A stretch of 64,000 bases of DNA, taken from positions 1 to 64,000 of IMG/VR virus record IMGVR_UViG_3300035698_012959, one strand, 5' to 3'. The notes beneath the pieces are model-generated. The model was not told the origin of the DNA, did no database searches, and was given only the letters and a program-made list of their open reading frames with translations. This document shows, in pieces, positions 1 through 64,000 of this stretch. The DNA comes from a virus. The position numbers and the translations under genes were made by a program. Within the stretch, counting starts at the first letter, position 1. The number at the start of each line of letters is the position of its first letter.

Positions 1-74
1 GCTCTTATGTTGTGGTCATAATCATTTTCTTGCATCCACATATAAAAGTCTGTCAATTCTTTAATCCTATCCAT
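1..74 (-). CDS. Partial small protein at the left edge
   Basis: A leftward reading frame starts at an ATG at 74 and runs open off the left edge, giving 24 residues that begin MDRIKELTDFYMWMQEND. It follows the next leftward gene with a 46-base gap, as expected for the same operon. The visible part is acidic and helical. No family can be named from so short a piece. Confidence 0.5.
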   Translation of the reverse strand, partial: MDRIKELTDFYMWMQENDYDHNIR

Positions 75-120
75 AATTTAGTTTTATTTAGTCGGGCAAT
101 CACTACCCATAGATTTAACG

Positions 121-414
121 TTATCGGCAAGATTGAAAGAACCATCGTAACGCTTCATCAAATGTTGATAGGTATTGGAAACCGTTTGGAATACCCATTT
201 TTAAAAGTTCTTTATACGCCCAATCCCTATTGAAATCAGTAACTAACATTGAAGCGGAGAAATGGGTGTCACAATCAATTTGACCTTTTTGATATATCAT
301 CAGCAGGGAATACATTTTTGAAAATCTTTTTGCTTCACGAACAGAACGAAAACCAGCCGATAACACATTATTTGCATCAGTGGGGGTTTCGTTTTTCAAA
401 TCAACATTTTTCAT
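121..414 (-). CDS. Hypothetical protein, 97 aa
   Basis: This soluble protein of unknown function has no membrane segment and no recognised motif. The N-terminal third looks flexible; a mixed alpha/beta part follows, rich in aromatic residues towards the end (WAYKELLK, ALRWFF). It lies in the leftward early block with no promoter motif directly upstream, so it is probably read from the promoter at 916-933 or further up. Codon use and composition match its neighbours. Confidence 0.55.
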   Translation of the reverse strand: MKNVDLKNETPTDANNVLSAGFRSVREAKRFSKMYSLLMIYQKGQIDCDTHFSASMLVTDFNRDWAYKELLKMGIPNGFQYLSTFDEALRWFFQSCR

Positions 415-496
415 ATTTTTAAATTTAGTTTTTCAATTAAAATAAAGTGGTTAATATCCCCCACCGAAAGCAAATAATCTTCCGTTAGCGTTAATA

Positions 497-685
497 CTAC
501 TTTACTTTTACTTTCAATTGTTCGTTATGCAATTCTAATTCATCAGCTACTTCTTTTAAGCTGCTTATAAATTCAGGGTCTGCTAATCCATTTAGGTCGC
601 ACACATCTACCATAAGGGAGCATTCTGGTGTAGCTATAGTTACTTCCACTATAGTCTTCCCTATGTATTTTGTTGTTAGTTTCAT
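497..685 (-). CDS. Hypothetical protein, 62 aa
   Basis: The open frame extends up to an ATG at 739, but that would overlap the upstream zinc-ribbon gene by 35 bases. The internal ATG at 685 (MKLTTKYIGKT) leaves a normal 19-base gap, so I prefer it. The product reads as a short beta region followed by an acidic helix (SLKEVADELELHNEQL) and a Lys-rich tail. Function unknown. Confidence 0.5.
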   Translation of the reverse strand: MKLTTKYIGKTIVEVTIATPECSLMVDVCDLNGLADPEFISSLKEVADELELHNEQLKVKVK

Positions 686-704
686 ACTATCTTTATCTAG
701 GCCA

Positions 705-893
705 TTACATCCATTCTTCACCACATTCAGGACACTCATAAAGTAATCTGTCCAATTCCATTTCTAGCACACTTGTCATGGGTTTATTACAGCAAGGACT
801 TTTGTGTCTAATCCAATTTAATATATTCATTATCATGTATTTAACAGAAATCACCATATCTGATATTAGTTGTTTAAATGTTATTTGCTCCAT
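705..893 (-). CDS. Small zinc-ribbon protein, 62 aa
   Basis: The N-terminal half is hydrophobic (VISVKYMIMNILNWI) and could lie on a membrane. The C-terminal half holds two cysteine pairs, CCNKP and CPECGEEW, about 20 residues apart, a typical zinc-ribbon arrangement. A promoter-like motif of the early class lies 22 bases upstream (916-933). Its role is unknown; zinc ribbons of this size in early phage genes often bind nucleic acid or host proteins. Confidence 0.6.
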   Translation of the reverse strand: MEQITFKQLISDMVISVKYMIMNILNWIRHKSPCCNKPMTSVLEMELDRLLYECPECGEEWM

Positions 894-915
894 TACATAA
901 TCTAATTCTTCCCAC

Positions 916-933
916 CTAATATAATAAAGAAAC
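916..933 (-). promoter_or_regulatory. Early-class promoter motif (leftward)
   Basis: On the minus strand this reads GTTTC-TTTAT-TATATTAG, matching the GTTTC-N5-TATATTTA motif found before other early or metabolic genes. It ends 22 bases before the ATG at 893 and starts just past the end of the gene that finishes at 950. Assigned by recurrence, not by experiment. Confidence 0.55.
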
Positions 934-949
934 TATAATTCCCTATCTT

Positions 950-1360
950 TTACTTTGGTAATGCTAAGTAAATTCTTAGGTTACTAAGTACTTCTTCTAA
1001 GGTAGCATAGTAGGTAACCATTACACCTCCAAACCTCTTGGGTTCCTGACATTTGGGAAAGAATATATGAGCGGCGTCGGTCCTTTGTATCCCAAAATAA
1101 TCTGCTAGTAGACTTATGCTCACACCTCTCCTAGCTTTGTACCAGATAACACTATTTGAATCAAACCGAAAGTCCTTATCAATAGCTGGTAGTTCTCCTG
1201 CTAGACATCCACCAGTTCCACAGTTTGGAATAATATCATTTTCATTTTCCATTATTTTTGTGGAAGGAAATTCTGAATTAAAGGTTCCAAAATTAAATTC
1301 TTCATGAATGCGGTTACCACTTTCACAGTGTTCGAGTAGGTCCTGTAATGTTACTTTCAT
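950..1360 (-). CDS. Conserved phage hypothetical protein with CGTGGCLAG motif, 136 aa
   Basis: The central motif NCGTGGCLAGELPA resembles a Cys-Gly-Thr-x-Gly-Cys signature I associate with small phage and bacterial proteins of unknown function. The N-terminus is an acidic helix and the C-terminus predicts as mixed alpha/beta. It starts 5 bases after the corrected end of the zinc-ribbon frame upstream (stop at 1366-1368), which implies translational coupling. No enzymatic role can be assigned. Confidence 0.6.
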   Translation of the reverse strand: MKVTLQDLLEHCESGNRIHEEFNFGTFNSEFPSTKIMENENDIIPNCGTGGCLAGELPAIDKDFRFDSNSVIWYKARRGVSISLLADYFGIQRTDAAHIFFPKCQEPKRFGGVMVTYYATLEEVLSNLRIYLALPK

Positions 1361-1365
1361 AATTT

Positions 1366-1637
1366 TTATTTTACTTTATCTCTAGTTATTTCAATGTACC
1401 CTTCTGCTTTACAATCTACACACTCCGATTGTATTGGGCAACCCCCATTACAACTCCCATCTTCATCGTGTGTTCCATACCCTTCAGCGTGTTTAGCTGT
1501 ATATCCACCCCCCCACAATACTCACATTTTCTATAAATCTCTATGTTATTGAAGGTTTTAAACTCTTCCATCGCATCTATTATCCAATCTTCAAGAAAAC
1601 TAATTTCGTTTATATGTCTAGCCGTTGAATCACTCAT
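1366..1637 (-). pseudogene. Zinc-ribbon protein interrupted by a frameshift at a G7 run
   Basis: From the ATG at 1637 the frame reads a helical N-terminus and then CEYCGG, as far as a run of seven G on the minus strand (1508-1514). The unshifted frame ends at 1416. If one base is added (G8), the frame continues as YTAKHAEGYGTHDED, GSCNGGCPIQSECVDCKAEGY, and stops at 1366, just before the next ATG at 1360. That gives four paired cysteines, typical of a zinc-binding family with CxxCxGxGYTAKHA, and correct operon spacing. It may be a real lesion, a sequencing indel, or a -1 frameshift on the slippery run. Confidence 0.65.
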
Positions 1638-1681
1638 GTGATTTATAAGTACACTCCTAGCTTTTTTCCTTTATCCTGTCA

Positions 1682-1960
1682 TTATATCATATTCATTTGG
1701 TATCCATCCACCCACTTATGCCCACAATTATCACATACCCTAAAAACACCTATAGGGTGTATCAAGTCGGTTTCACATACATCACAAATTATTTTTTCAA
1801 TTTTATCTGTAATAGGGGGTAGTGTTAATGCATTGTTTATCATTTCCATAACCATTGTCTGTGATACAGTTGTGTTTAACCAAGAGTGGTTATACTTCTT
1901 GCAAACTGCATTGTATATTTCATTCTTCATTTCATGAGAATTTGCTATAACAACGGGCAT
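1682..1960 (-). CDS. Zinc-ribbon protein, 92 aa from the first ATG
   Basis: The protein has a helical N-terminal half and a C-terminal zinc ribbon with CDVC and CDNCGHKW about 18 residues apart. The frame stays open without any ATG, GTG or TTG for another 48 codons upstream, to the TAA at 2105-2107. That extension reads like real protein (KKLEELKKKEL, YITAIRPKADAYDI). The ATG at 1960 is therefore only the first available start, and the gene may be the second half of an interrupted longer gene. Function unknown; nucleic-acid or protein binding is plausible. Confidence 0.5.
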   Translation of the reverse strand: MPVVIANSHEMKNEIYNAVCKKYNHSWLNTTVSQTMVMEMINNALTLPPITDKIEKIICDVCETDLIHPIGVFRVCDNCGHKWVDGYQMNMI

Positions 1961-2104
1961 AGTTATTTTTTTAATAAAACCTAATATATTATTCTCAATT
2001 CCTAGATGTTTACAAACTATGTCATAAGCATCTGCTTTAGGTCTAATTGCAGTTATATACTTAATTAGTTCTTTCTTTTTTAATTCTTCTAATTTTTTAT
2101 GTAA

Positions 2105-2386
2105 TTAAATTATTCTACTGATAGATTCATCAAAAATGCTCTCAATATCATTCAAGATTATCTTTTTAATGTCTTTAAGTACCGTTAATGGGTTTTGATT
2201 ACTGAAGTAGAGTTGGTCTATTACCGTATTATCTGGTAACTCAAATCCCTCCTTGGTCATCTTCCCCATTAATTCAGCTACTATCCTTTCTCTGTCTACT
2301 TTATCTTCTGTTGTAACCTTTAATCTTAGGTTAATATATCCGTCATTAGATATAAAAAAATCCTGTCTTAAATCTTCTTCGTTCAT
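2105..2386 (-). CDS. Hypothetical protein, 93 aa
   Basis: An acidic N-terminus leads into a beta-rich part (GYINLRLKVTTED) and helices at the C-terminus. It ends with a TAA that lies in the same frame as the open region running on to 1682. So it is either a complete small gene or the front half of a longer protein of about 234 residues. No known domain recognised. Confidence 0.5.
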   Translation of the reverse strand: MNEEDLRQDFFISNDGYINLRLKVTTEDKVDRERIVAELMGKMTKEGFELPDNTVIDQLYFSNQNPLTVLKDIKKIILNDIESIFDESISRII

Positions 2387-2403
2387 CGTTTCTAAATTTA
2401 CTG

Positions 2404-2601
2404 TTAGTATAAATCATTAATGATTGTTTTAAGTAATCTTTTTGCCAATATCATTGGTCTCATTCCGTCAAGTGTATGTCCTTGATTTAAAGCATTTTTA
2501 AATTCTTGTTTATCCCAATATTTTAATGCCTCTAGACATTCTTTAGCATCTTGTCGCAACGAAATACTATTAACATGGTCTTTTCTATTGGGTCTTTTCA
2601 A
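2404..2601 (-). CDS. Hypothetical protein, 65 aa
   Basis: This short basic, helical protein begins MKRPNRKDHVNSISLRQDAK and contains LEALKYWDKQEF. It lies 17 bases upstream of the next gene in the leftward operon. It has no cysteine pairs and no membrane segment. Function unknown. Confidence 0.5.
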   Translation of the reverse strand: MKRPNRKDHVNSISLRQDAKECLEALKYWDKQEFKNALNQGHTLDGMRPMILAKRLLKTIINDLY

Positions 2602-2661
2602 TGTTTTTTTATTTATTAAGTTCTATTATTATTCTACTCAACTAATCTTATCTGCGGAAGG

Positions 2662-2922
2662 TTATACTTCACTTAACCAATCAGATATTAATTCAGCATC
2701 TATATCATCTTGTTCTTTTGTACACCAATGGTCAAGTCTAACAAACCTAACACCTTTCTTTGCTGATGATTTCAAAACCTCTATTAAGTTAAATCTTTTG
2801 GTATCTGTTGTATAAATATCTATTTTATGATATTCTTTGTCTTTTTCAAATACAGCTATTGCTCTGTTTTTGTAATCAGCAAATTGTTCTCTTGAATATT
2901 TTGATCCGTTTACTTCTAACAT
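2662..2922 (-). CDS. Hypothetical protein, 86 aa
   Basis: A small soluble alpha/beta protein (FEKDKEYHKIDIYTTDTKRFNLIEVLKSS) with an acidic C-terminal helix ending DAELISDWLSEV. It follows the lipoprotein gene with a 16-base gap, so it is co-transcribed from the motif at 3267-3284. Function unknown. Confidence 0.5.
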   Translation of the reverse strand: MLEVNGSKYSREQFADYKNRAIAVFEKDKEYHKIDIYTTDTKRFNLIEVLKSSAKKGVRFVRLDHWCTKEQDDIDAELISDWLSEV

Positions 2923-2938
2923 ATGTTCAGTATTTTAG

Positions 2939-3235
2939 TTAACTCCCTCTTTTAGATGATACACTAGAACCAGTAATTGTACTTAACCCTAACACAAACC
3001 CAAAATTATACCAACCCCCACTATTGTCATAAGCATATATAGCAATGTTATCACTAAATAAACTTCCTACCCAACTGAATGGTATAATGAGTCCATGCCA
3101 TAACCCACCAAGAAACCCATAAGAGTTACTAGTTATACAATTTACTGTATGTGGACTTACATTAGCACATCCAGTAAACAGAAAAGATAATAATACTACA
3201 CATAATGTATAGCTTAATTTGTTTAAATTTTTCAT
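2939..3235 (-). CDS. Small predicted lipoprotein, 98 aa
   Basis: The N-terminus is a lipoprotein signal: a basic start, a hydrophobic stretch (YTLCVVLLSFLF) and TGC with Cys23 as the likely lipidated residue. The mature part is about 75 residues and very hydrophobic or aromatic (GFLGGLWHGLIIPFSWVGSLF, NSGGWYNFGFVLG), which suggests close contact with a membrane. Similar small proteins occur in Bacteroidota genomes. Early phage lipoproteins often block superinfection, as Llp does in phage T5; that role is only inferred here. It is the first gene after a strong early-type promoter motif (3267-3284). Confidence 0.6.
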   Translation of the reverse strand: MKNLNKLSYTLCVVLLSFLFTGCANVSPHTVNCITSNSYGFLGGLWHGLIIPFSWVGSLFSDNIAIYAYDNSGGWYNFGFVLGLSTITGSSVSSKRGS

Positions 3236-3262
3236 AATAACTGACTTATTTGATTTTCTTAA

Positions 3263-3312
3263 TACTTAAATATAATTAAGAAACTTTGAAAAAAATCTAT
3301 TATTTTTAAAAT
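3263..3312. repeat. Direct repeat copy A (promoter-bearing)
   Basis: About 50 bases here match 3986-4035 with only two differences (TACTTAAATATAATTAAG versus TACTTAAATATAGTTAAG, then AAACTTTGAAAAAAATCTATTATTTTT). The copy holds the leftward promoter motif 3267-3284 and reaches into the 3' end of the gene above. Two nearly identical promoter segments before two leftward transcription units point to a recent duplication. Confidence 0.75.
3267..3284 (-). promoter_or_regulatory. Early-class promoter motif (leftward)
   Basis: The minus strand reads GTTTC-TTAAT-TATATTTA. This is one of nine occurrences of the GTTTC-N4/5-TATATT motif ahead of early or metabolic genes. It lies 31 bases before the lipoprotein ATG at 3235. 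Confidence 0.6.
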
Positions 3313-3827
3313 AGATTCATTTTTACTTTTATAAGCCCTTTTAATTTTTCAATCAATATATCAAGGTCGATATAAGTCGTCATATTACATTGACCTATAA
3401 TAACAGCTATCTCATTTATACTTAAACAAGTTTTATTAAATATAACATATGTTTCTGCTATTTTAAGTGTTGAAAAAAATATTCTTCGTGGATAAAGTTC
3501 TTTTATATTTTCTGAAACAGTTAAACACATTATTGTATTTATTAAAAAAGGTTTATTTTCTACTGAAAAAACTTTATCTCCATCAAAAACGTCAACAGTA
3601 TCTTCTGTCGTTATAAAAAATATATTTTCTTGTTTCTCCCAAAAGTTACCTTTCAAAACAACTTTTATCTTTTTATTACAACACCCTACATAACCATCTT
3701 CAATAGAACTTTCCATTTGCTTCCGCTCCAATTCTTTAGCCACTGATATCACCTCGAATAAGTCATTATAAGCATCTTTATTAGATACTTTTAGTTGTTC
3801 TTCTATATATTCTACTGCTGTTTTCAT
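3306..3827 (-). CDS. Hypothetical early protein, 173 aa
   Basis: The protein starts with an amphipathic helix (MKTAVEYIEEQLKVSNKDAY) of a type common in early genes of flavobacterial phages. A middle beta-rich portion (KIKVVLKGNFWEKQENIFF) and a hydrophobic C-terminal part follow. Cysteines occur but are not paired as in a zinc ribbon. It is the first leftward gene of the divergent control region and sits 162 bases from the promoter motif at 3990-4007. Function unknown. Confidence 0.55.
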   Translation of the reverse strand: MKTAVEYIEEQLKVSNKDAYNDLFEVISVAKELERKQMESSIEDGYVGCCNKKIKVVLKGNFWEKQENIFFITTEDTVDVFDGDKVFSVENKPFLINTIMCLTVSENIKELYPRRIFFSTLKIAETYVIFNKTCLSINEIAVIIGQCNMTTYIDLDILIEKLKGLIKVKMNLF

Positions 3828-3985
3828 TTTATTACTAATTTTAGGTTTTTTAAAAATCCGCTACTGCGGTAATACTTTTACGTTGTAAAACATTTTAATA
3901 CATTTTCTTGTTGCGTATTCTTATTCTATCAATCAATTCTGTATAATATAATTTATATGTCATAAATAATTTCTTTTTATACCCA

Positions 3986-4035
3986 TACTTAAATATAGTT
4001 AAGAAACTTTGAAAAAAATCTATTATTTTTAGAAT
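3986..4035. repeat. Direct repeat copy B (promoter-bearing)
   Basis: This is the second copy of the roughly 50-base segment at 3263-3312, with two mismatches. It sits at the centre of the divergent region, so its leftward motif faces the gene starting at 3827, while its right end abuts the rightward promoter motif. Confidence 0.75.
3990..4007 (-). promoter_or_regulatory. Early-class promoter motif (leftward)
   Basis: The minus strand reads GTTTC-TTAAC-TATATTTA, near-identical to the motif at 3267-3284 because both lie in the duplicated segment. It faces the leftward gene at 3827 and would give a leader of about 155 bases. Confidence 0.6.
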
Positions 4036-4051
4036 TTCCTTGTTATATTTA
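4034..4051 (+). promoter_or_regulatory. Early-class promoter motif (rightward)
   Basis: Reads ATTTC-CTTGT-TATATTTA, 23 bases before the first rightward ATG at 4075. It likely drives the run of nucleotide-metabolism genes that follows. Confidence 0.55.
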
Positions 4052-4074
4052 GATAAACAAAATTATATAATATA

Positions 4075-4323
4075 ATGAAAATTAGTACACCAGAATTAAC
4101 ACTTACTCCTGATATCCCTTATTCTATTAAGAAGGAATTTATGGAAAAATGGAATAGTAATCATCTGAGAGTTAAAGAAGTTGGAGAGGTTTTTAAAACT
4201 ATCAAGGATAAATTTGAAAATCAATTATCAAATAGAAATAAGACTATAATAAGATCGTACAATGAATCATTTGGTAATTTTTATACTATAGTAAGAAGAA
4301 CAGCCAGAAACAAATTTAAGTAA
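4075..4323 (+). CDS. Hypothetical protein, 82 aa
   Basis: First gene of the rightward block. A short basic, helical protein (LRVKEVGEVFKTIKDKFENQL) ending in a Lys/Arg-rich tail (RRTARNKFK). Its last base is the A of the next ATG (ATG at 4323), so translation is coupled. The start lies in an A/T-only leader without a Shine-Dalgarno sequence. Function unknown. Confidence 0.55.
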   Translation: MKISTPELTLTPDIPYSIKKEFMEKWNSNHLRVKEVGEVFKTIKDKFENQLSNRNKTIIRSYNESFGNFYTIVRRTARNKFK

Positions 4324-4553
4324 TGGAAGATATAATATATAGTTTAAAGTTATATACTGAGAATGGTATAAAACCAGGTGGATTTTTAACCGCTGTTTTA
4401 GAAAACAATTTGATGGAATCATTTGGGAGAGCGGACCACATCAATAGAAACCGAATAGGTATTATATGTAATTACATATACAATGATTTACCATCATCAT
4501 GTCATGGATCCGCAGAGATTGTAAATGCGTGGAAAGGAAATAAACCAAATTAA
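4323..4553 (+). CDS. Conserved phage protein with PGGFLTAVLENNLMESFGRAD motif, 76 aa
   Basis: The segment PGGFLTAVLENNLMESFGRAD, followed by a Trp/Cys-containing end (SSCHGSAEIVNAW), matches a small protein I recognise as widespread in phage early regions but without known function. It is mostly helical and overlaps the previous gene by one base, in an operon with the DHH phosphoesterase and thymidylate synthase genes. Confidence 0.6.
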   Translation: MEDIIYSLKLYTENGIKPGGFLTAVLENNLMESFGRADHINRNRIGIICNYIYNDLPSSCHGSAEIVNAWKGNKPN

Positions 4554-4564
4554 TAAAGAATAAT

Positions 4565-5431
4565 ATGACATGTTTATACCATAGTAAAGACCTAGATGGG
4601 TATACTTCAGGTGCTGTAGTTTTAAATAAATATCCCAAATGTAGAATGATTGGTTGGGATTATGGAGAAGTTATACCATTCAATGAATTACGAGAAGGGG
4701 AAGAAATAATTATGATTGATATATCATTCCCAATGGACGAAATGATTAAAATAAGTGAATTTAGTGGGGGTAAGTTAACTTGGATTGACCACCACAACCA
4801 TGCCCTAATTGAATATAATGATTGTAAGGATATTAGAAAAAACGAAATTAAATACATATATGAAGATGGGATAGCAGCTTGTCTAATCGGGTGGAAGTAT
4901 TTTAATCCTCAACTTGAAATTCCCACTGCGGTAGATTTGATAAGTAGGTATGATGTTTTTGATAAGACATCAATACCGTATTGGGATGATTATATTTTAC
5001 CATATCAATTCTTTGCTAGAATAAATTATAATACCCCTCACGAATTTGATCAAACTTGGTTAAACGATGAATCAACATTTCATGATAATTTTAATAATTA
5101 CATAGAAATAGGTAAAAATATCATTAAATATCAAGAGATACAGGATAAGAAAGCATCAAAACATTCATTTGAAGCAATAATTGAGGGTAAAAAAGCATTA
5201 TGTATTAATCAATATTTATTTTCACCAGACACATTATCATCAATTTATAAAGATAATATAGAGAAATATGATGTTCTTGTTGGTATAATGTATACTGGGA
5301 ATAAATGGATATATTCCCTAAGATCAACAGGAGTAGTTGATGTTTCCTTAATAGCAAAAACATATGGAGGGGGAGGTCATAAAATGGCAAGTGGGTTCGA
5401 AAGCTTAGAATTAATATTTACAAAAGAATAA
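4565..5431 (+). CDS. DHH-family phosphoesterase (NrnA/RecJ-like)
   Basis: Signature elements of the DHH/DHHA1 family are present: SKDLDGYTSG at residues 7-16 (Asp9 and Asp11), the DHH triad at 75-77 (WIDHHNH), and the DHHA1 glycine motif GGGGHKMASGF at 268-278. Family members are Mn-dependent exonucleases or phosphodiesterases that degrade short oligonucleotides (nanoRNA) or cyclic dinucleotides. In a phage this could recycle RNA fragments or remove signalling nucleotides; which substrate applies cannot be read from sequence. It ends one base before the thymidylate synthase ATG. Length of 288 residues is somewhat under NrnA (about 310). Confidence 0.85.
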   Translation: MTCLYHSKDLDGYTSGAVVLNKYPKCRMIGWDYGEVIPFNELREGEEIIMIDISFPMDEMIKISEFSGGKLTWIDHHNHALIEYNDCKDIRKNEIKYIYEDGIAACLIGWKYFNPQLEIPTAVDLISRYDVFDKTSIPYWDDYILPYQFFARINYNTPHEFDQTWLNDESTFHDNFNNYIEIGKNIIKYQEIQDKKASKHSFEAIIEGKKALCINQYLFSPDTLSSIYKDNIEKYDVLVGIMYTGNKWIYSLRSTGVVDVSLIAKTYGGGGHKMASGFESLELIFTKE

Positions 5432-5432
5432 A

Positions 5433-6551
5433 ATGAAACAATATTTAAAATTATTACAAGACATTAAGGATTATGGTACAGAAAAACCAGCCGCTCGTGA
5501 AAACATGCCTGGTACTACTTCGTTATTCGGTTACCAAAATAAATACGATTTAGCAGATGGTTTCCCTTTATTAACAACTAAGGAAATTAAATTTGAACAT
5601 ATAGTAACTGAATTATTATGGTTTTTAAGAGGAGATACGAATATTAAGTATCTAGTAGATAATAATTGCAACATATGGAATGAAGATGCATATAACTATT
5701 ATGTAAAAGAGGTAGAAAAAAACAAGGAAGGTGAACCAATGCCACTTTCTCGATTTATTGAACTGATAAAGGGTAATACTGAAGAAGTAGATGTTTTAAC
5801 AAATTGGTTCCCAAGATATAAGTTAGGGGATTGCGGTCACCAATATGGAAAAACGTGGAGAAAATGGGAGAAAGGACCTTATAAAGTAATAGGTCATAGT
5901 GGAAGACAAAATGAGTGGGGTGTTGAAATTATAGATCAAATCCAAAATCTAATTCATAATTTAACGAATTCACCACAATCAAGAAGACACATATTAACTT
6001 CTATAGATCCCACCCACGATGATGATCTAGCATTATATTGGTGCCATGCATTGACCCAATTTAATTGCAGGCCTATACAGTACGGATCAACTCACCCCCA
6101 TCTTATTAAATACGATCTTAAACCTTCAGAAGTCCAACAGTTTGTGAAGGATAATGATTTCCCAACTCATTACTTAGACTGCCAGATGTATCAGCGTTCA
6201 GCTGATGTCTTTTTAGGTGTTCCTTATAATATAGCATCATATGCTTTATTAACAGAAATATTATGTAAAATATGTAATATGCTTCCAGGAGAATTTACTC
6301 ATACCTTCGGTGATGTCCATATTTATGATAATCATAAAGAACAAGTAGATAAATTATTAAAAAGAACACCTAGTAAGCTCCCACAACTTAAATTTGAATG
6401 GGGTTTTTCCCACCATATGGTACAGTGGGGTGTAGGTGATGTTTGGGGTACTAGCGAAATGTTGGAAACATTACAACCCGAATGGTTCACATTAGAAAAT
6501 TACAACCCCCAAGAAAAAATTAAAGCAAAACTTTCAACAGGATTAAAATGA
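5433..6551 (+). CDS. thyA: Thymidylate synthase (ThyA type)
   Basis: Converts dUMP to dTMP with methylene-tetrahydrofolate in the cytoplasm. ThyA landmarks are clear: DGFPLLTTKEIKF near the N-terminus, ELLWFLRGDTNIKYL, SRRHILTSIDP, the catalytic Cys204 in YWCHALTQFN, the substrate loop QMYQRSADVFLGVPYNIASYALL, and a C-terminal GDVHIYDNH. At 372 residues it is about 100 longer than bacterial ThyA. The extra length lies mostly between the WNEDAY segment and the arginine motif and before the YQRS loop. The usual PPCH is YWCH here, but the Cys-His pair is kept. It supplies dTMP for an AT-rich phage genome. Confidence 0.95.
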   Translation: MKQYLKLLQDIKDYGTEKPAARENMPGTTSLFGYQNKYDLADGFPLLTTKEIKFEHIVTELLWFLRGDTNIKYLVDNNCNIWNEDAYNYYVKEVEKNKEGEPMPLSRFIELIKGNTEEVDVLTNWFPRYKLGDCGHQYGKTWRKWEKGPYKVIGHSGRQNEWGVEIIDQIQNLIHNLTNSPQSRRHILTSIDPTHDDDLALYWCHALTQFNCRPIQYGSTHPHLIKYDLKPSEVQQFVKDNDFPTHYLDCQMYQRSADVFLGVPYNIASYALLTEILCKICNMLPGEFTHTFGDVHIYDNHKEQVDKLLKRTPSKLPQLKFEWGFSHHMVQWGVGDVWGTSEMLETLQPEWFTLENYNPQEKIKAKLSTGLK

Positions 6552-6721
6552 AAAATCAAACAAGAACAAGAGTAGTAATAACGGCAAGTAACCAAAAAGG
6601 AATTATAGATGGTTACGTATCATTACATTCCCAAGTACATGCTATCGTAATATTAGATGAAAGTGAATTATTAGTTCATGTACCACTAAAAGAGTTGAGA
6701 TTAATTGTAAGGATAATATGA
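6548..6721 (+). CDS. Small hypothetical protein, 57 aa
   Basis: The ATG at 6548 overlaps the thyA stop (ATGA), a typical coupled start. The product begins MKNQTRTRVVITASNQKG and is beta-rich (YVSLHSQVHAIVILDESELLVHVPLKELRL), suggesting a small beta-barrel. It ends at the TGA at 6719-6721, just before an early-type promoter. Function unknown. Confidence 0.6.
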   Translation: MKNQTRTRVVITASNQKGIIDGYVSLHSQVHAIVILDESELLVHVPLKELRLIVRII

Positions 6722-6742
6722 TAAATATTTATTCAAAATTTA

Positions 6743-6760
6743 GTTTCCTACGTATATTTA
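6743..6760 (+). promoter_or_regulatory. Early-class promoter motif
   Basis: Reads GTTTC-CTACG-TATATTTA, 22 bases before the ATG at 6783. It overlaps a TATTTATA (6755-6762), so the site could also be read by the late system. The following operon holds the HD hydrolase and late sigma factor genes, which fits mid-infection expression. Confidence 0.6.
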
Positions 6761-6782
6761 TATGAGAACATAACGATACGAT

Positions 6783-7031
6783 ATGAAAGCATTCTTATTC
6801 GCTGATAAAAATAAATCAGCTTTTCTCCAAACATATAGAACATTAACAACTTCTTCTCCGTCATTATCTAATATAATAGATACACCGAAGAATAAACCAG
6901 AATACACACTATATGTCCCCAATGATGAAAGTGAGTTTGAATTATTAGGCGATCACGATTTCGGATTTAAAGTTACCACGATAAAAATAGATGATTTAAT
7001 TAAACAATTAACAAAACCAAATGCGTTATAA
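6783..7031 (+). CDS. Hypothetical protein, 82 aa
   Basis: A small protein with an N-terminal helix (MKAFLFADKNKSAFLQTYRTL) and a beta-rich acidic end (YTLYVPNDESEFELLGDHDFGFKV). First gene after the promoter motif at 6743-6760. It overlaps the next gene's ATG at 7021 by 11 bases. Function unknown. Confidence 0.55.
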   Translation: MKAFLFADKNKSAFLQTYRTLTTSSPSLSNIIDTPKNKPEYTLYVPNDESEFELLGDHDFGFKVTTIKIDDLIKQLTKPNAL

Positions 7032-7209
7032 ACAGCAAATAGAAAAAAGATTAGAATGGTTGGATAATATCAGAACCAAACTCGAATTCCAAATAAATAG
7101 GAGAGAACCTTTTGAGGAAATTGAAAAAACTTTAAACGAATTAAAAGCAACTACAGATAAAATTAGAGAGTTTGTGGGTCTCGAAGATAGTGAAACTTAC
7201 GGAGCGTAA
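7021..7209 (+). CDS. Small coiled-coil protein, 62 aa
   Basis: Almost the whole protein is predicted as a charged helix (KQQIEKRLEWLDNIRTKLEFQINRREPFEEIEKTLNELKATTDKI, given here only as a description of residues 4-48 in two heptad-rich stretches). It overlaps the preceding gene and sits 17 bases before the HD gene. No known family. Confidence 0.5.
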   Translation: MRYKQQIEKRLEWLDNIRTKLEFQINRREPFEEIEKTLNELKATTDKIREFVGLEDSETYGA

Positions 7210-7226
7210 AAATTAAAAAATAAGTT

Positions 7227-8003
7227 ATGTTAACAGCAGTAGAAATACAAGACAATTGGGATGAAATTCTCCACATCATCACAACCAATATTACAGGAGA
7301 TAGAAAAGATAAATTATTAGATTTTTATAAAAAATATGAAGATATACTACATATTATACCAGCTGCTAATAAGTTGCAGTACCATAACTGTTTTCCGGGG
7401 GGTTATATAGATCATGTTTTAAGAGTGACTAAAGCCGCTTTGAAGATAAATGAAGTATGGAATAGTTTTGGACAAAAACATAACTTTAGTGAAGAAGAAT
7501 TAATATTCTCAGCTATTAACCATGACCTAGGAAAAATGGGAGATGGTGAAAATGGAGCATGTTATGTAGAACAAACAGATCAATGGAGAAGAGATAAATT
7601 AGATGAATTATATTCATTTAATACTAAAATATCATTTATGTCTGTCCCAGATAGAAGTTTAAGATTATTACAAAAGATGGGAGTAGAAGTAAGTGATAAT
7701 GAATGGTTAGCTATTAAACTACATGATGGTTTGTATGATGAAGCGAATAAAGCTTATTTGTTTAAATTCCAACCAGAACAAAAATTAAGAACTACTTTGC
7801 CACTTATATTACATCAAGCAGATTTAATGGCCTCTAGGATAGAGTATGATAATCATTGGTGGGGTAAATTTAATGATCATAATGATACCAAATCAACCCC
7901 ATTATCAAAACCAGTAACACCTAAACCTCCCCAAAAGAAGGTGGTTAATGAAAATTTACCAAACGACTTAACATCAACATTTTCTAACTTTTTTAATAGT
8001 TAA
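7227..8003 (+). CDS. HD-domain phosphohydrolase
   Basis: The metal-binding HD pattern is visible: His63 in GGYIDHVLRV, His99-Asp100 in AINHDLGKMG, His166-Asp167 in LHDGLYDE, and His196/Asp199 in LHQADLMASR. HD enzymes hydrolyse nucleotides, cyclic nucleotides or ppGpp-like alarmones, or act as 2'-5' phosphodiesterases; the exact substrate is not evident. The C-terminal 40 residues are Pro/Lys-rich and probably disordered. Located between nucleotide metabolism and the late sigma factor gene. Similar HD proteins occur in many T4-like marine phages. Confidence 0.8.
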   Translation: MLTAVEIQDNWDEILHIITTNITGDRKDKLLDFYKKYEDILHIIPAANKLQYHNCFPGGYIDHVLRVTKAALKINEVWNSFGQKHNFSEEELIFSAINHDLGKMGDGENGACYVEQTDQWRRDKLDELYSFNTKISFMSVPDRSLRLLQKMGVEVSDNEWLAIKLHDGLYDEANKAYLFKFQPEQKLRTTLPLILHQADLMASRIEYDNHWWGKFNDHNDTKSTPLSKPVTPKPPQKKVVNENLPNDLTSTFSNFFNS

Positions 8004-8005
8004 TC

Positions 8006-8272
8006 ATGAATATAACAATATCAATTCTAGCAGGTGCAGTAATCGTATTAGGATATATAGTATTAAATTTATTATTCAAAGTAATAAAACTCGAAAAAGC
8101 CGTAGATAAATATGACGGTCTGATGAATAATATAAGTGATCTAATACTTGAATCAGATTCTATATTTGGGGATAGCAATATCAGAAATGGATTTGAAAGT
8201 GACGATGAAGTAGGTGGTTTCTTTCGTAACATGAAGGAAATGCAATCAAAATTGATGAAATTCACCCTATAA
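8006..8272 (+). CDS. Small membrane protein, 88 aa
   Basis: One N-terminal membrane segment (ISILAGAVIVLGYIVLNLLF) is followed by a charged cytoplasmic part with acidic and Met-rich helices (NMKEMQSKLMKF). It starts three bases after the HD gene stop. Small anchored proteins of this kind are frequent in T4-like phages; function unknown. Confidence 0.6.
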   Translation: MNITISILAGAVIVLGYIVLNLLFKVIKLEKAVDKYDGLMNNISDLILESDSIFGDSNIRNGFESDDEVGGFFRNMKEMQSKLMKFTL

Positions 8273-8281
8273 ATAAAAAAT

Positions 8282-9202
8282 ATGAGTCAAAAAATTTTAG
8301 AATCTACATTATCAACAATATTTGTTGAAAATAAAAATTGGAGTACATTTAAAGTTACAAAAAAAAAAAACATAATCCTTAGTAAGATATATCTACTTCC
8401 GTTGGATATCAGAGATACAGTAGTAAGTAACCTAAGTAAAATTAAGTCAAATAAAAAACTTGATCTTTACTTAGGTAACTCTATCTTATTCCTAGAAGAG
8501 AAGGTAGTTAAACCCAAGAGGAAAAAAAACATGTATTTTACCCAAGATACAGAAGATGCCATCATAGAGTACAATGGGTGTGATGATCAAATTAAAAAAA
8601 ATATTCTATATAATAACAGAATTGAACACGCTTTTTTTAAACTTACCCAAAATATAATTCATACTTTTAAATTTTATTACCTAGATGTAGATTCTATCGA
8701 AGAGTTACAACATCAGGTAATTACTTTTTTAATAGAGAAATTACCTTTATACCAATCAGGTAAAGGAAAAGCATACTCTTATTTTGGAACTATTGCCAAG
8801 AGATATTTAATAGTATATAATAATAAAAATTATAGCAATCTACAAAATAAAGAACAACTAACAGAAGTTGATAAGGATAAAAATGTATTAAATGATCTTA
8901 ATAACCACTACACCCACGATTCTAACCTATCAGATTTTTTAGATTTATTTATTAGTTATGTAGAAAAGAATGTAGTGAAAATATTTAGAAAACCCAAAGA
9001 CATAAAAATAGCAAATGCTATATTAGAAGTATTTAGAAAAAGAGAAATGATTGAGATATTTAATAAGAAAGCTATATACATATATTTAAAAGAAATGGTT
9101 GATGCTAAAACTTTTCAAATTACTCGAGTAATAACTAAATACAAAGTAGTTTATAAGAAATTATTTAACGAATACCATGATACGGGAGATGTGATCTTTT
9201 AA
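8282..9202 (+). CDS. Late-transcription sigma factor (gp55-like)
   Basis: The core resembles region 2 of phage late sigma factors: NNRIEHAFFKLTQNIIHTFKF, then EELQHQVITFLIEKLPLY and the conserved SGKGKAYSYFGTIAKRYLI, which corresponds to the DNA-melting helix of gp55-type proteins. The first 85 residues are basic and the last 100 helical. It would direct RNA polymerase to late promoters, in this genome probably the GATATTTATA motif found upstream of virion operons. It sits immediately before the first late operon (9234). Length 306 is larger than T4 gp55 (185), as is common in marine relatives. Confidence 0.75.
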   Translation: MSQKILESTLSTIFVENKNWSTFKVTKKKNIILSKIYLLPLDIRDTVVSNLSKIKSNKKLDLYLGNSILFLEEKVVKPKRKKNMYFTQDTEDAIIEYNGCDDQIKKNILYNNRIEHAFFKLTQNIIHTFKFYYLDVDSIEELQHQVITFLIEKLPLYQSGKGKAYSYFGTIAKRYLIVYNNKNYSNLQNKEQLTEVDKDKNVLNDLNNHYTHDSNLSDFLDLFISYVEKNVVKIFRKPKDIKIANAILEVFRKREMIEIFNKKAIYIYLKEMVDAKTFQITRVITKYKVVYKKLFNEYHDTGDVIF

Positions 9203-9211
9203 TTATATACA

Positions 9212-9219
9212 TATTTATA
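9212..9219 (+). promoter_or_regulatory. Late promoter motif TATTTATA
   Basis: ACATATTTATAAG lies 14 bases before the ATG at 9234, the first baseplate-operon gene. Same motif as before most virion operons in the window. Confidence 0.65.
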
Positions 9220-9233
9220 AGTAAAAAATCAAT

Positions 9234-9605
9234 ATGGATTTTACCCAAACAATATTTAAAAAAAAGACTTACGCTGATATATTAGAGAAAATATATAAAA
9301 ATACGGAGAAAAAAGAAAAAAGTATTGATGCTTTGATTAGTTCTTTGAAGGATAAAGTTATAGATGCTAATAGTGCCCTACAAATGGTACCATTAATTAA
9401 AGAATATTTAAACGCCGGTTTAAAGAATGATGAAAACTTGATTAAGATGGTAGCTATTGTTCAAAGATCAGTAGATAGTGAAGATGGTGCTGAAGGTTTA
9501 GAAATGTCTCAGGTAGAGAAAGATGAATTAGTTGCATTATCTAAATCATATCAACCAGAAGAAATAACAGCGGAAATAAAAAAATCTAAAACTAGTACTA
9601 AATGA
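9234..9605 (+). CDS. Tail/baseplate-operon protein, 123 aa
   Basis: A mostly helical protein (KKTYADILEKIYKNTEKKEKS at the start, then ALISSLKDKVIDANSALQMVPLIKEYL). First gene after the late motif at 9212-9219 and directly before the baseplate spike gene, which overlaps its end (ATGA). The position and helical character suggest a small baseplate hub or assembly protein like T4 gp26/gp51, but I see no diagnostic motif. Confidence 0.55.
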   Translation: MDFTQTIFKKKTYADILEKIYKNTEKKEKSIDALISSLKDKVIDANSALQMVPLIKEYLNAGLKNDENLIKMVAIVQRSVDSEDGAEGLEMSQVEKDELVALSKSYQPEEITAEIKKSKTSTK

Positions 9606-10633
9606 AAAATGCTGCCATTAAAAGTAATAATAATAAAAGTTCCCCACCCATTAATAAAGTTGGTAAGGTATTTAAATCTATACTTTCGGTTGATGATGTT
9701 GATGAAGAAACGTGGAAAAAGTATGGTGGTGAATTTACATTAGGTGGAGTATTATTTAGTAATTATCCAGACACTAGGCATATGTCTGATGTTGATGTTA
9801 ATGAATGCGATATTGCTTTACCTTTATATCCTAATAACATATACGTTCCATTAAAAGGTGAATTGATTTATATAGTAAGTCTCCCAAATAAATCATATAA
9901 TAAAAACAAACATGCTAAATCTAATTACTATATTACATCTATCAATTTATGGAATAATTACCACCATAATTCTATAAATTCTAATAAAGGAGTAGATTTT
10001 GTAGAACAAACTGATGTAAAAAATCAGTCTTTAAAGGTGGGTGATTATTTAATAAATGGTAGATGGGGGCATTCTATTTTATTTTCTTCATCCCCTGAAA
10101 GTGACCCAATAATAAACATAACTAACAACTTATCGTATAAAAATATTAACCTAGATGGTTCTAATATAGTATTATCTAAAGGGGAGAATTTGGATTTAAA
10201 CATTCAAAATAGTGATTTGCAACAGTATGTGTATGAATATAAGTCTAATCAAACCCTCATTAAATCTCAGCGAGTAATCATATATTCTAGTGACGATGAT
10301 ATAATATTATCCTCAAATAAGGACATCTTATTAAATGGAGTACAAAATAATATAGTTGGAAAGAATATAAATTTGATTAGTAAAAATATTCACATAGGTC
10401 CCCAGGAACATAAAGAATTTGCTTTATTGGGAGATACCACAATAAATTTAATAGAAGATTTAATAAAGTCTATTTCTTCATTTTCCACCTCCCTCAAAAA
10501 TTCAGGTATAACCTCAGCAGGAGGAGTGAATTTTAGTAATGTGATGGCGGCATCATCAGTATTATCTAGTAAAATGAATAGTATATCAAAGCAAACATTA
10601 AAATGTAAATCTAAATATATAACTTTATCATAA
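9602..10633 (+). CDS. Baseplate central spike protein (gp5-like, no lysozyme)
   Basis: The N-terminal 180 residues fit an OB-fold spike module, with the hallmark GRWGHSILFSS of phage spike proteins, following a DIALPLYPNNIYVPLKGELIYIV strand region. Residues 190-290 show repeated short strands (DDDIILSSNKDILLNG, GKNINLISKNIHIGP) like the triple-stranded beta-helix of gp5/VgrG needles. T4 gp5 carries a lysozyme domain in between; here none is present. The last 60 residues are Ser-rich and helical. It would form the membrane-piercing needle. The next gene overlaps by one base. Confidence 0.8.
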   Translation: MKNAAIKSNNNKSSPPINKVGKVFKSILSVDDVDEETWKKYGGEFTLGGVLFSNYPDTRHMSDVDVNECDIALPLYPNNIYVPLKGELIYIVSLPNKSYNKNKHAKSNYYITSINLWNNYHHNSINSNKGVDFVEQTDVKNQSLKVGDYLINGRWGHSILFSSSPESDPIINITNNLSYKNINLDGSNIVLSKGENLDLNIQNSDLQQYVYEYKSNQTLIKSQRVIIYSSDDDIILSSNKDILLNGVQNNIVGKNINLISKNIHIGPQEHKEFALLGDTTINLIEDLIKSISSFSTSLKNSGITSAGGVNFSNVMAASSVLSSKMNSISKQTLKCKSKYITLS

Positions 10634-11487
10634 TGATACCTAATACTAAATATAATATTGACCCAGAAAGGATATCTGAATATAAAAGTAGTATATCTAA
10701 ATCTAAAAAGAATAGTTTAAAAACTAATGAAGGAATAAAAGGTAGAGTTTTAACAAAAACAAACTCGATAGACCCTGCAATTTTACTATCTAATACCTTG
10801 TTTAACTTTTCTGCTAATTATGGAACAAGTATTGCTTCCACAAATAAGGAAATTAACGATTCTATAGATTCTTTAAATGTTTATATAACAAATATAACAA
10901 GTACTGAACAAGTAATAAAAGCTATTACTTCTAAAAATAATATAATAAATAAAATTGATAACAATGTTAGAAAATTTGAAACTCTGAGTAAGATATTTGA
11001 TACTATAAGTGTATTGTTACTCACGCTCCAAGTGGTGTTAAAAGTTATAAATAATATACCATTACCTATGCCTATATCAGTCACTTCAAAATTAAATCTT
11101 GTAACTAAAATCATAGAAGGAGTAACAATATTTGTGTTGTCTTTTAATTTCATAAAAGAAATGATGGTTCAGTTAGAATTAGATAAACAAAGAATAAAAA
11201 ATATTGAACTAATATTAGAAGATAATTTAAATAATTTAGATACGGATGATTTAAAGTCATTTAATAATGATGTAATACAGGATCTAGATTATAATGTAAT
11301 TTATAAGGGATTTAAACTAAAAATAGAAATAGTTGATGATAAAGAAGCTATTTTACAAAGACAATCAGTTGCTGTAGATTCTAATAATAATATAGTATTA
11401 AGATCAATCCCGTCATTTACAAGTAAACCACAACAATTAGTAGAAGAACTAAAATTAATAATAGATAAAGAGAATTTGAAACCATAA
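10633..11487 (+). CDS. Baseplate-associated protein with a central hydrophobic region, 284 aa
   Basis: The N-terminus is basic and Ser/Lys-rich. Residues about 120-175 contain two hydrophobic helices (ISVLLLTLQVVLKVINNIPLP; VTIFVLSFNFIKEMMV), then helices and a small beta domain (KGFKLKIEIVDDKEAI). Its place between the spike and gp25 suggests a hub-associated protein, perhaps delivered into or across the membrane at infection; that is inference. No family name can be given. Confidence 0.6.
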   Translation: MIPNTKYNIDPERISEYKSSISKSKKNSLKTNEGIKGRVLTKTNSIDPAILLSNTLFNFSANYGTSIASTNKEINDSIDSLNVYITNITSTEQVIKAITSKNNIINKIDNNVRKFETLSKIFDTISVLLLTLQVVLKVINNIPLPMPISVTSKLNLVTKIIEGVTIFVLSFNFIKEMMVQLELDKQRIKNIELILEDNLNNLDTDDLKSFNNDVIQDLDYNVIYKGFKLKIEIVDDKEAILQRQSVAVDSNNNIVLRSIPSFTSKPQQLVEELKLIIDKENLKP

Positions 11488-11495
11488 TATTTATA
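11488..11495 (+). promoter_or_regulatory. Late promoter motif TATTTATA, very close to the start codon
   Basis: ATAATATTTATAAGT ends three bases before the ATG at 11499. If it works like the others, the transcript would start at or inside that codon, so it either makes a leaderless message or serves mainly the gp25/gp6 genes downstream. Confidence 0.5.
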
Positions 11496-11498
11496 AGT

Positions 11499-11801
11499 AT
11501 GAAATTAAGTGCATTAAGAAAAGAAATCGGGTTAGTAGTTAGAGAAGTCATTAGAGAAGAACTAGGATTCCTAAAAAAAGAAATGTTAAGTGAAGGTATG
11601 AATTTTACCACAGATGATATTGATAGTTTTGCTAGCCGAGCAAGCAATTCAGGATCACGTCCACTTCTTCCATCCCCAAATACTTCAGTAGCTACCAAAC
11701 CACCCCAACTATTAGCGGGAGATGCTGGTGACCAATATGCTGATTTTTTTAAACAAACATTGGATTCTATGAAACCAGGTGAATTAAGTAATTATAGCTA
11801 A
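11499..11801 (+). CDS. Small protein with capsid-targeting-like N-terminus, 100 aa
   Basis: The N-terminus is an amphipathic charged helix (MKLSALRKEIGLVVREVIREE) similar in style to the N-termini of other virion-operon proteins in this window. The rest is Ser/Pro-rich and probably disordered, ending in a short helix. It lies between baseplate genes and may be a virion assembly factor. Function unknown. Confidence 0.5.
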   Translation: MKLSALRKEIGLVVREVIREELGFLKKEMLSEGMNFTTDDIDSFASRASNSGSRPLLPSPNTSVATKPPQLLAGDAGDQYADFFKQTLDSMKPGELSNYS

Positions 11802-11803
11802 TA

Positions 11804-12205
11804 ATGAAACTATTAGGAAAAATAAATCACATTGATAATACAGATAAAGCAATTGGGATATCATTACCATTTAATGGTAAAGGTGTTTTTAATAAAACAT
11901 ACGATACTAAAACTCAAATTAAAAGTAACTTAATAAACTTATTACTTACATATAAAGGAGAAAGAATAGAAAATCCTGAGTTTGGTGCTGATTTACCCCG
12001 ATTATTATTTGAACCTATAGACGATATATTATATGATAGAATTAAAAATAATATAACTAATAATGTAAGAATATATATTCCTCAAGTACTAATTGGAGAA
12101 ATAAATATTGATCCTGATGAAGATAATAATACTATTATAGTTAACATAAAGTATAAAATAGTATTATCAAATACTTTAGATGAAATAAATATAGAAATAA
12201 AATAA
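11804..12205 (+). CDS. Baseplate wedge protein (gp25-like)
   Basis: Matches the gp25/GPW lysozyme-like fold of contractile tails: LLTYKGERIENPEFGADLPRLLFEP, with the conserved GER-x3-P-x-FG and the L-x-FEP signature. Family length is about 130, as here. In T4, gp25 sits at the junction of wedge and sheath and primes sheath assembly. The stop overlaps the ATG of the gp6-like gene (TAATGG at 12203-12208), as in other T4-like phages where 25 and 6 are neighbours. Confidence 0.9.
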   Translation: MKLLGKINHIDNTDKAIGISLPFNGKGVFNKTYDTKTQIKSNLINLLLTYKGERIENPEFGADLPRLLFEPIDDILYDRIKNNITNNVRIYIPQVLIGEINIDPDEDNNTIIVNIKYKIVLSNTLDEINIEIK

Positions 12206-13992
12206 TGGATAATAAAACTATTAAATACGTAAATAAAGATTTTGATGCCCTTAAAAAATCACTCCTTGAATTCTCAAAAACCTACTTTCCGGACACATAT
12301 AATGACTTTTCTGAAGCAGAGCCTGGACATATGTTTATCGAAATGGCATCATATATTGGTGATGTTTTGTCTTTCTATACTGATAATCAGATACAGGAAA
12401 ACTTTCTCTCTTTAGCAGAAAATAAAGAATCAATATACAATTTAGCATATATGTTTGGGTACCAACCTAGACTATCATATGCGGGTTCTACTAATTTGAG
12501 TATGGAGCAATTAGTACCTTCAATAACATCCTCTAGTATAAAATATCCTAATTTGGATTACGCATTAACTATCCCAAAACATACTACTATTAAGTCCTCA
12601 GTAAATCTGTCTAATTTTACAATATTACATGAAGTAGATTTTAGAAATACAGGCTCAGTGGAAGTAAATTACTTTAATGAAGATTATTTCTTACTAAGTA
12701 CATCGGTTAAAGCATTAAATGCAGATATCAAAACTGTAAATATAACAGTATCTAATTCAACCAAGTTTTATACTACTAACATAATAGATGCTAAATTTAT
12801 AAAGATATTAAGTATTACAGATCAAAATGAAAATTTATGGTACGAAGTACCTTATTTAGCCCAATCATCAATAATGGACGCTACTTCTAATTCTAATAGT
12901 AATATAGATAATGTTGACCATATATTAAGTTATAAAAAAGTTTTAAGGAGATTTACTACAAGAGTTAAACCAGAAGGAGATGTTGAATTACAGTTTGGGA
13001 GTGGTTTATTTCAAAATAACGATGATGAAGACATAATAATTAACCCAAATAATATATCTTTAGGATTAGTTAGTGAAGTTTCAACCTTGATAGATACATA
13101 TAATCCCAATTCTTTCAGTTTTACTAAAGAATATGGTATGATCCCACCAAATGGAACTGTATTAACTATTAGTTATTTATCTGGAGGTGGGATCGAGAGT
13201 AATCTTGATACTAAAACATTAAATGGTAGTAATAACATAATAGGAGAATTTCTAACAGGAGGTAATCGATCATCATCTATAGAATCTGCTATTAGAAATA
13301 GTTTGGTATATTATAATAATGAGAAAGTAAGTGGAGGTGCAGGTCCTGATACTAATGAGCAGATAAAATTTAATACAATGCATGCCCAATCAGCTCAATT
13401 AAGAGCTGTTTCTAAAAATGATATAATGTTAAGAGCATTAACATTACCTCCTGAATATGGGAGTATAGCTAAATCTTATGTAAGTAGTAATTCTAATAAG
13501 CGTGTATTAGATCTTTATGTATTATCTTATGATAATAATAAAAAACTACAAATAGCTAATACTACATTAAAAAACAATTTACTGCAATATATTTCTCAAT
13601 ATAAAACATCACTAGATAGAATAATAATTAAAAATGCTTTTATAATCAATATAGGAATAGAATTTAGTATATCTATTGACCCCAAATTCAATAATAATGA
13701 AGTTTTAATAAAAAGTATAACTGCTATTAAAGAAGAATTTAGCACTGATAAAATGCAAATTAATAAACCAATTATTAAATCTAAAATAAATTCATTATTA
13801 CTGAAAACACCAGGTGTTATTGCAGTACCTGATATAACTATAACTAATATTAATAGCGATACATATTCTCCATATAGTTACGATATGGGAAAAGCAACAA
13901 AAAATAATATATTATACCCTTCCGTAGATCCTTGTATTTTTGAAATAAAATATCCTGATAATGATATAAAAGGTAGGATATATAATACATAA
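12205..13992 (+). CDS. Baseplate wedge protein (gp6-like, baseplate J family)
   Basis: The N-terminus is diagnostic for gp6-type wedge proteins: YVNKDFDALKKSLLEFSKTYFPDTYNDFSEAEPGHMFIEM then ASYIGDVLSFYTDNQIQENF (described as consecutive motifs in residues 9-70). The length of 595 is near T4 gp6 (660). It would form the iris ring of the baseplate with gp25 and gp7. The C-terminal half contains the PGVIAVPDI segment typical of baseplate J proteins. Confidence 0.9.
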   Translation: MDNKTIKYVNKDFDALKKSLLEFSKTYFPDTYNDFSEAEPGHMFIEMASYIGDVLSFYTDNQIQENFLSLAENKESIYNLAYMFGYQPRLSYAGSTNLSMEQLVPSITSSSIKYPNLDYALTIPKHTTIKSSVNLSNFTILHEVDFRNTGSVEVNYFNEDYFLLSTSVKALNADIKTVNITVSNSTKFYTTNIIDAKFIKILSITDQNENLWYEVPYLAQSSIMDATSNSNSNIDNVDHILSYKKVLRRFTTRVKPEGDVELQFGSGLFQNNDDEDIIINPNNISLGLVSEVSTLIDTYNPNSFSFTKEYGMIPPNGTVLTISYLSGGGIESNLDTKTLNGSNNIIGEFLTGGNRSSSIESAIRNSLVYYNNEKVSGGAGPDTNEQIKFNTMHAQSAQLRAVSKNDIMLRALTLPPEYGSIAKSYVSSNSNKRVLDLYVLSYDNNKKLQIANTTLKNNLLQYISQYKTSLDRIIIKNAFIINIGIEFSISIDPKFNNNEVLIKSITAIKEEFSTDKMQINKPIIKSKINSLLLKTPGVIAVPDITITNINSDTYSPYSYDMGKATKNNILYPSVDPCIFEIKYPDNDIKGRIYNT

Positions 13993-14016
13993 AAGATATT
14001 TATTTTTTATCTTGTT

Positions 14017-14026
14017 GATATTTATT
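14017..14026 (+). promoter_or_regulatory. Late promoter motif GATATTTATT (second copy at 13995-14004)
   Basis: Two GATATTTATT elements lie in the gap after the gp6-like gene, at 13995-14004 and 14017-14026. The second ends 21 bases before the preferred ATG at 14048. Confidence 0.6.
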
Positions 14027-14047
14027 GTAAATAAAAATACAATCTAC

Positions 14048-15124
14048 ATGGCTATCTTTAAAATTTTCCCTGAAAAAGATTCTACTATAATCAAAAAAAC
14101 TCCTACAGTAAACGCGGGAAGAGATCCTATCGTTAATTTAGGAATAGATAATGATAACCCATCTCGTATGTTGGTCAAATATTCTAATACTGATTTGGTC
14201 AATATATTAAATAAAGTTGTAGAAGATAGTTCGATACAAAGTTTTAAAACTTATATAAAATATTATGTGGCTAATGCAAGTAATATCCCAACCGATTATA
14301 CAGTAGAAGTCACCCCTATATCAGGTTCATGGGATGTAGGTACTGGAATGCAAAATGATAATATTAACCCCAAAAATGGAGTTAGTTGGGATAGCAGAGG
14401 AACTGTAAATTGGGATAATGCCGGGGGGGATTTAGTAGATACAGAAGATACTTTGTATTTAAATTATATTTTTACTCAATCATTTCAAAATAATAGTAAT
14501 AAAGATTTAACTATAGATATATCCCCATACATTGGACGATTTTATAATAGTTATATAAATGTATTATCACCTCATTATGGTTTACTAGAAGATAATGGTT
14601 TTTTAATTAATATAAAAGATGATTTAGTAACAGGCTCTAATTCGTATAACATATCTTATTTTAGTAGCAATACTCACACTATATATCCACCACATATTGA
14701 AATAAGATGGAATGATGTCCATTACAATACAGGATCGTTAGAAAATTTAGAAGTTAATAAATTATTTACCACAAACATTCAATCAGATACTACTGAATTT
14801 TCACAAAATACTACATATAGATTTAATATCCATAGTAGGGAAACACACCCTGTAAGAACATTTTCTACATCATCATTATACTTAGAAAATAAAATATTAC
14901 CCCCAACTTCATATTATGCCTTATATGATGTTAAAGCTGATATAGTAATTATTGATTTTGATGAAGAATATACCAAAATATCATGTGATGAAAGTGGTAA
15001 TTTTTTTAATATAAACATGAATGGACTTCAACCCGAAAGATACTATAAAATATTAATTAAATATGTATTGAATGGTAAATCTATCATCAAAAATAATAAT
15101 TATATATTCAAAATAAACAAATAA
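14048..15124 (+). CDS. Baseplate/tail structural protein, 358 aa
   Basis: A longer frame exists from an ATG at 14012, but that ATG precedes the late promoter motif at 14017-14026. The ATG at 14048 (MAIFKIFPEKDSTI) gives the usual spacing, so I chose it. The protein is beta-rich: a first domain with VNLGIDNDNPSRMLVKY resembles the jelly-roll/DNRLRE-type modules of tail proteins, and GTVNWDNAGGDLVDTEDTL is typical of marine phage baseplate proteins. The C-terminus looks like a fibronectin-type beta domain. Its position after gp6 suggests a wedge or fibre-attachment role. The stop overlaps the next ATG. Confidence 0.65.
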   Translation: MAIFKIFPEKDSTIIKKTPTVNAGRDPIVNLGIDNDNPSRMLVKYSNTDLVNILNKVVEDSSIQSFKTYIKYYVANASNIPTDYTVEVTPISGSWDVGTGMQNDNINPKNGVSWDSRGTVNWDNAGGDLVDTEDTLYLNYIFTQSFQNNSNKDLTIDISPYIGRFYNSYINVLSPHYGLLEDNGFLINIKDDLVTGSNSYNISYFSSNTHTIYPPHIEIRWNDVHYNTGSLENLEVNKLFTTNIQSDTTEFSQNTTYRFNIHSRETHPVRTFSTSSLYLENKILPPTSYYALYDVKADIVIIDFDEEYTKISCDESGNFFNINMNGLQPERYYKILIKYVLNGKSIIKNNNYIFKINK

Positions 15125-15444
15125 TGGAAATATTATCAATAGAAAAAACATATACAGATAATTCAGTACTTAACAAAATAATAAATACAGATTTTACTTT
15201 TTTCAAAAAACCACCTATTGAGGAAAATGAAATAACTACAGATGATTTTTTTGAATTTTATGAATCATTATTTTATGGTATAGATAAAGAAGGATTAGTT
15301 AATTCACACAAATATATATTATCTAAAACACTAGATTATTTAGGTTTATCATTAAAAGATGATAATATTACTGAAGAGTTAATAAATGAAATCACAAGAT
15401 TAAAGTCAGAATTATTAGAAATAAATAAAATAAATATTAATTAA
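15124..15444 (+). CDS. Small baseplate-operon protein, 106 aa
   Basis: Acidic, helical protein (EENEITTDDFFEFYESLFYGID; then LDYLGLSLKDDNITEELINEI). Lies tightly between two large tail genes. Possibly a chaperone or small wedge component, by position only. No motif. Confidence 0.55.
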   Translation: MEILSIEKTYTDNSVLNKIINTDFTFFKKPPIEENEITTDDFFEFYESLFYGIDKEGLVNSHKYILSKTLDYLGLSLKDDNITEELINEITRLKSELLEINKININ

Positions 15445-15445
15445 T

Positions 15446-18400
15446 ATGCCAAAAATATTAATAGAAGGAAATATATCAGACATATACAGAGTTAATAGGT
15501 TAAAAGATGATGATAGAAATCTTTTAACTGAGGAAAATAAATCATATAATTTTGATATTAATAGTGATACTGTAGAACACCACATTCATGTAGGTAGTAA
15601 TATTATATATTCGAATCCAAATTATTCTAATTATACCCTTCCAAACAATATAGGTTACATAAATGATAATAAGACTAATACTATTAGTATAGATCCAGTA
15701 AATGATTTGGAACTATTAGGATATACATCAGGTGAATTTACATCTGTTTACAACTTCCACCACAATTTATTAGACGAAGGATTTAAATTATTTATTAAGG
15801 AAATATCAAGTGATAGATTAGAATTAAGACTATCTTCTCTAGACATAGAATCAGCAGTATTATATAATATTAAAAAGATCATAACTAATAGTAAAAATCA
15901 ACATTTACTTAATTTCGAAAATAATAAATTATTACTATTAATAAATGCGGGAATATTTGAAGAAGACTTAATTGTTAAATTATACGAACCCTTACCATTA
16001 GATATAAATTTAAAAACAAAATTAATAATATCTGAAGAAGTAACGAAACCATATAAATTCGATGTTAATTTAGATACTATATTAATTCCGGATCCAAAGC
16101 CAAGTATTGGAGGTCCCAATTTTGATATTGAAATAGAAACAAAAGCTACTATAAATAGTAATTTAGGAAACTTAAATAGTTTATTGTATGATAGTAGTGG
16201 AAGCGCGGATTATGGGGATTTATTAAATAATATAAATAATAATTCTTATAATATAAATGTAGATTATACTAATTTTGGGAGTTTTATACACTTCGGATCA
16301 GGAAATAAGAGAATTTCAAACTTTGTAAGTAAAATAACAAATATAGAAGGATACAACAATTCTATAACGTTAATAAATAGCAGTGATTCATCAGTAAAAG
16401 AAGTGGATGTAATCAAATATAGGACTAATATAGATGATATAATTAAAAATTTTGATGGATATGAACTATATTTATATAATAATTCATCATCTTTATCATA
16501 TCCCAAATCCAACAGTATAAAACCATTCATTCAATCATCTTACACCTCTTCAGTAGCTCAAAGTTGGATAACTAGTTCTCTAGAAAGTTCATTACTGTAC
16601 GATGAGGAAAATAAAGATTATTTATATAATATAATACCATCATACATCCAAAATGATCCTATTAATTATACTGAATATTTCAAATTTATCGATATGATGG
16701 GGCATTATTTTGATAATATATGGATTTATATTAAAAGTATAAGTCATATGTACGATAATAATAACAATATTAATATAGGATTGTCTCAAGATTTAACATA
16801 TGATATGTTAAAATCATTAAATGTTAAGATAAATAATAGTAGTTCAGATAAAGATATTAAAAATTATAACATAGGAGCTAACACAGGAAGTGTTCTATTT
16901 GATAATGATTTTAGTTCATCAAGTTCTTTCTTAAATAATATACCTCAAAAAGAGATTAATAATGAATTATATAAAAGAATATTTCACAATATCCCCTTAA
17001 TAAATAAAAGTAAAGGTACTAATTTTAATATAAGAACTATACTAAGTATATTCGGTGTACCATCTTCTATCATGGATGTGAGAGAATATGGAGGACAAAC
17101 CGTAAATAAATGGGGAGAACATGAAAATAATAATAAGGTAACGATTGAGGAAAATACAATAACAGGAAGTGTTTTATCAAGTGAAATATCATTAGTTGTT
17201 GAAAGTAAAAATATTGAGGATATAACATATGACGAAAGTAATTTTATAGATATTTCATTCTCTCCAATGGATTCAATTAATAGTTTAATATCAGCTTCAG
17301 TAATCAATGAAAACAGCGAATTTAATATTAATCAATACTTAGGAGACCCTAATAATTACTATAGTGATAATTATGGGAAATTAGATTTTATCAAAAGATC
17401 CAACATGGATAATGCCTTAGATTATCAATTAGATATTAACGGATTTAATAATGTAGTTAATTTATTTGATAATACATTGTTTAAATTAATAGAGGATTAC
17501 ATACCAGCAAGTGGTAAATTAATATCAGGGATAACTATCAAATCTCCACTACTGGAAAGAAACAAGATTCATGCTAAAAAAATAACAACTGTAGTAAGTG
17601 AGGAAGATGTTATAGATTTATTACCAAATAACACACTTATTTCTGAAAAGATCGATTATGGGGTTGATTTGGATTTGAATATTAATGAAAGATTTAAGTC
17701 TTATAATAATAACCCATATGCTCTAAATACTGTATTTAATGTAAATGATTTTAACCATAGTGATTTTGATGTATTAAAAGCTGTTGCTGATGGAAATAGA
17801 AAATCATTAAATAAATATTTATTGTCCCCAATATTAAGCACATCAGGTAAGTATGATGAAATTACTTCAGACTTTTATTATGAATTAGCTGAAGTCCAAG
17901 ATAATAACTCTTACGGATTTAAGACATCCAGGTATGATGGTGTAAAATTAATTGCTAAAGAATACAATAAATACAATGAAGGTGATATATCATATGGTAA
18001 ATTACCAGTTATTGAAACATATTTCAGTAATATAGTGGTATTTACTGAGATAAGAGAAGATGAAAGATTTAATAACTATCTACCTAGTAGCATCCAATTA
18101 GTTTCATTAAAATATATAATCAATAAAGAAGGGGATTTAATAGAATTAAATTCAAAAAATAAAAACCTATTTGATATTCAGAATATATTCAAATTAGGAG
18201 GTTCATGTAATGTATCTCTATTTAATAACCAAAAATATACTGATCAAAAATCTACTGATGGGAAAAAAACGATATATAATAGTGGAATATCATATAAACC
18301 TATATTATATTTAAATCCAGCCGCAGATAAATCATTATTTTTTGATTTTCCACCTAATATAGAAAGTGAATTATTTTATTATGAGTCAATGAGTAGAGAT

Positions 18401-19759
18401 ATCCAATATGAATTTGTAACATTGGATGGTAAAGAAGAAGCTAATAAACTATTTAATGATGTAATATATGATGAACAAGAATCATTTATTGAAGGGCCAA
18501 TATATAATTATTTTTCATGTAAAAACAAAGGTTCGTTTAATTTTGGGTATGAATTTAATATAAATGTTAAATTTACAAAACCCAATGATTTATTAAAACT
18601 AAAATTAGATATATTTAAAGCTAATATAGATAATAATGGTTTAGCAAGTATCGGTCAAACAAATATAGGTTCATCTGATGAAATAGAATTTAACTCATCT
18701 CAAAGTGTAGTTGAAATTGATAAATCATTATTAACCAAAAATGTAAATTCTATGACTGTTGTTAAGGAATATGGTAATATTGGTGCTAATAATGATAATT
18801 ACGTTAAATTAATTAAACTAAATAATACTGTTTCTCAAACTAATAAGTTATATAAAACTGAAATTAAGTTGGTATATAAAGAAGGTACGTCATCCGCACC
18901 TTCTAATGAATCTATATTTATATTTACTAATAAACCACCTTTATATGATGTTGATGATAAAATATTTAGAAATGCATCCGTGTATGTATACGGAAAATCA
19001 CTTACTGATACGGATATGTATGTTGATAGTATTAATAATACACTATCCTCATCACTATTATTTACGGGAACTACTAAATTTATAGATTTGGAGGTTAATG
19101 ATAAAATATTTTTTAGATTGACTAAAACTGTAGATAGTACCCACCCACTTTTTGAAATTAAGTTAAATAAGGGATTTATTAAAAATAGTATAGATAAATT
19201 AAATGGCGGTCAACCCTTTATAGAATTAGATTCCATAAACAATGAATTTATTCAGGGAGTGGAAGGAAATTTATCATTGGTGTTCAATCCCCAACTTACC
19301 AAATTTACAGGATACACTCAAAATAGTAATAATCAAATTTTTGAAAATCTATATGGAGACATAGACTCACCACTAACATTTGATTCAGGTACCAGAATAC
19401 TTATAGAATACATATACAGTAATGCTCCAGCACAATTTGATATATACACAATACAATCCCATACTACTAATGATAATGGTCAATTAGTGTTGGATTTTTA
19501 TGAAAACATTAAAGAATCGTTAATTAGAACAATATCTAGTAGTAATGGTACCATATCTAAGTTTGTTATACTATCACAGGAAAAAAATGAAAACAATATT
19601 TATTTATCTTTTAATAAAAAAGAAGGTAATACTAGTTTTGGTTTTTTGATACCTAATGAACTTAGTGATGAATTTCTTGACAATTTAGATAATATTACAT
19701 CTAAATTAAAAAATACTTTAATAGAAACAGGAAATAACAATAATGGTGGATCTTTTTAA
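15446..19759 (+). CDS. Very large baseplate/tail protein, 1437 aa
   Basis: The largest gene in the window. Around residues 400-560 it contains YTEYFKFIDMMGHYFDNIWIYIK and then RIFHNIPLINKSKGT with ILSIFGVP and REYGG. The KSKGT...GVP-EYGG arrangement is characteristic of tail-protein-I/gp7-like wedge components in marine and Bacteroidota myophages. The remainder is beta-rich with many Asn/Asp/Ser residues. The length is comparable to T4 gp7 (1032) plus extra domains. It probably is the wedge scaffold that holds tail fibres. No proteolytic or enzymatic motif seen. Confidence 0.7.
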   Translation: MPKILIEGNISDIYRVNRLKDDDRNLLTEENKSYNFDINSDTVEHHIHVGSNIIYSNPNYSNYTLPNNIGYINDNKTNTISIDPVNDLELLGYTSGEFTSVYNFHHNLLDEGFKLFIKEISSDRLELRLSSLDIESAVLYNIKKIITNSKNQHLLNFENNKLLLLINAGIFEEDLIVKLYEPLPLDINLKTKLIISEEVTKPYKFDVNLDTILIPDPKPSIGGPNFDIEIETKATINSNLGNLNSLLYDSSGSADYGDLLNNINNNSYNINVDYTNFGSFIHFGSGNKRISNFVSKITNIEGYNNSITLINSSDSSVKEVDVIKYRTNIDDIIKNFDGYELYLYNNSSSLSYPKSNSIKPFIQSSYTSSVAQSWITSSLESSLLYDEENKDYLYNIIPSYIQNDPINYTEYFKFIDMMGHYFDNIWIYIKSISHMYDNNNNINIGLSQDLTYDMLKSLNVKINNSSSDKDIKNYNIGANTGSVLFDNDFSSSSSFLNNIPQKEINNELYKRIFHNIPLINKSKGTNFNIRTILSIFGVPSSIMDVREYGGQTVNKWGEHENNNKVTIEENTITGSVLSSEISLVVESKNIEDITYDESNFIDISFSPMDSINSLISASVINENSEFNINQYLGDPNNYYSDNYGKLDFIKRSNMDNALDYQLDINGFNNVVNLFDNTLFKLIEDYIPASGKLISGITIKSPLLERNKIHAKKITTVVSEEDVIDLLPNNTLISEKIDYGVDLDLNINERFKSYNNNPYALNTVFNVNDFNHSDFDVLKAVADGNRKSLNKYLLSPILSTSGKYDEITSDFYYELAEVQDNNSYGFKTSRYDGVKLIAKEYNKYNEGDISYGKLPVIETYFSNIVVFTEIREDERFNNYLPSSIQLVSLKYIINKEGDLIELNSKNKNLFDIQNIFKLGGSCNVSLFNNQKYTDQKSTDGKKTIYNSGISYKPILYLNPAADKSLFFDFPPNIESELFYYESMSRDIQYEFVTLDGKEEANKLFNDVIYDEQESFIEGPIYNYFSCKNKGSFNFGYEFNINVKFTKPNDLLKLKLDIFKANIDNNGLASIGQTNIGSSDEIEFNSSQSVVEIDKSLLTKNVNSMTVVKEYGNIGANNDNYVKLIKLNNTVSQTNKLYKTEIKLVYKEGTSSAPSNESIFIFTNKPPLYDVDDKIFRNASVYVYGKSLTDTDMYVDSINNTLSSSLLFTGTTKFIDLEVNDKIFFRLTKTVDSTHPLFEIKLNKGFIKNSIDKLNGGQPFIELDSINNEFIQGVEGNLSLVFNPQLTKFTGYTQNSNNQIFENLYGDIDSPLTFDSGTRILIEYIYSNAPAQFDIYTIQSHTTNDNGQLVLDFYENIKESLIRTISSSNGTISKFVILSQEKNENNIYLSFNKKEGNTSFGFLIPNELSDEFLDNLDNITSKLKNTLIETGNNNNGGSF

Positions 19760-19768
19760 AAAATTACA

Positions 19769-19776
19769 TATTTATA
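19769..19776 (+). promoter_or_regulatory. Late promoter motif TATTTATA
   Basis: ACATATTTATAAATA lies 20 bases before the ATG at 19797. The sequence reads TATTTATAAATA, so it contains both the local motif and a T4-type TATAAATA (19773-19780). Confidence 0.65.
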
Positions 19777-19796
19777 AATAAAAAATACAATAAACA

Positions 19797-20453
19797 ATGG
19801 CTATATTAAATAATAAATCCGTGGTTGTAGATGCTATACTAACTACTGCAGGTCGAGCTAAGTTAGCAATGAACGATGGATCTTTCAAAATAACCCAATT
19901 TGCTTTATCAGATGATGAAATAGATTATACTTTATATAATCCCAACCATCCTAGTGGTTCAGCTTTTTTTGGGGAAGCTATTGAAAAAACCCCATTAATG
20001 GAAGGATTACCTGACGGGAACCAAATGATGAAATATAAATTGGTTACTTTACCCAGAGGTACATCAAAACTACCAGTAATATCTTTAGGTTATTCAACTA
20101 TTAACATAAAGCAAGGAGCTTCTATAACAGTATCCCCTCAAACCCTAAATTATTTAGGTAATACTAGCACATTTGAAGCTAATGGTTATATATTAACAGT
20201 AGGAGATTCTCGATTATTGAGTAGTTTTAATAGTAACGGTACTAGTAAAGCATTAGATGTTAATTCTGTTAGTGTATCCACAGGAACTAAGTTAACTAAA
20301 ACAATAAATGGTACTTCATTTACACTTCAAGCGACTACATTAAATACATTATTTAATGAATCTTCAAATACTTTATCAACTACTATAACAGCAATTGGTA
20401 AAGATTCTGGAGCTAGAATAACAATTCCTTTAATTATAACTAAAAACACATAA
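19797..20453 (+). CDS. Tail-fibre/baseplate structural protein, 218 aa
   Basis: The N-terminus (VVVDAILTTAGRAKLAMNDGSFKITQFALSDDEIDY, spread over residues 9-44) is a module I recognise from structural proteins of marine and flavobacterial myophages. The C-terminal half is Ser/Thr-rich and looks like a small beta domain (TVGDSRLLSSFN; SFTLQATTLNTLF). Probably part of the tail surface. Starts 20 bases after a late promoter motif and begins a co-oriented set with the next genes. Confidence 0.65.
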   Translation: MAILNNKSVVVDAILTTAGRAKLAMNDGSFKITQFALSDDEIDYTLYNPNHPSGSAFFGEAIEKTPLMEGLPDGNQMMKYKLVTLPRGTSKLPVISLGYSTINIKQGASITVSPQTLNYLGNTSTFEANGYILTVGDSRLLSSFNSNGTSKALDVNSVSVSTGTKLTKTINGTSFTLQATTLNTLFNESSNTLSTTITAIGKDSGARITIPLIITKNT

Positions 20454-20455
20454 TA

Positions 20456-21466
20456 ATGTCATTTGTAAAATTCGAACAAGATGAATCTGTTGTAAGTTTA
20501 GAAACTATTATCCAACCAGCATGGGGGGATACATTAGATGAAATATCTAGTTTTTATACTTCTAGCATGCAAGATAAAAACTATTATTTAAATATATATA
20601 ATGAAAATATTAATAATAATACTTCCGCATCTATTGATTTCAGTATCCAATATGGTAATTTAGTTGGAAGTGGATCTACTGATATAAATAGTGGAGTTGT
20701 AGGTTACAGTCCTACTCGTATATCTTACGGGCAGTATAGGACCTTAATTTATGGGGATGAAGAAAGTAATTTTAATTTTGGGATTAACACAGATTCAGAA
20801 GATATTATAGTTTTATCTATAGCAAGGAATAAGTTTAAAGAAAGTATACATCCCACATCTTTTAATTTAAAATTAACTAATGAAAGTGGTTCTTTAGAAT
20901 TAACTGATGATAGTAAAACTACAGTAACAACATCATTTATTGGATCTAATAAATACCACACTATAGTAAGTGGGAGTAATGGAGTAACTTCCGATGCGGC
21001 CGTTACTAACCCAGGTGGTAATTATGGATTCTTATTCCCTGATTTAGGATTGGTGGTTTTAAACCCTAACGCTCTAACACCTTCAGTAGCAAATGGTGGA
21101 TTAACTGTTATTACTAAAATAAATACTGATATAACAAATTCTGATCCTAATCCAAATTTAACTCAAGTAAGAAATTTAATTTCTAGTGGGGGGTCATTTA
21201 AATTAAAATCTCAAGAAACTATATCATCTAGAATATTTTTTACCCGTCCAAAAAATAGTCATTTTAATTACACAACTAACCCATCTATAATAGATAGTAA
21301 CGGAAATATATTATTTAGTTCACTTATTGATAACCCACAAACTTTTATTACAACAGTAGGATTGTATAATGATGATAATGAGTTACTGGCCGTTGCTAAA
21401 CTTTCTAAACCATTAAGTAAATCATTTGTAACAGAAACATTATTTAAGGTTAAATTAAATTATTAA
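20456..21466 (+). CDS. Tail structural protein, 336 aa
   Basis: Beta-rich protein. The last 90 residues form a module (HFNYTTNPSI then FITTVGLYNDDNELLAVAKLSKP) that is repeated almost intact as the separate 96-residue protein at 28598-28888. The module fits an attachment or trimerisation domain; its reuse suggests modular exchange of tail-tip proteins. Three bases separate it from the previous gene. Confidence 0.65.
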   Translation: MSFVKFEQDESVVSLETIIQPAWGDTLDEISSFYTSSMQDKNYYLNIYNENINNNTSASIDFSIQYGNLVGSGSTDINSGVVGYSPTRISYGQYRTLIYGDEESNFNFGINTDSEDIIVLSIARNKFKESIHPTSFNLKLTNESGSLELTDDSKTTVTTSFIGSNKYHTIVSGSNGVTSDAAVTNPGGNYGFLFPDLGLVVLNPNALTPSVANGGLTVITKINTDITNSDPNPNLTQVRNLISSGGSFKLKSQETISSRIFFTRPKNSHFNYTTNPSIIDSNGNILFSSLIDNPQTFITTVGLYNDDNELLAVAKLSKPLSKSFVTETLFKVKLNY

Positions 21467-22087
21467 ATGTCTTCCTTAAAAAAATTAAAAAGTGATGATA
21501 TATCTTTAAATTCTTATAAGGTACATAAGGAATGGATAATTAACAGCGATCCGTTTCCTGATAATGATTATATTAAGTATTTCAAAGGAGTAAAGAAACT
21601 TGATAGATTCCTATTAGAAGATGATAGAAAATCTAATAATCACTATGACACTCTTAATTATGAATTAATTAATAATACATTTTATTACTCATTCGATGGG
21701 ATAAATTTAGATACAGGATCATTAAGAAAATCTCTTTATCACGAAAACATCAATACTGGAAGTAATGAAAAAGAAAATACTCGATATAATAATTCATACC
21801 CTGAAATAATAAATGAATTTCCTACTACTGAGTATAGTGAAATATATATAATACAAATAGGAAAAGAAGTTATGGGTGAAAGGATAATGCCTTTATATTA
21901 TAAAATCCTATCAAATTTATATGATATTAGAGATGATGGTTTTGGTAATTTATGTGACCATTTTAATAATAAAGTTCATGTAGGTAATATATTTTATAAT
22001 CATGGAATAGTTGTAATTACAAATCAAAATTATATTAATAAATTTCCTGAAATTCCAGTCGCAATTGATGACTACATAACAATATGA
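21467..22087 (+). CDS. Tail structural protein, 206 aa
   Basis: Starts directly after the previous stop. The C-terminal portion (HVGNIFYNHGIVVITNQNY) is a conserved ending that I associate with tail proteins of related phages. The front half is polar and rich in Asp/Asn/Tyr. It overlaps the giant Thr/Pro-rich gene by four bases (ATGA), suggesting co-assembly. Confidence 0.6.
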   Translation: MSSLKKLKSDDISLNSYKVHKEWIINSDPFPDNDYIKYFKGVKKLDRFLLEDDRKSNNHYDTLNYELINNTFYYSFDGINLDTGSLRKSLYHENINTGSNEKENTRYNNSYPEIINEFPTTEYSEIYIIQIGKEVMGERIMPLYYKILSNLYDIRDDGFGNLCDHFNNKVHVGNIFYNHGIVVITNQNYINKFPEIPVAIDDYITI

Positions 22088-25000
22088 GTTTATATAGTAA
22101 AATAATATACCCACTTATTAATGATTTACCTTCATTAAATGCATTAGACACAGGTTCAATTGTATTAGAAGGTAATGATTCAGATTTATTTACAATTAAC
22201 GGTGATGGTTCACTAACATTTAATTCAGATTCGGTAGGTATATTTACTACATACTATACTGTAGATGGAGATAATGTTTACTTTGAAGGATCTGAGGTAA
22301 TAACAAGTAATAGTGGTAAAATAACTGTTGTTATAGATAATGTACCAACTCCAACCCCAACAAATACTCCTACAAATACAGGAACACCTACTAATACACC
22401 TACAAATACAAATACACCTACTAATAGTTCAACTCCAAATATTACCCCTAGTAATACAGTTACTAAGACTACTACACCAACTCCAAGTAATAGACTAATA
22501 AAATATACAGTACATAGCAAGTCATCTAATTGTGTTTTCCTATCAAGTTCCCCAACACCAACTCCTAGTAATACTCCCACATTATCAATAACTCCAAGTA
22601 ATACTTCAAGTGTAACTCCCACTACTACTCTAACAGTTACACCAACATCAACATCAGCTGTAACACCTACACCTACTCAAACACAAACAGGTACTCCTAC
22701 AAATACTCCAACAAATACGCCAACAAAAACACCAACAAATACACCAACATATTCTAGAACACCTAATGCAACAAATACTTCTACTCCATCTAACACTCCC
22801 ACCAACACTTCAACTATTACTCCTACACAAACACCATCTACCACTCAAACCCCAACAAACACTCCAACTACTACTACTACATTAACATCCACACCTACTC
22901 AAACACAAACAGGTACTCCTACAAATACCCCAACAAACACACCGACAACTACAGCTACTCTTTCTCCAACTCCATCCCAAACACCCCCACTCCCACGTGC
23001 TAAAAATAATACATTTGTTGTTTCACGAGGTGTTCCATTTTTCTTCACATTCCCTCCTCACGATACTGATGATAGTACTTGTACTCCAGATACTATATTA
23101 ATAGATCAATTTAATAGTGAAGATTTTAGTGATGGTGATTTCTATTATGATCCCCCACTCCCCTATGACGGGAATGAATACTCACTATTGAGTACAGGAA
23201 TGGAGTTTAATGAAGAAACGAATGGGGAAAATTTCCGAAATTATTTCAATTATCAGGTAGGTATAGATCACAGTACATCTACATTATCTTACTATTACAA
23301 AGGTGGCGATTGTAAAAACTATGTATCAAATTTGGGTACTATAACATTTGTATCACTAACCCCTACCCCTACACCTACAAATACTCCTACACCTACTAAT
23401 ACTCCTACACAAACACCTACTCAAACAGTAACTAATACACAAACACCTACTCAAACAGCAACTAACACTAAAACCCCTACCCAAACTTCTACCCCATCAA
23501 ATACTCCTTCAACAACTTTAACTCAAACACCATCTACCTCTCCTAGCAGAACACCTACTCAAACTAGAACACCATCTAACACTCCAACTCCTTCTGTTAC
23601 ATTAACTTTAACAGTATCTTCATCACCAACAGCTACTTTCACTCCATCTCCAACTCAAACACCAGACCCAACCCCTACTTCAGGTGATGTACCATCCCCT
23701 AGTATTACTCCTACTCAAACTAAAACACCAACACCAACTCAAACAGGTACACCAGCTCAAACAAGTACACCAACTCAAACAGGTACACCAGCTCAAACAG
23801 AAACACCTGTATCTACTCCTACTCAAACCCCCACTCAGACTTCGTCTCAAACAAAAACTCCAACCAAAACTCCTACTATAACTCCAACAAATACATCGAC
23901 AAATACAGGGACACCAACACAAACACCAACTAAAACTCCTCCAAATACTCCAACAAATACACCAACAAAAACCCAAACAGGTACCCCAACAAACACACCT
24001 ACAGTTTCACCTACTAGAACAAATACACCTACACCATCATTAACACCACCAGTTCCGTATACCGAAGATAATACATTTACCGTTAAGCCAGGTTCTACAT
24101 TTAATTTTACATTTCCCACATATGATACTGATAATAGTACTTGTGCTCCAAATACTATATTAATAAATCAATTAAATGATGAAAATTTTGATACTGAAGA
24201 AGGATTATATGTTATAATACCAGCCCCTCCTGGAGAAAATACTGTAGGGATGATTCAACCATTAAATACTGGATTAGAAATTAATGCTACTGTATATGGA
24301 GAGTATTTTACATATGATGTACCATTAAACCACATTACATCTACATTATCTTACTATTATAAAGGTGGTAATTGTAAAAACTATGTATCAAATTTGGGTA
24401 CTATAACATTTATATCCCCAACCCCAACACCTACGGTGACACCAACACCAACAATGACTCCATCATCAAGTCCACAAACATCATCATTTCAAATAATATC
24501 AAATAACTCAGGAAGTTGTACTAGTGCAGCTGATTGGGGACCCGCAACATCATCATTTGATGGTAATTCATTAACTCATATTATTAAAACTATAAACATA
24601 GAAACTGGTAAAACTATTGAATATACTAATGATAATATAAGTTGGTACACCGCAAGTATATCAAATAATGCTAGTGAATATATATACAATAATGTAAAAT
24701 TATTCGGTGTATCTAATAACCCATACAGTACATATAACTTCAGAATATTAGAAAATGATTCTGAGTGTTTAAATATAGAGGGAGTATTAGGTAATGTATA
24801 TACTAAAGCAAAATGGGGGAATAGTTCATTTTATTGTTTAGGAACTGAACCTAAGATAAATGTTCACATTAATAACATGACCTCATATGAATATGCATAT
24901 GTGCGTTATAAAAAATCAACAGAACAAGTATATAGTGGGTGGATTGATACAGTAAAATTAAATAGTAATGAAGCGTCATTAGAGTTACCGGTAACGATTA

Positions 25001-25698
25001 ATACTACATATCATTTTGAGTTTACTATAGGAATAACATCTTCAGGAACACCAACAGAGAATATAAATCCAAATAAATTCACAACAACTAAATTTGGTAT
25101 TTTATCAGCAGGTGATTGTAGTAATTCAAATACAATTGTTAATATATCATTTAACCCTGATATTGGTGGTTATTTTAATGAAAATTCATTATCATCAATA
25201 TCTAAAATCTATTCAGATAGTGGTGAAGAAGTTATTTCATTTACTTTATCATCCGGATATTCGATATCTAATGTATATGATTCTGAGGGGATAGTTAATG
25301 GGTTTAATAATAATAGCTTATCTATTAATAAAACCCCTTCAAGGAATATAGTTATTAATACAATACAAGAGGAAGATGATACATATTATAGTATCAATGT
25401 ATTGCCAGTTGTTGGTAGTTCTAGTACAGTAGTAAATAACGATGCTGGTACTACAGAAGGGAGTTCAATTTATATTACAGGTTCAGATACAACAATATCA
25501 GCCACCAATAAATTAGGGTATGAATTTGTTAGATTTAGAGGAGACCTCACATCAAATGATAATTCAGTAGATATAACAAACATAACATCCGATATGACTA
25601 TATATGCTGAGTTTAGTATAGGTAGTTATTCACTTACATTGCAAGCTATAAAAAATAATATAGAGGGAGTATATAATGCAACAGTTAATATAACATAA
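22084..25698 (+). CDS. Giant Thr/Pro-repeat tail adhesin, 1204 aa
   Basis: After about 85 N-terminal residues come long mucin-like tracts of TPT/NTPT/QTPT repeats (roughly residues 88-299, 425-655 and 778-797). Two copies of a roughly 115-residue cysteine-containing domain alternate with them (about 307-424 and 661-778), each with NTF.V, FTFP, DSTC/NSTC and the shared ending TSTLSYYYKGG, CKNYVSNLGTITF. The C-terminal 400 residues carry beta domains resembling bacterial InlB-type repeats (YEFVRFRGDL, ITSDMTIYAEFS). Such architecture suits an extended surface adhesin or fibre shaft; glycosylation of the Thr tracts is possible. The last repeat seems to continue in the next gene. Confidence 0.75.
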   Translation: MSLYSKIIYPLINDLPSLNALDTGSIVLEGNDSDLFTINGDGSLTFNSDSVGIFTTYYTVDGDNVYFEGSEVITSNSGKITVVIDNVPTPTPTNTPTNTGTPTNTPTNTNTPTNSSTPNITPSNTVTKTTTPTPSNRLIKYTVHSKSSNCVFLSSSPTPTPSNTPTLSITPSNTSSVTPTTTLTVTPTSTSAVTPTPTQTQTGTPTNTPTNTPTKTPTNTPTYSRTPNATNTSTPSNTPTNTSTITPTQTPSTTQTPTNTPTTTTTLTSTPTQTQTGTPTNTPTNTPTTTATLSPTPSQTPPLPRAKNNTFVVSRGVPFFFTFPPHDTDDSTCTPDTILIDQFNSEDFSDGDFYYDPPLPYDGNEYSLLSTGMEFNEETNGENFRNYFNYQVGIDHSTSTLSYYYKGGDCKNYVSNLGTITFVSLTPTPTPTNTPTPTNTPTQTPTQTVTNTQTPTQTATNTKTPTQTSTPSNTPSTTLTQTPSTSPSRTPTQTRTPSNTPTPSVTLTLTVSSSPTATFTPSPTQTPDPTPTSGDVPSPSITPTQTKTPTPTQTGTPAQTSTPTQTGTPAQTETPVSTPTQTPTQTSSQTKTPTKTPTITPTNTSTNTGTPTQTPTKTPPNTPTNTPTKTQTGTPTNTPTVSPTRTNTPTPSLTPPVPYTEDNTFTVKPGSTFNFTFPTYDTDNSTCAPNTILINQLNDENFDTEEGLYVIIPAPPGENTVGMIQPLNTGLEINATVYGEYFTYDVPLNHITSTLSYYYKGGNCKNYVSNLGTITFISPTPTPTVTPTPTMTPSSSPQTSSFQIISNNSGSCTSAADWGPATSSFDGNSLTHIIKTINIETGKTIEYTNDNISWYTASISNNASEYIYNNVKLFGVSNNPYSTYNFRILENDSECLNIEGVLGNVYTKAKWGNSSFYCLGTEPKINVHINNMTSYEYAYVRYKKSTEQVYSGWIDTVKLNSNEASLELPVTINTTYHFEFTIGITSSGTPTENINPNKFTTTKFGILSAGDCSNSNTIVNISFNPDIGGYFNENSLSSISKIYSDSGEEVISFTLSSGYSISNVYDSEGIVNGFNNNSLSINKTPSRNIVINTIQEEDDTYYSINVLPVVGSSSTVVNNDAGTTEGSSIYITGSDTTISATNKLGYEFVRFRGDLTSNDNSVDITNITSDMTIYAEFSIGSYSLTLQAIKNNIEGVYNATVNIT
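22345..22998 (+). repeat. Low-complexity Thr/Pro-coding repeats, block 1
   Basis: Dominated by ACA/ACT/CCA/CCT codons spelling TPT-type repeats. A 37-base exact repeat occurs at 22669-22705 and 22891-22927. A short ordinary segment (about 22492-22548) interrupts the block. Expected to change length by recombination. Confidence 0.85.
23356..24050 (+). repeat. Low-complexity Thr/Pro-coding repeats, block 2
   Basis: Second and densest Thr/Pro tract. It contains a 36-base tandem duplication (units begin at 23737 and 23773, ACTCAAACAGGTACACCAGC...). Encodes TPTQTGTPAQT-type repeats. Confidence 0.85.
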
Positions 25699-25700
25699 AA

Positions 25701-26816
25701 ATGGCAACAGGAATAATAACAGTAAATAATATAGTAAATAATACATCTAAATCACTTACTACATCCACATCAAATAATGATGATTATTTAGTTGGTTTTT
25801 TAGATGAAGATAATGTTATAATAGATACAACATCCCCACTATCACTAGTAATAAATGATGATAGAAACATAACTGCATTTTATGATAAAAAATGTTTAGA
25901 TTGTGAAGTTTACAATATAAATGGTGTTGATGATGGGTATGAAGCTGAATTTATAATATATGATGGGAATGGTTATAGTAATACAATAAATGTAAATCAA
26001 AATTCTCTATTTCCTGTATATTTTACTAAATGTGACGACGAAAATATATCTTTAATAGTCACTACTGACCAAAATAGCACACCAGTCCCAAAATCATTTC
26101 TATATGTTGATTATAGTTTATCAAATTGTCTTACTTGTAGTGATGAAGATAGAGAGCCTGTGTTTGATTGTATTGATCAAGACCCAGTAGGTGAAGGAGA
26201 ACAAGATAATGATTGTAGTTCAGGAATGGATTTATTGTTTATATTAGACAAGACAGGATCTATGGGGAATGCATTAAATGCTTTGAAAACTGGAATCACA
26301 GAAATTGTGGGGGATATTACCAAAAAAACAAATAGTTATAGGTTAGGATTAACAACTGTGGGTGAAGGTATTTTTAATTTTGACTTTGTAAGGATCATAG
26401 TAGATTTTGCTTCAAACAACTCTTCAGATTTTAATAAGAAGATTAAAGGAATTAAAGTTGGTGGGGGTGGGAATGATAATGCTGAACCAATGGGAAGAGG
26501 CTTAGAAAAAAGTATTAATGATAACGGTTTAGTATTTACAAATAGTAGTAAAATAATTATAATAATAACAGATAATAAAGTCAATGATAGTACTAAATTG
26601 ATCCCTTCTTTAAGCTATTGTAATACAAATAATATATACCCTTACACTATGGTTTTGAGTTCTGCCGGTAATATAATAGATAGTTGGAAATCACATTATA
26701 ATGATTCATCATTTGGAGTAGCTGGTGGAGATAAATATGTATTAACATCACCTAATACTTCTGAAGGATTAAAAAATAAAATATCTGAATTATTATTAGG
26801 GACTTTTTGTAAATGA
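25701..26816 (+). CDS. Tail protein with von Willebrand factor A domain, 371 aa
   Basis: Residues about 178-370 form a vWA domain: MDLLFILDKTGSM with the metal-binding DKTGS at 183-187 (the usual DxSxS, here with Thr), NSYRLGLTTVGEG, and the strand IIIIITDNKVND with a following CNTNNIYPYTMVLS. vWA domains bind protein ligands through a bound metal, so this may be a receptor-binding part. The first 170 residues hold a beta repeat that appears to complete the last repeat of the previous protein, plus Cys pairs (CLDC, CLTC). It begins two bases after the previous stop. Confidence 0.75.
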   Translation: MATGIITVNNIVNNTSKSLTTSTSNNDDYLVGFLDEDNVIIDTTSPLSLVINDDRNITAFYDKKCLDCEVYNINGVDDGYEAEFIIYDGNGYSNTINVNQNSLFPVYFTKCDDENISLIVTTDQNSTPVPKSFLYVDYSLSNCLTCSDEDREPVFDCIDQDPVGEGEQDNDCSSGMDLLFILDKTGSMGNALNALKTGITEIVGDITKKTNSYRLGLTTVGEGIFNFDFVRIIVDFASNNSSDFNKKIKGIKVGGGGNDNAEPMGRGLEKSINDNGLVFTNSSKIIIIITDNKVNDSTKLIPSLSYCNTNNIYPYTMVLSSAGNIIDSWKSHYNDSSFGVAGGDKYVLTSPNTSEGLKNKISELLLGTFCK

Positions 26817-26824
26817 TATTTATA
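26815..26824 (+). promoter_or_regulatory. Late promoter motif GATATTTATA
   Basis: GATATTTATA overlaps the stop of the vWA gene and ends 19 bases before the ATG at 26844. A perfect match to the consensus. Confidence 0.7.
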
Positions 26825-26843
26825 ATTAAAGGTACATAAATAT

Positions 26844-28589
26844 ATGAATAATAGAATACAAGTTTCATTACAACAAGAAAACATTCAGTTGAATGGTGTT
26901 GATGGTATTTTTATAGAATTAATCCCAATAACTCCAGATAGTGTTTTAAGTAATTATGATTTTAGTTACAAAGAAATAGGTTCATCAAATGGTACTATCC
27001 ATTATGAGGGTGATAGTACACACACATCTTTAGCAAAAAACGAAATATTTATAACAGGTTTAAGTTCCACAGACGCTGTTATTCAATTTATAATACAGAG
27101 GGGTAATTACCCTCCATTTAGATATACTACTAATTTTAGCCCTATCCCTGGAGATTATACTCCTTCTAATTGTTCTACTGGTTCTTTAACTGATAGAACT
27201 ATTGTAGATAACTCAGACTCATATTATTATGATCGAAGTACCGATGAAGAAACTTTTTCATTTACTGGGAAATATGTTAATCCGTTAGGAACAACATCAT
27301 TAGGAAATTGTAGTGGTAGTCCACAAAATATAGATATTACTGTTGTTGGTGGTACTTCTAATCTTAGTAATGTAGCTATAGGAGCCGATTTTATTATAAC
27401 AATTGATCAAGCTTACGGTGTAACAACATTTACCCAACCTAATGATAGTTTAATAGCAGCTATTATTACAGGTACACCTGATGGTGCTGATACGTGCTGT
27501 AATGGAAGGAGTGAATTAATATTAGTATGTCCTGAAGAAAATATAGATGAGTATTCTAATATGATTACATCTACACCCACACAAACTTCAACACCAACTA
27601 ATACTCCTACACCAACACAAACACCAACTGTTACCCCAACTACCACACCTACTTTAACAGAAATAGAAGCAGATTGTATTGTTATTGAATATGAATCATT
27701 AGAGCATGCTTGTTCAATTTATAATAATTCAGACTTTGATTATGAGAATAATATAGATATATATGTTGATGGGTACATAAATGTAGGAGATAATGTTTAT
27801 CTTGATTATAATAGGCAAAAAACCCTACCTGATGGATTCTATATAACAGGATGTTGTGGAACCGAAGTGTCTATAAGAGTGGTAGATGGAGTAATTATGG
27901 AAAGGAGATTATGTGCTGTGCCTTTATCCCCAACTCCAACATCAACCCAAACTTTAACTCCAACTTCTACACCTAACCACAGATCAAAAGAGATCATAAT
28001 GCATGAAAGTAATAAATTTGATTATAGTATATTGATATCAGATGGATCTTTTACCTCAACCCATACTGGTTTTGGAGGTAGTGGTACTAGTAATATATTT
28101 GCTAGAGTTGGAAGTTTAGTAACAGTTACTTTTAGTGAACCTACTTATGGATCATCTTTTGGATGGGAACCTTACATAATAACAGGTAATAACAGTGCAA
28201 CAGTACCTTATACTTCAGAAACTTCTATTTTAGTAGGAGTTGATTTCGATTATATAATGTTTAAATCCTTCTTAGATAGTAGTGTTGTAGCTAATAATGA
28301 TTTATCTTATAAGAAACATTTACTAAGATATTATTATGATGGTAGTGATGCTGAACCTGAATCTAGAAGTGTTACTAATAGTTCAGTATTGTATACCGAA
28401 ACTAATATTTATCCTAATTTAGTAAGTAATGCTAAAGTGTGGAAGTACAACGGTAGTACTTATGTTGATGCTATTACTGGGTATTATTATTTAGAATTAT
28501 ATGATAACCAACACGCAAAAATATTTGTTTCTGGAGGTGTAATCCAGTCATTCCAAACATCACCCTTAGTTTATATTGAACCTAATTAA
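26844..28589 (+). CDS. Tail-surface protein with Thr/Pro linkers, 581 aa
   Basis: Beta-rich modules are joined by short Thr/Pro linkers (about residues 241-271 and 361-377). The second module has Cys residues in pairs (ADTCCNGR; TGCCGTEV), and the C-terminal 190 residues end in a Tyr-rich beta domain. It has the same linker style as the giant adhesin and so probably belongs to the same fibre or tail-tip. Own late promoter at 26815-26824. No enzymatic motif. Confidence 0.65.
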   Translation: MNNRIQVSLQQENIQLNGVDGIFIELIPITPDSVLSNYDFSYKEIGSSNGTIHYEGDSTHTSLAKNEIFITGLSSTDAVIQFIIQRGNYPPFRYTTNFSPIPGDYTPSNCSTGSLTDRTIVDNSDSYYYDRSTDEETFSFTGKYVNPLGTTSLGNCSGSPQNIDITVVGGTSNLSNVAIGADFIITIDQAYGVTTFTQPNDSLIAAIITGTPDGADTCCNGRSELILVCPEENIDEYSNMITSTPTQTSTPTNTPTPTQTPTVTPTTTPTLTEIEADCIVIEYESLEHACSIYNNSDFDYENNIDIYVDGYINVGDNVYLDYNRQKTLPDGFYITGCCGTEVSIRVVDGVIMERRLCAVPLSPTPTSTQTLTPTSTPNHRSKEIIMHESNKFDYSILISDGSFTSTHTGFGGSGTSNIFARVGSLVTVTFSEPTYGSSFGWEPYIITGNNSATVPYTSETSILVGVDFDYIMFKSFLDSSVVANNDLSYKKHLLRYYYDGSDAEPESRSVTNSSVLYTETNIYPNLVSNAKVWKYNGSTYVDAITGYYYLELYDNQHAKIFVSGGVIQSFQTSPLVYIEPN

Positions 28590-28597
28590 AAAAAGAA

Positions 28598-28888
28598 ATG
28601 GATAATACAATGACTTTCAGTAATGAATATACAATACATGAGAAAAATATAATATGTACTATAGAAGAAAATGAATTTAATTTATCATACAACCCTACAT
28701 TAAATTATATTAATAGTGGGAGTGTTGAATTTAAAAATATTGTTGATTCTAAATATTTCCATTCGTATATTACCACTGTAGGATTATACGATGATGATGA
28801 TGAATTATTAATGGTAGCTAAATTAGCACAACCTATCCCTAATTCTAATTCTATGAATTTGAATTTTTTGATCAAGATAGATTTTTAA
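28598..28888 (+). CDS. Stand-alone copy of a tail C-terminal module, 96 aa
   Basis: Nearly the whole protein aligns with the last 90 residues of the 336-aa tail protein at 20456: NEFNLSYNP, ITTVGLYDDDDELLMVAKLAQP versus ITTVGLYNDDNELLAVAKLSKP. It probably forms the same small beta domain and could cap the preceding fibre protein or act as its assembly chaperone. Confidence 0.65.
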   Translation: MDNTMTFSNEYTIHEKNIICTIEENEFNLSYNPTLNYINSGSVEFKNIVDSKYFHSYITTVGLYDDDDELLMVAKLAQPIPNSNSMNLNFLIKIDF

Positions 28889-28902
28889 AAATAATTGATA
28901 TT

Positions 28903-29373
28903 ATGCTAAACAATTGGACTTATAATGATGGTAATGGGAATACTAAAATAATAGAAAAACTCGATGATTTTCCATTAAATACGTTCGGATTTATATATAA
29001 GATAGTAAATATAAATACAGGAAAGTATTATATTGGGAAAAAATCTCTCATCCATAATAAAAGACATAAATTAACAAAAAAACAATTATCTGAAATAACA
29101 GGAAAAGGGAGAAGACCAAAAACTGAAATTCTGAAAGTGGAAAATGATTGGTTATTATATAATGGCAGTTCAAAACCCCTACTTAAAGACATAAAAGAAT
29201 TAGGAGGAGGGGTTTTCCAGAAGAAAATAATACAAATATGTTATAGTAAGAAACAACTTTCATATTATGAAATCTTTAATCAAATTATGAATGATGTTTT
29301 AACCGATGATAATTCTTATAATGATAATATATCAGGTAAGTTTTTTAGGAAAGATTTGGTAGTGATTTTATGA
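28903..29373 (+). CDS. GIY-YIG-type endonuclease, 156 aa
   Basis: The motif GFIYKIVNINTGKYYIGKKS contains the two GIY-YIG halves (here FIY and YIG, 13 residues apart). A basic helix (RHKLTKKQLSEITGKGRRPK), an ENDW segment and a Trp/Tyr follow (WLLYNGSSKPLLKDIKELG). This arrangement is typical of small phage GIY-YIG nucleases related to Seg-type homing enzymes. It sits between tail genes and the primase, a place where a free-standing homing gene would do no harm. Alternative: a DNA-repair or degradation nuclease. Confidence 0.7.
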   Translation: MLNNWTYNDGNGNTKIIEKLDDFPLNTFGFIYKIVNINTGKYYIGKKSLIHNKRHKLTKKQLSEITGKGRRPKTEILKVENDWLLYNGSSKPLLKDIKELGGGVFQKKIIQICYSKKQLSYYEIFNQIMNDVLTDDNSYNDNISGKFFRKDLVVIL

Positions 29374-29374
29374 A

Positions 29375-29392
29375 GTTTCTCACGTATATTTA
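29375..29392 (+). promoter_or_regulatory. Early-class promoter motif
   Basis: GTTTC-TCACG-TATATTTA, 23 bases before the TTG start at 29416. Marks the switch from late tail genes back to replication and metabolism genes. Confidence 0.6.
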
Positions 29393-29415
29393 GGTTAAGG
29401 AAAAAGAAAAGAATT

Positions 29416-30351
29416 TTGGATAAAGAAAAAGGAGTTATAAATATATTAGAATCAATATTGGGTAAGGGGAAAAAAAAGTCACAAGGTAATTGGGCTTTTA
29501 AATGTCCTAACCCTAAATGTAACCATGTTAAAAATAAACTAGAAATAAACATTAATGAAGGGTATAAATACCACTGTTGGGTATGTAATTACAGAGGAAG
29601 TGGACTAGTACCATTATTGAATGCTCTAAAATTAACTAAAAATAAAAAAGCCGAAATACTAGAACATTGTGGTATATTAGATGATATTAAATATAAACCA
29701 TTTATTCAGGATTTAAAACCTATCGGATTACCTGAGGAATTCATCCCATTTTATACTAAAACCGATAGTAGTTTAACAAATTTAAAACAATCTCAGTTTC
29801 TTAACTACCTTAAGTATAGAGGTGTAACACAAGATGAGATACTTAAATATAATATAGGATTTTGTGTTAAAGGTAAATATGATAATTGTATTATCCTTCC
29901 CTCATATGATGAGAACAATAACATAAATTTCTTTACAGGTAAAAACGTTGAATCAAATACATATAATAATCCGGTTTTTACTAAAGATATAATAGGTTTT
30001 GATTATTTTATTAATTGGGATTTACCAATAACAATAGTAGAAGGACCATTTGATGCTATAACGGCTAAAAGAAATACTATCCCATTATTTGGTAAACAAA
30101 TACAGGATAACCTGATGAAGAAAATTATGGAATCTAAAGTAGATAAAATATACATATGCTTAGATCCAGATGCTATTAGAAATGCGATCGAATATTGTGA
30201 ATTGTTAATGAATTATGGTAAAGAAATATATTTAATTGAATTATTTGAAGGTGATATAAATTCGATTGGTTTTGATTCATTTTTAGAAAATCTAGAAAAA
30301 GTAAAACCTATGACCTTCGAACATATGATAAAAATAAAACTAAATTTATGA
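29416..30351 (+). CDS. DNA primase (gp61-like, zinc finger plus TOPRIM)
   Basis: Makes RNA primers for lagging-strand synthesis, normally with the gp41-type helicase, which is not in this window. The zinc finger has Cys30, Cys35, Cys54 and Cys57 (FKCPNPKCNH and CWVCNYRG). The TOPRIM part shows ITIVEGPFDAITAKR and KIYICLDPDAIRNA with the expected acidic residues. The start is TTG at 29416, needed to include the zinc finger in a sensible context; no ATG lies upstream in frame. 311 residues, close to T4 gp61 (342). Its end overlaps the next ATG. Confidence 0.85.
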   Translation: MDKEKGVINILESILGKGKKKSQGNWAFKCPNPKCNHVKNKLEININEGYKYHCWVCNYRGSGLVPLLNALKLTKNKKAEILEHCGILDDIKYKPFIQDLKPIGLPEEFIPFYTKTDSSLTNLKQSQFLNYLKYRGVTQDEILKYNIGFCVKGKYDNCIILPSYDENNNINFFTGKNVESNTYNNPVFTKDIIGFDYFINWDLPITIVEGPFDAITAKRNTIPLFGKQIQDNLMKKIMESKVDKIYICLDPDAIRNAIEYCELLMNYGKEIYLIELFEGDINSIGFDSFLENLEKVKPMTFEHMIKIKLNL

Positions 30352-31097
30352 GAGAAATAACATACAGTAATGATAATAAACAAATTAATTTCTTAGATCA
30401 GCGTTTCTATCCTTACAAGGATGAATACTTCCCATCAGTAACTACAGTACTAAATTACTTTCCTAAGAATCAATATTTTAATAATTGGTTAAAAGATGTA
30501 GGACATAATTCAACATTTATTGCTCAAAAAGCCGCTGATGAAGGAACAGCAACACACCACGCTATAGAGCAATTACTATTAGGTAAAGAATTATTATGGA
30601 TGGATAAATATAAAAATGCCAATTATTCATTGAAGGTATGGAAGATGATATTAATATTTCAGGATTTCTGGAATACAATAAAACCAACACTAATATCAAC
30701 AGAGCAAAAATTAATTCATATAAAATATAAATATGCTGGTACTATGGATATAGCATTAGAAATGCCTGATAAGAAAGTTTGGGAATTAGATATTAAAACA
30801 TCAAATAATATTCATACTTCAATGCATCTCCAAACTGCCGCTTACGCAAAAGCATATAACGACAATCCATTAAATAAAAGACCTATTGAAAAAAGAGGGA
30901 TATTATGGTTAAAGAGTAAATCTAGAAAATTTCAAAACGATAGTAAAAGAATAAAAGGTAAAGGTTGGGAAATAATTACATCTCAACATTCCATGGAACA
31001 AGATTTCCAAACATTCATGAATATATATGATATATATAAGATGGAAAACAAATCTAAACCATACTTCGAAATATACCCAACAAGAATAAAGTTATGA
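30348..31097 (+). CDS. RecB/Cas4-like PD-(D/E)XK exonuclease
   Basis: The nuclease core is clear: YAGTMDIALEMPDKKVWELDIKTS gives Asp134, Asp148 and Lys150, and QTAAYAKAY gives the Gln162 motif of RecB-type nucleases; GTATHHAIEQLL near residue 66 is the family's N-terminal His helix. It probably processes DNA ends during recombination-dependent replication or degrades host DNA. No Cys cluster, so no iron-sulphur site as in Cas4. Translationally coupled to primase and to the next gene by ATGA overlaps. Confidence 0.8.
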   Translation: MREITYSNDNKQINFLDQRFYPYKDEYFPSVTTVLNYFPKNQYFNNWLKDVGHNSTFIAQKAADEGTATHHAIEQLLLGKELLWMDKYKNANYSLKVWKMILIFQDFWNTIKPTLISTEQKLIHIKYKYAGTMDIALEMPDKKVWELDIKTSNNIHTSMHLQTAAYAKAYNDNPLNKRPIEKRGILWLKSKSRKFQNDSKRIKGKGWEIITSQHSMEQDFQTFMNIYDIYKMENKSKPYFEIYPTRIKL

Positions 31098-31774
31098 GAA
31101 AAAAACCAAAATGTATATTAATATTTGGATCACCAGCTTCTGGTAAAACATCATTCTATGATGAATTAAAAATAGATAAAAATAATTACAATTATTTAAA
31201 TGTAGACAAATACGTAGAAGATGAGAATGGAGATTGTTATAATAATTTAGCTAAAGCTTCTTCTAAGATATTTAAAGATGATTTGCCTGATAATATATTA
31301 AGTGGTCAAGATATAATATTAGACACAACAGGTTCTAGTTTTAAAAGAATGCAAGGTATAAATTTTGATTTATTATATTATTCATATGATATATCATGTC
31401 ATATGATTTATGTGGATCCAGTAATTGCTCTCATAAGAAATAAAACTAGAAAACGTATATTACCAGCGTTTGTTATTCTCAACGAATGGTGTAAGGTATA
31501 TTCAAATATTAATCATTACAAGTTACTATTCCATAATAAATTTTCACTCCATACACCATATACTACTCCACCAACACTCGATATTAATGAAAGAATGGTA
31601 AAGGAAAAATTAGATAATTATATCGAAGAAATTGGAGGATTACAAAATTACACTTCAACATTCAGGAAGACTCCATTAACAGCTGAAGAATTAGTCAATA
31701 GATACAAACAGTGGGATTCAGCGACACAATCGGTAAATCAATGTTATAATTCAATCATTAAAAATTTATATTAA
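31094..31774 (+). CDS. P-loop kinase (zeta-toxin / polynucleotide-kinase-like)
   Basis: Walker A GSPASGKTS is at residues 12-20, followed by NVDKYVED and the IILDTTGSSFKRM segment typical of the zeta-toxin/T4 PseT kinase group. A basic lid (NKTRKRILPAF) follows. It could phosphorylate nucleic-acid ends or a small metabolite. No phosphatase or ligase domain is attached. Sits between a nuclease and a nucleotidyltransferase, which favours RNA/DNA repair or nucleotide metabolism. Coupled by an overlapping start. Confidence 0.75.
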   Translation: MRKKPKCILIFGSPASGKTSFYDELKIDKNNYNYLNVDKYVEDENGDCYNNLAKASSKIFKDDLPDNILSGQDIILDTTGSSFKRMQGINFDLLYYSYDISCHMIYVDPVIALIRNKTRKRILPAFVILNEWCKVYSNINHYKLLFHNKFSLHTPYTTPPTLDINERMVKEKLDNYIEEIGGLQNYTSTFRKTPLTAEELVNRYKQWDSATQSVNQCYNSIIKNLY

Positions 31775-32247
31775 TGAATGTGTCTATATACCCGGGTTCA
31801 TTTAAACCCCCACATAAAGCACATTTTAATATAGTTAAAAATATTTATGCGGAATCAGATAAAGTTATTATATTTATATCCGAAAAAGGAAGAGAAGGAA
31901 TTGAAATAGAACAATCATTAAATGTATGGAATCATTTTAAAAAATATATTGGAGAAAATATTGACATTATAGTAAGTTGTAAATCTCCAGTATATGATAC
32001 TTACAAAGAAATCAAATCAAACCCTAATAATAATTATAAAGTATTATACGGTAAAAATGATAAAAGAAGATTTCAAGATATGAATGGATATAATAATGTT
32101 ACTATTATTGATACCGGAAATATAGAAAGTATAAATGCCACTGATTTAAGAAAATTATTACGTAATAATGAATCTATAAGAAAATATATACCTGAATCTA
32201 TTCCTATACAAGAATATAAAAACATACTATATAGAAATGAAGATTAA
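31774..32247 (+). CDS. Nucleotidyltransferase of the HxGH superfamily (NMNAT-like)
   Basis: The N-terminus MNVSIYPGSFKPPHKAHFNI has the GSFxPxHxxH motif (His14, His17), and NIESINATDLRKLL near the end matches the ISxTxxR signature. Family members adenylylate or cytidylylate phosphate-containing small molecules: nicotinamide mononucleotide, pantetheine phosphate, or glycerol phosphate. The 157-residue length fits NMN or pantetheine-phosphate adenylyltransferase. Substrate is not certain. See the finding on a possible NAD theme. Confidence 0.75.
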   Translation: MNVSIYPGSFKPPHKAHFNIVKNIYAESDKVIIFISEKGREGIEIEQSLNVWNHFKKYIGENIDIIVSCKSPVYDTYKEIKSNPNNNYKVLYGKNDKRRFQDMNGYNNVTIIDTGNIESINATDLRKLLRNNESIRKYIPESIPIQEYKNILYRNED

Positions 32248-32974
32248 ACAAATATTGATTGAGGTACTGAATAAAAGTAAAAAGAATGAAAAAAGTTGGG
32301 GGACATTAGTTCCTCCTTCAACCTTAAAACCTGGTGATGAATTATTTACATATGCTGGTACCGACGCAGTAGAACTAATTAAAGCAGTTCCGTTCTCTCA
32401 ATATTCCCTAATATCACAATATGATAGTGCTCAAACTATTAATGATATTGTTAGTGGTTTTGATGATGATAATGTAGATAAAGAAAGAGATTGGTTAGTT
32501 GCTGTAAAACATGTAATGAATAGCGACAAAGCTGAGGTTAATTATGTGTTTGTTTATGGCTATAATGGAGCTTATTTATCTATTAGGAATAATATACACG
32601 AGTCATATCAGCCTATGGTGCATAAAGGTCTTATGGATAATATTGTAAAAATGGTATGTAGTGACTTGCAAATGGACCCACCTAATAGTATTACGTTCCT
32701 TAGAGATGAATCATATACAAAACAACATTCAAGTTTTGGTGGTTATCAACCATCCACAAAAGATGTAATTGTAGTAACGTATAAAAGAAATTTAGCTGAC
32801 TCAACACGTAGTTTATGCCATGAACTTTACCATCATTATCAAAATGTAAATAATAATTTACCGTCTAATGCTGGTGCTGATGGAGATGAATTCGAAAACG
32901 CAGCAAATGCTTATGCTGGATCTATTATGAGAAAAATTGGTAGAAAATACCCCGAAATATATGAATATGAATGA
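32237..32974 (+). CDS. Zinc metalloprotease-like protein with targeting-type N-terminus
   Basis: HExxH is present at 195-199 (LCHELYHHYQ), and DEFENAANAYAG about 20 residues later offers a third metal ligand (Glu218 or Glu220), the gluzincin pattern. The N-terminus MKIKQILIEVLNKSKKNEKS is a short amphipathic, basic helix with an I-x-E site, like other putative capsid-targeted proteins in this window. If packaged, it would be a head-carried protease that acts on host proteins after injection. Alternatively it acts during assembly. Overlaps the gene before by 11 bases. Confidence 0.7.
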   Translation: MKIKQILIEVLNKSKKNEKSWGTLVPPSTLKPGDELFTYAGTDAVELIKAVPFSQYSLISQYDSAQTINDIVSGFDDDNVDKERDWLVAVKHVMNSDKAEVNYVFVYGYNGAYLSIRNNIHESYQPMVHKGLMDNIVKMVCSDLQMDPPNSITFLRDESYTKQHSSFGGYQPSTKDVIVVTYKRNLADSTRSLCHELYHHYQNVNNNLPSNAGADGDEFENAANAYAGSIMRKIGRKYPEIYEYE

Positions 32975-33446
32975 AAAAATAACACATATCTATCTAGATA
33001 TGGATGGAGTTTTGGTTGCTTTTAGCGTTGGTTATCTAAAATTAACAGGAATAGATATAACAGGAGTCTTCCGTAGTGATGATAAATTCTGGAAACCTAT
33101 AGATAAAGCTGGGTCTACTTTTTGGTCCGAATTAAAATGGACTGTTGATGGTCCTGAGTTATATGATTATCTAAAAAACACTGATATTGAATTAAATATC
33201 CTTTCCGCTCCTTCGATGAATGAATCTTCAAGGATAGGTAAAAAAGAATGGGTAAAATTAAATACCCCAGAAACAGACCTGATATTAGAACCAGCATATA
33301 GAAAGAGAAAATATGCTAATTCTACCAGTTTATTGATAGATGATAGAGAAATTAATATAAAGCAATGGGTATCATCTGGTGGGGTAGGTATCATTCATAC
33401 TAATACAATCAATACAATTAAATTACTTAAAGAACTAAATATATAA
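32961..33446 (+). CDS. HAD-superfamily phosphatase (5'-nucleotidase-like)
   Basis: THIYLDMDGVLVAF gives the catalytic DxD of the HAD family; NILSAPSM is motif II and SLLIDDREINIKQW is motif IV. The overall plan resembles phage and bacterial 5'(3')-deoxyribonucleotidases. The frame is open from 32937, but that start lies deep in the previous gene; the ATG at 32961 (or 32967) gives a normal 14-base overlap and places the DMDGV strand near residue 12. Probably removes phosphate from nucleotides. Confidence 0.8.
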   Translation: MNMNEKITHIYLDMDGVLVAFSVGYLKLTGIDITGVFRSDDKFWKPIDKAGSTFWSELKWTVDGPELYDYLKNTDIELNILSAPSMNESSRIGKKEWVKLNTPETDLILEPAYRKRKYANSTSLLIDDREINIKQWVSSGGVGIIHTNTINTIKLLKELNI

Positions 33447-33447
33447 T

Positions 33448-34038
33448 ATGCAGAGTGGACACTTAAAAAAAGAATTTAATGAATCTGATATTACCCGTAT
33501 AAGGAATTTAGTAAAGGGTAAGTATGGAGAAAAATCTAAATCTCAAGTTGGTTTCTCAAGATCAAAAAATGAAGTAAAATACAAAAATGGTGATAGGTGG
33601 GTAGTAGGAAATACTCATTGGAAAATGGAAGGTGGTGTAGTGCAGAACATACCAAACCTTAATATAATTCGTAAACAAATCACAACTCCATTATTCTGCC
33701 CCTCATGTAGTAATTTAATGAAGGGTAAATTTGATAATAAGATGTATAAAATACATAAAAAATGTTTTGATTGTGTTATTGTATATGAAACTAGATTAAA
33801 AGCAGAAGGAACATTTGATGAATATCAGAAAAAGTTAATGATGGCTAATGCTAAGGATGTACTACATGATCTTAATGATGGACTTGATAACTTTATCGAT
33901 AATTTTTATGATGTAGAACAAATAATGACTGAAATAGGTGATATAGAAGATTGGGAAGGAAGTAGAGTTGACAAAGAAACTATAAAAAAAGATATAATTA
34001 ATCATTTGAAAGAAATCGAGAGCCAAATATTAAACTAG
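33448..34038 (+). CDS. Conserved phage protein with CPSC/CFDC zinc motif, 196 aa
   Basis: Residues 88-115 contain LFCPSCSNLMKGKFDNK and KKCFDCVIVYE, a four-Cys zinc ribbon, followed by KAEGTFDEYQ. The region before it (GDRWVVGNTHWKMEGGVVQNI) is conserved in my memory of proteins from T4-like marine phages; function unknown. The C-terminal 80 residues are an acidic helix. The last gene before a terminator. Confidence 0.6.
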   Translation: MQSGHLKKEFNESDITRIRNLVKGKYGEKSKSQVGFSRSKNEVKYKNGDRWVVGNTHWKMEGGVVQNIPNLNIIRKQITTPLFCPSCSNLMKGKFDNKMYKIHKKCFDCVIVYETRLKAEGTFDEYQKKLMMANAKDVLHDLNDGLDNFIDNFYDVEQIMTEIGDIEDWEGSRVDKETIKKDIINHLKEIESQILN

Positions 34039-34065
34039 ATTCTCATATACTGTACTGATTATTTG

Positions 34066-34087
34066 AAAGGGACCTTGTGTCCCTTTT
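34066..34087 (+). terminator. Rho-independent-type terminator
   Basis: Perfect 8-bp stem AAAGGGAC / GTCCCTTT with a 5-base loop (CTTGT), followed by T-rich TATTGTC. It separates the replication/metabolism run from a late operon that starts with the promoter motif at 34109. Confidence 0.8.
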
Positions 34088-34108
34088 ATTGTCTAAATTT
34101 TTTTGTTT

Positions 34109-34118
34109 GATATTTATA
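34109..34118 (+). promoter_or_regulatory. Late promoter motif GATATTTATA
   Basis: Perfect consensus, 21 bases before the ATG at 34140, just after the terminator at 34066-34087. Confidence 0.7.
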
Positions 34119-34139
34119 TATGAATAAAAAAGAACTTTA

Positions 34140-34439
34140 ATGAAGAAAACTCAATTAGTAAAATTAGTAAAAGAAGGTATGTCAAATCATTTAAGTATGA
34201 TTGATGAAGCCGGAACAATTGCGGCAAATGAAGCTAAATTATCTAAAATGGCTAGTTATATTGACGAAGGTAATAAGATAGGAAAAGTTTTTGATAATAA
34301 ATTATTTGATAAATTCTTAAGTAGCCAAACTTTAAAAACGGTAAAAAAAGAATTATCAAAAGGAATATCTCAAATTCAAAAACAGTATGATAAACTTCAA
34401 ACTGCCCAATTGAAATTGACTACTAGCAGTAAAAAATGA
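34140..34439 (+). CDS. Candidate virion-internal helical protein, 99 aa
   Basis: The start MKKTQLVKLVKEGMSNHL ends in a K-E site and resembles capsid-targeting peptides. The remainder is charged helix (AKLSKMASYIDEGNKIGKVF; SKGISQIQKQYDKLQTAQ), like small T4 internal proteins. First gene of a late operon. Function unknown. Confidence 0.55.
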   Translation: MKKTQLVKLVKEGMSNHLSMIDEAGTIAANEAKLSKMASYIDEGNKIGKVFDNKLFDKFLSSQTLKTVKKELSKGISQIQKQYDKLQTAQLKLTTSSKK

Positions 34440-35041
34440 AAACCCACCTAATCTATATATTAATAATATTAGGTTTAATAGGAGGTTTAATATTTCAGAA
34501 AAATTATTATATAAATCAGAAACCAACTATTGAAACCATAATTGATACAAATACTGAATATAGTAAAAAAATAAAACCTAAAACTACTAAACCTAAAATA
34601 ATTTACCAAGAAGTAATAAAAACAATTGACAGGCCATACCCTGTATTAGTAAAAGGTAAAACAGATACTATCGAAATAATCAGAGACTTTAATACTTTAA
34701 AGGTATTTAATGATGTGATAACTTTTGATTCTTTGGGGGATATCAATATTACAGATTATGTATTTAATAATAATATAGTAAGTAGAAAAGTAGAAAATAA
34801 TATACGAATACCTATTACAACTAATACTATTACAAATACTGTATTATATCCACCAAAAAACAATTTGTACTTAGGTATGAACACTGTATTTAATAATAGT
34901 AATATATTATATGTTGGACCTAATATAATGTTACAGACCAAAAAGAAAACCATATATTTTATAGGGGTAGGATTAAATCCATTGGATTTAACAAATTTCC
35001 ATTATAGTGTTGGATTTGGTATTAAAATAGGAAAAAAATAA
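34436..35041 (+). CDS. Membrane-anchored envelope protein, spanin-like candidate, 201 aa
   Basis: Residues 5-22 form a membrane anchor (LIYILIILGLIGGLIF). A Lys/Pro/Thr-rich periplasmic stalk (KIKPKTTKPKIIYQEVIK) and a beta-rich C-terminal half with alternating hydrophobic strands (NNLYLGMNTVFN; IYFIGVGLNPLDLTNFHYSVGFG) follow. The layout of inner-membrane anchor, linker, and outer-membrane-like end fits a single-protein spanin that would fuse the membranes at lysis. No lysozyme or holin is next to it, so this is inference. Confidence 0.5.
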   Translation: MKTHLIYILIILGLIGGLIFQKNYYINQKPTIETIIDTNTEYSKKIKPKTTKPKIIYQEVIKTIDRPYPVLVKGKTDTIEIIRDFNTLKVFNDVITFDSLGDINITDYVFNNNIVSRKVENNIRIPITTNTITNTVLYPPKNNLYLGMNTVFNNSNILYVGPNIMLQTKKKTIYFIGVGLNPLDLTNFHYSVGFGIKIGKK

Positions 35042-35043
35042 GA

Positions 35044-35655
35044 ATGAAAAGATCCCAATTAATTGATTTAATAACTACAAGTGTTAAAGCTAATAAAATT
35101 AATGTAGATAAAAAAACAGCTAGAGATAGTCCGGTAATGGGCGATAAAACATCCGAAGATATCGTACGAATGTTTCCTTATGTTAATGATACATTAGTAG
35201 ATCTTATGTCTATGGATTATAAGTTATTTATTGGAAAAATCGAATGGGTAGCACCAAAACCAACTACTTTTAGAGTCACATTAAAGAATGGAAATGATTT
35301 TTATTTGACTTGGAATAGTGCTGAATTTATGGTTAATATAAATGGATTAGATTTTGATTTAGGTTCAGTAAGTGATGAATTAAGATGTATCAAGCAGATA
35401 AAAGATTCATTAATATATGGTCCCTTCAATAAAAATGAAGATGATGGGGTAGAAAATGACATATCTGATACAGACAAATCATCTGGCTCTGGAGGTGGTG
35501 GTTTAGACAACCCATTTGATGGAAGTGGGGGAGGTGATGATTTTGACGATAGTGATGATGATTTATTCGCTGGTGATGATATTGATGATCCTGTAGAAAC
35601 AGGAGAAGATGAAATTGGTCCTGATGATGGTGAAGAAATAGACATGGAAGTTTAA
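35044..35655 (+). CDS. Candidate virion protein with acidic tail, 203 aa
   Basis: The N-terminus MKRSQLIDLITTSVKANK is almost the same style as MKRSQLSELINGKLKEMN at 55380. The middle (LFIGKIEWVAPKPTTFRVTLKNG) is a beta domain, and the last 70 residues are Asp/Gly/Ser-rich (DDFDDSDDDLFAGDDIDD), resembling the acidic tail of the scaffold. Suggests an internal-head or scaffold-associated protein. No known family. Confidence 0.55.
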   Translation: MKRSQLIDLITTSVKANKINVDKKTARDSPVMGDKTSEDIVRMFPYVNDTLVDLMSMDYKLFIGKIEWVAPKPTTFRVTLKNGNDFYLTWNSAEFMVNINGLDFDLGSVSDELRCIKQIKDSLIYGPFNKNEDDGVENDISDTDKSSGSGGGGLDNPFDGSGGGDDFDDSDDDLFAGDDIDDPVETGEDEIGPDDGEEIDMEV

Positions 35656-35993
35656 TGAAAATATCAATAACAGAAATATTAAAAGTAGTATTATTTGAGT
35701 CTCAAATAAATGAGGAAACAAAAAATATTAATATAGAAGAAGCTATAAGACTTGTTAAAGCTAGTAATGGTGCTATATTTACTGTTCTTTTTACTAAAAA
35801 AGACGGTAGTGATAGGTTAATGAATGCTAGATTAGGAGTTAAAAAACATCTAAGAGGGGGAGATCTACCGTATGACCCTGTAGCTAAAGGCTTATTACCA
35901 GTTTTTGATATGCAGATAAAACAATATCGAATGATATCATTATCAAAAATAAAAAATGTAAAAATTAATAACAACATATACAATGTTGTTTAA
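35655..35993 (+). CDS. SH3-like beta-barrel protein with targeting-type N-terminus, 112 aa
   Basis: The N-terminus MKISITEILKVVLFESQINEE is an amphipathic helix ending in an L-F-E site. The rest (AIFTVLFTKKDGSDRLMNARLGVKKHLRGG; then YDPVAKGLLPVFDMQIKQYRMISL, as two adjacent segments) matches small SH3-barrel proteins known in phages of Bacteroidota. Such barrels bind nucleic acid or peptides. The combination suggests a packaged binding protein; inference. Confidence 0.6.
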   Translation: MKISITEILKVVLFESQINEETKNINIEEAIRLVKASNGAIFTVLFTKKDGSDRLMNARLGVKKHLRGGDLPYDPVAKGLLPVFDMQIKQYRMISLSKIKNVKINNNIYNVV

Positions 35994-36016
35994 TAAGTTA
36001 TAATAATCAAATAAAA

Positions 36017-36991
36017 ATGAAAGATTTTAATTATTTAAACTCTGTATCACAGAGTAATGGAAGAGAACTCTCCAACATATTAAATATACCAATAGATAGG
36101 TTTAAATCCCACACAAAGTCAAGAATTATTCTTCTTTCTGACCAACCTAGAAAAATATTATGTAATAAATTAATTAGTTTGGGGTATAAGTATAATTCTA
36201 ATATGAGTGGTTCATCACTTGGTGGGTTTTACTTTAAGGAATCACAAATAATAATTAAACCAACTTCTAATGGTAAGACAGCTACATCAGGTATTGAAAA
36301 TGAATTATCTTTTATAGAATTAATAAATAATCATATAACAGATAAACCAATTACTTTAAGATTTAATAACTACATAGTAGAAAATGTGTATAAATGTGTA
36401 GATGCTTCTAAAAACAATGCAAGAAGTTACTTTAAATCTGACGCACAATTGTTAGATATAAAAGATAATGTATTGTGTAATATTTCTCTTAAAAAACAAA
36501 ACGCTATTAGGTGGGAAAGCTCTAAATCTAGAACTATAAATGGAGAAAACATATTTAAAATTTTAATAGATAGAATTCAAAATAATAAATACCTTAATCT
36601 AATATTAAAAGAAACCTTAGAAAAGAAAAATAAATTTAAATTTTTTGATAGTAGTGACGGGAGTAAGGTGTCTAAAGTTATTGTTAGTGGATTTCCTTCA
36701 TATTTATTGGAAGAGACCATATTCGGTAATGACAATCCCAAAACTATAGTTATTAAAGAGGATTTTGAGATGTTTGATAATTATACTTTTAGCGACAACA
36801 TACTAAACATAAAATGCTTTAAATTATATACTAAAATAGAAGATATAATAAATACTGATGATAAACCAGTAATGGCTTTATACCATCATATAAACCAGAA
36901 ATATGGTATCGAATTTAGATCATTTAGTAAAAAGTTATTTTATGATAAAAATAATAAAATATTAGAAACAGTTAGAGAAATAAAATGGTAA
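36017..36991 (+). CDS. Possible PD-(D/E)XK-type nuclease-like protein, 324 aa
   Basis: The middle of the protein has a Glu-containing helix (SGIENELSFIELINNHI) followed by KSDAQLLDIKDNVLCNISLKKQN. A D-x(n)-S-L-K-K arrangement like that of restriction-type nuclease folds is seen in phage genes with similar ISLKK motifs. The rest is mixed alpha/beta and Lys/Asn-rich. The assignment is weak. It lies between the cargo-like genes and the SLOG protein, with no clear promoter. Confidence 0.4.
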   Translation: MKDFNYLNSVSQSNGRELSNILNIPIDRFKSHTKSRIILLSDQPRKILCNKLISLGYKYNSNMSGSSLGGFYFKESQIIIKPTSNGKTATSGIENELSFIELINNHITDKPITLRFNNYIVENVYKCVDASKNNARSYFKSDAQLLDIKDNVLCNISLKKQNAIRWESSKSRTINGENIFKILIDRIQNNKYLNLILKETLEKKNKFKFFDSSDGSKVSKVIVSGFPSYLLEETIFGNDNPKTIVIKEDFEMFDNYTFSDNILNIKCFKLYTKIEDIINTDDKPVMALYHHINQKYGIEFRSFSKKLFYDKNNKILETVREIKW

Positions 36992-37050
36992 AATTGACAT
37001 AATACTAAATTAATTAATGCTTATAAATTCGTATTTATATTATTCTTCGA

Positions 37051-37068
37051 ATTTCTTTATTATATTTA
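37051..37068 (+). promoter_or_regulatory. Early-class promoter motif, overlapping TATTTATA
   Basis: ATTTC-TTTAT-TATATTTA ends only four bases before the ATG at 37073. A separate TATTTATA occurs at 37032-37039. The short distance suggests a leaderless or near-leaderless message. Confidence 0.5.
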
Positions 37069-37072
37069 TAGG

Positions 37073-37414
37073 ATGAGATTAGCAATAGTAGGAAGTAGAG
37101 AATTTACCAATTATCAAAAACTAAAAGACATATTGGACCCGTTCAAAGAACAAGTATCTTTAGTAGTATCTGGGGGAGCCAGAGGTGCTGATAGATTAGC
37201 TGAAAGGTGGGCTGATGATAGCGGTATTGAGAAAATGATAATTAAAGCTGAGTGGGAAAAATATGGTGACGCCGCTGGATTTATGAGAAATGAAGATATA
37301 GTGATAAATTGTAATAAGTGTATTGCTTTTTGGGATGGTAAATCATCTGGCACTAAAAGTACTATAGCGTTTTGTAAAAGGTACAATAAACCTCACGTAG
37401 TGATTAGTATATGA
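37073..37414 (+). CDS. SLOG-domain protein (YspA-like, DUF2493)
   Basis: Textbook family motifs: MRLAIVGSREFTNY at the start, VVSGGARGADRLAERWA, the AEWEKYGDAAGFMRNEDIV segment, and FWDGKSSGTKSTI near the end. The SLOG fold binds nucleotides or ADP-ribose-like ligands; members occur in defence and signalling contexts. In a phage it could sense or sequester such a signal. The length of 113 covers one complete domain with no effector fused. Confidence 0.85.
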   Translation: MRLAIVGSREFTNYQKLKDILDPFKEQVSLVVSGGARGADRLAERWADDSGIEKMIIKAEWEKYGDAAGFMRNEDIVINCNKCIAFWDGKSSGTKSTIAFCKRYNKPHVVISI

Positions 37415-37524
37415 CAAAATTAGAAGATATAATAAATGAAATACAAATAAATCAAAAATCTATACTAGGGGATGGTGAAGAATCTGCAGTATATTCTAGC
37501 GTACTAAAAAAAGATATAATATGA
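37411..37524 (+). CDS. Tiny protein, 37 aa
   Basis: The ATG at 37411 overlaps the SLOG stop (ATGA), and its own stop overlaps the next ATG (ATGA at 37521), so it is tightly coupled on both sides. It reads MTKLEDIINEIQINQKSIL, then a short acidic end. Helical and acidic. Function unknown; may be an antitoxin-like or regulatory peptide, but that is speculation. Confidence 0.6.
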   Translation: MTKLEDIINEIQINQKSILGDGEESAVYSSVLKKDII

Positions 37525-38864
37525 ATAAAAGAATAGTTATTGTAGGTGCTGGTGTTGCCGGAATAAATGCTGCTACCAAATTAATTGATGAAGGCTACCC
37601 TGGTAACCTAATTACAGTAATAGATAAAGGACAAGATCCATATAATAGACCTGAATCAGAATTAATGGAAGGTATGTTAGGTGCTGGAGGTTGGAGTGAT
37701 GGTAAATTAACGTATCACACATCCATAGGTGGTCAATTATCAAAATATTGTGGGGATGAAAAAGCGATGGAATTGATGGATCAAGTAATATCCAATTTTA
37801 GGCGTTTCCACCCAAAACCAGAAGAAATCTTTATGTCTGATCCTAAAGCTGAACCTGATTTTATTAAACCACATTTTGGATTACGATTATTTCCTGTATG
37901 GCATATTGGTTCAAATTACCTACATAAAATCGCCATAAACTGGTATGAATTTTTACTCGAAAATAAAGTTAATTTTGAGTGGGGGGCTGAAGTTTGGGAT
38001 ATTGATTTTAAGTCAAGTATAGTAAGTGCCAAAGGTGAAGAAGAGATGGAATTTTGGTATGAAAAACTAATATTTGGTGTAGGTAAATCCGGAATTGATC
38101 TAGGTAAGAAATTAACAGAATTATATAAACTTAAAACCGAACCAAAATCAGTACAGATAGGCGTTAGATTTGAAGCACCCCAAAAATACTTCCAAAAATT
38201 AATTGATGTTAGTTATGATTTTAAATTATATCAAAAACCAACTGATAAAGTATCGTTAAGGTCTTTTTGTACTAATAATAATGCCGCTTATGTAGCTGTT
38301 GAAGAAACATACGGTGATATAAGTTATAATGGACATGCTAAAAAAGGTGAAGAATTTAGAAACGATATGACTAACTTTGGTATTTTAATGGAAATTAAAG
38401 GAATTGATAATCCATTTGAATGGTGCAGAGAAATAGTTCAGAAATTTCAACGTAATGTAGAGGAACCAGATACCAGTGCAAAAAACACTAGCCGATATTA
38501 TCAGTCTGGATTATATTATTCTCCTTCGGGTAGGAGACCTTCAAATACTTCAGAAGGAGATAAAGTTAAATGTTTCCAAACATATGATATAGATAATATT
38601 AGGAGTATCTTGGGTGGGTATTTTGAACACATTGAAGAATTCATAAATTGCTTAAAATTGGTATTCCCAAATATAAATAATGACTATGGTATGTACCTTC
38701 CCGAAGTTAAATACCTATCACCCGAACCCTTAGTTGATTATGAAAATTTATCAATAATAAACCACCCAAAAGTGCATTTTGTTGGTGATGCTTTAAGTGC
38801 TAGAGGTATTACAGTATCAGGTTCTCAAGGGATATATGTTGCCGAAAATATACTAATAAAATGA
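37521..38864 (+). CDS. FAD-dependent oxidoreductase (COG2509-like)
   Basis: Dinucleotide-binding motif IVGAGVAGINAATKL is at residues 6-20, then an acidic end of strand 2 (ITVIDKGQDP). The C-terminal FAD motif VHFVGDALSARGITVSGSQGIYVAENI is intact. GAGGWSDGKLTYHTSIGG and SGLYYSPSGRRPSN are also conserved in FAD-dependent dehydrogenases of this group. Substrate unknown. Such enzymes are rare in phages, so this is an acquired metabolic gene. Coupled to the tiny gene before and to the ADP-ribosyltransferase-like gene after (ATGA). Confidence 0.75.
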   Translation: MNKRIVIVGAGVAGINAATKLIDEGYPGNLITVIDKGQDPYNRPESELMEGMLGAGGWSDGKLTYHTSIGGQLSKYCGDEKAMELMDQVISNFRRFHPKPEEIFMSDPKAEPDFIKPHFGLRLFPVWHIGSNYLHKIAINWYEFLLENKVNFEWGAEVWDIDFKSSIVSAKGEEEMEFWYEKLIFGVGKSGIDLGKKLTELYKLKTEPKSVQIGVRFEAPQKYFQKLIDVSYDFKLYQKPTDKVSLRSFCTNNNAAYVAVEETYGDISYNGHAKKGEEFRNDMTNFGILMEIKGIDNPFEWCREIVQKFQRNVEEPDTSAKNTSRYYQSGLYYSPSGRRPSNTSEGDKVKCFQTYDIDNIRSILGGYFEHIEEFINCLKLVFPNINNDYGMYLPEVKYLSPEPLVDYENLSIINHPKVHFVGDALSARGITVSGSQGIYVAENILIK

Positions 38865-39373
38865 ATTACAATAAAAAACGATTACAAGAACTAGCTGGGA
38901 TAGACATACATGAAGGAAAACAAGTTGGCACGTTATATCATTTTACCAACTTTGAAGGTTTGAATGGGATATTATCTTCTAATTTATTGAAAGTGGGGGA
39001 TGATGCTAATTTTGAGACTGGAGGTAATATAGGAAATGTGTCATTAACTCGTGATAAAAATCTTTGGTATTTCTCCTTCCGTCTTGAATTAGATGGTGAT
39101 AAAATGTCCGATAAATACAAAATAACCCCATACCAGTGGAATGGGGGTGATCAAGAAGCAGAGGAGTATATTGAAAGAGATATATCTGATATAAGTTCAT
39201 ACTTACTAAGTATAACAGTTTGGGTTAATAACCCTGATGATACCATAAGTAAATCTATAATCAATCGTATAATTAAAATGTATCCTAATTTGGAATTCGT
39301 GTATCAAGATTTTAGAGGAAAGGATTTCATCGAGTTTCCAAACCCCCAACCCACAAAATATAACATAAAATGA
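38861..39373 (+). CDS. ADP-ribosyltransferase-like protein with capsid-targeting-type N-terminus
   Basis: Residues 25-43 (LYHFTNFEGLNGILSSNLL) and 61-66 (SLTRDK) match the start and second strand of small ADP-ribosyltransferase folds of the DarT/Tpt1 type. EAEEYIERD at 99-107 may supply the catalytic Glu after KYKITPYQW. The N-terminus MNYNKKRLQELAGIDIHEG holds the LQE-LAG motif shared with virion proteins here and with the scaffold C-terminus. A functional parallel is T4 Alt, a packaged ADP-ribosyltransferase that modifies host RNA polymerase. Catalytic residues are proposed, not proven. Confidence 0.6.
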   Translation: MNYNKKRLQELAGIDIHEGKQVGTLYHFTNFEGLNGILSSNLLKVGDDANFETGGNIGNVSLTRDKNLWYFSFRLELDGDKMSDKYKITPYQWNGGDQEAEEYIERDISDISSYLLSITVWVNNPDDTISKSIINRIIKMYPNLEFVYQDFRGKDFIEFPNPQPTKYNIK

Positions 39374-39445
39374 AATAAAATAAACGAATTATAGCAATAA
39401 CATATTTTAGGTATACTATGTAAACTCCAAGACTTATAAGTAAAA

Positions 39446-39462
39446 GTTTCTTTGTATATTAA
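39446..39462 (+). promoter_or_regulatory. Early-class promoter motif
   Basis: GTTTC-TTTG-TATATTAA, 38 bases before the ATG at 39501. A T4-type TATAAATA (39486-39493) lies 7 bases before the ATG, so two promoters may serve this operon. Confidence 0.5.
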
Positions 39463-39500
39463 AATAATTAAAAAGTATTTTTACATATAAATATTAAGTT

Positions 39501-40667
39501 ATGCTATCAAACAACAATTCATCAGTAAACATTGATGAGTTAAAAATCGTTTTAAAACATCTAGTAACGAACAACCAATTCCTCCAATCCAGTGGTAAAA
39601 TACCTAAAGCTATTGAAGTAGTTGGTGAATCAGGTATTGGTAAAACCAGTGCTATGCTGCAATTAGGGAAAGAATTAAATTTACCTATAGTAAAAATTAA
39701 TTTAACTCAAATTGAAGAATTAGGAGATTTAGTTGGATTCCCTGTCAAAGAATCCCAAATGGTGAAGGGAGAAGATGATGTTTGGATTGAAGAAAGTTAC
39801 ATACAGCATTACTTAAATGATGGTTATGTACCTAGCAACAACAAACGAATGGCTTATGCCCCACCATCTTGGATATCTAGTGCCATGGAAGGAGGAATAT
39901 TACTACTGGATGATTGGAATAGAGCTGATATGAGATTTATTCAAGCAGTAATGGAGTTAATAGACAGACAGTCATATATAAGTTGGTCTTTACCTAAAAA
40001 CTGGCATATAATATTAACTGCTAATCCTGATGACAAAGGTTACATAGTAAATAGTATTGATCAAGCACAAAAAACAAGATTTATTTCACTTAACTTAAAT
40101 TTTGATATTAATTGCTGGGCTGAGTGGGCCGAAAGTGAAGGTTTAGATAGTAGATGTATTAATTTCCTATTACTTCACCCTGAATTAATGGAAGGTGAAG
40201 TTAATAGTAGAAGTGTTTCTATGTTTTTTGATTCTATATCATCCATTAAGGTATTTTCTGATGAATTGAATTTAATATCATTAATAGGAAATGGATGTGT
40301 TGGTGAAGAGTTTTCTACTTTGTTTACTTTATTTATTAATAATAAATTAGATAAAATAATATCACCTGAAAAAATATTATCATTAGATAAAGTACATGTT
40401 AATGGCATACTTAAATCTATTATAGGATCAGGTGATGATTATAGAGCAGATTTATCATCTACTATTGCTTTAAGAATGATAAATTACATCAAGTATAACG
40501 ATGTAGATAGTATGAATGTTATAGATAGATTAGTTTATATATTAGAAGATGATATATTTACTACTGATATAAGTTTTAATATAGTTAAAACTATATTTAA
40601 TAACGATAAGAAAAAATATAATAAAATGACACTTAATCCTTCATTAGTAAAATACATATTATCATGA
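39501..40667 (+). CDS. MoxR/CobS-like AAA+ ATPase
   Basis: Walker A GESGIGKTS at 42-50, Walker B GGILLLDDWNRAD at 131-143, and sensor-type NWHIILTANPDDKG place it in the MoxR/CobS AAA+ group; a pore-type loop LGDLVGFPV follows the P-loop. Such ATPases pair with a VWA-domain partner to remodel or insert cofactors into target proteins. The VWA partner is encoded two genes downstream. CobS-like genes are common in T4-like marine phages. First gene of a three-gene overlapping operon. Confidence 0.85.
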   Translation: MLSNNNSSVNIDELKIVLKHLVTNNQFLQSSGKIPKAIEVVGESGIGKTSAMLQLGKELNLPIVKINLTQIEELGDLVGFPVKESQMVKGEDDVWIEESYIQHYLNDGYVPSNNKRMAYAPPSWISSAMEGGILLLDDWNRADMRFIQAVMELIDRQSYISWSLPKNWHIILTANPDDKGYIVNSIDQAQKTRFISLNLNFDINCWAEWAESEGLDSRCINFLLLHPELMEGEVNSRSVSMFFDSISSIKVFSDELNLISLIGNGCVGEEFSTLFTLFINNKLDKIISPEKILSLDKVHVNGILKSIIGSGDDYRADLSSTIALRMINYIKYNDVDSMNVIDRLVYILEDDIFTTDISFNIVKTIFNNDKKKYNKMTLNPSLVKYILS

Positions 40668-41701
40668 TATACTCTTCTCGAAAATTCTTTTCACCTACTA
40701 CGCAATTTGGTGGTACATCCAAATATCGTAGCTATTACTCTAAACAAGTATTTATTGGCAAAAGTGAAATAGTGGATATCATCTCCACTATAGAAAATTG
40801 GATATCAAAAAACGAAGCTAATAAAGATATTATAGGTAATAAAAAAATATATACTGGTAAATACTGTGATATACCTAGATATGTTATCAAAGATTTTATT
40901 GACGCTAATCATTACCACAGAACATCTAAAATTCATCATGCTGATAATATTATCTCCTCAAAAGCACCCTTTATGACCATGCTAAGAGAATTAAAAATAT
41001 ACGAGAAAAATAAACCAACAGACTATATTGCCATACCTGACACGAAAGATAATCAAGAATTGTTATGTGGGTTAATAGTGAATCATGAACCATATGTATC
41101 TTCAAAACATCAACATCATATATTATTACCTGTAGTCGAATCTAAACATTTCCCAGATTTAATTCCTGATAATTATCATGTATTTTATAATACCAACTTA
41201 TTGGACATGTTTGATTTTGTATTACAAGATAAACATGTTATATTTGATGATGAATTTAATAATATAATAGTAGAAGATAATGATTTTGATGATATGTCTT
41301 TTGAAAATTTTGAATTAATATCTAATGTAATTACAAGCAATGATGCAGATAATATATCATTAGCCATTAATTTAATGAATAACTATAATGTTGCTAAAGA
41401 TACATTTTATATATCTACTATACTGAATTTATACTATAATAATTTATTTCGTTTAAAAGATAGTAGTAAAACAGTTAAACCTTTGAATTCAAATATAAAA
41501 TCAATAACAAATTATCTCGACACCCAAGGAATAAATTACAAAGATAGTTGGTGTATATTTATGGAAAATATATTCCCATTAGTTGGTGATGATTTATTAG
41601 ATAATTATAATTTAATACTAAATAAACTCGTAGAGGATGAATTAAGACGTAAAGGTTTAAAAATCAATTTAAATAATATTCAATTAAAACATAAGTTATG
41701 A
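40664..41701 (+). CDS. Unknown protein between MoxR ATPase and VWA protein, 345 aa
   Basis: Overlaps both neighbours by four bases (ATGA), so it is almost certainly made with them and may be the substrate adaptor of the system. His-rich patches (DANHYHRTSKIHHADN; SSKHQHHILLP) could bind metal. The middle is acidic (IVEDNDFDDMSFENFE). No named domain recognised. Confidence 0.6.
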   Translation: MIYSSRKFFSPTTQFGGTSKYRSYYSKQVFIGKSEIVDIISTIENWISKNEANKDIIGNKKIYTGKYCDIPRYVIKDFIDANHYHRTSKIHHADNIISSKAPFMTMLRELKIYEKNKPTDYIAIPDTKDNQELLCGLIVNHEPYVSSKHQHHILLPVVESKHFPDLIPDNYHVFYNTNLLDMFDFVLQDKHVIFDDEFNNIIVEDNDFDDMSFENFELISNVITSNDADNISLAINLMNNYNVAKDTFYISTILNLYYNNLFRLKDSSKTVKPLNSNIKSITNYLDTQGINYKDSWCIFMENIFPLVGDDLLDNYNLILNKLVEDELRRKGLKINLNNIQLKHKL

Positions 41702-42825
41702 ATAAAGACATACATAAGCATGTAAGATTATTACTAATTAAAGAACCACTGTATGGATTATTTCTAATATCATTAATAAAGAAAACCTCACCAATCATTG
41801 ACACCGCTTGTGTTGCCATAAATGGATTGAATACTGAATTAATAATAAATAATGATTATTGGGAAAGTTTAGATAATAAATCTAAATTAGGACTACTAAA
41901 ACATGAATTGTTACATATTGTATTTTTTCATTTATTGAATATGGATCAGTATAATGATAAAACATTATATAATGTAGCTTGTGATTTGGAAGTAAACCAA
42001 TATATATCTGATGACTATAAAGGTGATAAATGGGAGGGTATAGAAATAGATGAGGGTTTGTTTAAAGCTATGAATCTGAAATTAAAAGCCGGAGCAAGGT
42101 ATTACTATGATAAATTATCTGAACAATGTGATAAAGATAGTAATTTCAAACGATTCATTAATGGTTTAAGACCTGGTCATTCATTGTGGGTAAATACCAA
42201 AGAATTAACAAATAAAGAACTTATAAAAAGGCAAATTAAAGGTAAATTAATAGAGTGTAGTAAAGGAATAGCCACTACACCACTAGAACTTACAGAGTTA
42301 GTGAAGGAAGAATACACACCTACAGTAGTGGATTGGAAAAGTATACTAAGGTTATTTGGTTCTTCGTCTCATATTACTTACACTAAAAAAACAAGATATA
42401 AGAGTAGTAATAGATTTAAAGATTCACCTGGATTGAGAGTGATGAAAGAGAAAAAAGTATTAGTAGCAATTGATACCTCAGGTTCTATATCTAATAATGA
42501 TTTTAAAGATTTCTTTAATGAATTAATTCATATTGATAAGCTGGGTGTTAAAATAACAATATTAGAGGCTGATGTAGTTATACATAATGAGTATAAATTT
42601 AGAAAAGATAAAATGCCTGAGTTTAAAGGTAGAGGTGGCACCAATTTTGATGATGTTATGAATTATTGTAATAAAAATTCAAACCAATATACCAATCTAA
42701 TATATTTTACTGATGGAGTAGCTCCACCCCCCACAGTAAACATAAGACAACATATATTATGGGCTCATACGAATAATCAATCATTAAATGAAGATTTACC
42801 TGGAATGAAAATTAATATTAAATGA
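41698..42825 (+). CDS. VWA-like metallopeptidase-type protein (CobT/DUF2201-like)
   Basis: The N-terminal domain has HELLHIVFFH (His69, Glu70, His73), a putative HExxH-type metal site. The C-terminal VWA domain starts KVLVAIDTSGSIS with the metal-binding DTSGS at 259-263, and GRGGTNFDDV supplies the conserved Thr. This two-domain plan is that of DUF2201 proteins that work with MoxR ATPases. The gene ends in a 17-base tandem repeat that includes its stop. Function in the phage is unknown; protein maturation during assembly or anti-host activity are options. Confidence 0.8.
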   Translation: MNKDIHKHVRLLLIKEPLYGLFLISLIKKTSPIIDTACVAINGLNTELIINNDYWESLDNKSKLGLLKHELLHIVFFHLLNMDQYNDKTLYNVACDLEVNQYISDDYKGDKWEGIEIDEGLFKAMNLKLKAGARYYYDKLSEQCDKDSNFKRFINGLRPGHSLWVNTKELTNKELIKRQIKGKLIECSKGIATTPLELTELVKEEYTPTVVDWKSILRLFGSSSHITYTKKTRYKSSNRFKDSPGLRVMKEKKVLVAIDTSGSISNNDFKDFFNELIHIDKLGVKITILEADVVIHNEYKFRKDKMPEFKGRGGTNFDDVMNYCNKNSNQYTNLIYFTDGVAPPPTVNIRQHILWAHTNNQSLNEDLPGMKINIK

Positions 42826-42838
42826 AAATTAATATTAA
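42805..42838 (+). repeat. 17-base perfect tandem duplication over a stop codon
   Basis: ATGAAAATTAATATTAA occurs twice in direct succession (42805-42821, 42822-42838). The first copy codes the last residues of the VWA protein and the second supplies the TGA. A recent slippage event may have trimmed or altered the C-terminus. Confidence 0.85.
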
Positions 42839-42851
42839 ATAAATTATTATA

Positions 42852-42859
42852 TATTTATA
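42852..42859 (+). promoter_or_regulatory. Late promoter motif TATTTATA
   Basis: TATATATTTATAATAAA lies 27 bases before the ATG at 42887, at the start of the candidate cargo-protein operon. Confidence 0.6.
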
Positions 42860-42886
42860 ATAAAAACAATACATAAATATAAAATA

Positions 42887-43330
42887 ATGAATTATAATTT
42901 AAATGAAATGGCTCAGATTAGTGGTGAGTTAAAAGGAGCTATAGAAAGAGTAATAGAAGAAAATCCAGAAGAAAATGGATTAGTACTTAAAAAAATCATT
43001 AGAAAAGACAGTGGAGTACAATCTGCACTTGATGGTGATCAACTATATGATAATCAATTGAATAAATTCATAGCACTTCAGAAAGGTGAGCGTACACTAT
43101 CTCAAAGAGGAAGAAAACCTGGTGAAGTGACATCTCAACTATCAATTATTAAATCCATTTTATCTAAATCATCTGAGGGGATAAGTGATTTCAGTGATGA
43201 TGAAATAAAAATGGTTGATAAATTACATTCATTAGTTAATGGAGGTGAAAGTGTTGAAGAAAATGATTATAGCATTAACAGACTTCAAGAGTTAGCTGGG
43301 ATCGAATCTAAAAAAAAACTTTGGAAGTAA
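42887..43330 (+). CDS. Candidate virion-internal protein, 147 aa, possibly frameshifted at its end
   Basis: Helical protein with GRKPGEVTSQLSIIKSILSK in the middle and the RLQELAGIES motif at residues 132-141, close to the C-terminus. Directly after that motif comes a run of nine A (43310-43318). Removing one A joins this frame to the next open frame, giving a product of about 220 residues. First gene after the late promoter 42852-42859. Function unknown; motif and position suggest a head-associated protein. Confidence 0.55.
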   Translation: MNYNLNEMAQISGELKGAIERVIEENPEENGLVLKKIIRKDSGVQSALDGDQLYDNQLNKFIALQKGERTLSQRGRKPGEVTSQLSIIKSILSKSSEGISDFSDDEIKMVDKLHSLVNGGESVEENDYSINRLQELAGIESKKKLWK

Positions 43331-43337
43331 TAGATTA

Positions 43338-43556
43338 GTGGAGTTTGGGGGTATAAGTTCTAATAGTCCAATTGATAATTTATCCCATAAATCAAAAATA
43401 TATTTAGAAAATGAAACTGAAGGTTTCATAAATTCAATATTATTTGATTCTGATATGCTCCATAATGATAATGATATAGATTCACCTACACTAGAAGCTA
43501 CGTCTTTATTGTATGTAGTGGAAGTGTTGACTAAAAGAATAACTCAATACAAATAA
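43338..43556 (+). CDS. Short frame (GTG start), probable continuation of the preceding gene
   Basis: Only a GTG start is available and no leader separates it from the gene before. The frame is already open upstream (NFGSNRLVEFGGISSNSP) back to the A9 run. It ends with a helical segment (LEATSLLYVVEVLTKRITQYK). I judge it more likely the C-terminal part of the preceding protein, reached by frameshift, transcriptional slippage, or a corrected base, than an independent gene. Confidence 0.45.
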   Translation: MEFGGISSNSPIDNLSHKSKIYLENETEGFINSILFDSDMLHNDNDIDSPTLEATSLLYVVEVLTKRITQYK

Positions 43557-43561
43557 AAAAC

Positions 43562-44158
43562 ATGAAATTAACAAAAATAATCAAAACTGTTCTCCAAGAG
43601 TATAACCCACAACGAGAAAAAGAACGTGAATCTCCATCCCCCGAGGTACATCCTGATACAAAACCACTAGAACGTCCAACCAGAAGACGTACACTAACCC
43701 CTCCTACAGAAGCTCCACGCACTAAACCTAAAGCAGAAAATTTTGAAGACAAAATTTCTAGCAGATATTCTGACATGAAAGATAAAAGCAGAATGCAAGA
43801 ATTAGCAGGTATGCCACGGGATGAAAGGGGTCAATTTGATGATGAGGAATACCGAGATGAAGAAGCAGATGAACGTAAATACTGGGGTGTCGGTGATGAT
43901 GATATAATGGAAAATGAAGAATTCGAAGATAACTACTCACATCTAAGTGATACTGATATTATAGAGTGGGCTAATGATAATGATCTGGATTATGACTTAG
44001 ATTTCGATGGTAATTTAATAGACAGGCAAGGAATATTAGATACTATATTAGGATTGACGGGGGAGTATGACGATGATGAATATGGTGATTATGAAGAAGA
44101 CCCATTTATGGATGATTTTGACCCGGCAGGAGGCAGAGGTTTGAGCTCTTACATCTAA
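43562..44158 (+). CDS. Candidate virion-internal protein with cleavage-like sites, 198 aa
   Basis: The N-terminus MKLTKIIKTVLQEYNPQ has an amphipathic helix ending in L-Q-E (residue 13). A disordered Pro/Arg/Glu-rich segment leads to RMQELAGMPRDERG, where L-A-G follows Glu80. The C-terminal half is strongly acidic (DEEYRDEEADERKYWG; EYDDDEYGDYEEDP). Two processing-type sites and a charged body resemble T4 internal or scaffold-associated proteins. Function unknown. Confidence 0.55.
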   Translation: MKLTKIIKTVLQEYNPQREKERESPSPEVHPDTKPLERPTRRRTLTPPTEAPRTKPKAENFEDKISSRYSDMKDKSRMQELAGMPRDERGQFDDEEYRDEEADERKYWGVGDDDIMENEEFEDNYSHLSDTDIIEWANDNDLDYDLDFDGNLIDRQGILDTILGLTGEYDDDEYGDYEEDPFMDDFDPAGGRGLSSYI

Positions 44159-44200
44159 AAAATGATTAAATTATGAAAATATTAAAACAAAAATAAACTA

Positions 44201-45622
44201 ATGAAATATAAAGATATATTTTCAGATCAAACACTAGCCAAATTAAATAGACAATCAGCCGATAATTTAAAAAAAGTACTCAAAGGTAAAACGTTAATGC
44301 AGTCAATGCATGGTGCTCACGGGGTGTTACAACAAATAATACAAATTGAGAGGCCCCACTTAGAAGAACTAGAAATATTAGCCCAAAATATTTTAAGGGG
44401 AATATATCCTATCATTGAGGATAATGATATAACACTAGATGTTCAAATTACCGACGATGTTTCTATAAACGAAATAAAATTAAATAAACGTGTAGATTTT
44501 ACGGTAGAATATTGGTATAGATATAGAGGAGAAAAAGAAACTGATACTATCACAGTAAAAGCGACAGATGAAAAAGACGCTATCAAAATAGCTAAAAAAC
44601 AAGCTCCCAAAAACTCAATCCCTAGTAGTTTTTCAATTTCAAAATCATTAAATGAATCTAATGATGAAACAACAAGAAGAGTAATAAACGGCATAACACA
44701 AGGAGCGGCATTAAGGAACACGTTTGCATTCTATATGTTTAAGGAACATTTAGATAAAATAGACCCAACATTAGTAGATAAATATAAAGCATTAATGGAT
44801 GATGTATTTGGTATTTATGATGATGATAATGCTATTGCAATGTTTTTAGCAGCTATATCAACAGGTCAAGAAACAGGAGGGGGGTATAGTAAAGTTACTA
44901 TAAATGAAATAAAATTACGTGAACCTGGTAATATAATCGAAAAGTTAAAATACCATTATGGTAAATTTAATGCTATTTTTAGTAAAAATATAAGGAAATT
45001 ATACCAGCTCGAAGATGATTTTATGACTATAGTTGCCCAACACGTTCCTTCATATTCTGAATATGGACTATCGTGGGACGCCGATGGGTATGGAGATGGG
45101 ATATTTGAGGAAGATAACTTTATAAGGGAATTAGAGGTATTATATGTAGAGTTAGAAGCTGAATATAATAAAATTAATAATTTAGATGATTTGAATGAAG
45201 ATGACTCATCATCTGGGGGTGTTACTATAACAGCAAGAGGAGTTTGTTTTCCTATATTATTACATGAAATGATTAAGGGATTATACGAATTAATATCATT
45301 ACATGGTTTTAAAGGTGACAAAGAACAAAATCAACAAGTTGTTGATAAAGTAGATAAGTTAGAAAATGAGCCTGAAGATTTAAGGTACGGAAAGTACATA
45401 TACGATGCTATAAACACATTATATATAAATAGTGATTATGATGATCCAAGAATGAGAGAATATTTCCTTCAAGAGATATATGGGTTAGATAATGATGTGT
45501 TTTTTGAGTTTGTGGATAATTTAATTAATGAGATATTAGATAGTAAACAAAAGGAATGGATCGCTAGGACTTTTAAAGAAATTTTCTTAGATTTACGAAA
45601 TGATAATATTGACAATTTATAA
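44201..45622 (+). CDS. Large candidate virion protein with KLREPG motif, 473 aa
   Basis: Mostly helical. The N-terminal part contains GAHGVLQQIIQIERPHLEELEILAQNIL, a segment I associate with structural proteins of related phages (description of residues 38-65). INEIKLREPG at 234-243 is the motif shared with the head-module proteins at 55380 and 56537; an earlier INEIKL lies near residue 90. Located in the operon of other cargo-like proteins, one base before the next gene. Probably a virion component. No enzymatic motif. Confidence 0.55.
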   Translation: MKYKDIFSDQTLAKLNRQSADNLKKVLKGKTLMQSMHGAHGVLQQIIQIERPHLEELEILAQNILRGIYPIIEDNDITLDVQITDDVSINEIKLNKRVDFTVEYWYRYRGEKETDTITVKATDEKDAIKIAKKQAPKNSIPSSFSISKSLNESNDETTRRVINGITQGAALRNTFAFYMFKEHLDKIDPTLVDKYKALMDDVFGIYDDDNAIAMFLAAISTGQETGGGYSKVTINEIKLREPGNIIEKLKYHYGKFNAIFSKNIRKLYQLEDDFMTIVAQHVPSYSEYGLSWDADGYGDGIFEEDNFIRELEVLYVELEAEYNKINNLDDLNEDDSSSGGVTITARGVCFPILLHEMIKGLYELISLHGFKGDKEQNQQVVDKVDKLENEPEDLRYGKYIYDAINTLYINSDYDDPRMREYFLQEIYGLDNDVFFEFVDNLINEILDSKQKEWIARTFKEIFLDLRNDNIDNL

Positions 45623-47602
45623 ATGAAAAAATATCTTTTACTAGAATACACAGACAAAACTGTAAATGCTATATTAAAACAATGGAAAGAAGATACCCCC
45701 AATCTTAATACAGAATCTGCCTTAAGTTTAATACAAAATTTTGAAAGAATCAAAAGTGGTCTTAAAGACCATTTAGAAACATATAGTTTTCCTGATAAAC
45801 CTGGTTTCTTGGATACAAACAGGCAACCATTTACTGATATATTCAAATATACAGCTTCTGAAGTAGCTACTCTTATAAGATCTATACCTGAAAGTAAGAA
45901 GAAAATAATAAAAGCAGCAGCAAAAAGATTTAAGCAAAAATTTCATACTGAACATGGCGCCGCTATATCTTATATAAGTCGATTTCTTGCTAATAAAGCT
46001 AAAATCGAAATGGGGTTTGAGAAAGGTTTAGAAAGGGATGGTTTTAGTAAAGAAGCATTTTTGGAATACATACCTAATAATTTATATAGGAATGGTATGT
46101 ATTTAGATCCTAGATATTGGGATTGGAATGATTTTGAAACATTACTTGATGCTGTTTTTCCTGAAGTTGAAGAGGAGGAAGAAGGAGCTGCTGAAGATGG
46201 AGAAAATCTAGCTATGTTGAATGGTGATTTGATATATGATAAAAATAATTTAGAAATATATAGTGTTAGTGATGTTGAAAAATGCATTAAGTACAAACCA
46301 GTAGTTTCAGGTGATAATCCTATTAATTGGTGTATATCAGCTAAAGGTAACACTCAATATGATTATAGAAGACTAAATGATGAAGCTCCAACATTCTTTA
46401 TGGTAGCTGATAGAGATCAGGATTCTAGTCTAGGTAAAGATAGATTTGAGAATCCGTTTCACGCTTGGGTATTACAAGTAACTAATAAGGAAACATATTT
46501 AATAACAAATGCTGATAATCGTAGAGATTTACGAGTAGATAGTTGGGAGGAAATAAATACAGTAGTAGATCCAAGAACATGGAATAAAATAAAAGGTTTA
46601 AAAGATGTATTTAAACACAAGCCTTTGGATGATATTGAATTATTCAGGAAAATGTATGCAAATAAACCATTAACTTTAGGTGATTTTAAAGCACTAGATA
46701 TAGATAATAAAAAGTTATATATACTCGCTAAAGGAGGGAAAAATGAAATCCCCGAACCAATATTAAGAATACTTCCTTTAATAAAAGTCAAGGAAGATGG
46801 AAGATCTACAAATGCTGCTGAATTAGCTATGAAAACTGGACAAATGTTTACATGGGAATTATTACAAGATTCCCCAAAACTAGCTGAAAGGTATACTGTT
46901 ATTAGATTTAGACATGGTACAGGTAATGGAAAGTTAGTTCCATTAAAATTCGTTCAATACCTTGATGATAGTGGTAAAACAGAATATATTAAACTATTTG
47001 AAGATTATATAAGTTGTAAATATATTGAGGAGTATTTCGGGGAAAAACATTTATTAGAATACATCAACAATAAAGCCAAGAATTTAGAATTTGTTGAGAG
47101 TGGTTATACCCATCTTATAAAAAACCCAAAACTAAGACAAATACAGGAAGCAGTTTCTGAGTTATCTAGAAATTGGTATACATCTAAATCTTTTGATATG
47201 TCACGTGAAAAATTAGAACAATTAACATTACCACCAGAACTAGTGTGGTTTGATGAAAAGTACCTTTATGATGACTTTATGAAGTTAGATAGTAAAACTA
47301 TCAATGATATAATATCTGTATCTGAATTTACAGCTAGAGATATCAAAAAATATAATGAATTTAATTACATGGTTCCCTTACTAATTAAAGATGGTAAAGG
47401 TAGCTACAATTTCTTATTGCCAAAACCATCTAAAAGTTATTATCATGATGATTGGATATTAGTAGATAAAAATAAAAAAACAGTACAAGATAATATAAAT
47501 GGTAATACATCAACATTTAATAATACCCAATTATCTTCTGGTTATAAACCAGGTGAGGTAAGGATTTTAGAACCTAAAAATTTAAAGTTAGTAGAAAAAT
47601 AA
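45623..47602 (+). CDS. Large candidate virion protein with WCIS motif, 659 aa
   Basis: Starts MKKYLLLEYTDKTV, a hydrophobic helix with an L-L-E site. Residues about 235-300 hold NPINWCISAKGNTQYDYRR, APTFFMVADRDQ and FHAWVLQV, a motif set I recall from large proteins of T4-like marine phages and possibly an enzymatic or nucleic-acid-binding core. The C-terminal half is a series of helical repeats. Function unknown; virion location is inferred from context and N-terminus. Confidence 0.55.
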   Translation: MKKYLLLEYTDKTVNAILKQWKEDTPNLNTESALSLIQNFERIKSGLKDHLETYSFPDKPGFLDTNRQPFTDIFKYTASEVATLIRSIPESKKKIIKAAAKRFKQKFHTEHGAAISYISRFLANKAKIEMGFEKGLERDGFSKEAFLEYIPNNLYRNGMYLDPRYWDWNDFETLLDAVFPEVEEEEEGAAEDGENLAMLNGDLIYDKNNLEIYSVSDVEKCIKYKPVVSGDNPINWCISAKGNTQYDYRRLNDEAPTFFMVADRDQDSSLGKDRFENPFHAWVLQVTNKETYLITNADNRRDLRVDSWEEINTVVDPRTWNKIKGLKDVFKHKPLDDIELFRKMYANKPLTLGDFKALDIDNKKLYILAKGGKNEIPEPILRILPLIKVKEDGRSTNAAELAMKTGQMFTWELLQDSPKLAERYTVIRFRHGTGNGKLVPLKFVQYLDDSGKTEYIKLFEDYISCKYIEEYFGEKHLLEYINNKAKNLEFVESGYTHLIKNPKLRQIQEAVSELSRNWYTSKSFDMSREKLEQLTLPPELVWFDEKYLYDDFMKLDSKTINDIISVSEFTARDIKKYNEFNYMVPLLIKDGKGSYNFLLPKPSKSYYHDDWILVDKNKKTVQDNINGNTSTFNNTQLSSGYKPGEVRILEPKNLKLVEK

Positions 47603-47605
47603 AAA

Positions 47606-47622
47606 GTTTCTTATTATATTAA
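47606..47622 (+). promoter_or_regulatory. Early-class promoter motif
   Basis: GTTTC-TTAT-TATATTAA ends four bases before the ATG at 47627, again implying a very short leader. Confidence 0.5.
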
Positions 47623-47626
47623 TGTT

Positions 47627-47917
47627 ATGAAAGTCCATAAGAAAGTAGAAAAAAGAGGTAGACCGAAGATCATAGATAATGAAATTAAACCTGACATATT
47701 CGAAAGAGTATATGAAGATTTCGAAGTTCGATCTGTTTGGAAGTATAACCTAAACATATCTAGAAATGGACCTATATCTACTGAACACTTCCATAAAGTA
47801 GAAGGACCCGTTGTTATAGAAGATGATTATTTACCTAAGACACAAAGAAAATACATTAATCCCCAAAATGGGAAAGAAGTTGGATATACTAGAGCTAAGA
47901 ATCTAGGTATAATATGA
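47627..47917 (+). CDS. Small basic hypothetical protein, 96 aa
   Basis: Begins with an AT-hook-like patch (KRGRPKI, residues 9-15) that could bind AT-rich DNA. Then comes a mixed part (VRSVWKYNLNISRNGPIS) with a conserved-looking TEHFHKVEGP. Starts a short early-type unit of three genes. Function unknown; DNA binding is a guess from the GRP patch. Confidence 0.55.
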   Translation: MKVHKKVEKRGRPKIIDNEIKPDIFERVYEDFEVRSVWKYNLNISRNGPISTEHFHKVEGPVVIEDDYLPKTQRKYINPQNGKEVGYTRAKNLGII

Positions 47918-48285
47918 GTAAATTTTGGGATGTTGATTATATAAACCAAAAGAGAAGAAAAAAAGAATCAGCCAAATATGTAAAATTACCATTAAAGAGA
48001 AAAAAAGTAAAGAAAAAATTCACACATGGTCAAGAATTATTTGAGAATTCGAAGGAAAATGTGATGATAAGTGCCCAAAATAAAATATTTAATAGAGGTA
48101 TATATCATGTGGATGACGAAAATACAATACCTATAAGTAAACAATATGTAAGTATAGTATTAAGTAAAAACAGTCAACAGATGAAAAAAGAATATAATAT
48201 ATTATTAGAAATGTTGTCACTTTTACCATTCCCCCCAATTCAATTTTATGAAAAATGGTTTGAAAATAACAAAATAACAAAATAA
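47914..48285 (+). CDS. Basic hypothetical protein, 123 aa
   Basis: Very Lys/Arg-rich at the start (INQKRRKKESAKYVKLPLKRKKVKKKF, residues 10-36), then a mixed C-terminal part. Overlaps the previous gene by four bases. Likely binds nucleic acid, by charge only. Confidence 0.55.
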   Translation: MSKFWDVDYINQKRRKKESAKYVKLPLKRKKVKKKFTHGQELFENSKENVMISAQNKIFNRGIYHVDDENTIPISKQYVSIVLSKNSQQMKKEYNILLEMLSLLPFPPIQFYEKWFENNKITK

Positions 48286-48295
48286 CAAACAATAT

Positions 48296-48817
48296 ATGAG
48301 AATAGGAATAACAGGAACTATGAGTGTTGGTAAAACAACATTAGTAAAAGCATTATCAAAACTCCCACAATTTAAAGATTATCACATAGCTACTGAACGT
48401 TCAGAATACTTAAGAGACTTAGGTATTCCTCTTAACACAAATTCAACTGTATTAGGCCAGTTAATTTTTACAGCAGAAAGAGCTACTGAATTAATCCATG
48501 ATAATATTATTACAGATAGAACTATTTGGGATGTGTGTGCTTTTACTTCATCTTCTAACAACATCAACAGTACCGATAAATCAATATTAACAAATAATAT
48601 ATCCTTACTTAGAGATAAATATGACTATGTATTTTATATAAATCCTGATGGTATCGATTTAGAATATAATGGGGTAAGAGAAACCGATATTAATTTTAGA
48701 AAGGAGGTAGATTACTTAATATGTGGTTTATTGGCGTTAAATAAACCCAAAAATATTTTGACCATAAGCGGCACAACAGAAGAACGAATATCACAAATAC
48801 TATCTTACATAAAATAA
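48296..48817 (+). CDS. P-loop nucleotide or nucleoside kinase (NadR-kinase-like)
   Basis: Walker A GTMSVGKTT at residues 6-14, then the pattern ITDRTIWDVCAFT near 76-88, which matches the DR motif of the NadR-kinase/AAA_28 and deoxynucleoside kinase group; NINSTDKS and NFRKEVDYLICGLL complete the fold. Possible substrates are ribosylnicotinamide or (deoxy)nucleosides and their monophosphates. The length of 173 equals a single kinase domain. End of a short early unit. Confidence 0.75.
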   Translation: MRIGITGTMSVGKTTLVKALSKLPQFKDYHIATERSEYLRDLGIPLNTNSTVLGQLIFTAERATELIHDNIITDRTIWDVCAFTSSSNNINSTDKSILTNNISLLRDKYDYVFYINPDGIDLEYNGVRETDINFRKEVDYLICGLLALNKPKNILTISGTTEERISQILSYIK

Positions 48818-48822
48818 CCCAA

Positions 48823-48830
48823 TATTTATA
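48823..48830 (+). promoter_or_regulatory. Late promoter motif TATTTATA, very close to start
   Basis: CAATATTTATACAC ends three bases before the ATG at 48834, the same tight spacing as at 11488-11495. Confidence 0.55.
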
Positions 48831-48833
48831 CAC

Positions 48834-49796
48834 ATGAATGTACAACAAATAATAAAAGAAGAAGTAGTAAAAGTTCTTAAAGAACAAACTGCTATAGTCA
48901 ATAACCATATAGTATCATACGAAGATGATGATGAATTAGAAATTATAAAAAAAGATGATGCTGTAAAAAGTATAAAAAAAGTAGACGGTACAGTAATAAA
49001 AGAAATGGCTGGTAAACCATCCATACATTATTCACTAAAACCCAACCATGAAGAAAAACTAAAAAAATATATAGTAAGAACTAAAAAGGATTCAATAATA
49101 ACTATAGTTACTAAATTAACTGAATTACTAAAAATAAAGCCTAATCAAACTGTAATGGATTTATTTACTCAGATTAGAGAAATATATAAAGGTCAGGTAG
49201 ACATATTAGCTAAGGTTAAGAATCACCAAAATATTAAATATTATTTATGGGGGGGGTTAACATCAGATAAATTTAATGCTAGATACTTAGATGTAAAAGA
49301 TCCGGTAACTGGTATCAATTATACTAAAGGTAATTTGAACGCGATAGATTGGACTCCATTTTCAAGAACTAAAGATGCTAAAGAATTAGATGATTTCGAA
49401 AAATCAAAAATACTAAAAATAAGTAATCCCGAAGAATTTGAAAAAATAGCTCAAAACCGTAAGAAAAATGCTAATCCGATCACAGATGCTGTGATAGAAT
49501 ACAAAATACTTAGAGGTAAATATTTCAAACATAAAAATGGTAAGGATGCCTCTTCACAAAACCACTTTCCAGTCATCCAAGGTAAAATGAATGATTTATT
49601 AAATATAGATGTTGCCGTCGCTATATTATATCAATGGGATAAAGAATATATTACATTACCATTAGATAATCCATTAAAAATATTTGGTGAAAGGAATGGT
49701 CTTACTGATGGTATGAAATCCCCACAACTTACATCCAAATACAAAACTACTCTCAATCAATTAATTAAAGATAAAAAAGTAGTATCTTTAGGTTAA
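48834..49796 (+). CDS. Candidate virion-internal protein, 320 aa
   Basis: The N-terminus MNVQQIIKEEVVKVLKEQ is an amphipathic helix with I-x-E and L-K-E sites, followed by a charged linker. The body contains YYLWGGLTSDKFNARYLDVKDP and HFPVIQGKMNDLLN and looks globular. It sits directly before the terminase under its own late motif. No family recognised. Confidence 0.55.
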   Translation: MNVQQIIKEEVVKVLKEQTAIVNNHIVSYEDDDELEIIKKDDAVKSIKKVDGTVIKEMAGKPSIHYSLKPNHEEKLKKYIVRTKKDSIITIVTKLTELLKIKPNQTVMDLFTQIREIYKGQVDILAKVKNHQNIKYYLWGGLTSDKFNARYLDVKDPVTGINYTKGNLNAIDWTPFSRTKDAKELDDFEKSKILKISNPEEFEKIAQNRKKNANPITDAVIEYKILRGKYFKHKNGKDASSQNHFPVIQGKMNDLLNIDVAVAILYQWDKEYITLPLDNPLKIFGERNGLTDGMKSPQLTSKYKTTLNQLIKDKKVVSLG

Positions 49797-49826
49797 TCCC
49801 CCCCTACATTACTCATAGGTCTAATA

Positions 49827-49834
49827 TATTTATA
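49827..49834 (+). promoter_or_regulatory. Late promoter motif TATTTATA
   Basis: AATATATTTATATAC, 16 bases before the terminase ATG at 49851. A nearer-looking ATG at 49844 leads only to a short frame ending in TAA. Confidence 0.6.
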
Positions 49835-49850
49835 TACAAATATATGGCTT

Positions 49851-52607
49851 ATGAGTACTCCTTTCGATTATAAACAAGTAATAAGATTAGAATACGCAAA
49901 ATGTGCGAGTGACCCAGTTCACTTCATGAGAAAATTTTGTATGATTCAACATCCTACTAAAAGTAGGATATTATTTAATCTATATCCATTCCAAGAAAGT
50001 GTATTAAACCAATTTATTGTAAAGAATAATAATATTATTCTTAAATCAAGACAACTCGGGATATCAACTTTAGTAGCTGGTTATTCTTTATGGTTGATGT
50101 TATTCAATACAGACAAAAACATTTTATGTGTTGCTACTAAGCAAGATACAGCTAAAAACATGGTTACGAAAGTAACATTCATGTATGATAATTTACCATC
50201 ATGGTTAAAAGGTAAGAAAAAACCTCTAGAGAATAACAAATTATCTCTAAAATTAACTAACGGGTCATTAATTAAAGCAGTTTCAGCCGCCGCAGATGCA
50301 GGTAGATCAGAAGCCGTATCATTTTTAATTATTGACGAAGCCGCATTTATCGAAAATATAGAAACTATATACGGTGCGGCTCAACAAACTCTAAGTACCG
50401 GTGGTGGTTGTGTTGTATTATCAACTCCTAACGGTAGTGGTAATTGGTTTCACAAACAATATACTAAAGCTACTAACGGAGAAAATTCATTTAACCCATT
50501 AAGACTACCATGGACCGTTCATCCCGAAAGAAGCGAAGGTTGGAGAAAAATACAGGAAGACGATTTAGGTACCAGATTGGCCGCTCAAGAGTGTTTTAGT
50601 GGGGATACTATAATATATACTATAAATGGACCTAAATTTATAAAAGATATTGAGATAGGAAATAAAGTATTGAGTCATGATGGTACATATAATAATGTTA
50701 TAAAAACCATGAGTCATATTACTAATAAAGCTGTAGAAATAAAAGGAGGTTTAAATAATATAAGCAAGTATACTACATTAAACCACCCTTTCCTAAATAC
50801 ACATAACGAATGGGAAGATGTAGAATCAATAATATCTACTAATAATAAGGTAATATTATTTCCTGTCGATGTAAAATATAATAATTCTTATAGTACAATA
50901 GATCTAAAAAATCATATAATATCTAATAATCCAAAATATTTTCCACTAAAATATAATGATGAAAGTATATGGTTAACAAAAACCAATATCCTTAATAGAA
51001 ACATAAAATTTGATTATGATTTAGGATTTTTAGTTGGATGTTTCCTGTCAGAGGGTTCTTTAGCTAATAATAAGGTGGAGTTTTCATTTAATGGTAAAAC
51101 AGAAAGAGATGGCTTTCCCATACAAATAGAAAATATATTAAATAGTAAATTTAATATAAATAAATTCTCATATTACACTTCCAAAATATGGTCTGGTAGT
51201 AGTAAATTGTATATAAAGGATCAAATATTCCATAATTTCATAAAATTATGCATACAGGGGGGTAGTTTATGTCACCAAAAATCCCTAAGTGAATTCTTCT
51301 ATGATAATGCCAATTTAGAAACTTTAAGAGGTATTATGGATGGTGTGTTAGTTGGGGATGGGATGTTGAAAGATGAATATAATATAAGCCTTTTATTGAC
51401 CTCAAGGAAATTGATATATGATATACTTTATATAAGTAATTTATTAGGTATACATAATGTTACTATAAAAGAAGGTAAATCAATAAATCCCAGAGATTCT
51501 TCTATTTACAAACCTAATTATACTTTAACATGGTTAAAAACTAAAACAAATTCCCAATCAAAAATATTTAGCGATAGAACTAAAAATATAGTATTTAATC
51601 AAAAATCTTCTAACAAATTCATATTTGATGTTAACCCCAATGTTAGTTTAAAAATAAACCCCACCCAACATAACATTACAGTATTTAATTTAGAAGTAGA
51701 AAACACCCACACATATACAACAGAATATGGGGTTGTGCATAATTGTGATTGTGACTTTTCCTCATCTGGTGATACATTACTAAATAAAGATACAATAAAA
51801 TATTATGAAGATAATATTATGGAACCCGTTGAACGAAGGGGAATAAATAGTAATTATTGGATATTTCGCAGAGCAAGAAATGATAAAGATTATGCCGTAA
51901 TAGTTGATACTTCTAGAGGAGACAGCAATGATTATTCTACAGTCCAAGTAATAGATATAGAAAACATGGAACAAGTTGCTGAACTTAAAGACATGATTTC
52001 CCCTAAAGATTTAGGAAACTTGATTGTTGCCATAGCTTCTGAATATAATGATGCCCTTCTGATAGTAGAAAACAATAATATGGGTTATCAAACTGTTACT
52101 ACAGCAATTGATAGAGGTTATAAAAATGTATATTATTCTCCCAAAAACGATCAAATAACTGCGGATCAATGGATTAATAAGATGCAAAATCAAGACCAAC
52201 TAACTCCAGGATTCAATACTTCAGTTAAGACAAGACCTTTAATAATAGAAAAGTTCAGAGAATTTATGGATAATAAAGTATTCATTATTAATTCAAGAAG
52301 AACTGTAGATGAAACTAAAACATTTATTTGGAAAAATCACAAAGCCCAAGCCCAATCAGGGTACAATGATGATTTAATAATACCATTAGGTATAGTTGCT
52401 TATTTACGAGATACTGCTTTAAGATTCAAAAAAAATAATCTTGAATTAACTAAAATTTCAATAGCTAACATAACTAATATTAATGATAATAACCCACAGT
52501 CTGTACCTAACATCCCTAATGACAGTAGACGACCTAATCTATACACACCAAATCCTTATAAAATGATGGTAGGAGGTAAAGTAGAAGATATTAGTTGGCT
52601 ACTCTGA
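49851..52607 (+). CDS. terL: Terminase large subunit (gp17-like) containing an intein
   Basis: Packages DNA into proheads and cuts concatemers. The exteins show Walker A SRQLGIST (about residues 65-74), Walker B FLIIDEAAF (157-165) and the nuclease start VIVDTSRGD (Asp about 685). An intein of 384 residues (248-631) interrupts the chain; spliced, the terminase would be 534 residues, a normal size. The extein junction would read RLAAQE-CDCDFSSSGD, which matches the QEF-x-CDF region of gp17-type terminases. Start at 49851 follows the late motif 49827-49834. Confidence 0.95.
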   Translation: MSTPFDYKQVIRLEYAKCASDPVHFMRKFCMIQHPTKSRILFNLYPFQESVLNQFIVKNNNIILKSRQLGISTLVAGYSLWLMLFNTDKNILCVATKQDTAKNMVTKVTFMYDNLPSWLKGKKKPLENNKLSLKLTNGSLIKAVSAAADAGRSEAVSFLIIDEAAFIENIETIYGAAQQTLSTGGGCVVLSTPNGSGNWFHKQYTKATNGENSFNPLRLPWTVHPERSEGWRKIQEDDLGTRLAAQECFSGDTIIYTINGPKFIKDIEIGNKVLSHDGTYNNVIKTMSHITNKAVEIKGGLNNISKYTTLNHPFLNTHNEWEDVESIISTNNKVILFPVDVKYNNSYSTIDLKNHIISNNPKYFPLKYNDESIWLTKTNILNRNIKFDYDLGFLVGCFLSEGSLANNKVEFSFNGKTERDGFPIQIENILNSKFNINKFSYYTSKIWSGSSKLYIKDQIFHNFIKLCIQGGSLCHQKSLSEFFYDNANLETLRGIMDGVLVGDGMLKDEYNISLLLTSRKLIYDILYISNLLGIHNVTIKEGKSINPRDSSIYKPNYTLTWLKTKTNSQSKIFSDRTKNIVFNQKSSNKFIFDVNPNVSLKINPTQHNITVFNLEVENTHTYTTEYGVVHNCDCDFSSSGDTLLNKDTIKYYEDNIMEPVERRGINSNYWIFRRARNDKDYAVIVDTSRGDSNDYSTVQVIDIENMEQVAELKDMISPKDLGNLIVAIASEYNDALLIVENNNMGYQTVTTAIDRGYKNVYYSPKNDQITADQWINKMQNQDQLTPGFNTSVKTRPLIIEKFREFMDNKVFIINSRRTVDETKTFIWKNHKAQAQSGYNDDLIIPLGIVAYLRDTALRFKKNNLELTKISIANITNINDNNPQSVPNIPNDSRRPNLYTPNPYKMMVGGKVEDISWLL
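50592..51743 (+). mobile_element. Intein with LAGLIDADG homing endonuclease in the terminase
   Basis: The intein begins CFSGDTIIYT (Cys248 of the precursor) and ends HTYTTEYGVVHN before Cys632, the classic splicing borders: N-terminal Cys, a TxxH-like LNHPF block, and C-terminal His-Asn followed by Cys. The two endonuclease helices are LGFLVGCFLSEGSL (about 390-403) and LRGIMDGVLVGDGML (about 492-506), both with acidic residues kept, so homing may be active. The coding region is in frame with the terminase, with no stop. Confidence 0.93.
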
Positions 52608-52615
52608 TATTTTTT

Positions 52616-52625
52616 GATATTTATC
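52616..52625 (+). promoter_or_regulatory. Late promoter motif GATATTTATC
   Basis: GATATTTATC, one base off the consensus, 17 bases before the portal ATG at 52643. Confidence 0.55.
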
Positions 52626-52642
52626 AATAAAAAATATATTAA

Positions 52643-54538
52643 ATGGCTGTTGACACTAGTATTTTTGGGCAGTTGAAACGTTTGTTTTCAACTGATGTTA
52701 TAATTCGTAATGTAGGGGGTAATAAGTTAAAGGTTGTTGATACTGAACGTATTCAGTCTTATGGAAATGTCAAGACAAATTCATTAGTAGACAGATATAA
52801 CAGAATTCATATGGGTAGTAATAGGAATGCCTATACCCCAACAATGAATTACCAAACCTTAAGAAATCAATTATATACTGATTATGAAGGGATGGATCAA
52901 GACCCTATTTTAGCTTCTGCATTAGATATAATAGCGGATGAATGTACATTAAAAAATGAGCAAGGTGAAATTTTAGCAATAAATTCACCTAATGAAAATA
53001 TACAGCAAGTATTATATAATTTATTTTATGATGTTTTAAATATCGAATTTAATTTATGGTCTTGGATTAGAACTATGTGTAAGTATGGTGATGCTTATCT
53101 TTACATGGAGATAGCAGAGAAGTTTGGTATAATAAATGTATTACCAGTATCAAGTTATGATGTCATAAGACAAGAAGGGCAAGATCCAGAACGACCATCA
53201 TATGTATCATTTAAAGTTGGTGAAGATGGCTCTAGATATGCTTTAGGTTATGCCGGAGGTATAAATAGAGATATAGAAAATTATGAAATGGCCCATTTCA
53301 GATTATTATCTGATTATAACTACCTTCCTTATGGCCGTTCATACATGGAACCCGCACGTAAAGTATTTAAGCAACTTTCATTAATGGAAGATGCTATGCT
53401 AGTTCATAGAGTAATGAGAGCTCCAGAAAAAAGGATTTATTACGTAGATGTAGGTTCTATACCTCCAAACGAAGTAGATGCTTACATGGAGAAAATAAAA
53501 AATAATATTAAAAAAACTCCATATATTGATCCAGAAACTGGAGATTATAACCTCAAATATAACATGCAAAGTGTTAATGAGGATTTTTATATACCTAGAA
53601 GGGGAAATAATGATGGTGGTACACAAATTGATACTTTAAAAGGATTAGAATATAATGCCATCGAAGATGTTGAGTATCTAAGAGATAAAATGTTGTCATC
53701 ATTAAAAATCCCAAAAGCATTTTTTGGTTATGAAAAAGATCTAGAAGGAAAAGCAACTTTAGCCGCCGAAGATATTAGATTCGCTAGAACAATTGAGAGA
53801 ATACAAAGAATTGTAACAAGTGAATTACATAAAATAGCATTAGTTCATTTATACACACAAGGATTTGATGATGAGCAATTAGTTGATTTTGAACTAACAC
53901 TACATTCTCCTTCCATCATATATGAACAAGAAAAAGTAGCATTATTAAAAGAAAAGACCGCATTAGCCATTGACATGGTTGATTCTAATTTATTCCCATC
54001 TGATTGGGTATATGATAATGTATTTAACTTAAGTGAAGATAAATTAAATAGTTTAAGACAATTAGTTGTCGAGGATAAAAAACGTTCTTTCAGATTAAAC
54101 CAATTAGAAAATGAAGGTAACGATCCAGCGGCAAGTGGTACATCATACGGTACACCCCATGACTTAGCCGCGCTTTATGGTAGAGGGAGAATGGCTAAAG
54201 GTGATGTTCCTTCAGGATATGACGAAAAAGAAACTGCAGGTAGGCCTAAAGAAAGAGCTTCTTCATATGATACCCAAAACTCTAACTTAGGTAAAGATGT
54301 AATGGGAAGCGATGCTTTAGGAGATAAAATCCCCCATTCCATAAAAACATCTTACAAAGGTAAAACCCCATTATCTATAAGTGAAGGAAAACATATTTAT
54401 CATAGAGATGTAGATATATATAACAATGATACTGATGAATCGGAAGATTTTGAAGAAGAAGATATTTATGATGATGGAGATATTGATGAAAATTATGAGT
54501 CTGCGTTACTGAATGAATCCATGATAATTAAAGAATGA
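52643..54538 (+). CDS. Portal protein (gp20-like)
   Basis: Forms the 12-subunit ring through which DNA enters and leaves the head. Recognisable T4-type segments: LASALDIIADECTLKNE, FNLWSWIRTMCKYGDAYLYMEI, RLLSDYNYLPYGRSYMEPARKVFKQL, RVMRAPEKRIYYVDVG, and YLRDKMLSSLKIPKAFFGYE. Length 631 (T4 gp20 524), the extra being an acidic, disordered C-terminus. It comes straight after the terminase, without the sheath and tube genes that separate 17 and 20 in T4. Overlaps the next ATG. Confidence 0.92.
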   Translation: MAVDTSIFGQLKRLFSTDVIIRNVGGNKLKVVDTERIQSYGNVKTNSLVDRYNRIHMGSNRNAYTPTMNYQTLRNQLYTDYEGMDQDPILASALDIIADECTLKNEQGEILAINSPNENIQQVLYNLFYDVLNIEFNLWSWIRTMCKYGDAYLYMEIAEKFGIINVLPVSSYDVIRQEGQDPERPSYVSFKVGEDGSRYALGYAGGINRDIENYEMAHFRLLSDYNYLPYGRSYMEPARKVFKQLSLMEDAMLVHRVMRAPEKRIYYVDVGSIPPNEVDAYMEKIKNNIKKTPYIDPETGDYNLKYNMQSVNEDFYIPRRGNNDGGTQIDTLKGLEYNAIEDVEYLRDKMLSSLKIPKAFFGYEKDLEGKATLAAEDIRFARTIERIQRIVTSELHKIALVHLYTQGFDDEQLVDFELTLHSPSIIYEQEKVALLKEKTALAIDMVDSNLFPSDWVYDNVFNLSEDKLNSLRQLVVEDKKRSFRLNQLENEGNDPAASGTSYGTPHDLAALYGRGRMAKGDVPSGYDEKETAGRPKERASSYDTQNSNLGKDVMGSDALGDKIPHSIKTSYKGKTPLSISEGKHIYHRDVDIYNNDTDESEDFEEEDIYDDGDIDENYESALLNESMIIKE

Positions 54539-55383
54539 ATATAAAGCACAATAAACTAAAAAATACAGGTATATTATATGAATTGTTAATTAACCAATTA
54601 ACATCAGATGTATTCCACGATAAAGATTCAAAAGTAATATCTATTATAAAAGAGTTTTATAGTAATACTGAAATATCTAAAGAATATAAGCTGTATAAAA
54701 CTATATTAACATCCCAGTATGATAATGTAGGTAAAGCAAATAATGTGTTAGAAGCTATTAATGAAACTCATACAAAAATAAACAAGAAAAAATTAAAACA
54801 AGAAAAATACCGTTTAATTAATGAAATAAAATCTAATTATGATATCAAAGATTTTTTTAGACATAAAATCCCAAATTATAAAGTGCATGCCTCTATATAT
54901 AATTTGTTAGAATTTAACTCTACAGTAGATTTTATATCCCCACAATTCGTCATTAATAATAAAATAACATTACTAGAATATATAACAAATATTAATAGTA
55001 ATGAGGATATAAAAGACGATACATTAAATGAATTTAAAAATACTGAAAAAGGTACACGTTTATTGATATACCAATCTTTAGTTGATAAATTTAATACAAA
55101 ATACACTAGTCTGTCAGAAGGGCAAAAAGGTATATTAAGTCAATACATTAATAATATGAATAATCCTCTATTATTGAAAGAATGTATAAATAACCACATT
55201 AAGAATATTAAAAGAAAATTAAAATCATGTGTAGTAAATAATAATGTTATTAAGATTAAATTGGAAGAGATAAACAGAATATTGATTCCTTTAGGGAAAG
55301 GTGACTATGTCAAAGATGACGATTTTATAAATATACTACAATATTATGAGTTAATTAAAGAAATCAAATTAATAAGCGAATGA
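54535..55383 (+). CDS. Head-module protein of marine T4-like phages, 282 aa
   Basis: The start KLKNTGILYELLINQLTSDVF and STEISKEYKLYKTIL-like helix (residues 48-62) recall a conserved protein located between portal and protease in marine T4-like phages, probably a prohead core component. Entirely helical and basic. Role inferred from position. Confidence 0.65.
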   Translation: MNIKHNKLKNTGILYELLINQLTSDVFHDKDSKVISIIKEFYSNTEISKEYKLYKTILTSQYDNVGKANNVLEAINETHTKINKKKLKQEKYRLINEIKSNYDIKDFFRHKIPNYKVHASIYNLLEFNSTVDFISPQFVINNKITLLEYITNINSNEDIKDDTLNEFKNTEKGTRLLIYQSLVDKFNTKYTSLSEGQKGILSQYINNMNNPLLLKECINNHIKNIKRKLKSCVVNNNVIKIKLEEINRILIPLGKGDYVKDDDFINILQYYELIKEIKLISE

Positions 55384-56540
55384 AAAGGTCTCAACTTAGT
55401 GAATTGATAAATGGGAAATTGAAAGAAATGAATGCCACTTCGGGTGGGGAAGCTTATGCTCCCCCTCTAGGTAAAAAAGTGGATGAAATTAAATTAAGAG
55501 AACCAGGTGCTTCACATATAATTCGTGATCCGCATAGAATATCAACTTTACCTAAACTTAATTTAACAATAGGAAAGTATAATGTTTCTAAAGACAAAGT
55601 TGGATTACAGGTACCTTTTGGTACTGTAACTAAAATGACATTAAACAGAGCTAGAAACGTATTTGACAAATTAGGTATTACTATTGAAAAAGCATTTTTA
55701 GGTTGGTTGGTAAGATCACATGAATATACGAATGATGATGGGGAAGTGAAAAAAAATTTCTATGTAAATATACGTACAACTTATTTATTATCTACTTACA
55801 AAAATAAACCTGTAATGTTTGTTCAAAATCAAACTTCATCTAATCTAGCAGGGCAGGCATATTTGTATAGTGAATATTTTAAATCCGGTAAATCATTAAG
55901 ATTAAAACCAGACAATCCACCAAAAATCCACACACACCATAGCGGGGCCTCAACTAGTAAGTACCAATGGCAAGATAGTAGTGATGTAAAAGCAGATGAT
56001 GCCACCACAAGTAAAGAAATGATTTTAAGAGCATTAAAATACGATCAATTAAGTGAAGTTAAATTAAGAGAACCTGGAGTGTTAGCTAGTTACAAAGAAG
56101 AAGCAATAGCTGATTTAACAGATTTAAAACAATCATATTTTGACGTTAACGATAATGACGACAATTATAATAAAGCCGTAAGTTACATACGAGGTGCAAA
56201 GGATGAAATGGAATTAAGTCGAAGATTGGAAAGAGTATTTAAAGACCCAAGTGTTTTAGATGATATTAAATATAGAATAAATAATGACGGTGGTACATTA
56301 AATGAAATATCTACTCGCAAATTTAACAAACGAATATCAAGAGTAAGTCCATTAAGTAAAGTTAATAGATCTATTAGTGAAATTAGTAAAAGATTAAAAG
56401 AAATTAATTCAGTGATAGGACACACTTCAAAATTAATGAATGAATCTGGGAGTGGTAATAGTAGAACTAAAGAAAAAATTGCTAAATTATTAGTCGATAT
56501 CACAAACACAAGAACTAATTTAAGAAATTTAATGAAATGA
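55380..56540 (+). CDS. Head-module protein with two KLREPG motifs, 386 aa
   Basis: N-terminus MKRSQLSELINGKLKEMN is of the capsid-targeting type. VDEIKLREPG ends at residue 43 and LSEVKLREPG at 233; if these are cut sites the protein would yield three pieces. The first central domain (KVGLQVPFGTVTKMTLNRARNVF) looks globular, and the C-terminal 90 residues are coiled-coil. Coupled to neighbours by ATGA overlaps. Probably a prohead core or internal protein processed by the protease encoded downstream. Confidence 0.6.
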   Translation: MKRSQLSELINGKLKEMNATSGGEAYAPPLGKKVDEIKLREPGASHIIRDPHRISTLPKLNLTIGKYNVSKDKVGLQVPFGTVTKMTLNRARNVFDKLGITIEKAFLGWLVRSHEYTNDDGEVKKNFYVNIRTTYLLSTYKNKPVMFVQNQTSSNLAGQAYLYSEYFKSGKSLRLKPDNPPKIHTHHSGASTSKYQWQDSSDVKADDATTSKEMILRALKYDQLSEVKLREPGVLASYKEEAIADLTDLKQSYFDVNDNDDNYNKAVSYIRGAKDEMELSRRLERVFKDPSVLDDIKYRINNDGGTLNEISTRKFNKRISRVSPLSKVNRSISEISKRLKEINSVIGHTSKLMNESGSGNSRTKEKIAKLLVDITNTRTNLRNLMK

Positions 56541-57160
56541 TAAAACTATCAAATATATTAAAAGAAATCAGATTAAGAGAACCCAAAAATCATGCTTATG
56601 TGTCTATGGATGATGTAAAACTAGGTATGGAATTTCTAATACATGATATGGAAAATTACTTATCTAATTCTAAAAATGATTTCACAGAAATACCACCTGA
56701 TGAAATGGGGTATGTTATTATTAATGAATTTTATGATTTGATAGTGTTCCATATTAAAGAACATTTAAAAAATAACGATAATGAGATTTATTTCGATATA
56801 GAAAGTAATAAAGATATTTATGAGTATCTAACAAATATTGAAGGTAGTGATATAATACAAATTATTATAGATGAATTAATTGTTCCTGCGGGATATAAAT
56901 TAATAACACCACAAAACACTAAATATTTTATAGGAAGTTTTATAGATCGAAATAAATCTACTGGAACCGAATTCATCAATCAAACTCACATTAGTGATCC
57001 AAGTTTATGGAAAGAATATATAAAAGATGGAAATGGATTCGATGATTTTTTAGATTTAATTGATTTTAATATAGATAAAATAATTAATGGCCTTAATGAA
57101 GGAGATATAAATAGTATTTTAGTAAATGAATTGGGATTACCAGTAGAAGAATTTAATTAA
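56537..57160 (+). CDS. Head-module protein with N-terminal RLREP motif, 207 aa
   Basis: Begins MIKLSNILKEIRLREPKN, combining a short amphipathic helix with the KLREPG-type motif seen in two other proteins. The rest is acidic and alpha/beta with DIIQIIIDELIVPAGYKLITP. Likely packaged in or built into the prohead core. No family known. Confidence 0.55.
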   Translation: MIKLSNILKEIRLREPKNHAYVSMDDVKLGMEFLIHDMENYLSNSKNDFTEIPPDEMGYVIINEFYDLIVFHIKEHLKNNDNEIYFDIESNKDIYEYLTNIEGSDIIQIIIDELIVPAGYKLITPQNTKYFIGSFIDRNKSTGTEFINQTHISDPSLWKEYIKDGNGFDDFLDLIDFNIDKIINGLNEGDINSILVNELGLPVEEFN

Positions 57161-57167
57161 ATAAAAA

Positions 57168-58010
57168 ATGAAAAGTATAAAACAACAATACATAGATCTT
57201 AATGAAAATAAAATGAGCAAAGCTCAATTTATGAGAAATGCTAGAATGACATTACCTCATTTGATTAGCTCAACCAACAACTTTACAGATGCTGTAAAGA
57301 TATTGACTAATAAAGGTATATTACTGGAAGTGAAAGCTAAGAAACAAGTTACAATTGAACCTCAATATCAATACCACCCACACGAATTAGAATTGGGAAT
57401 TGAAGACGAAGGTGGGGCTGATGAACAGGATATGTTTGATAAGCTTAAAGAAAAAGTAGTAAAAAACTTAGAAAAAGATGCAAATTATTACACACATAAA
57501 AAGGGTGGAATAAAAAAACGTACCAAGGCTAAAGAAGATCAATTTAAATATAGAGAGATAAAAAAGAAATATATTTCAGATAATCAAATGGAAAAATCTA
57601 AGGAAAAAATAGTTGAAACTAAACTACGTAAATTAGTTAGAAAAGCTATACTTCTTGAATTATCATCAGATTCATTTAAGAGCTATGCTCGAAAATCAAC
57701 AGCCAGGGGAGAAACAAAAAGAGTAGGGAAAGGTTCTCAAAACTTCTTTCATCAATTTATGGGAAAATCTTTACTAGGTGGTGAAATAACAAACATATCA
57801 TACATAGAGGAAATTAAAGAAGTTGGAGTAGAAATTACAGCAAATCATAGCGATATGTATATCAATTATTCAGTAGAGGATGATAATTGGGGAATGGATA
57901 AACCCGTGGATAGAAAAGATGCAAGAATTCTATCACTAATAGCTAAAAAAATTAATCCTAATACCAAATATGGGAGTGGTAGCAAAGGATTTAAGATAAA
58001 AGGATATTAA
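57168..58010 (+). CDS. Head-module protein, 280 aa
   Basis: The N-terminus (QQYIDLNENKMSKAQFMRNAR, then STNNFTDAVKILTNKGIL) matches a module I have seen in structural proteins of Bacteroidota phages. A Lys-rich middle and ETKLRKLVRKAILLELSS (another L-x-E helix) separate it from a C-terminal globular domain (KEVGVEITANHSDMYINYSV). The basic middle could bind DNA. Function unknown; position implies the prohead. Confidence 0.6.
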   Translation: MKSIKQQYIDLNENKMSKAQFMRNARMTLPHLISSTNNFTDAVKILTNKGILLEVKAKKQVTIEPQYQYHPHELELGIEDEGGADEQDMFDKLKEKVVKNLEKDANYYTHKKGGIKKRTKAKEDQFKYREIKKKYISDNQMEKSKEKIVETKLRKLVRKAILLELSSDSFKSYARKSTARGETKRVGKGSQNFFHQFMGKSLLGGEITNISYIEEIKEVGVEITANHSDMYINYSVEDDNWGMDKPVDRKDARILSLIAKKINPNTKYGSGSKGFKIKGY

Positions 58011-58022
58011 TAAAATAGAACA

Positions 58023-58652
58023 ATGAAACAACTATTAGTAGATACTATATTATTTGAAGTAGAACCAAGCGTTATTAATGAAAATATTAAAAATGGTGGT
58101 ACATTAACTGTTAAAGGTCCAATACAAAAAGCGGAGACTAAAAACGGTAATGGTCGGGTATACTCTAGAGAAATATTAAATAGAGAATTCAAAAAATATA
58201 ACGAAGGTCCCATTAAAGAAAGTAGATCAACAGGTGAGTTGGATCACCCCGATTCACCTGTTATTAACTTAAAGAATGTATCACATATCATACGTAATAT
58301 ATGGTGGGATGGTGATACTGTTATGGGGGAAATAGAAGTATTAACTACACCTTCAGGTAATATATTAAAAGAATTAATTAAATGTGGGGTAAAAGTAGGA
58401 GTATCATCTCGAGGTATGGGTTCTGTTAAACAAATAGGTGAAACCGTTGAAGTACAAGAAGATTTTGAACTATTATGTATTGATTTTGTCTCAACACCTT
58501 CCACTCCGGGAGCTTACATGGATTCCATAAATGAATCATTAAATTTATCAACACCTCCTGTAGAATCATTATATACTAATATTGATAATTTAATAACCGA
58601 AATATTGTGTAATCGCATAGGATATTGTCCTTGCGATTTACCTACTAATTAA
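58023..58652 (+). CDS. Prohead protease (gp21-like)
   Basis: Serine protease that digests the core and trims capsid proteins during maturation. His75 in TGELDHPDSPV and the Ser in VGVSSRGMGS (128-129) match the catalytic centre of T4-type prohead proteases; FVSTPSTPGAYM near residue 160 is also conserved. The N-terminus MKQLLVDTILFEVEPSVINEN has L-F-E and I-N-E sites that could be autocleaved. Length 209, equal to T4 gp21 (212). Confidence 0.92.
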   Translation: MKQLLVDTILFEVEPSVINENIKNGGTLTVKGPIQKAETKNGNGRVYSREILNREFKKYNEGPIKESRSTGELDHPDSPVINLKNVSHIIRNIWWDGDTVMGEIEVLTTPSGNILKELIKCGVKVGVSSRGMGSVKQIGETVEVQEDFELLCIDFVSTPSTPGAYMDSINESLNLSTPPVESLYTNIDNLITEILCNRIGYCPCDLPTN

Positions 58653-58844
58653 ATATAAACATCAGGATATTATTCTTCGTTTTGATTGTTTTGGTTCATA
58701 TGTATCGCCGATTTACGATATGTTATCTCTAATATAACATTTAAAATAATTATTTTTCAATTTTTACATTGGACTTTTATATGCATCTGAGTATATATAA
58801 TAATAAGTCTCCAAACTCTACGTAAAGAACAATAACAAAAAAAC
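58653..58844 (+). other. Intergenic leader before the scaffold gene
   Basis: This 192-base gap is the second longest after the divergent region. It has no clear GATATTTATA motif. A weak stem (TATCG-CCGATTTA-CGATA, 58711-58728) and an AT-only stretch GAGTATATATAATAATAAG (58788-58806) could serve as a promoter for the highly expressed scaffold and capsid genes. I cannot assign it firmly. Confidence 0.35.
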
Positions 58845-59969
58845 ATGATAAAAAAGAAAAACAAAACTAATGATCTTTTAAAAGAAGCAATTGCTGACGC
58901 TCAAAGAATCAAACAAACAGCATTAGAAAATGCTAAAATGGTAATAGAAGAAAGCCTATCACCAAAAATCAAAAAAATCCTTTCAGAAAAACTGAATGAG
59001 ATGGCAGATGATGATCTTGATGAAGGTATGTATGATTCCGATGAAGATTTAGACATTGATGAAATTCTTAGAGAATTAGAAGAAGATGATCTTAATGAAA
59101 ATGAAGATTTAGACGAAGCCGCTGGTGATGATGAAGATAAACCAAAGCCAAAAGCAAAACCTAAAACTGACGATAAACCAAAACCAAAACCAAAGGCCAA
59201 GCCGAAATCAGAAGATGATGACGATGATGACGAGGATGATGATGAAGGATTCGGTGATGATGACGATGATGATCTAGGTGTTGAAGATGATATGTCTGAC
59301 GGTGATGGTGATTTAGGTGGTGAAGAGCAAGACGTTAAAGATATGAGTGCATCTGAATTATCAGAGTTAATTACATCAATTATACAAGGTGTAATGGGGA
59401 CCGGTGAGGAAGATGGATTAGGTGGAAGTGATATTGGACCTATTGGAGCCGAAGATGGATTAGATTCAGGTAGGGATGATATTGGATTTGGTGATGATAT
59501 GGAAGGTGAAGAAGACGATATTGACATTAGTGAAGATGAGTATGGAATTGAAGAAGACGAAGATGATATGGTTTACGAATCATTGAAACAAATTAATAAA
59601 TTACGTGAAGAGTTAAAAGAAACTAATTTATTAAATTCTAAATTACTATACATGAATAAGGTGTTTGCAGGTCAACAATTAAATGAGCAAGAAAAGATTG
59701 GTGTGATGAAAGCATTTGATAAAGCTGATTCAGTAAAGGAAGCAAAATTAATCTTTGAAACTATTCAAACTAGACCAAAAAGAAAAGAAACAGCAAATTC
59801 TAGAAATAGAAAAACAAAGTATAGAAGCACAGCAGGAAAAAGACAGATTAGAGAAGTTAAAGGCAGTGCTTCAAGCGTATTAGGTGGAAGTATGAGAAAA
59901 CCAATCGTTAAAGTTAACGAAACAGTTGCCAGATGGCAGAAATTGGCAGGATTAGATACATCAAAATAA
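58845..59969 (+). CDS. Prohead scaffold protein (gp22-like)
   Basis: Internal scaffold that guides capsid assembly and is then degraded. The N-terminal helix (AIADAQRIKQTALENAKMVIEES) and a very long Asp/Glu/Lys-rich middle (residues 58-245, with Pro-Lys repeats KPKPKAKPK) are typical. The C-terminal helices (INKLREELKETNLLNSKLLYMN) resemble gp22. The last 18 residues, VNETVARWQKLAGLDTSK, carry the R-x-Q-x-LAG motif found in several candidate cargo proteins. Lies just before the capsid gene, as in T4. Confidence 0.85.
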   Translation: MIKKKNKTNDLLKEAIADAQRIKQTALENAKMVIEESLSPKIKKILSEKLNEMADDDLDEGMYDSDEDLDIDEILRELEEDDLNENEDLDEAAGDDEDKPKPKAKPKTDDKPKPKPKAKPKSEDDDDDDEDDDEGFGDDDDDDLGVEDDMSDGDGDLGGEEQDVKDMSASELSELITSIIQGVMGTGEEDGLGGSDIGPIGAEDGLDSGRDDIGFGDDMEGEEDDIDISEDEYGIEEDEDDMVYESLKQINKLREELKETNLLNSKLLYMNKVFAGQQLNEQEKIGVMKAFDKADSVKEAKLIFETIQTRPKRKETANSRNRKTKYRSTAGKRQIREVKGSASSVLGGSMRKPIVKVNETVARWQKLAGLDTSK

Positions 59970-59997
59970 AAAAATAAATTAAACAATAAATATAAAA

Positions 59998-61593
59998 ATG
60001 AATTTAAAAACACTTTTAGAAAGTTCAAACCAAGAATTAGTAGCCAGTAAAAAGGAATCTAATGCACTTGTGAACAAATGGATATCTAGTGGATTACTAG
60101 AAGGTTTTTCTAATGATCATGATAGAAATAACATGGCCGTTATATTAGAAAACCAAACAAAAAGACTACTTAACGAAGCCAACGTAACAGGTGGTACAAG
60201 TAGCATGAATGGTGGAAACGGAGAGAATTGGGCAGGAGTAGCATTACCATTAGTACGAAGAGTATTTGGTGAGATAGTTGCAAAGGATTTCCTTTCAGTA
60301 CAACCAATGTCATTACCTGCAGGTCTAGTATTTTACCTAGATTTTAAGTATGGATCAACTAAATCTGGTAATACAGCTGGTGATTCATTATATGGTAACC
60401 AAGCTACTAATCACCCAAATGTTCAAGGGTTAGATGTAGATGGTGGATTGTATGGAGAGGGTAAATTTGGATATTCTCTAAATTTATCAAGTGGAAGTGC
60501 TTCACCTTCAGCAACATCTTCAGCTACGTGGAGTGATATTAATCATGATACTACATTCGACACAGCTAGTTTTAGCGTGATTAGTGTACCAACTAGCTCA
60601 ATGACCAGTTTAGATACTGATGTAATTAGAGCAATTACAGTAAGTTCAGCATCTGTACAGTACCCAGTAATGCAACAATTTACAAAATTGTCTGGTGGTA
60701 ATATTAATATAGTTATAAAAGCTACTGATATTGTAGATGCAAACACAGGATCATGGGTTGCTTTATATCCTAAAGCGACTTCTATGGAAAATAGAGGAGA
60801 TTTTGAAGATAGAACAGGAGATGATTTATCAATCCCATCTATTGATGTTAAACTAAAATCTGAAGCAATTGTTGCAAAAACTAGAAAGTTAAAAGCACAA
60901 TGGACACCGGAATTTAGTCAAGATTTAAATGCATACCACAACATTGATGGTGAAGCTGAATTAACAAGTATGTTAAGTAATTATATCGCTCTTGAAGTTG
61001 ATTTAGAATTACTAGATATGTTAAAGAATGATGCGGCAACAACAGGTTATTGGTCAGCAGTTAATAACGAACAATGGAATGGAGTAGATGGCTTTACTCA
61101 AACTACAGCAACCACAGGTGGTTTTTATAATACTCAAGGTGGATGGTTTTCTACATTAGGAACTGTGTTTCAACAAGTATCAAATAAGATACACCAAAAA
61201 ACACTGAAAGGTGGAGCGAGTTTCGCAGTAGTTTCTCCAGCAGTAGCAACAATTCTAGAATCAATTCCCGGATTTGCGGCTGATGGTGATGGTGAAAAAG
61301 CAGAATTTAATTTAGGTATATCTAAAATGGGTTCATTAAATAGTAGGTATAAGGTTTATAAAAATCCATACCAAACATCTAATGAAATATTAATGGGATA
61401 CAAAGGCGGACAATTCCTAGATACAGGAGCTGTTTATGCACCGTATATTCCCTTAATGATGACTCCATTAGTTTATGATCCTATCAACTTTACACCTAGA
61501 AAAGGTTTGCTTACTAGATATGCTAAGAAGATGGTAAGACCTGAATTTTATGGTAAAATATATGTTAAAGGATTAGAATCGTTAGGATATTAA
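59998..61593 (+). CDS. Major capsid protein (gp23-like)
   Basis: The N-terminal propeptide ends at RLLNE-ANVTGG, so cleavage after Glu60 (L-N-E before Ala) fits the T4-type rule and position (T4: after residue 65). Then come GENWAGVALPLVRRVFGEIVAKDFLSVQPMSLPAGLVFYLDFKYG (described over residues 74-118) and, near the C-terminus, PYIPLMMTPLVYDP and KGLLTRYAKKMVRPEFYG, all typical of gp23. Length 531 (T4 521). A strong terminator follows. Confidence 0.95.
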   Translation: MNLKTLLESSNQELVASKKESNALVNKWISSGLLEGFSNDHDRNNMAVILENQTKRLLNEANVTGGTSSMNGGNGENWAGVALPLVRRVFGEIVAKDFLSVQPMSLPAGLVFYLDFKYGSTKSGNTAGDSLYGNQATNHPNVQGLDVDGGLYGEGKFGYSLNLSSGSASPSATSSATWSDINHDTTFDTASFSVISVPTSSMTSLDTDVIRAITVSSASVQYPVMQQFTKLSGGNINIVIKATDIVDANTGSWVALYPKATSMENRGDFEDRTGDDLSIPSIDVKLKSEAIVAKTRKLKAQWTPEFSQDLNAYHNIDGEAELTSMLSNYIALEVDLELLDMLKNDAATTGYWSAVNNEQWNGVDGFTQTTATTGGFYNTQGGWFSTLGTVFQQVSNKIHQKTLKGGASFAVVSPAVATILESIPGFAADGDGEKAEFNLGISKMGSLNSRYKVYKNPYQTSNEILMGYKGGQFLDTGAVYAPYIPLMMTPLVYDPINFTPRKGLLTRYAKKMVRPEFYGKIYVKGLESLGY

Positions 61594-61619
61594 TACTAAC
61601 AATAGTATAATTTATTAAT

Positions 61620-61650
61620 GAAGGCCGAATCAATGATTCGGTCTTCTTTG
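61620..61650 (+). terminator. Terminator after the major capsid gene
   Basis: GAAGGCCGAATCA / TGATTCGGTCTTC makes a stem of about 13 bp with one wobble pair and a tiny loop, followed by TTTG. It lies 27 bases after the capsid stop. Confidence 0.8.
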
Positions 61651-61698
61651 TTACATACATAATAAATATGTGATATTTTAACTAATACTATATTTGTC

Positions 61699-61708
61699 GA
61701 TATTTATA
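61699..61708 (+). promoter_or_regulatory. Late promoter motif GATATTTATA
   Basis: Perfect consensus, 20 bases before the ATG at 61729, after the capsid terminator. Confidence 0.7.
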
Positions 61709-61728
61709 ATCAAAACAATAAGTAATAA

Positions 61729-62883
61729 ATGGCTAATATATCTATATACAACGGTACTTCTACTTTTACTTCCGGATCTACTCCATTTGGTTTTTATGAC
61801 GATGATGCCGCTTTCCAGTTAGATGCCGATAGAGTAGTAAAATGGTCTGCTTCCAGGTTAGGATGGCCCATAACTGACATTGAATTAAATAGTGGATCGT
61901 TTTATGCCGCATTTGAAGAATCAACTACAACATATGGTACTGAAGTACATCAATGGAAGATTAGAGAAAATTACTATTCACTTGAAGGAACAACCACATC
62001 AACTAACTTAAATAACAAAGTAATTACTCCTAGTTTAGGCTCATTACTTAGATTGTCTAAAACATATGGAGCTGAAGCAGGTTCCGGTGGGAATGTAACA
62101 TACCATAGTGGTAGTATAGTAACACAGCAAGGACAACAAACATATAACTTAAATGAATGGGCTCTAGCATCAGCATCATTAGCTCCAGGTGATAGTATAG
62201 AAATAAAAAAAGTATTCCACCAAAGTCCACCCGCTATTGTTAGATATTTTGACCCATATGCTGGTACTGGTACTGGTATTCAGTCATTATTAGAAACATT
62301 CAATTTTGGTTCATATTCACCTGGTATAAATTTTATGTTAATGCCTATATATTTTGATATCCAAAAGGTACAGGCTATTAAATTAAATGATGAAATCAGA
62401 AAATCAAATTATTCATTCGAACTAATAAATAATAACTTAAAAATATTTCCAATCCCAACACGCTCATCATTTATAAAGTTTGAATTTATTAAGGTATCAG
62501 AACGCGATAGTTCAATTAATAACAATCAAGGTTCTAATTTGATAACAGATGTATCTAATGTACCATATGAAAACCCTAATTACACAGATATAAATTCTAC
62601 AGGTAGGCAATGGATATTTCAATATACTTTAAGTATAATTAAAGAAATGTTAGCGTATATTAGAGGAAAATATAGTACAATTCCAATTCCTGGTAGTGAA
62701 GTAACATTAAACCAAAGTGATTTATTAACTGATGCTAGAAATGAAAAGGAAACTTTGATAGGATCATTAAGGGAAATGTTGGAGGATTCCTCACGAAATA
62801 AACAATTAGAAAAGAAAGATCAAGAAGAAGGATATTTAAAAAAAACACTTACTAATATACCTTTAGCAATTTACATAGGATAA
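61729..62883 (+). CDS. Neck protein (gp13-like)
   Basis: DADRVVKWSASRLGWPITDIELNSGSFYAAFEESTTTYG at residues 31-69 (given by position) corresponds to the conserved start of gp13-type neck proteins, and the C-terminal part contains RQWIFQYTLSIIKEMLAYIRGKYSTIPIPG. It joins head and tail with gp14. Length 384 versus 309 in T4. A new late unit begins here. Confidence 0.8.
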   Translation: MANISIYNGTSTFTSGSTPFGFYDDDAAFQLDADRVVKWSASRLGWPITDIELNSGSFYAAFEESTTTYGTEVHQWKIRENYYSLEGTTTSTNLNNKVITPSLGSLLRLSKTYGAEAGSGGNVTYHSGSIVTQQGQQTYNLNEWALASASLAPGDSIEIKKVFHQSPPAIVRYFDPYAGTGTGIQSLLETFNFGSYSPGINFMLMPIYFDIQKVQAIKLNDEIRKSNYSFELINNNLKIFPIPTRSSFIKFEFIKVSERDSSINNNQGSNLITDVSNVPYENPNYTDINSTGRQWIFQYTLSIIKEMLAYIRGKYSTIPIPGSEVTLNQSDLLTDARNEKETLIGSLREMLEDSSRNKQLEKKDQEEGYLKKTLTNIPLAIYIG

Positions 62884-62887
62884 TAAA

Positions 62888-63226
62888 ATGAGAAGACACA
62901 AAATAATGACATTACTGAAAGAACAATTTCAAATGTATTCGATTCAAGCTATACTTAAATGTAATGATAAAAAAAACGTTACAGAAATATACAATGAAAT
63001 AAGAGGGATTGAAGATATTGTAGTAGTTACAATTTTACCTAATGAGCAAATTAATGCTAAGAATAAAATTAGTAAAAATTACCATTATTCATTACTTAAA
63101 GTAAAGTTTGATGCTTCAGATCCCGAAGTTGAGATACATAAAATTAGAAAACTAATATCATCTGTATATGGTGTGCACAATTTTCTCCCACGAATGAAAA
63201 CTTTATCAAAAATTAGAAATTATTAA
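62888..63226 (+). CDS. Small neck-operon protein, 112 aa
   Basis: Alpha/beta pattern (YSIQAILKCNDKKNVTEIYNEI; IVVVTILPNEQI; YSLLKVKFDASD) like a ferredoxin-type fold with two beta-alpha-beta units. Found between gp13 and gp14 homologues in related phages by my recollection. Starts MRRHKIMTLLKEQ, with an L-K-E site. Function unknown, perhaps a head-completion factor. Confidence 0.55.
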   Translation: MRRHKIMTLLKEQFQMYSIQAILKCNDKKNVTEIYNEIRGIEDIVVVTILPNEQINAKNKISKNYHYSLLKVKFDASDPEVEIHKIRKLISSVYGVHNFLPRMKTLSKIRNY

Positions 63227-63229
63227 AAT

Positions 63230-63718
63230 ATGCCATTATTCGGTTCTTTCAGAGATATAAATTTATTCGAATCATTAAATAATGAGTTGTTAGGTAAAAT
63301 AATAGAACAGATGGTAGGATATTATAAAATTGATTTGGAAAAAACCCCAATTAATTTATATGGAGAATCATTAACTAAAATATACAATAATCCTATATTA
63401 GTAGAGTGTTTAATAGAAAGAAACCCACAATCAACAGAAACAAATGATTTTGGGGGGGACATTGAAAGAAAAATTAATGTTAAACTTTTAAGGAGTAAAT
63501 TAGTTGAAATTGATTTAGTTACTGAGCGAGGAGATATAATACTGTGGGAAGACAATTTTTACGAAGTCGATAATATTATTGAAGACCAACTTATAGTTGG
63601 GAAAAACCCTGATTATTCGTATGATCCTGACGTAGACAAACATGGAGGTAGCTTCTCTATTGTATTAGAATGTCATTACACTAGACCGGAAAAAGTGGGG
63701 ATAACAAAAAATAGATAA
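63230..63718 (+). CDS. Neck protein (gp14-like)
   Basis: LYGESLTKIYNNPILVECLIERNP and TERGDIILWEDNFYEVDNI match the two conserved segments of gp14-type neck proteins, in which an early strand pair and a GDxxxW/F-EV motif are diagnostic. 162 residues, shorter than T4 gp14 (256). Follows gp13 as in T4. Confidence 0.7.
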   Translation: MPLFGSFRDINLFESLNNELLGKIIEQMVGYYKIDLEKTPINLYGESLTKIYNNPILVECLIERNPQSTETNDFGGDIERKINVKLLRSKLVEIDLVTERGDIILWEDNFYEVDNIIEDQLIVGKNPDYSYDPDVDKHGGSFSIVLECHYTRPEKVGITKNR

Positions 63719-63721
63719 TTT

Positions 63722-64000
63722 ATGGAAGATAAAAGAATAAAACCATTATCACTGACTCCAGATGAGGCAGTGCAAAATAATATAAAACCAACCATTAAAG
63801 GTTCTAATAAAATTAGTAATAATAAAGGGAATGATTTATCTGTTTTAAGTAATGATTTACCTAAATTTAATGTTGGGTTCGAAGATATAGATGAAGCTAT
63901 TATGTATTATTTTGAAGAAAAAATACAACCATATATTACCCAAAATAATCAGAGAGTTAAAGTTCCTATAGTGTATGGTGATCCGGAAAAATGGGTTAGT
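63722..64000 (+). CDS. Partial structural protein at the right edge
   Basis: Starts at the ATG at 63722, three bases after the gp14-like stop, and stays open to the end of the window (93 residues). After a disordered start it reads VGFEDIDEAIMYYFEEKIQPYI and VKVPIVYGDPEKWVS, a combination I associate with a conserved structural protein next to the neck genes in marine T4-like phages. The rest is outside the window. Confidence 0.65.
   Translation, partial: MEDKRIKPLSLTPDEAVQNNIKPTIKGSNKISNNKGNDLSVLSNDLPKFNVGFEDIDEAIMYYFEEKIQPYITQNNQRVKVPIVYGDPEKWVS

Follow-up and report, generated by a model that had tools for sequence, protein, structure and literature searches.

The T4-like phage analysed here probably brings proteins into its prohead by means of short docking tags of two classes, which a gp21-type protease would subsequently cut, and we give this reading a probability of about 0.73. 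The class A tag would be the equivalent of the T4 capsid-targeting sequence (CTS), an N-terminal helix with a phi-phi-x-E site at its end, and the class B tag (R-M/W-Q-K-L-A-G-I) matches the conserved C-terminal residues of the scaffold. The evidence consists of sequence patterns and their statistics, the modularity of the tags, their co-occurrence with the prohead protease, and the resemblance of class B to the end of the scaffold. The window, which is the whole stretch of DNA analysed, covers positions 1-64000 of a virus record of 67,403 bases. Judged from its sequence it comes from a bacterial virus, a far T4-like phage, whose capsid protein has as nearest isolates Flavobacterium phage immuto (54.7% identity) and Microcystis phage Mel-JY01 (47.7%). 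The gp21-type protease and the gp22- and gp23-type partners expected of a T4-type CTS system are all encoded in the window, among the following head genes.

49851, terminase, and 52643, portal
55380 to 56540, plus strand: MKRSQLSELINGKLKE; family kept between portal and protease in relatives, the gp67/gp68 slot by T4 order
57168 to 58010, plus strand: conserved head-region protein adjoining the protease, with homologues in many relatives
58023 to 58652, plus strand: prohead protease of the gp21 type, S77 (PF03420, E=2.7e-30; phrog_207, E=4e-55)
58845 to 59969, plus strand: scaffold of the gp22 type, C-terminus RWQKLAGLDTSK (22-member family, C-terminus conserved)
59998 to 61593, plus strand: major capsid protein of the gp23 type (phrog_138, 1e-67), predicted cleavage RLLNE/A, site conserved in relatives
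62888 to 63226, plus strand: conserved protein that follows the 61729 gene, MRRHKIMTLLKE; MIKLxDILFE or a similar start in homologues

The protease carries GELDHP and SSRG motifs and has an ILFE site in its own N-terminus. The terminase large subunit reading frame (49851-52607, 918 aa) seems to contain an intein (CFSGDTIIYTINGPKFIKDIEIG ... VVHNC), and the tail region encodes a 1204-aa protein (22084-25698) with long Thr-Pro repeats (TPTNTPTNT).

An earlier, sequence-only reading of this DNA had proposed a family of eleven head-packaged proteins whose N-terminal helices mostly contain L/I-x-E. All eleven reading frames (32237, 34140, 35044, 35655, 38861, 43562, 45623, 48834, 55380, 56537 and 58023) are present, and the N-termini quoted for 35655, 48834, 43562 and 55380 are correct. 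[LI]xE lies within residues 1-25 in ten of them, 35044 being the exception; since 22-residue stretches drawn at random from this proteome contain it in 26% of cases, and since the list had been chosen for having it, this is weak evidence. We therefore fetched T4's own tagged proteins to define the pattern. The N-termini of IPII and IPIII (MKTYQEFIAEA), gp24 (MAKINELLRES) and Alt (MELITELFDED) share the register phi4-x-x-phi7-phi8-x-E10. This register fits published IPIII mutants, in which targeting depends on residues 4 and 7 and processing on residues 8 and 10, and it is consistent with the gp21 cleavage motif L/I-x-E (PMC9026906).

The resulting pattern A (phi-x-x-phi-phi-x-E, starting at residues 2-14, proline excluded), which was set after inspection of T4 and some relatives' genomes, fits 112 of 1265 N-termini (8.9%) in ten related genomes and contigs, or 9.0% with 695 protein families weighted equally. 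Internal stretches of the same proteins fit at 2.4% (p=1e-31), and N-termini of seven control phages at 22/805 (2.7%; p=5e-9); four of these controls were searched for S77 and none has it, and phi17:2, phi38:1 and crAss001 were taken as non-T4-like. Restricted to the exact T4 register, the counts are 29 of 1265 related and 2 of 805 control N-termini (p=4e-5). Within the window, 10 of 84 N-termini fit pattern A compared with 2.8% internally (p=1e-4), so that two or three of the ten matches are expected by chance.

Could these N-termini be ordinary amphipathic helices, produced by AT-rich composition and start-site bias? The frequency of LxE by itself (26%) would suit such an origin, as would the hydrophobic moment of the N-terminus, which did not separate head from tail genes. 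We nevertheless disfavour this explanation and consider it very unlikely, because the controls reach 2.7% as against 8.9% even though five of the seven are at 33-38% GC, because the start of the motif peaks at residues 4 and 6, and because one domain carries different tags in different relatives, as described below.

Of the eleven listed proteins, seven have a T4-like capsid-targeting N-terminus as defined by pattern A (32237, 34140, 35655, 43562, 48834, 56537 and 58023), and four fail it (35044, 38861, 45623 and 55380; 45623 has LLE at residues 6-8 only, with no register match). One of the seven, 58023, is the gp21-type protease itself and cannot be kept as cargo. The window genes bearing on the proposal are as follows.

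32237 to 32974, plus strand: candidate cargo beginning MKIKQILIE, pattern A in shifted register; weak metallopeptidase matches
34140 to 34439, plus strand: tagged candidate, MKKTQLVKLVKE, pattern A in shifted register
35044 to 35655, plus strand: no cleavage site in the window copy; several homologues have one (LKE)
35655 to 35993, plus strand: tagged candidate, MKISITEILKVVLFE with a WYL_2/Sm-like domain, pattern A in shifted register (WYL_2, 2.6e-4; phrog_2267, 1.4e-12)
38861 to 39373, plus strand: ADP-ribosyltransferase-like protein preceded by a class B tag variant, RLQELAGI (residues 7-14)
42887 to 43330, plus strand: class B RLQELAGI at residue 132 of 147, close to the C-terminus (21.2 bits versus the scaffold C-terminus profile)
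43562 to 44158, plus strand: class A N-terminus MKLTKIIKTVLQE in shifted register; internal class B RMQELAGM at residue 77
48834 to 49796, plus strand: class A candidate MNVQQIIKEEVVKVLKE in shifted register
56537 to 57160, plus strand: class A, MIKLSNILKE, exact T4 register

From these patterns the candidate cargo in the window would be 32237, 34140, 35655, 38861, 43562, 48834 and 56537, and perhaps 42887 and 62888. The core of the proposed family is retained, reduced from eleven to about six to eight window proteins, and the suggestion that the set is unusually large is doubtful, several relatives having as many or more tagged N-termini. The 32237 protein has a HELYH zinc-peptidase-like motif and is homologous to a 530-aa relative in G001 (MSLGKYIAQFLLE); the scan of close relatives gave no matches to it. 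Four homologues of 34140 (L147, L149, L152 and L153) retain its N-terminus (MKVSQLKQLIKE). A structural model of 35655 from 25 sequences (pLDDT 83) has a helix at 5-16, lower confidence at about 11-20 and then a well-predicted domain. Profile searches with 48834 gave no significant family match. The 38861 protein, which resembles Tox-ART-HYD1 weakly (8.3e-5, below the Pfam cut-off), is a candidate functional analogue of T4 Alt; its single-sequence model is poor (pLDDT 51), a fold search at E<=0.001 returned nothing, and homologues were found neither in the close-relative scan nor in isolated phages. Outside the list, 8282 fits pattern A, probably by chance since its homologues do not.

Two further features of this region were observed. 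A short I/V-K/R-LREP peptide, preceded by an acidic residue, occurs in three unrelated proteins (44201-45622, 55380-56540, where it is found twice, and 56537-57160), and this motif C (I-K/R-LREP) is almost confined to the window among the sequences compared. Cytidylyltransferase-like proteins recur in the phage group (31774-32247; L123, 9267-11801; L085, 11243-13162), with a tag-like N-terminus in some relatives and none on the window copy.

Tagged genes lie preferentially within 20 kb upstream of the terminase in some close relatives, at 11/22 versus 8/195 elsewhere in immuto and 8/28 versus 12/210 in G001; the corresponding figures for the window are 6/26 versus 5/58 (p=0.07). A small gene next to the baseplate genes (11499-11801; immuto L083, 21526-21945; G001, 82076) has a class A-like N-terminus in several relatives. 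Pattern A is consequently not exclusive to head cargo, given that 11499 and its relatives bear it, and the same gene is what would favour the idea that the tags direct proteins to the tail, the baseplate or the host membrane. Such a destination is very unlikely in view of the clustering upstream of the terminase in close relatives, the T4 capsid-tag residue pattern, the association with the prohead protease and the resemblance to the scaffold's C-terminus.

The class B peptide had escaped the sequence-only reading, which listed 38861 for its N-terminus. All 22 scaffolds compared have R-[WMFLI]-[QKR]-x-L-A-[GN]-[IL] at the C-terminus, and a profile of this end scores at least 14 bits in 15 other families, compared with a mean of 0.55 sequences for column-permuted controls, a resemblance beyond chance. 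An unbiased DNA scan of viral contigs for RMQKLAGI returned at least 81 matches over at least 80 loci; among the matches listed, 66 are near C-termini (mostly of scaffolds), 14 near the N-termini of varied proteins and one elsewhere, the N-terminal examples typically reading MKKQILSEEFxRMQKLAGIITE. S77 was present in all five tested motif-B contigs above 90 kb. In the window the peptide is N-terminal in 38861, C-terminal in 42887, internal in 43562 and at the scaffold end, and in putative cargo generally it mostly occupies the N-terminus, with L/I-x-E after it. The C-termini of T4 gp22 and of the scaffold of the T4-like cyanophage S-CREM2 lack the peptide, so class B cannot be called universal. 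No RMQKLAG-type peptide was found in the literature searched, and class B would represent a new, second tag class that recurs on about 15 unrelated proteins. We lean slightly toward a natural second loading route. Cargo would carry RMQKLAGI as a copy of the peptide by which the scaffold docks at its C-terminus, would use the scaffold's binding site alongside the scaffold or in competition with it, and would later be released by the prohead protease; each tag class would then mimic one end of the scaffold. Three non-scaffold proteins (L216, L218 and L273) combine, on one chain, a class A-like start with a class B end.

The tags are modular. In relatives, the WYL_2/Sm-like domain of 35655 is found behind class B tags (L139, L140, L154, L155), behind class A tags (L143, L146, L149, L150) and behind a third tag, MDNFDLKRFLVENKLTRNS (L157, L160, L165), or a KQYLNE form (L141, L142), often with a Pro/Glu-rich linker between tag and domain, and the exact T4 register recurs in 22 families. 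The domain has no tag extension in L166-L184 and four isolates. S77 is encoded in 11 of 19 contigs with a tagged copy versus one of 22 with an untagged copy, namely G045 (p=3e-4), a comparison in which absence of S77 from a contig is not proof because many of the contigs are fragments. Domains matched by tagged proteins in relatives include ART-PolyVal (2e-10), SAM lyase (1e-10), cytidylyltransferase (2e-7), zeta toxin (kinase; 5e-8) and WYL_2 (4e-8). It has been proposed that phages with contractile tails commonly package ARTs in their heads (PMC9503650).

A virion proteome with coordinates has been published for S-CREM2 (PMC10665884, Table 3). Virion proteins in that table begin MKDFDSFLEE (SAM hydrolase), MKDLHSFLTE (ORF13), MQTFSMFFSE (ORF136) and MKNFSSFLTE (cytidylyltransferase), and a kinase with an annotated GTG start begins VKRFDAFLTE. 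All four exact-register reading frames found by the gene caller belong to the virion set of about 40 of 199 ORFs (p=0.0014); the table lists virion proteins, without cleaved N-termini. An annotated Cas9-like endonuclease that the authors found in the virion (L127, 7704-10313) has RFASFMAEA near its N-terminus, resembling a capsid tag. Agreement with this proteome, together with the T4 register, the enrichment, the tag swapping and the S77 co-occurrence, gives good support, for the phage group, to the original suggestion of a T4-like capsid-targeting peptide.

Alternatively, the tagged proteins might not be cargo destined for the host; as parts of the prohead core or assembly machinery, they would bind the scaffold and undergo processing. 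The 55380 protein, which is on the earlier list and fails pattern A, is probably a prohead core protein in the gp67/gp68 position rather than cargo, 57168 also has a core-gene position, and the T4 core proteins gp22, gp67 and gp68 are likewise gp21 substrates (PMC5694885; PMC9026906). For the set as a whole we regard this explanation as unlikely, because tags are carried by enzyme-like domains without an obvious structural role (ART, SAM lyase, cytidylyltransferase) and such enzyme-like proteins are listed among S-CREM2 virion proteins (PMC10665884).

Our preferred model of tag-directed loading would proceed as follows, with the docking partner, packaging, cleavage and ejection all inferred from sequence. 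The tag would bind the scaffold core or its partner and so place the tagged protein in the prohead core, and the capsid shell would close around the docked proteins. The gp21-type protease would then cut after Glu, removing the tag, and the freed cargo would remain in the head, probably to be ejected with the DNA. The capsid protein site of the group, NQAKQ[LI][LIV]xE, is followed mostly by A, G or S; the window site RLLNE/A matches SFLTE/A of T4 gp23, and cargo tags end in the same phi-phi-x-E. If the model is correct, sequence could be used to predict head cargo across a large group of T4-like phages, most of them uncultured, many genes of unassigned role would acquire testable functions, the prohead core would recognize cargo by a simple rule, and two portable tags would be available for loading proteins into capsids.

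The closest known system is the T4 CTS of IPII, IPIII, Alt and gp24, with which the class A tags share a short N-terminal peptide of the form phi4-x-x-phi7-phi8-x-E10, an S77 protease, a gp22/gp23-type core and shell, and unrelated cargo, which in T4 includes an ADP-ribosyltransferase. Unlike in T4, many of the tags are displaced by at least two residues, the tagged set in relatives is larger and more varied, and there is a second, scaffold-end tag class that the gp22 C-terminus lacks. The SAM hydrolase, kinase and cytidylyltransferase of the S-CREM2 virion (PMC10665884) start similarly with MKxFxxFLxE, an aromatic-rich version of the tag that differs from that of the window phage. The propeptides of phiKZ-like phages and SPN3US resemble the tags, as proposed here, in that a prohead protease cuts head cargo after Glu, but many of them exceed 100 residues and their motif is S/A-x-E (PMC5694885, PMC9026906). 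Class B recalls engineered loading of P22, whose scaffold binds coat through its C-terminus and in which a fused scaffold segment carries cargo in (PMC9962691); in contrast to that man-made arrangement, the scaffold-like end described here seems to occur naturally on cargo and to be followed by a protease site.
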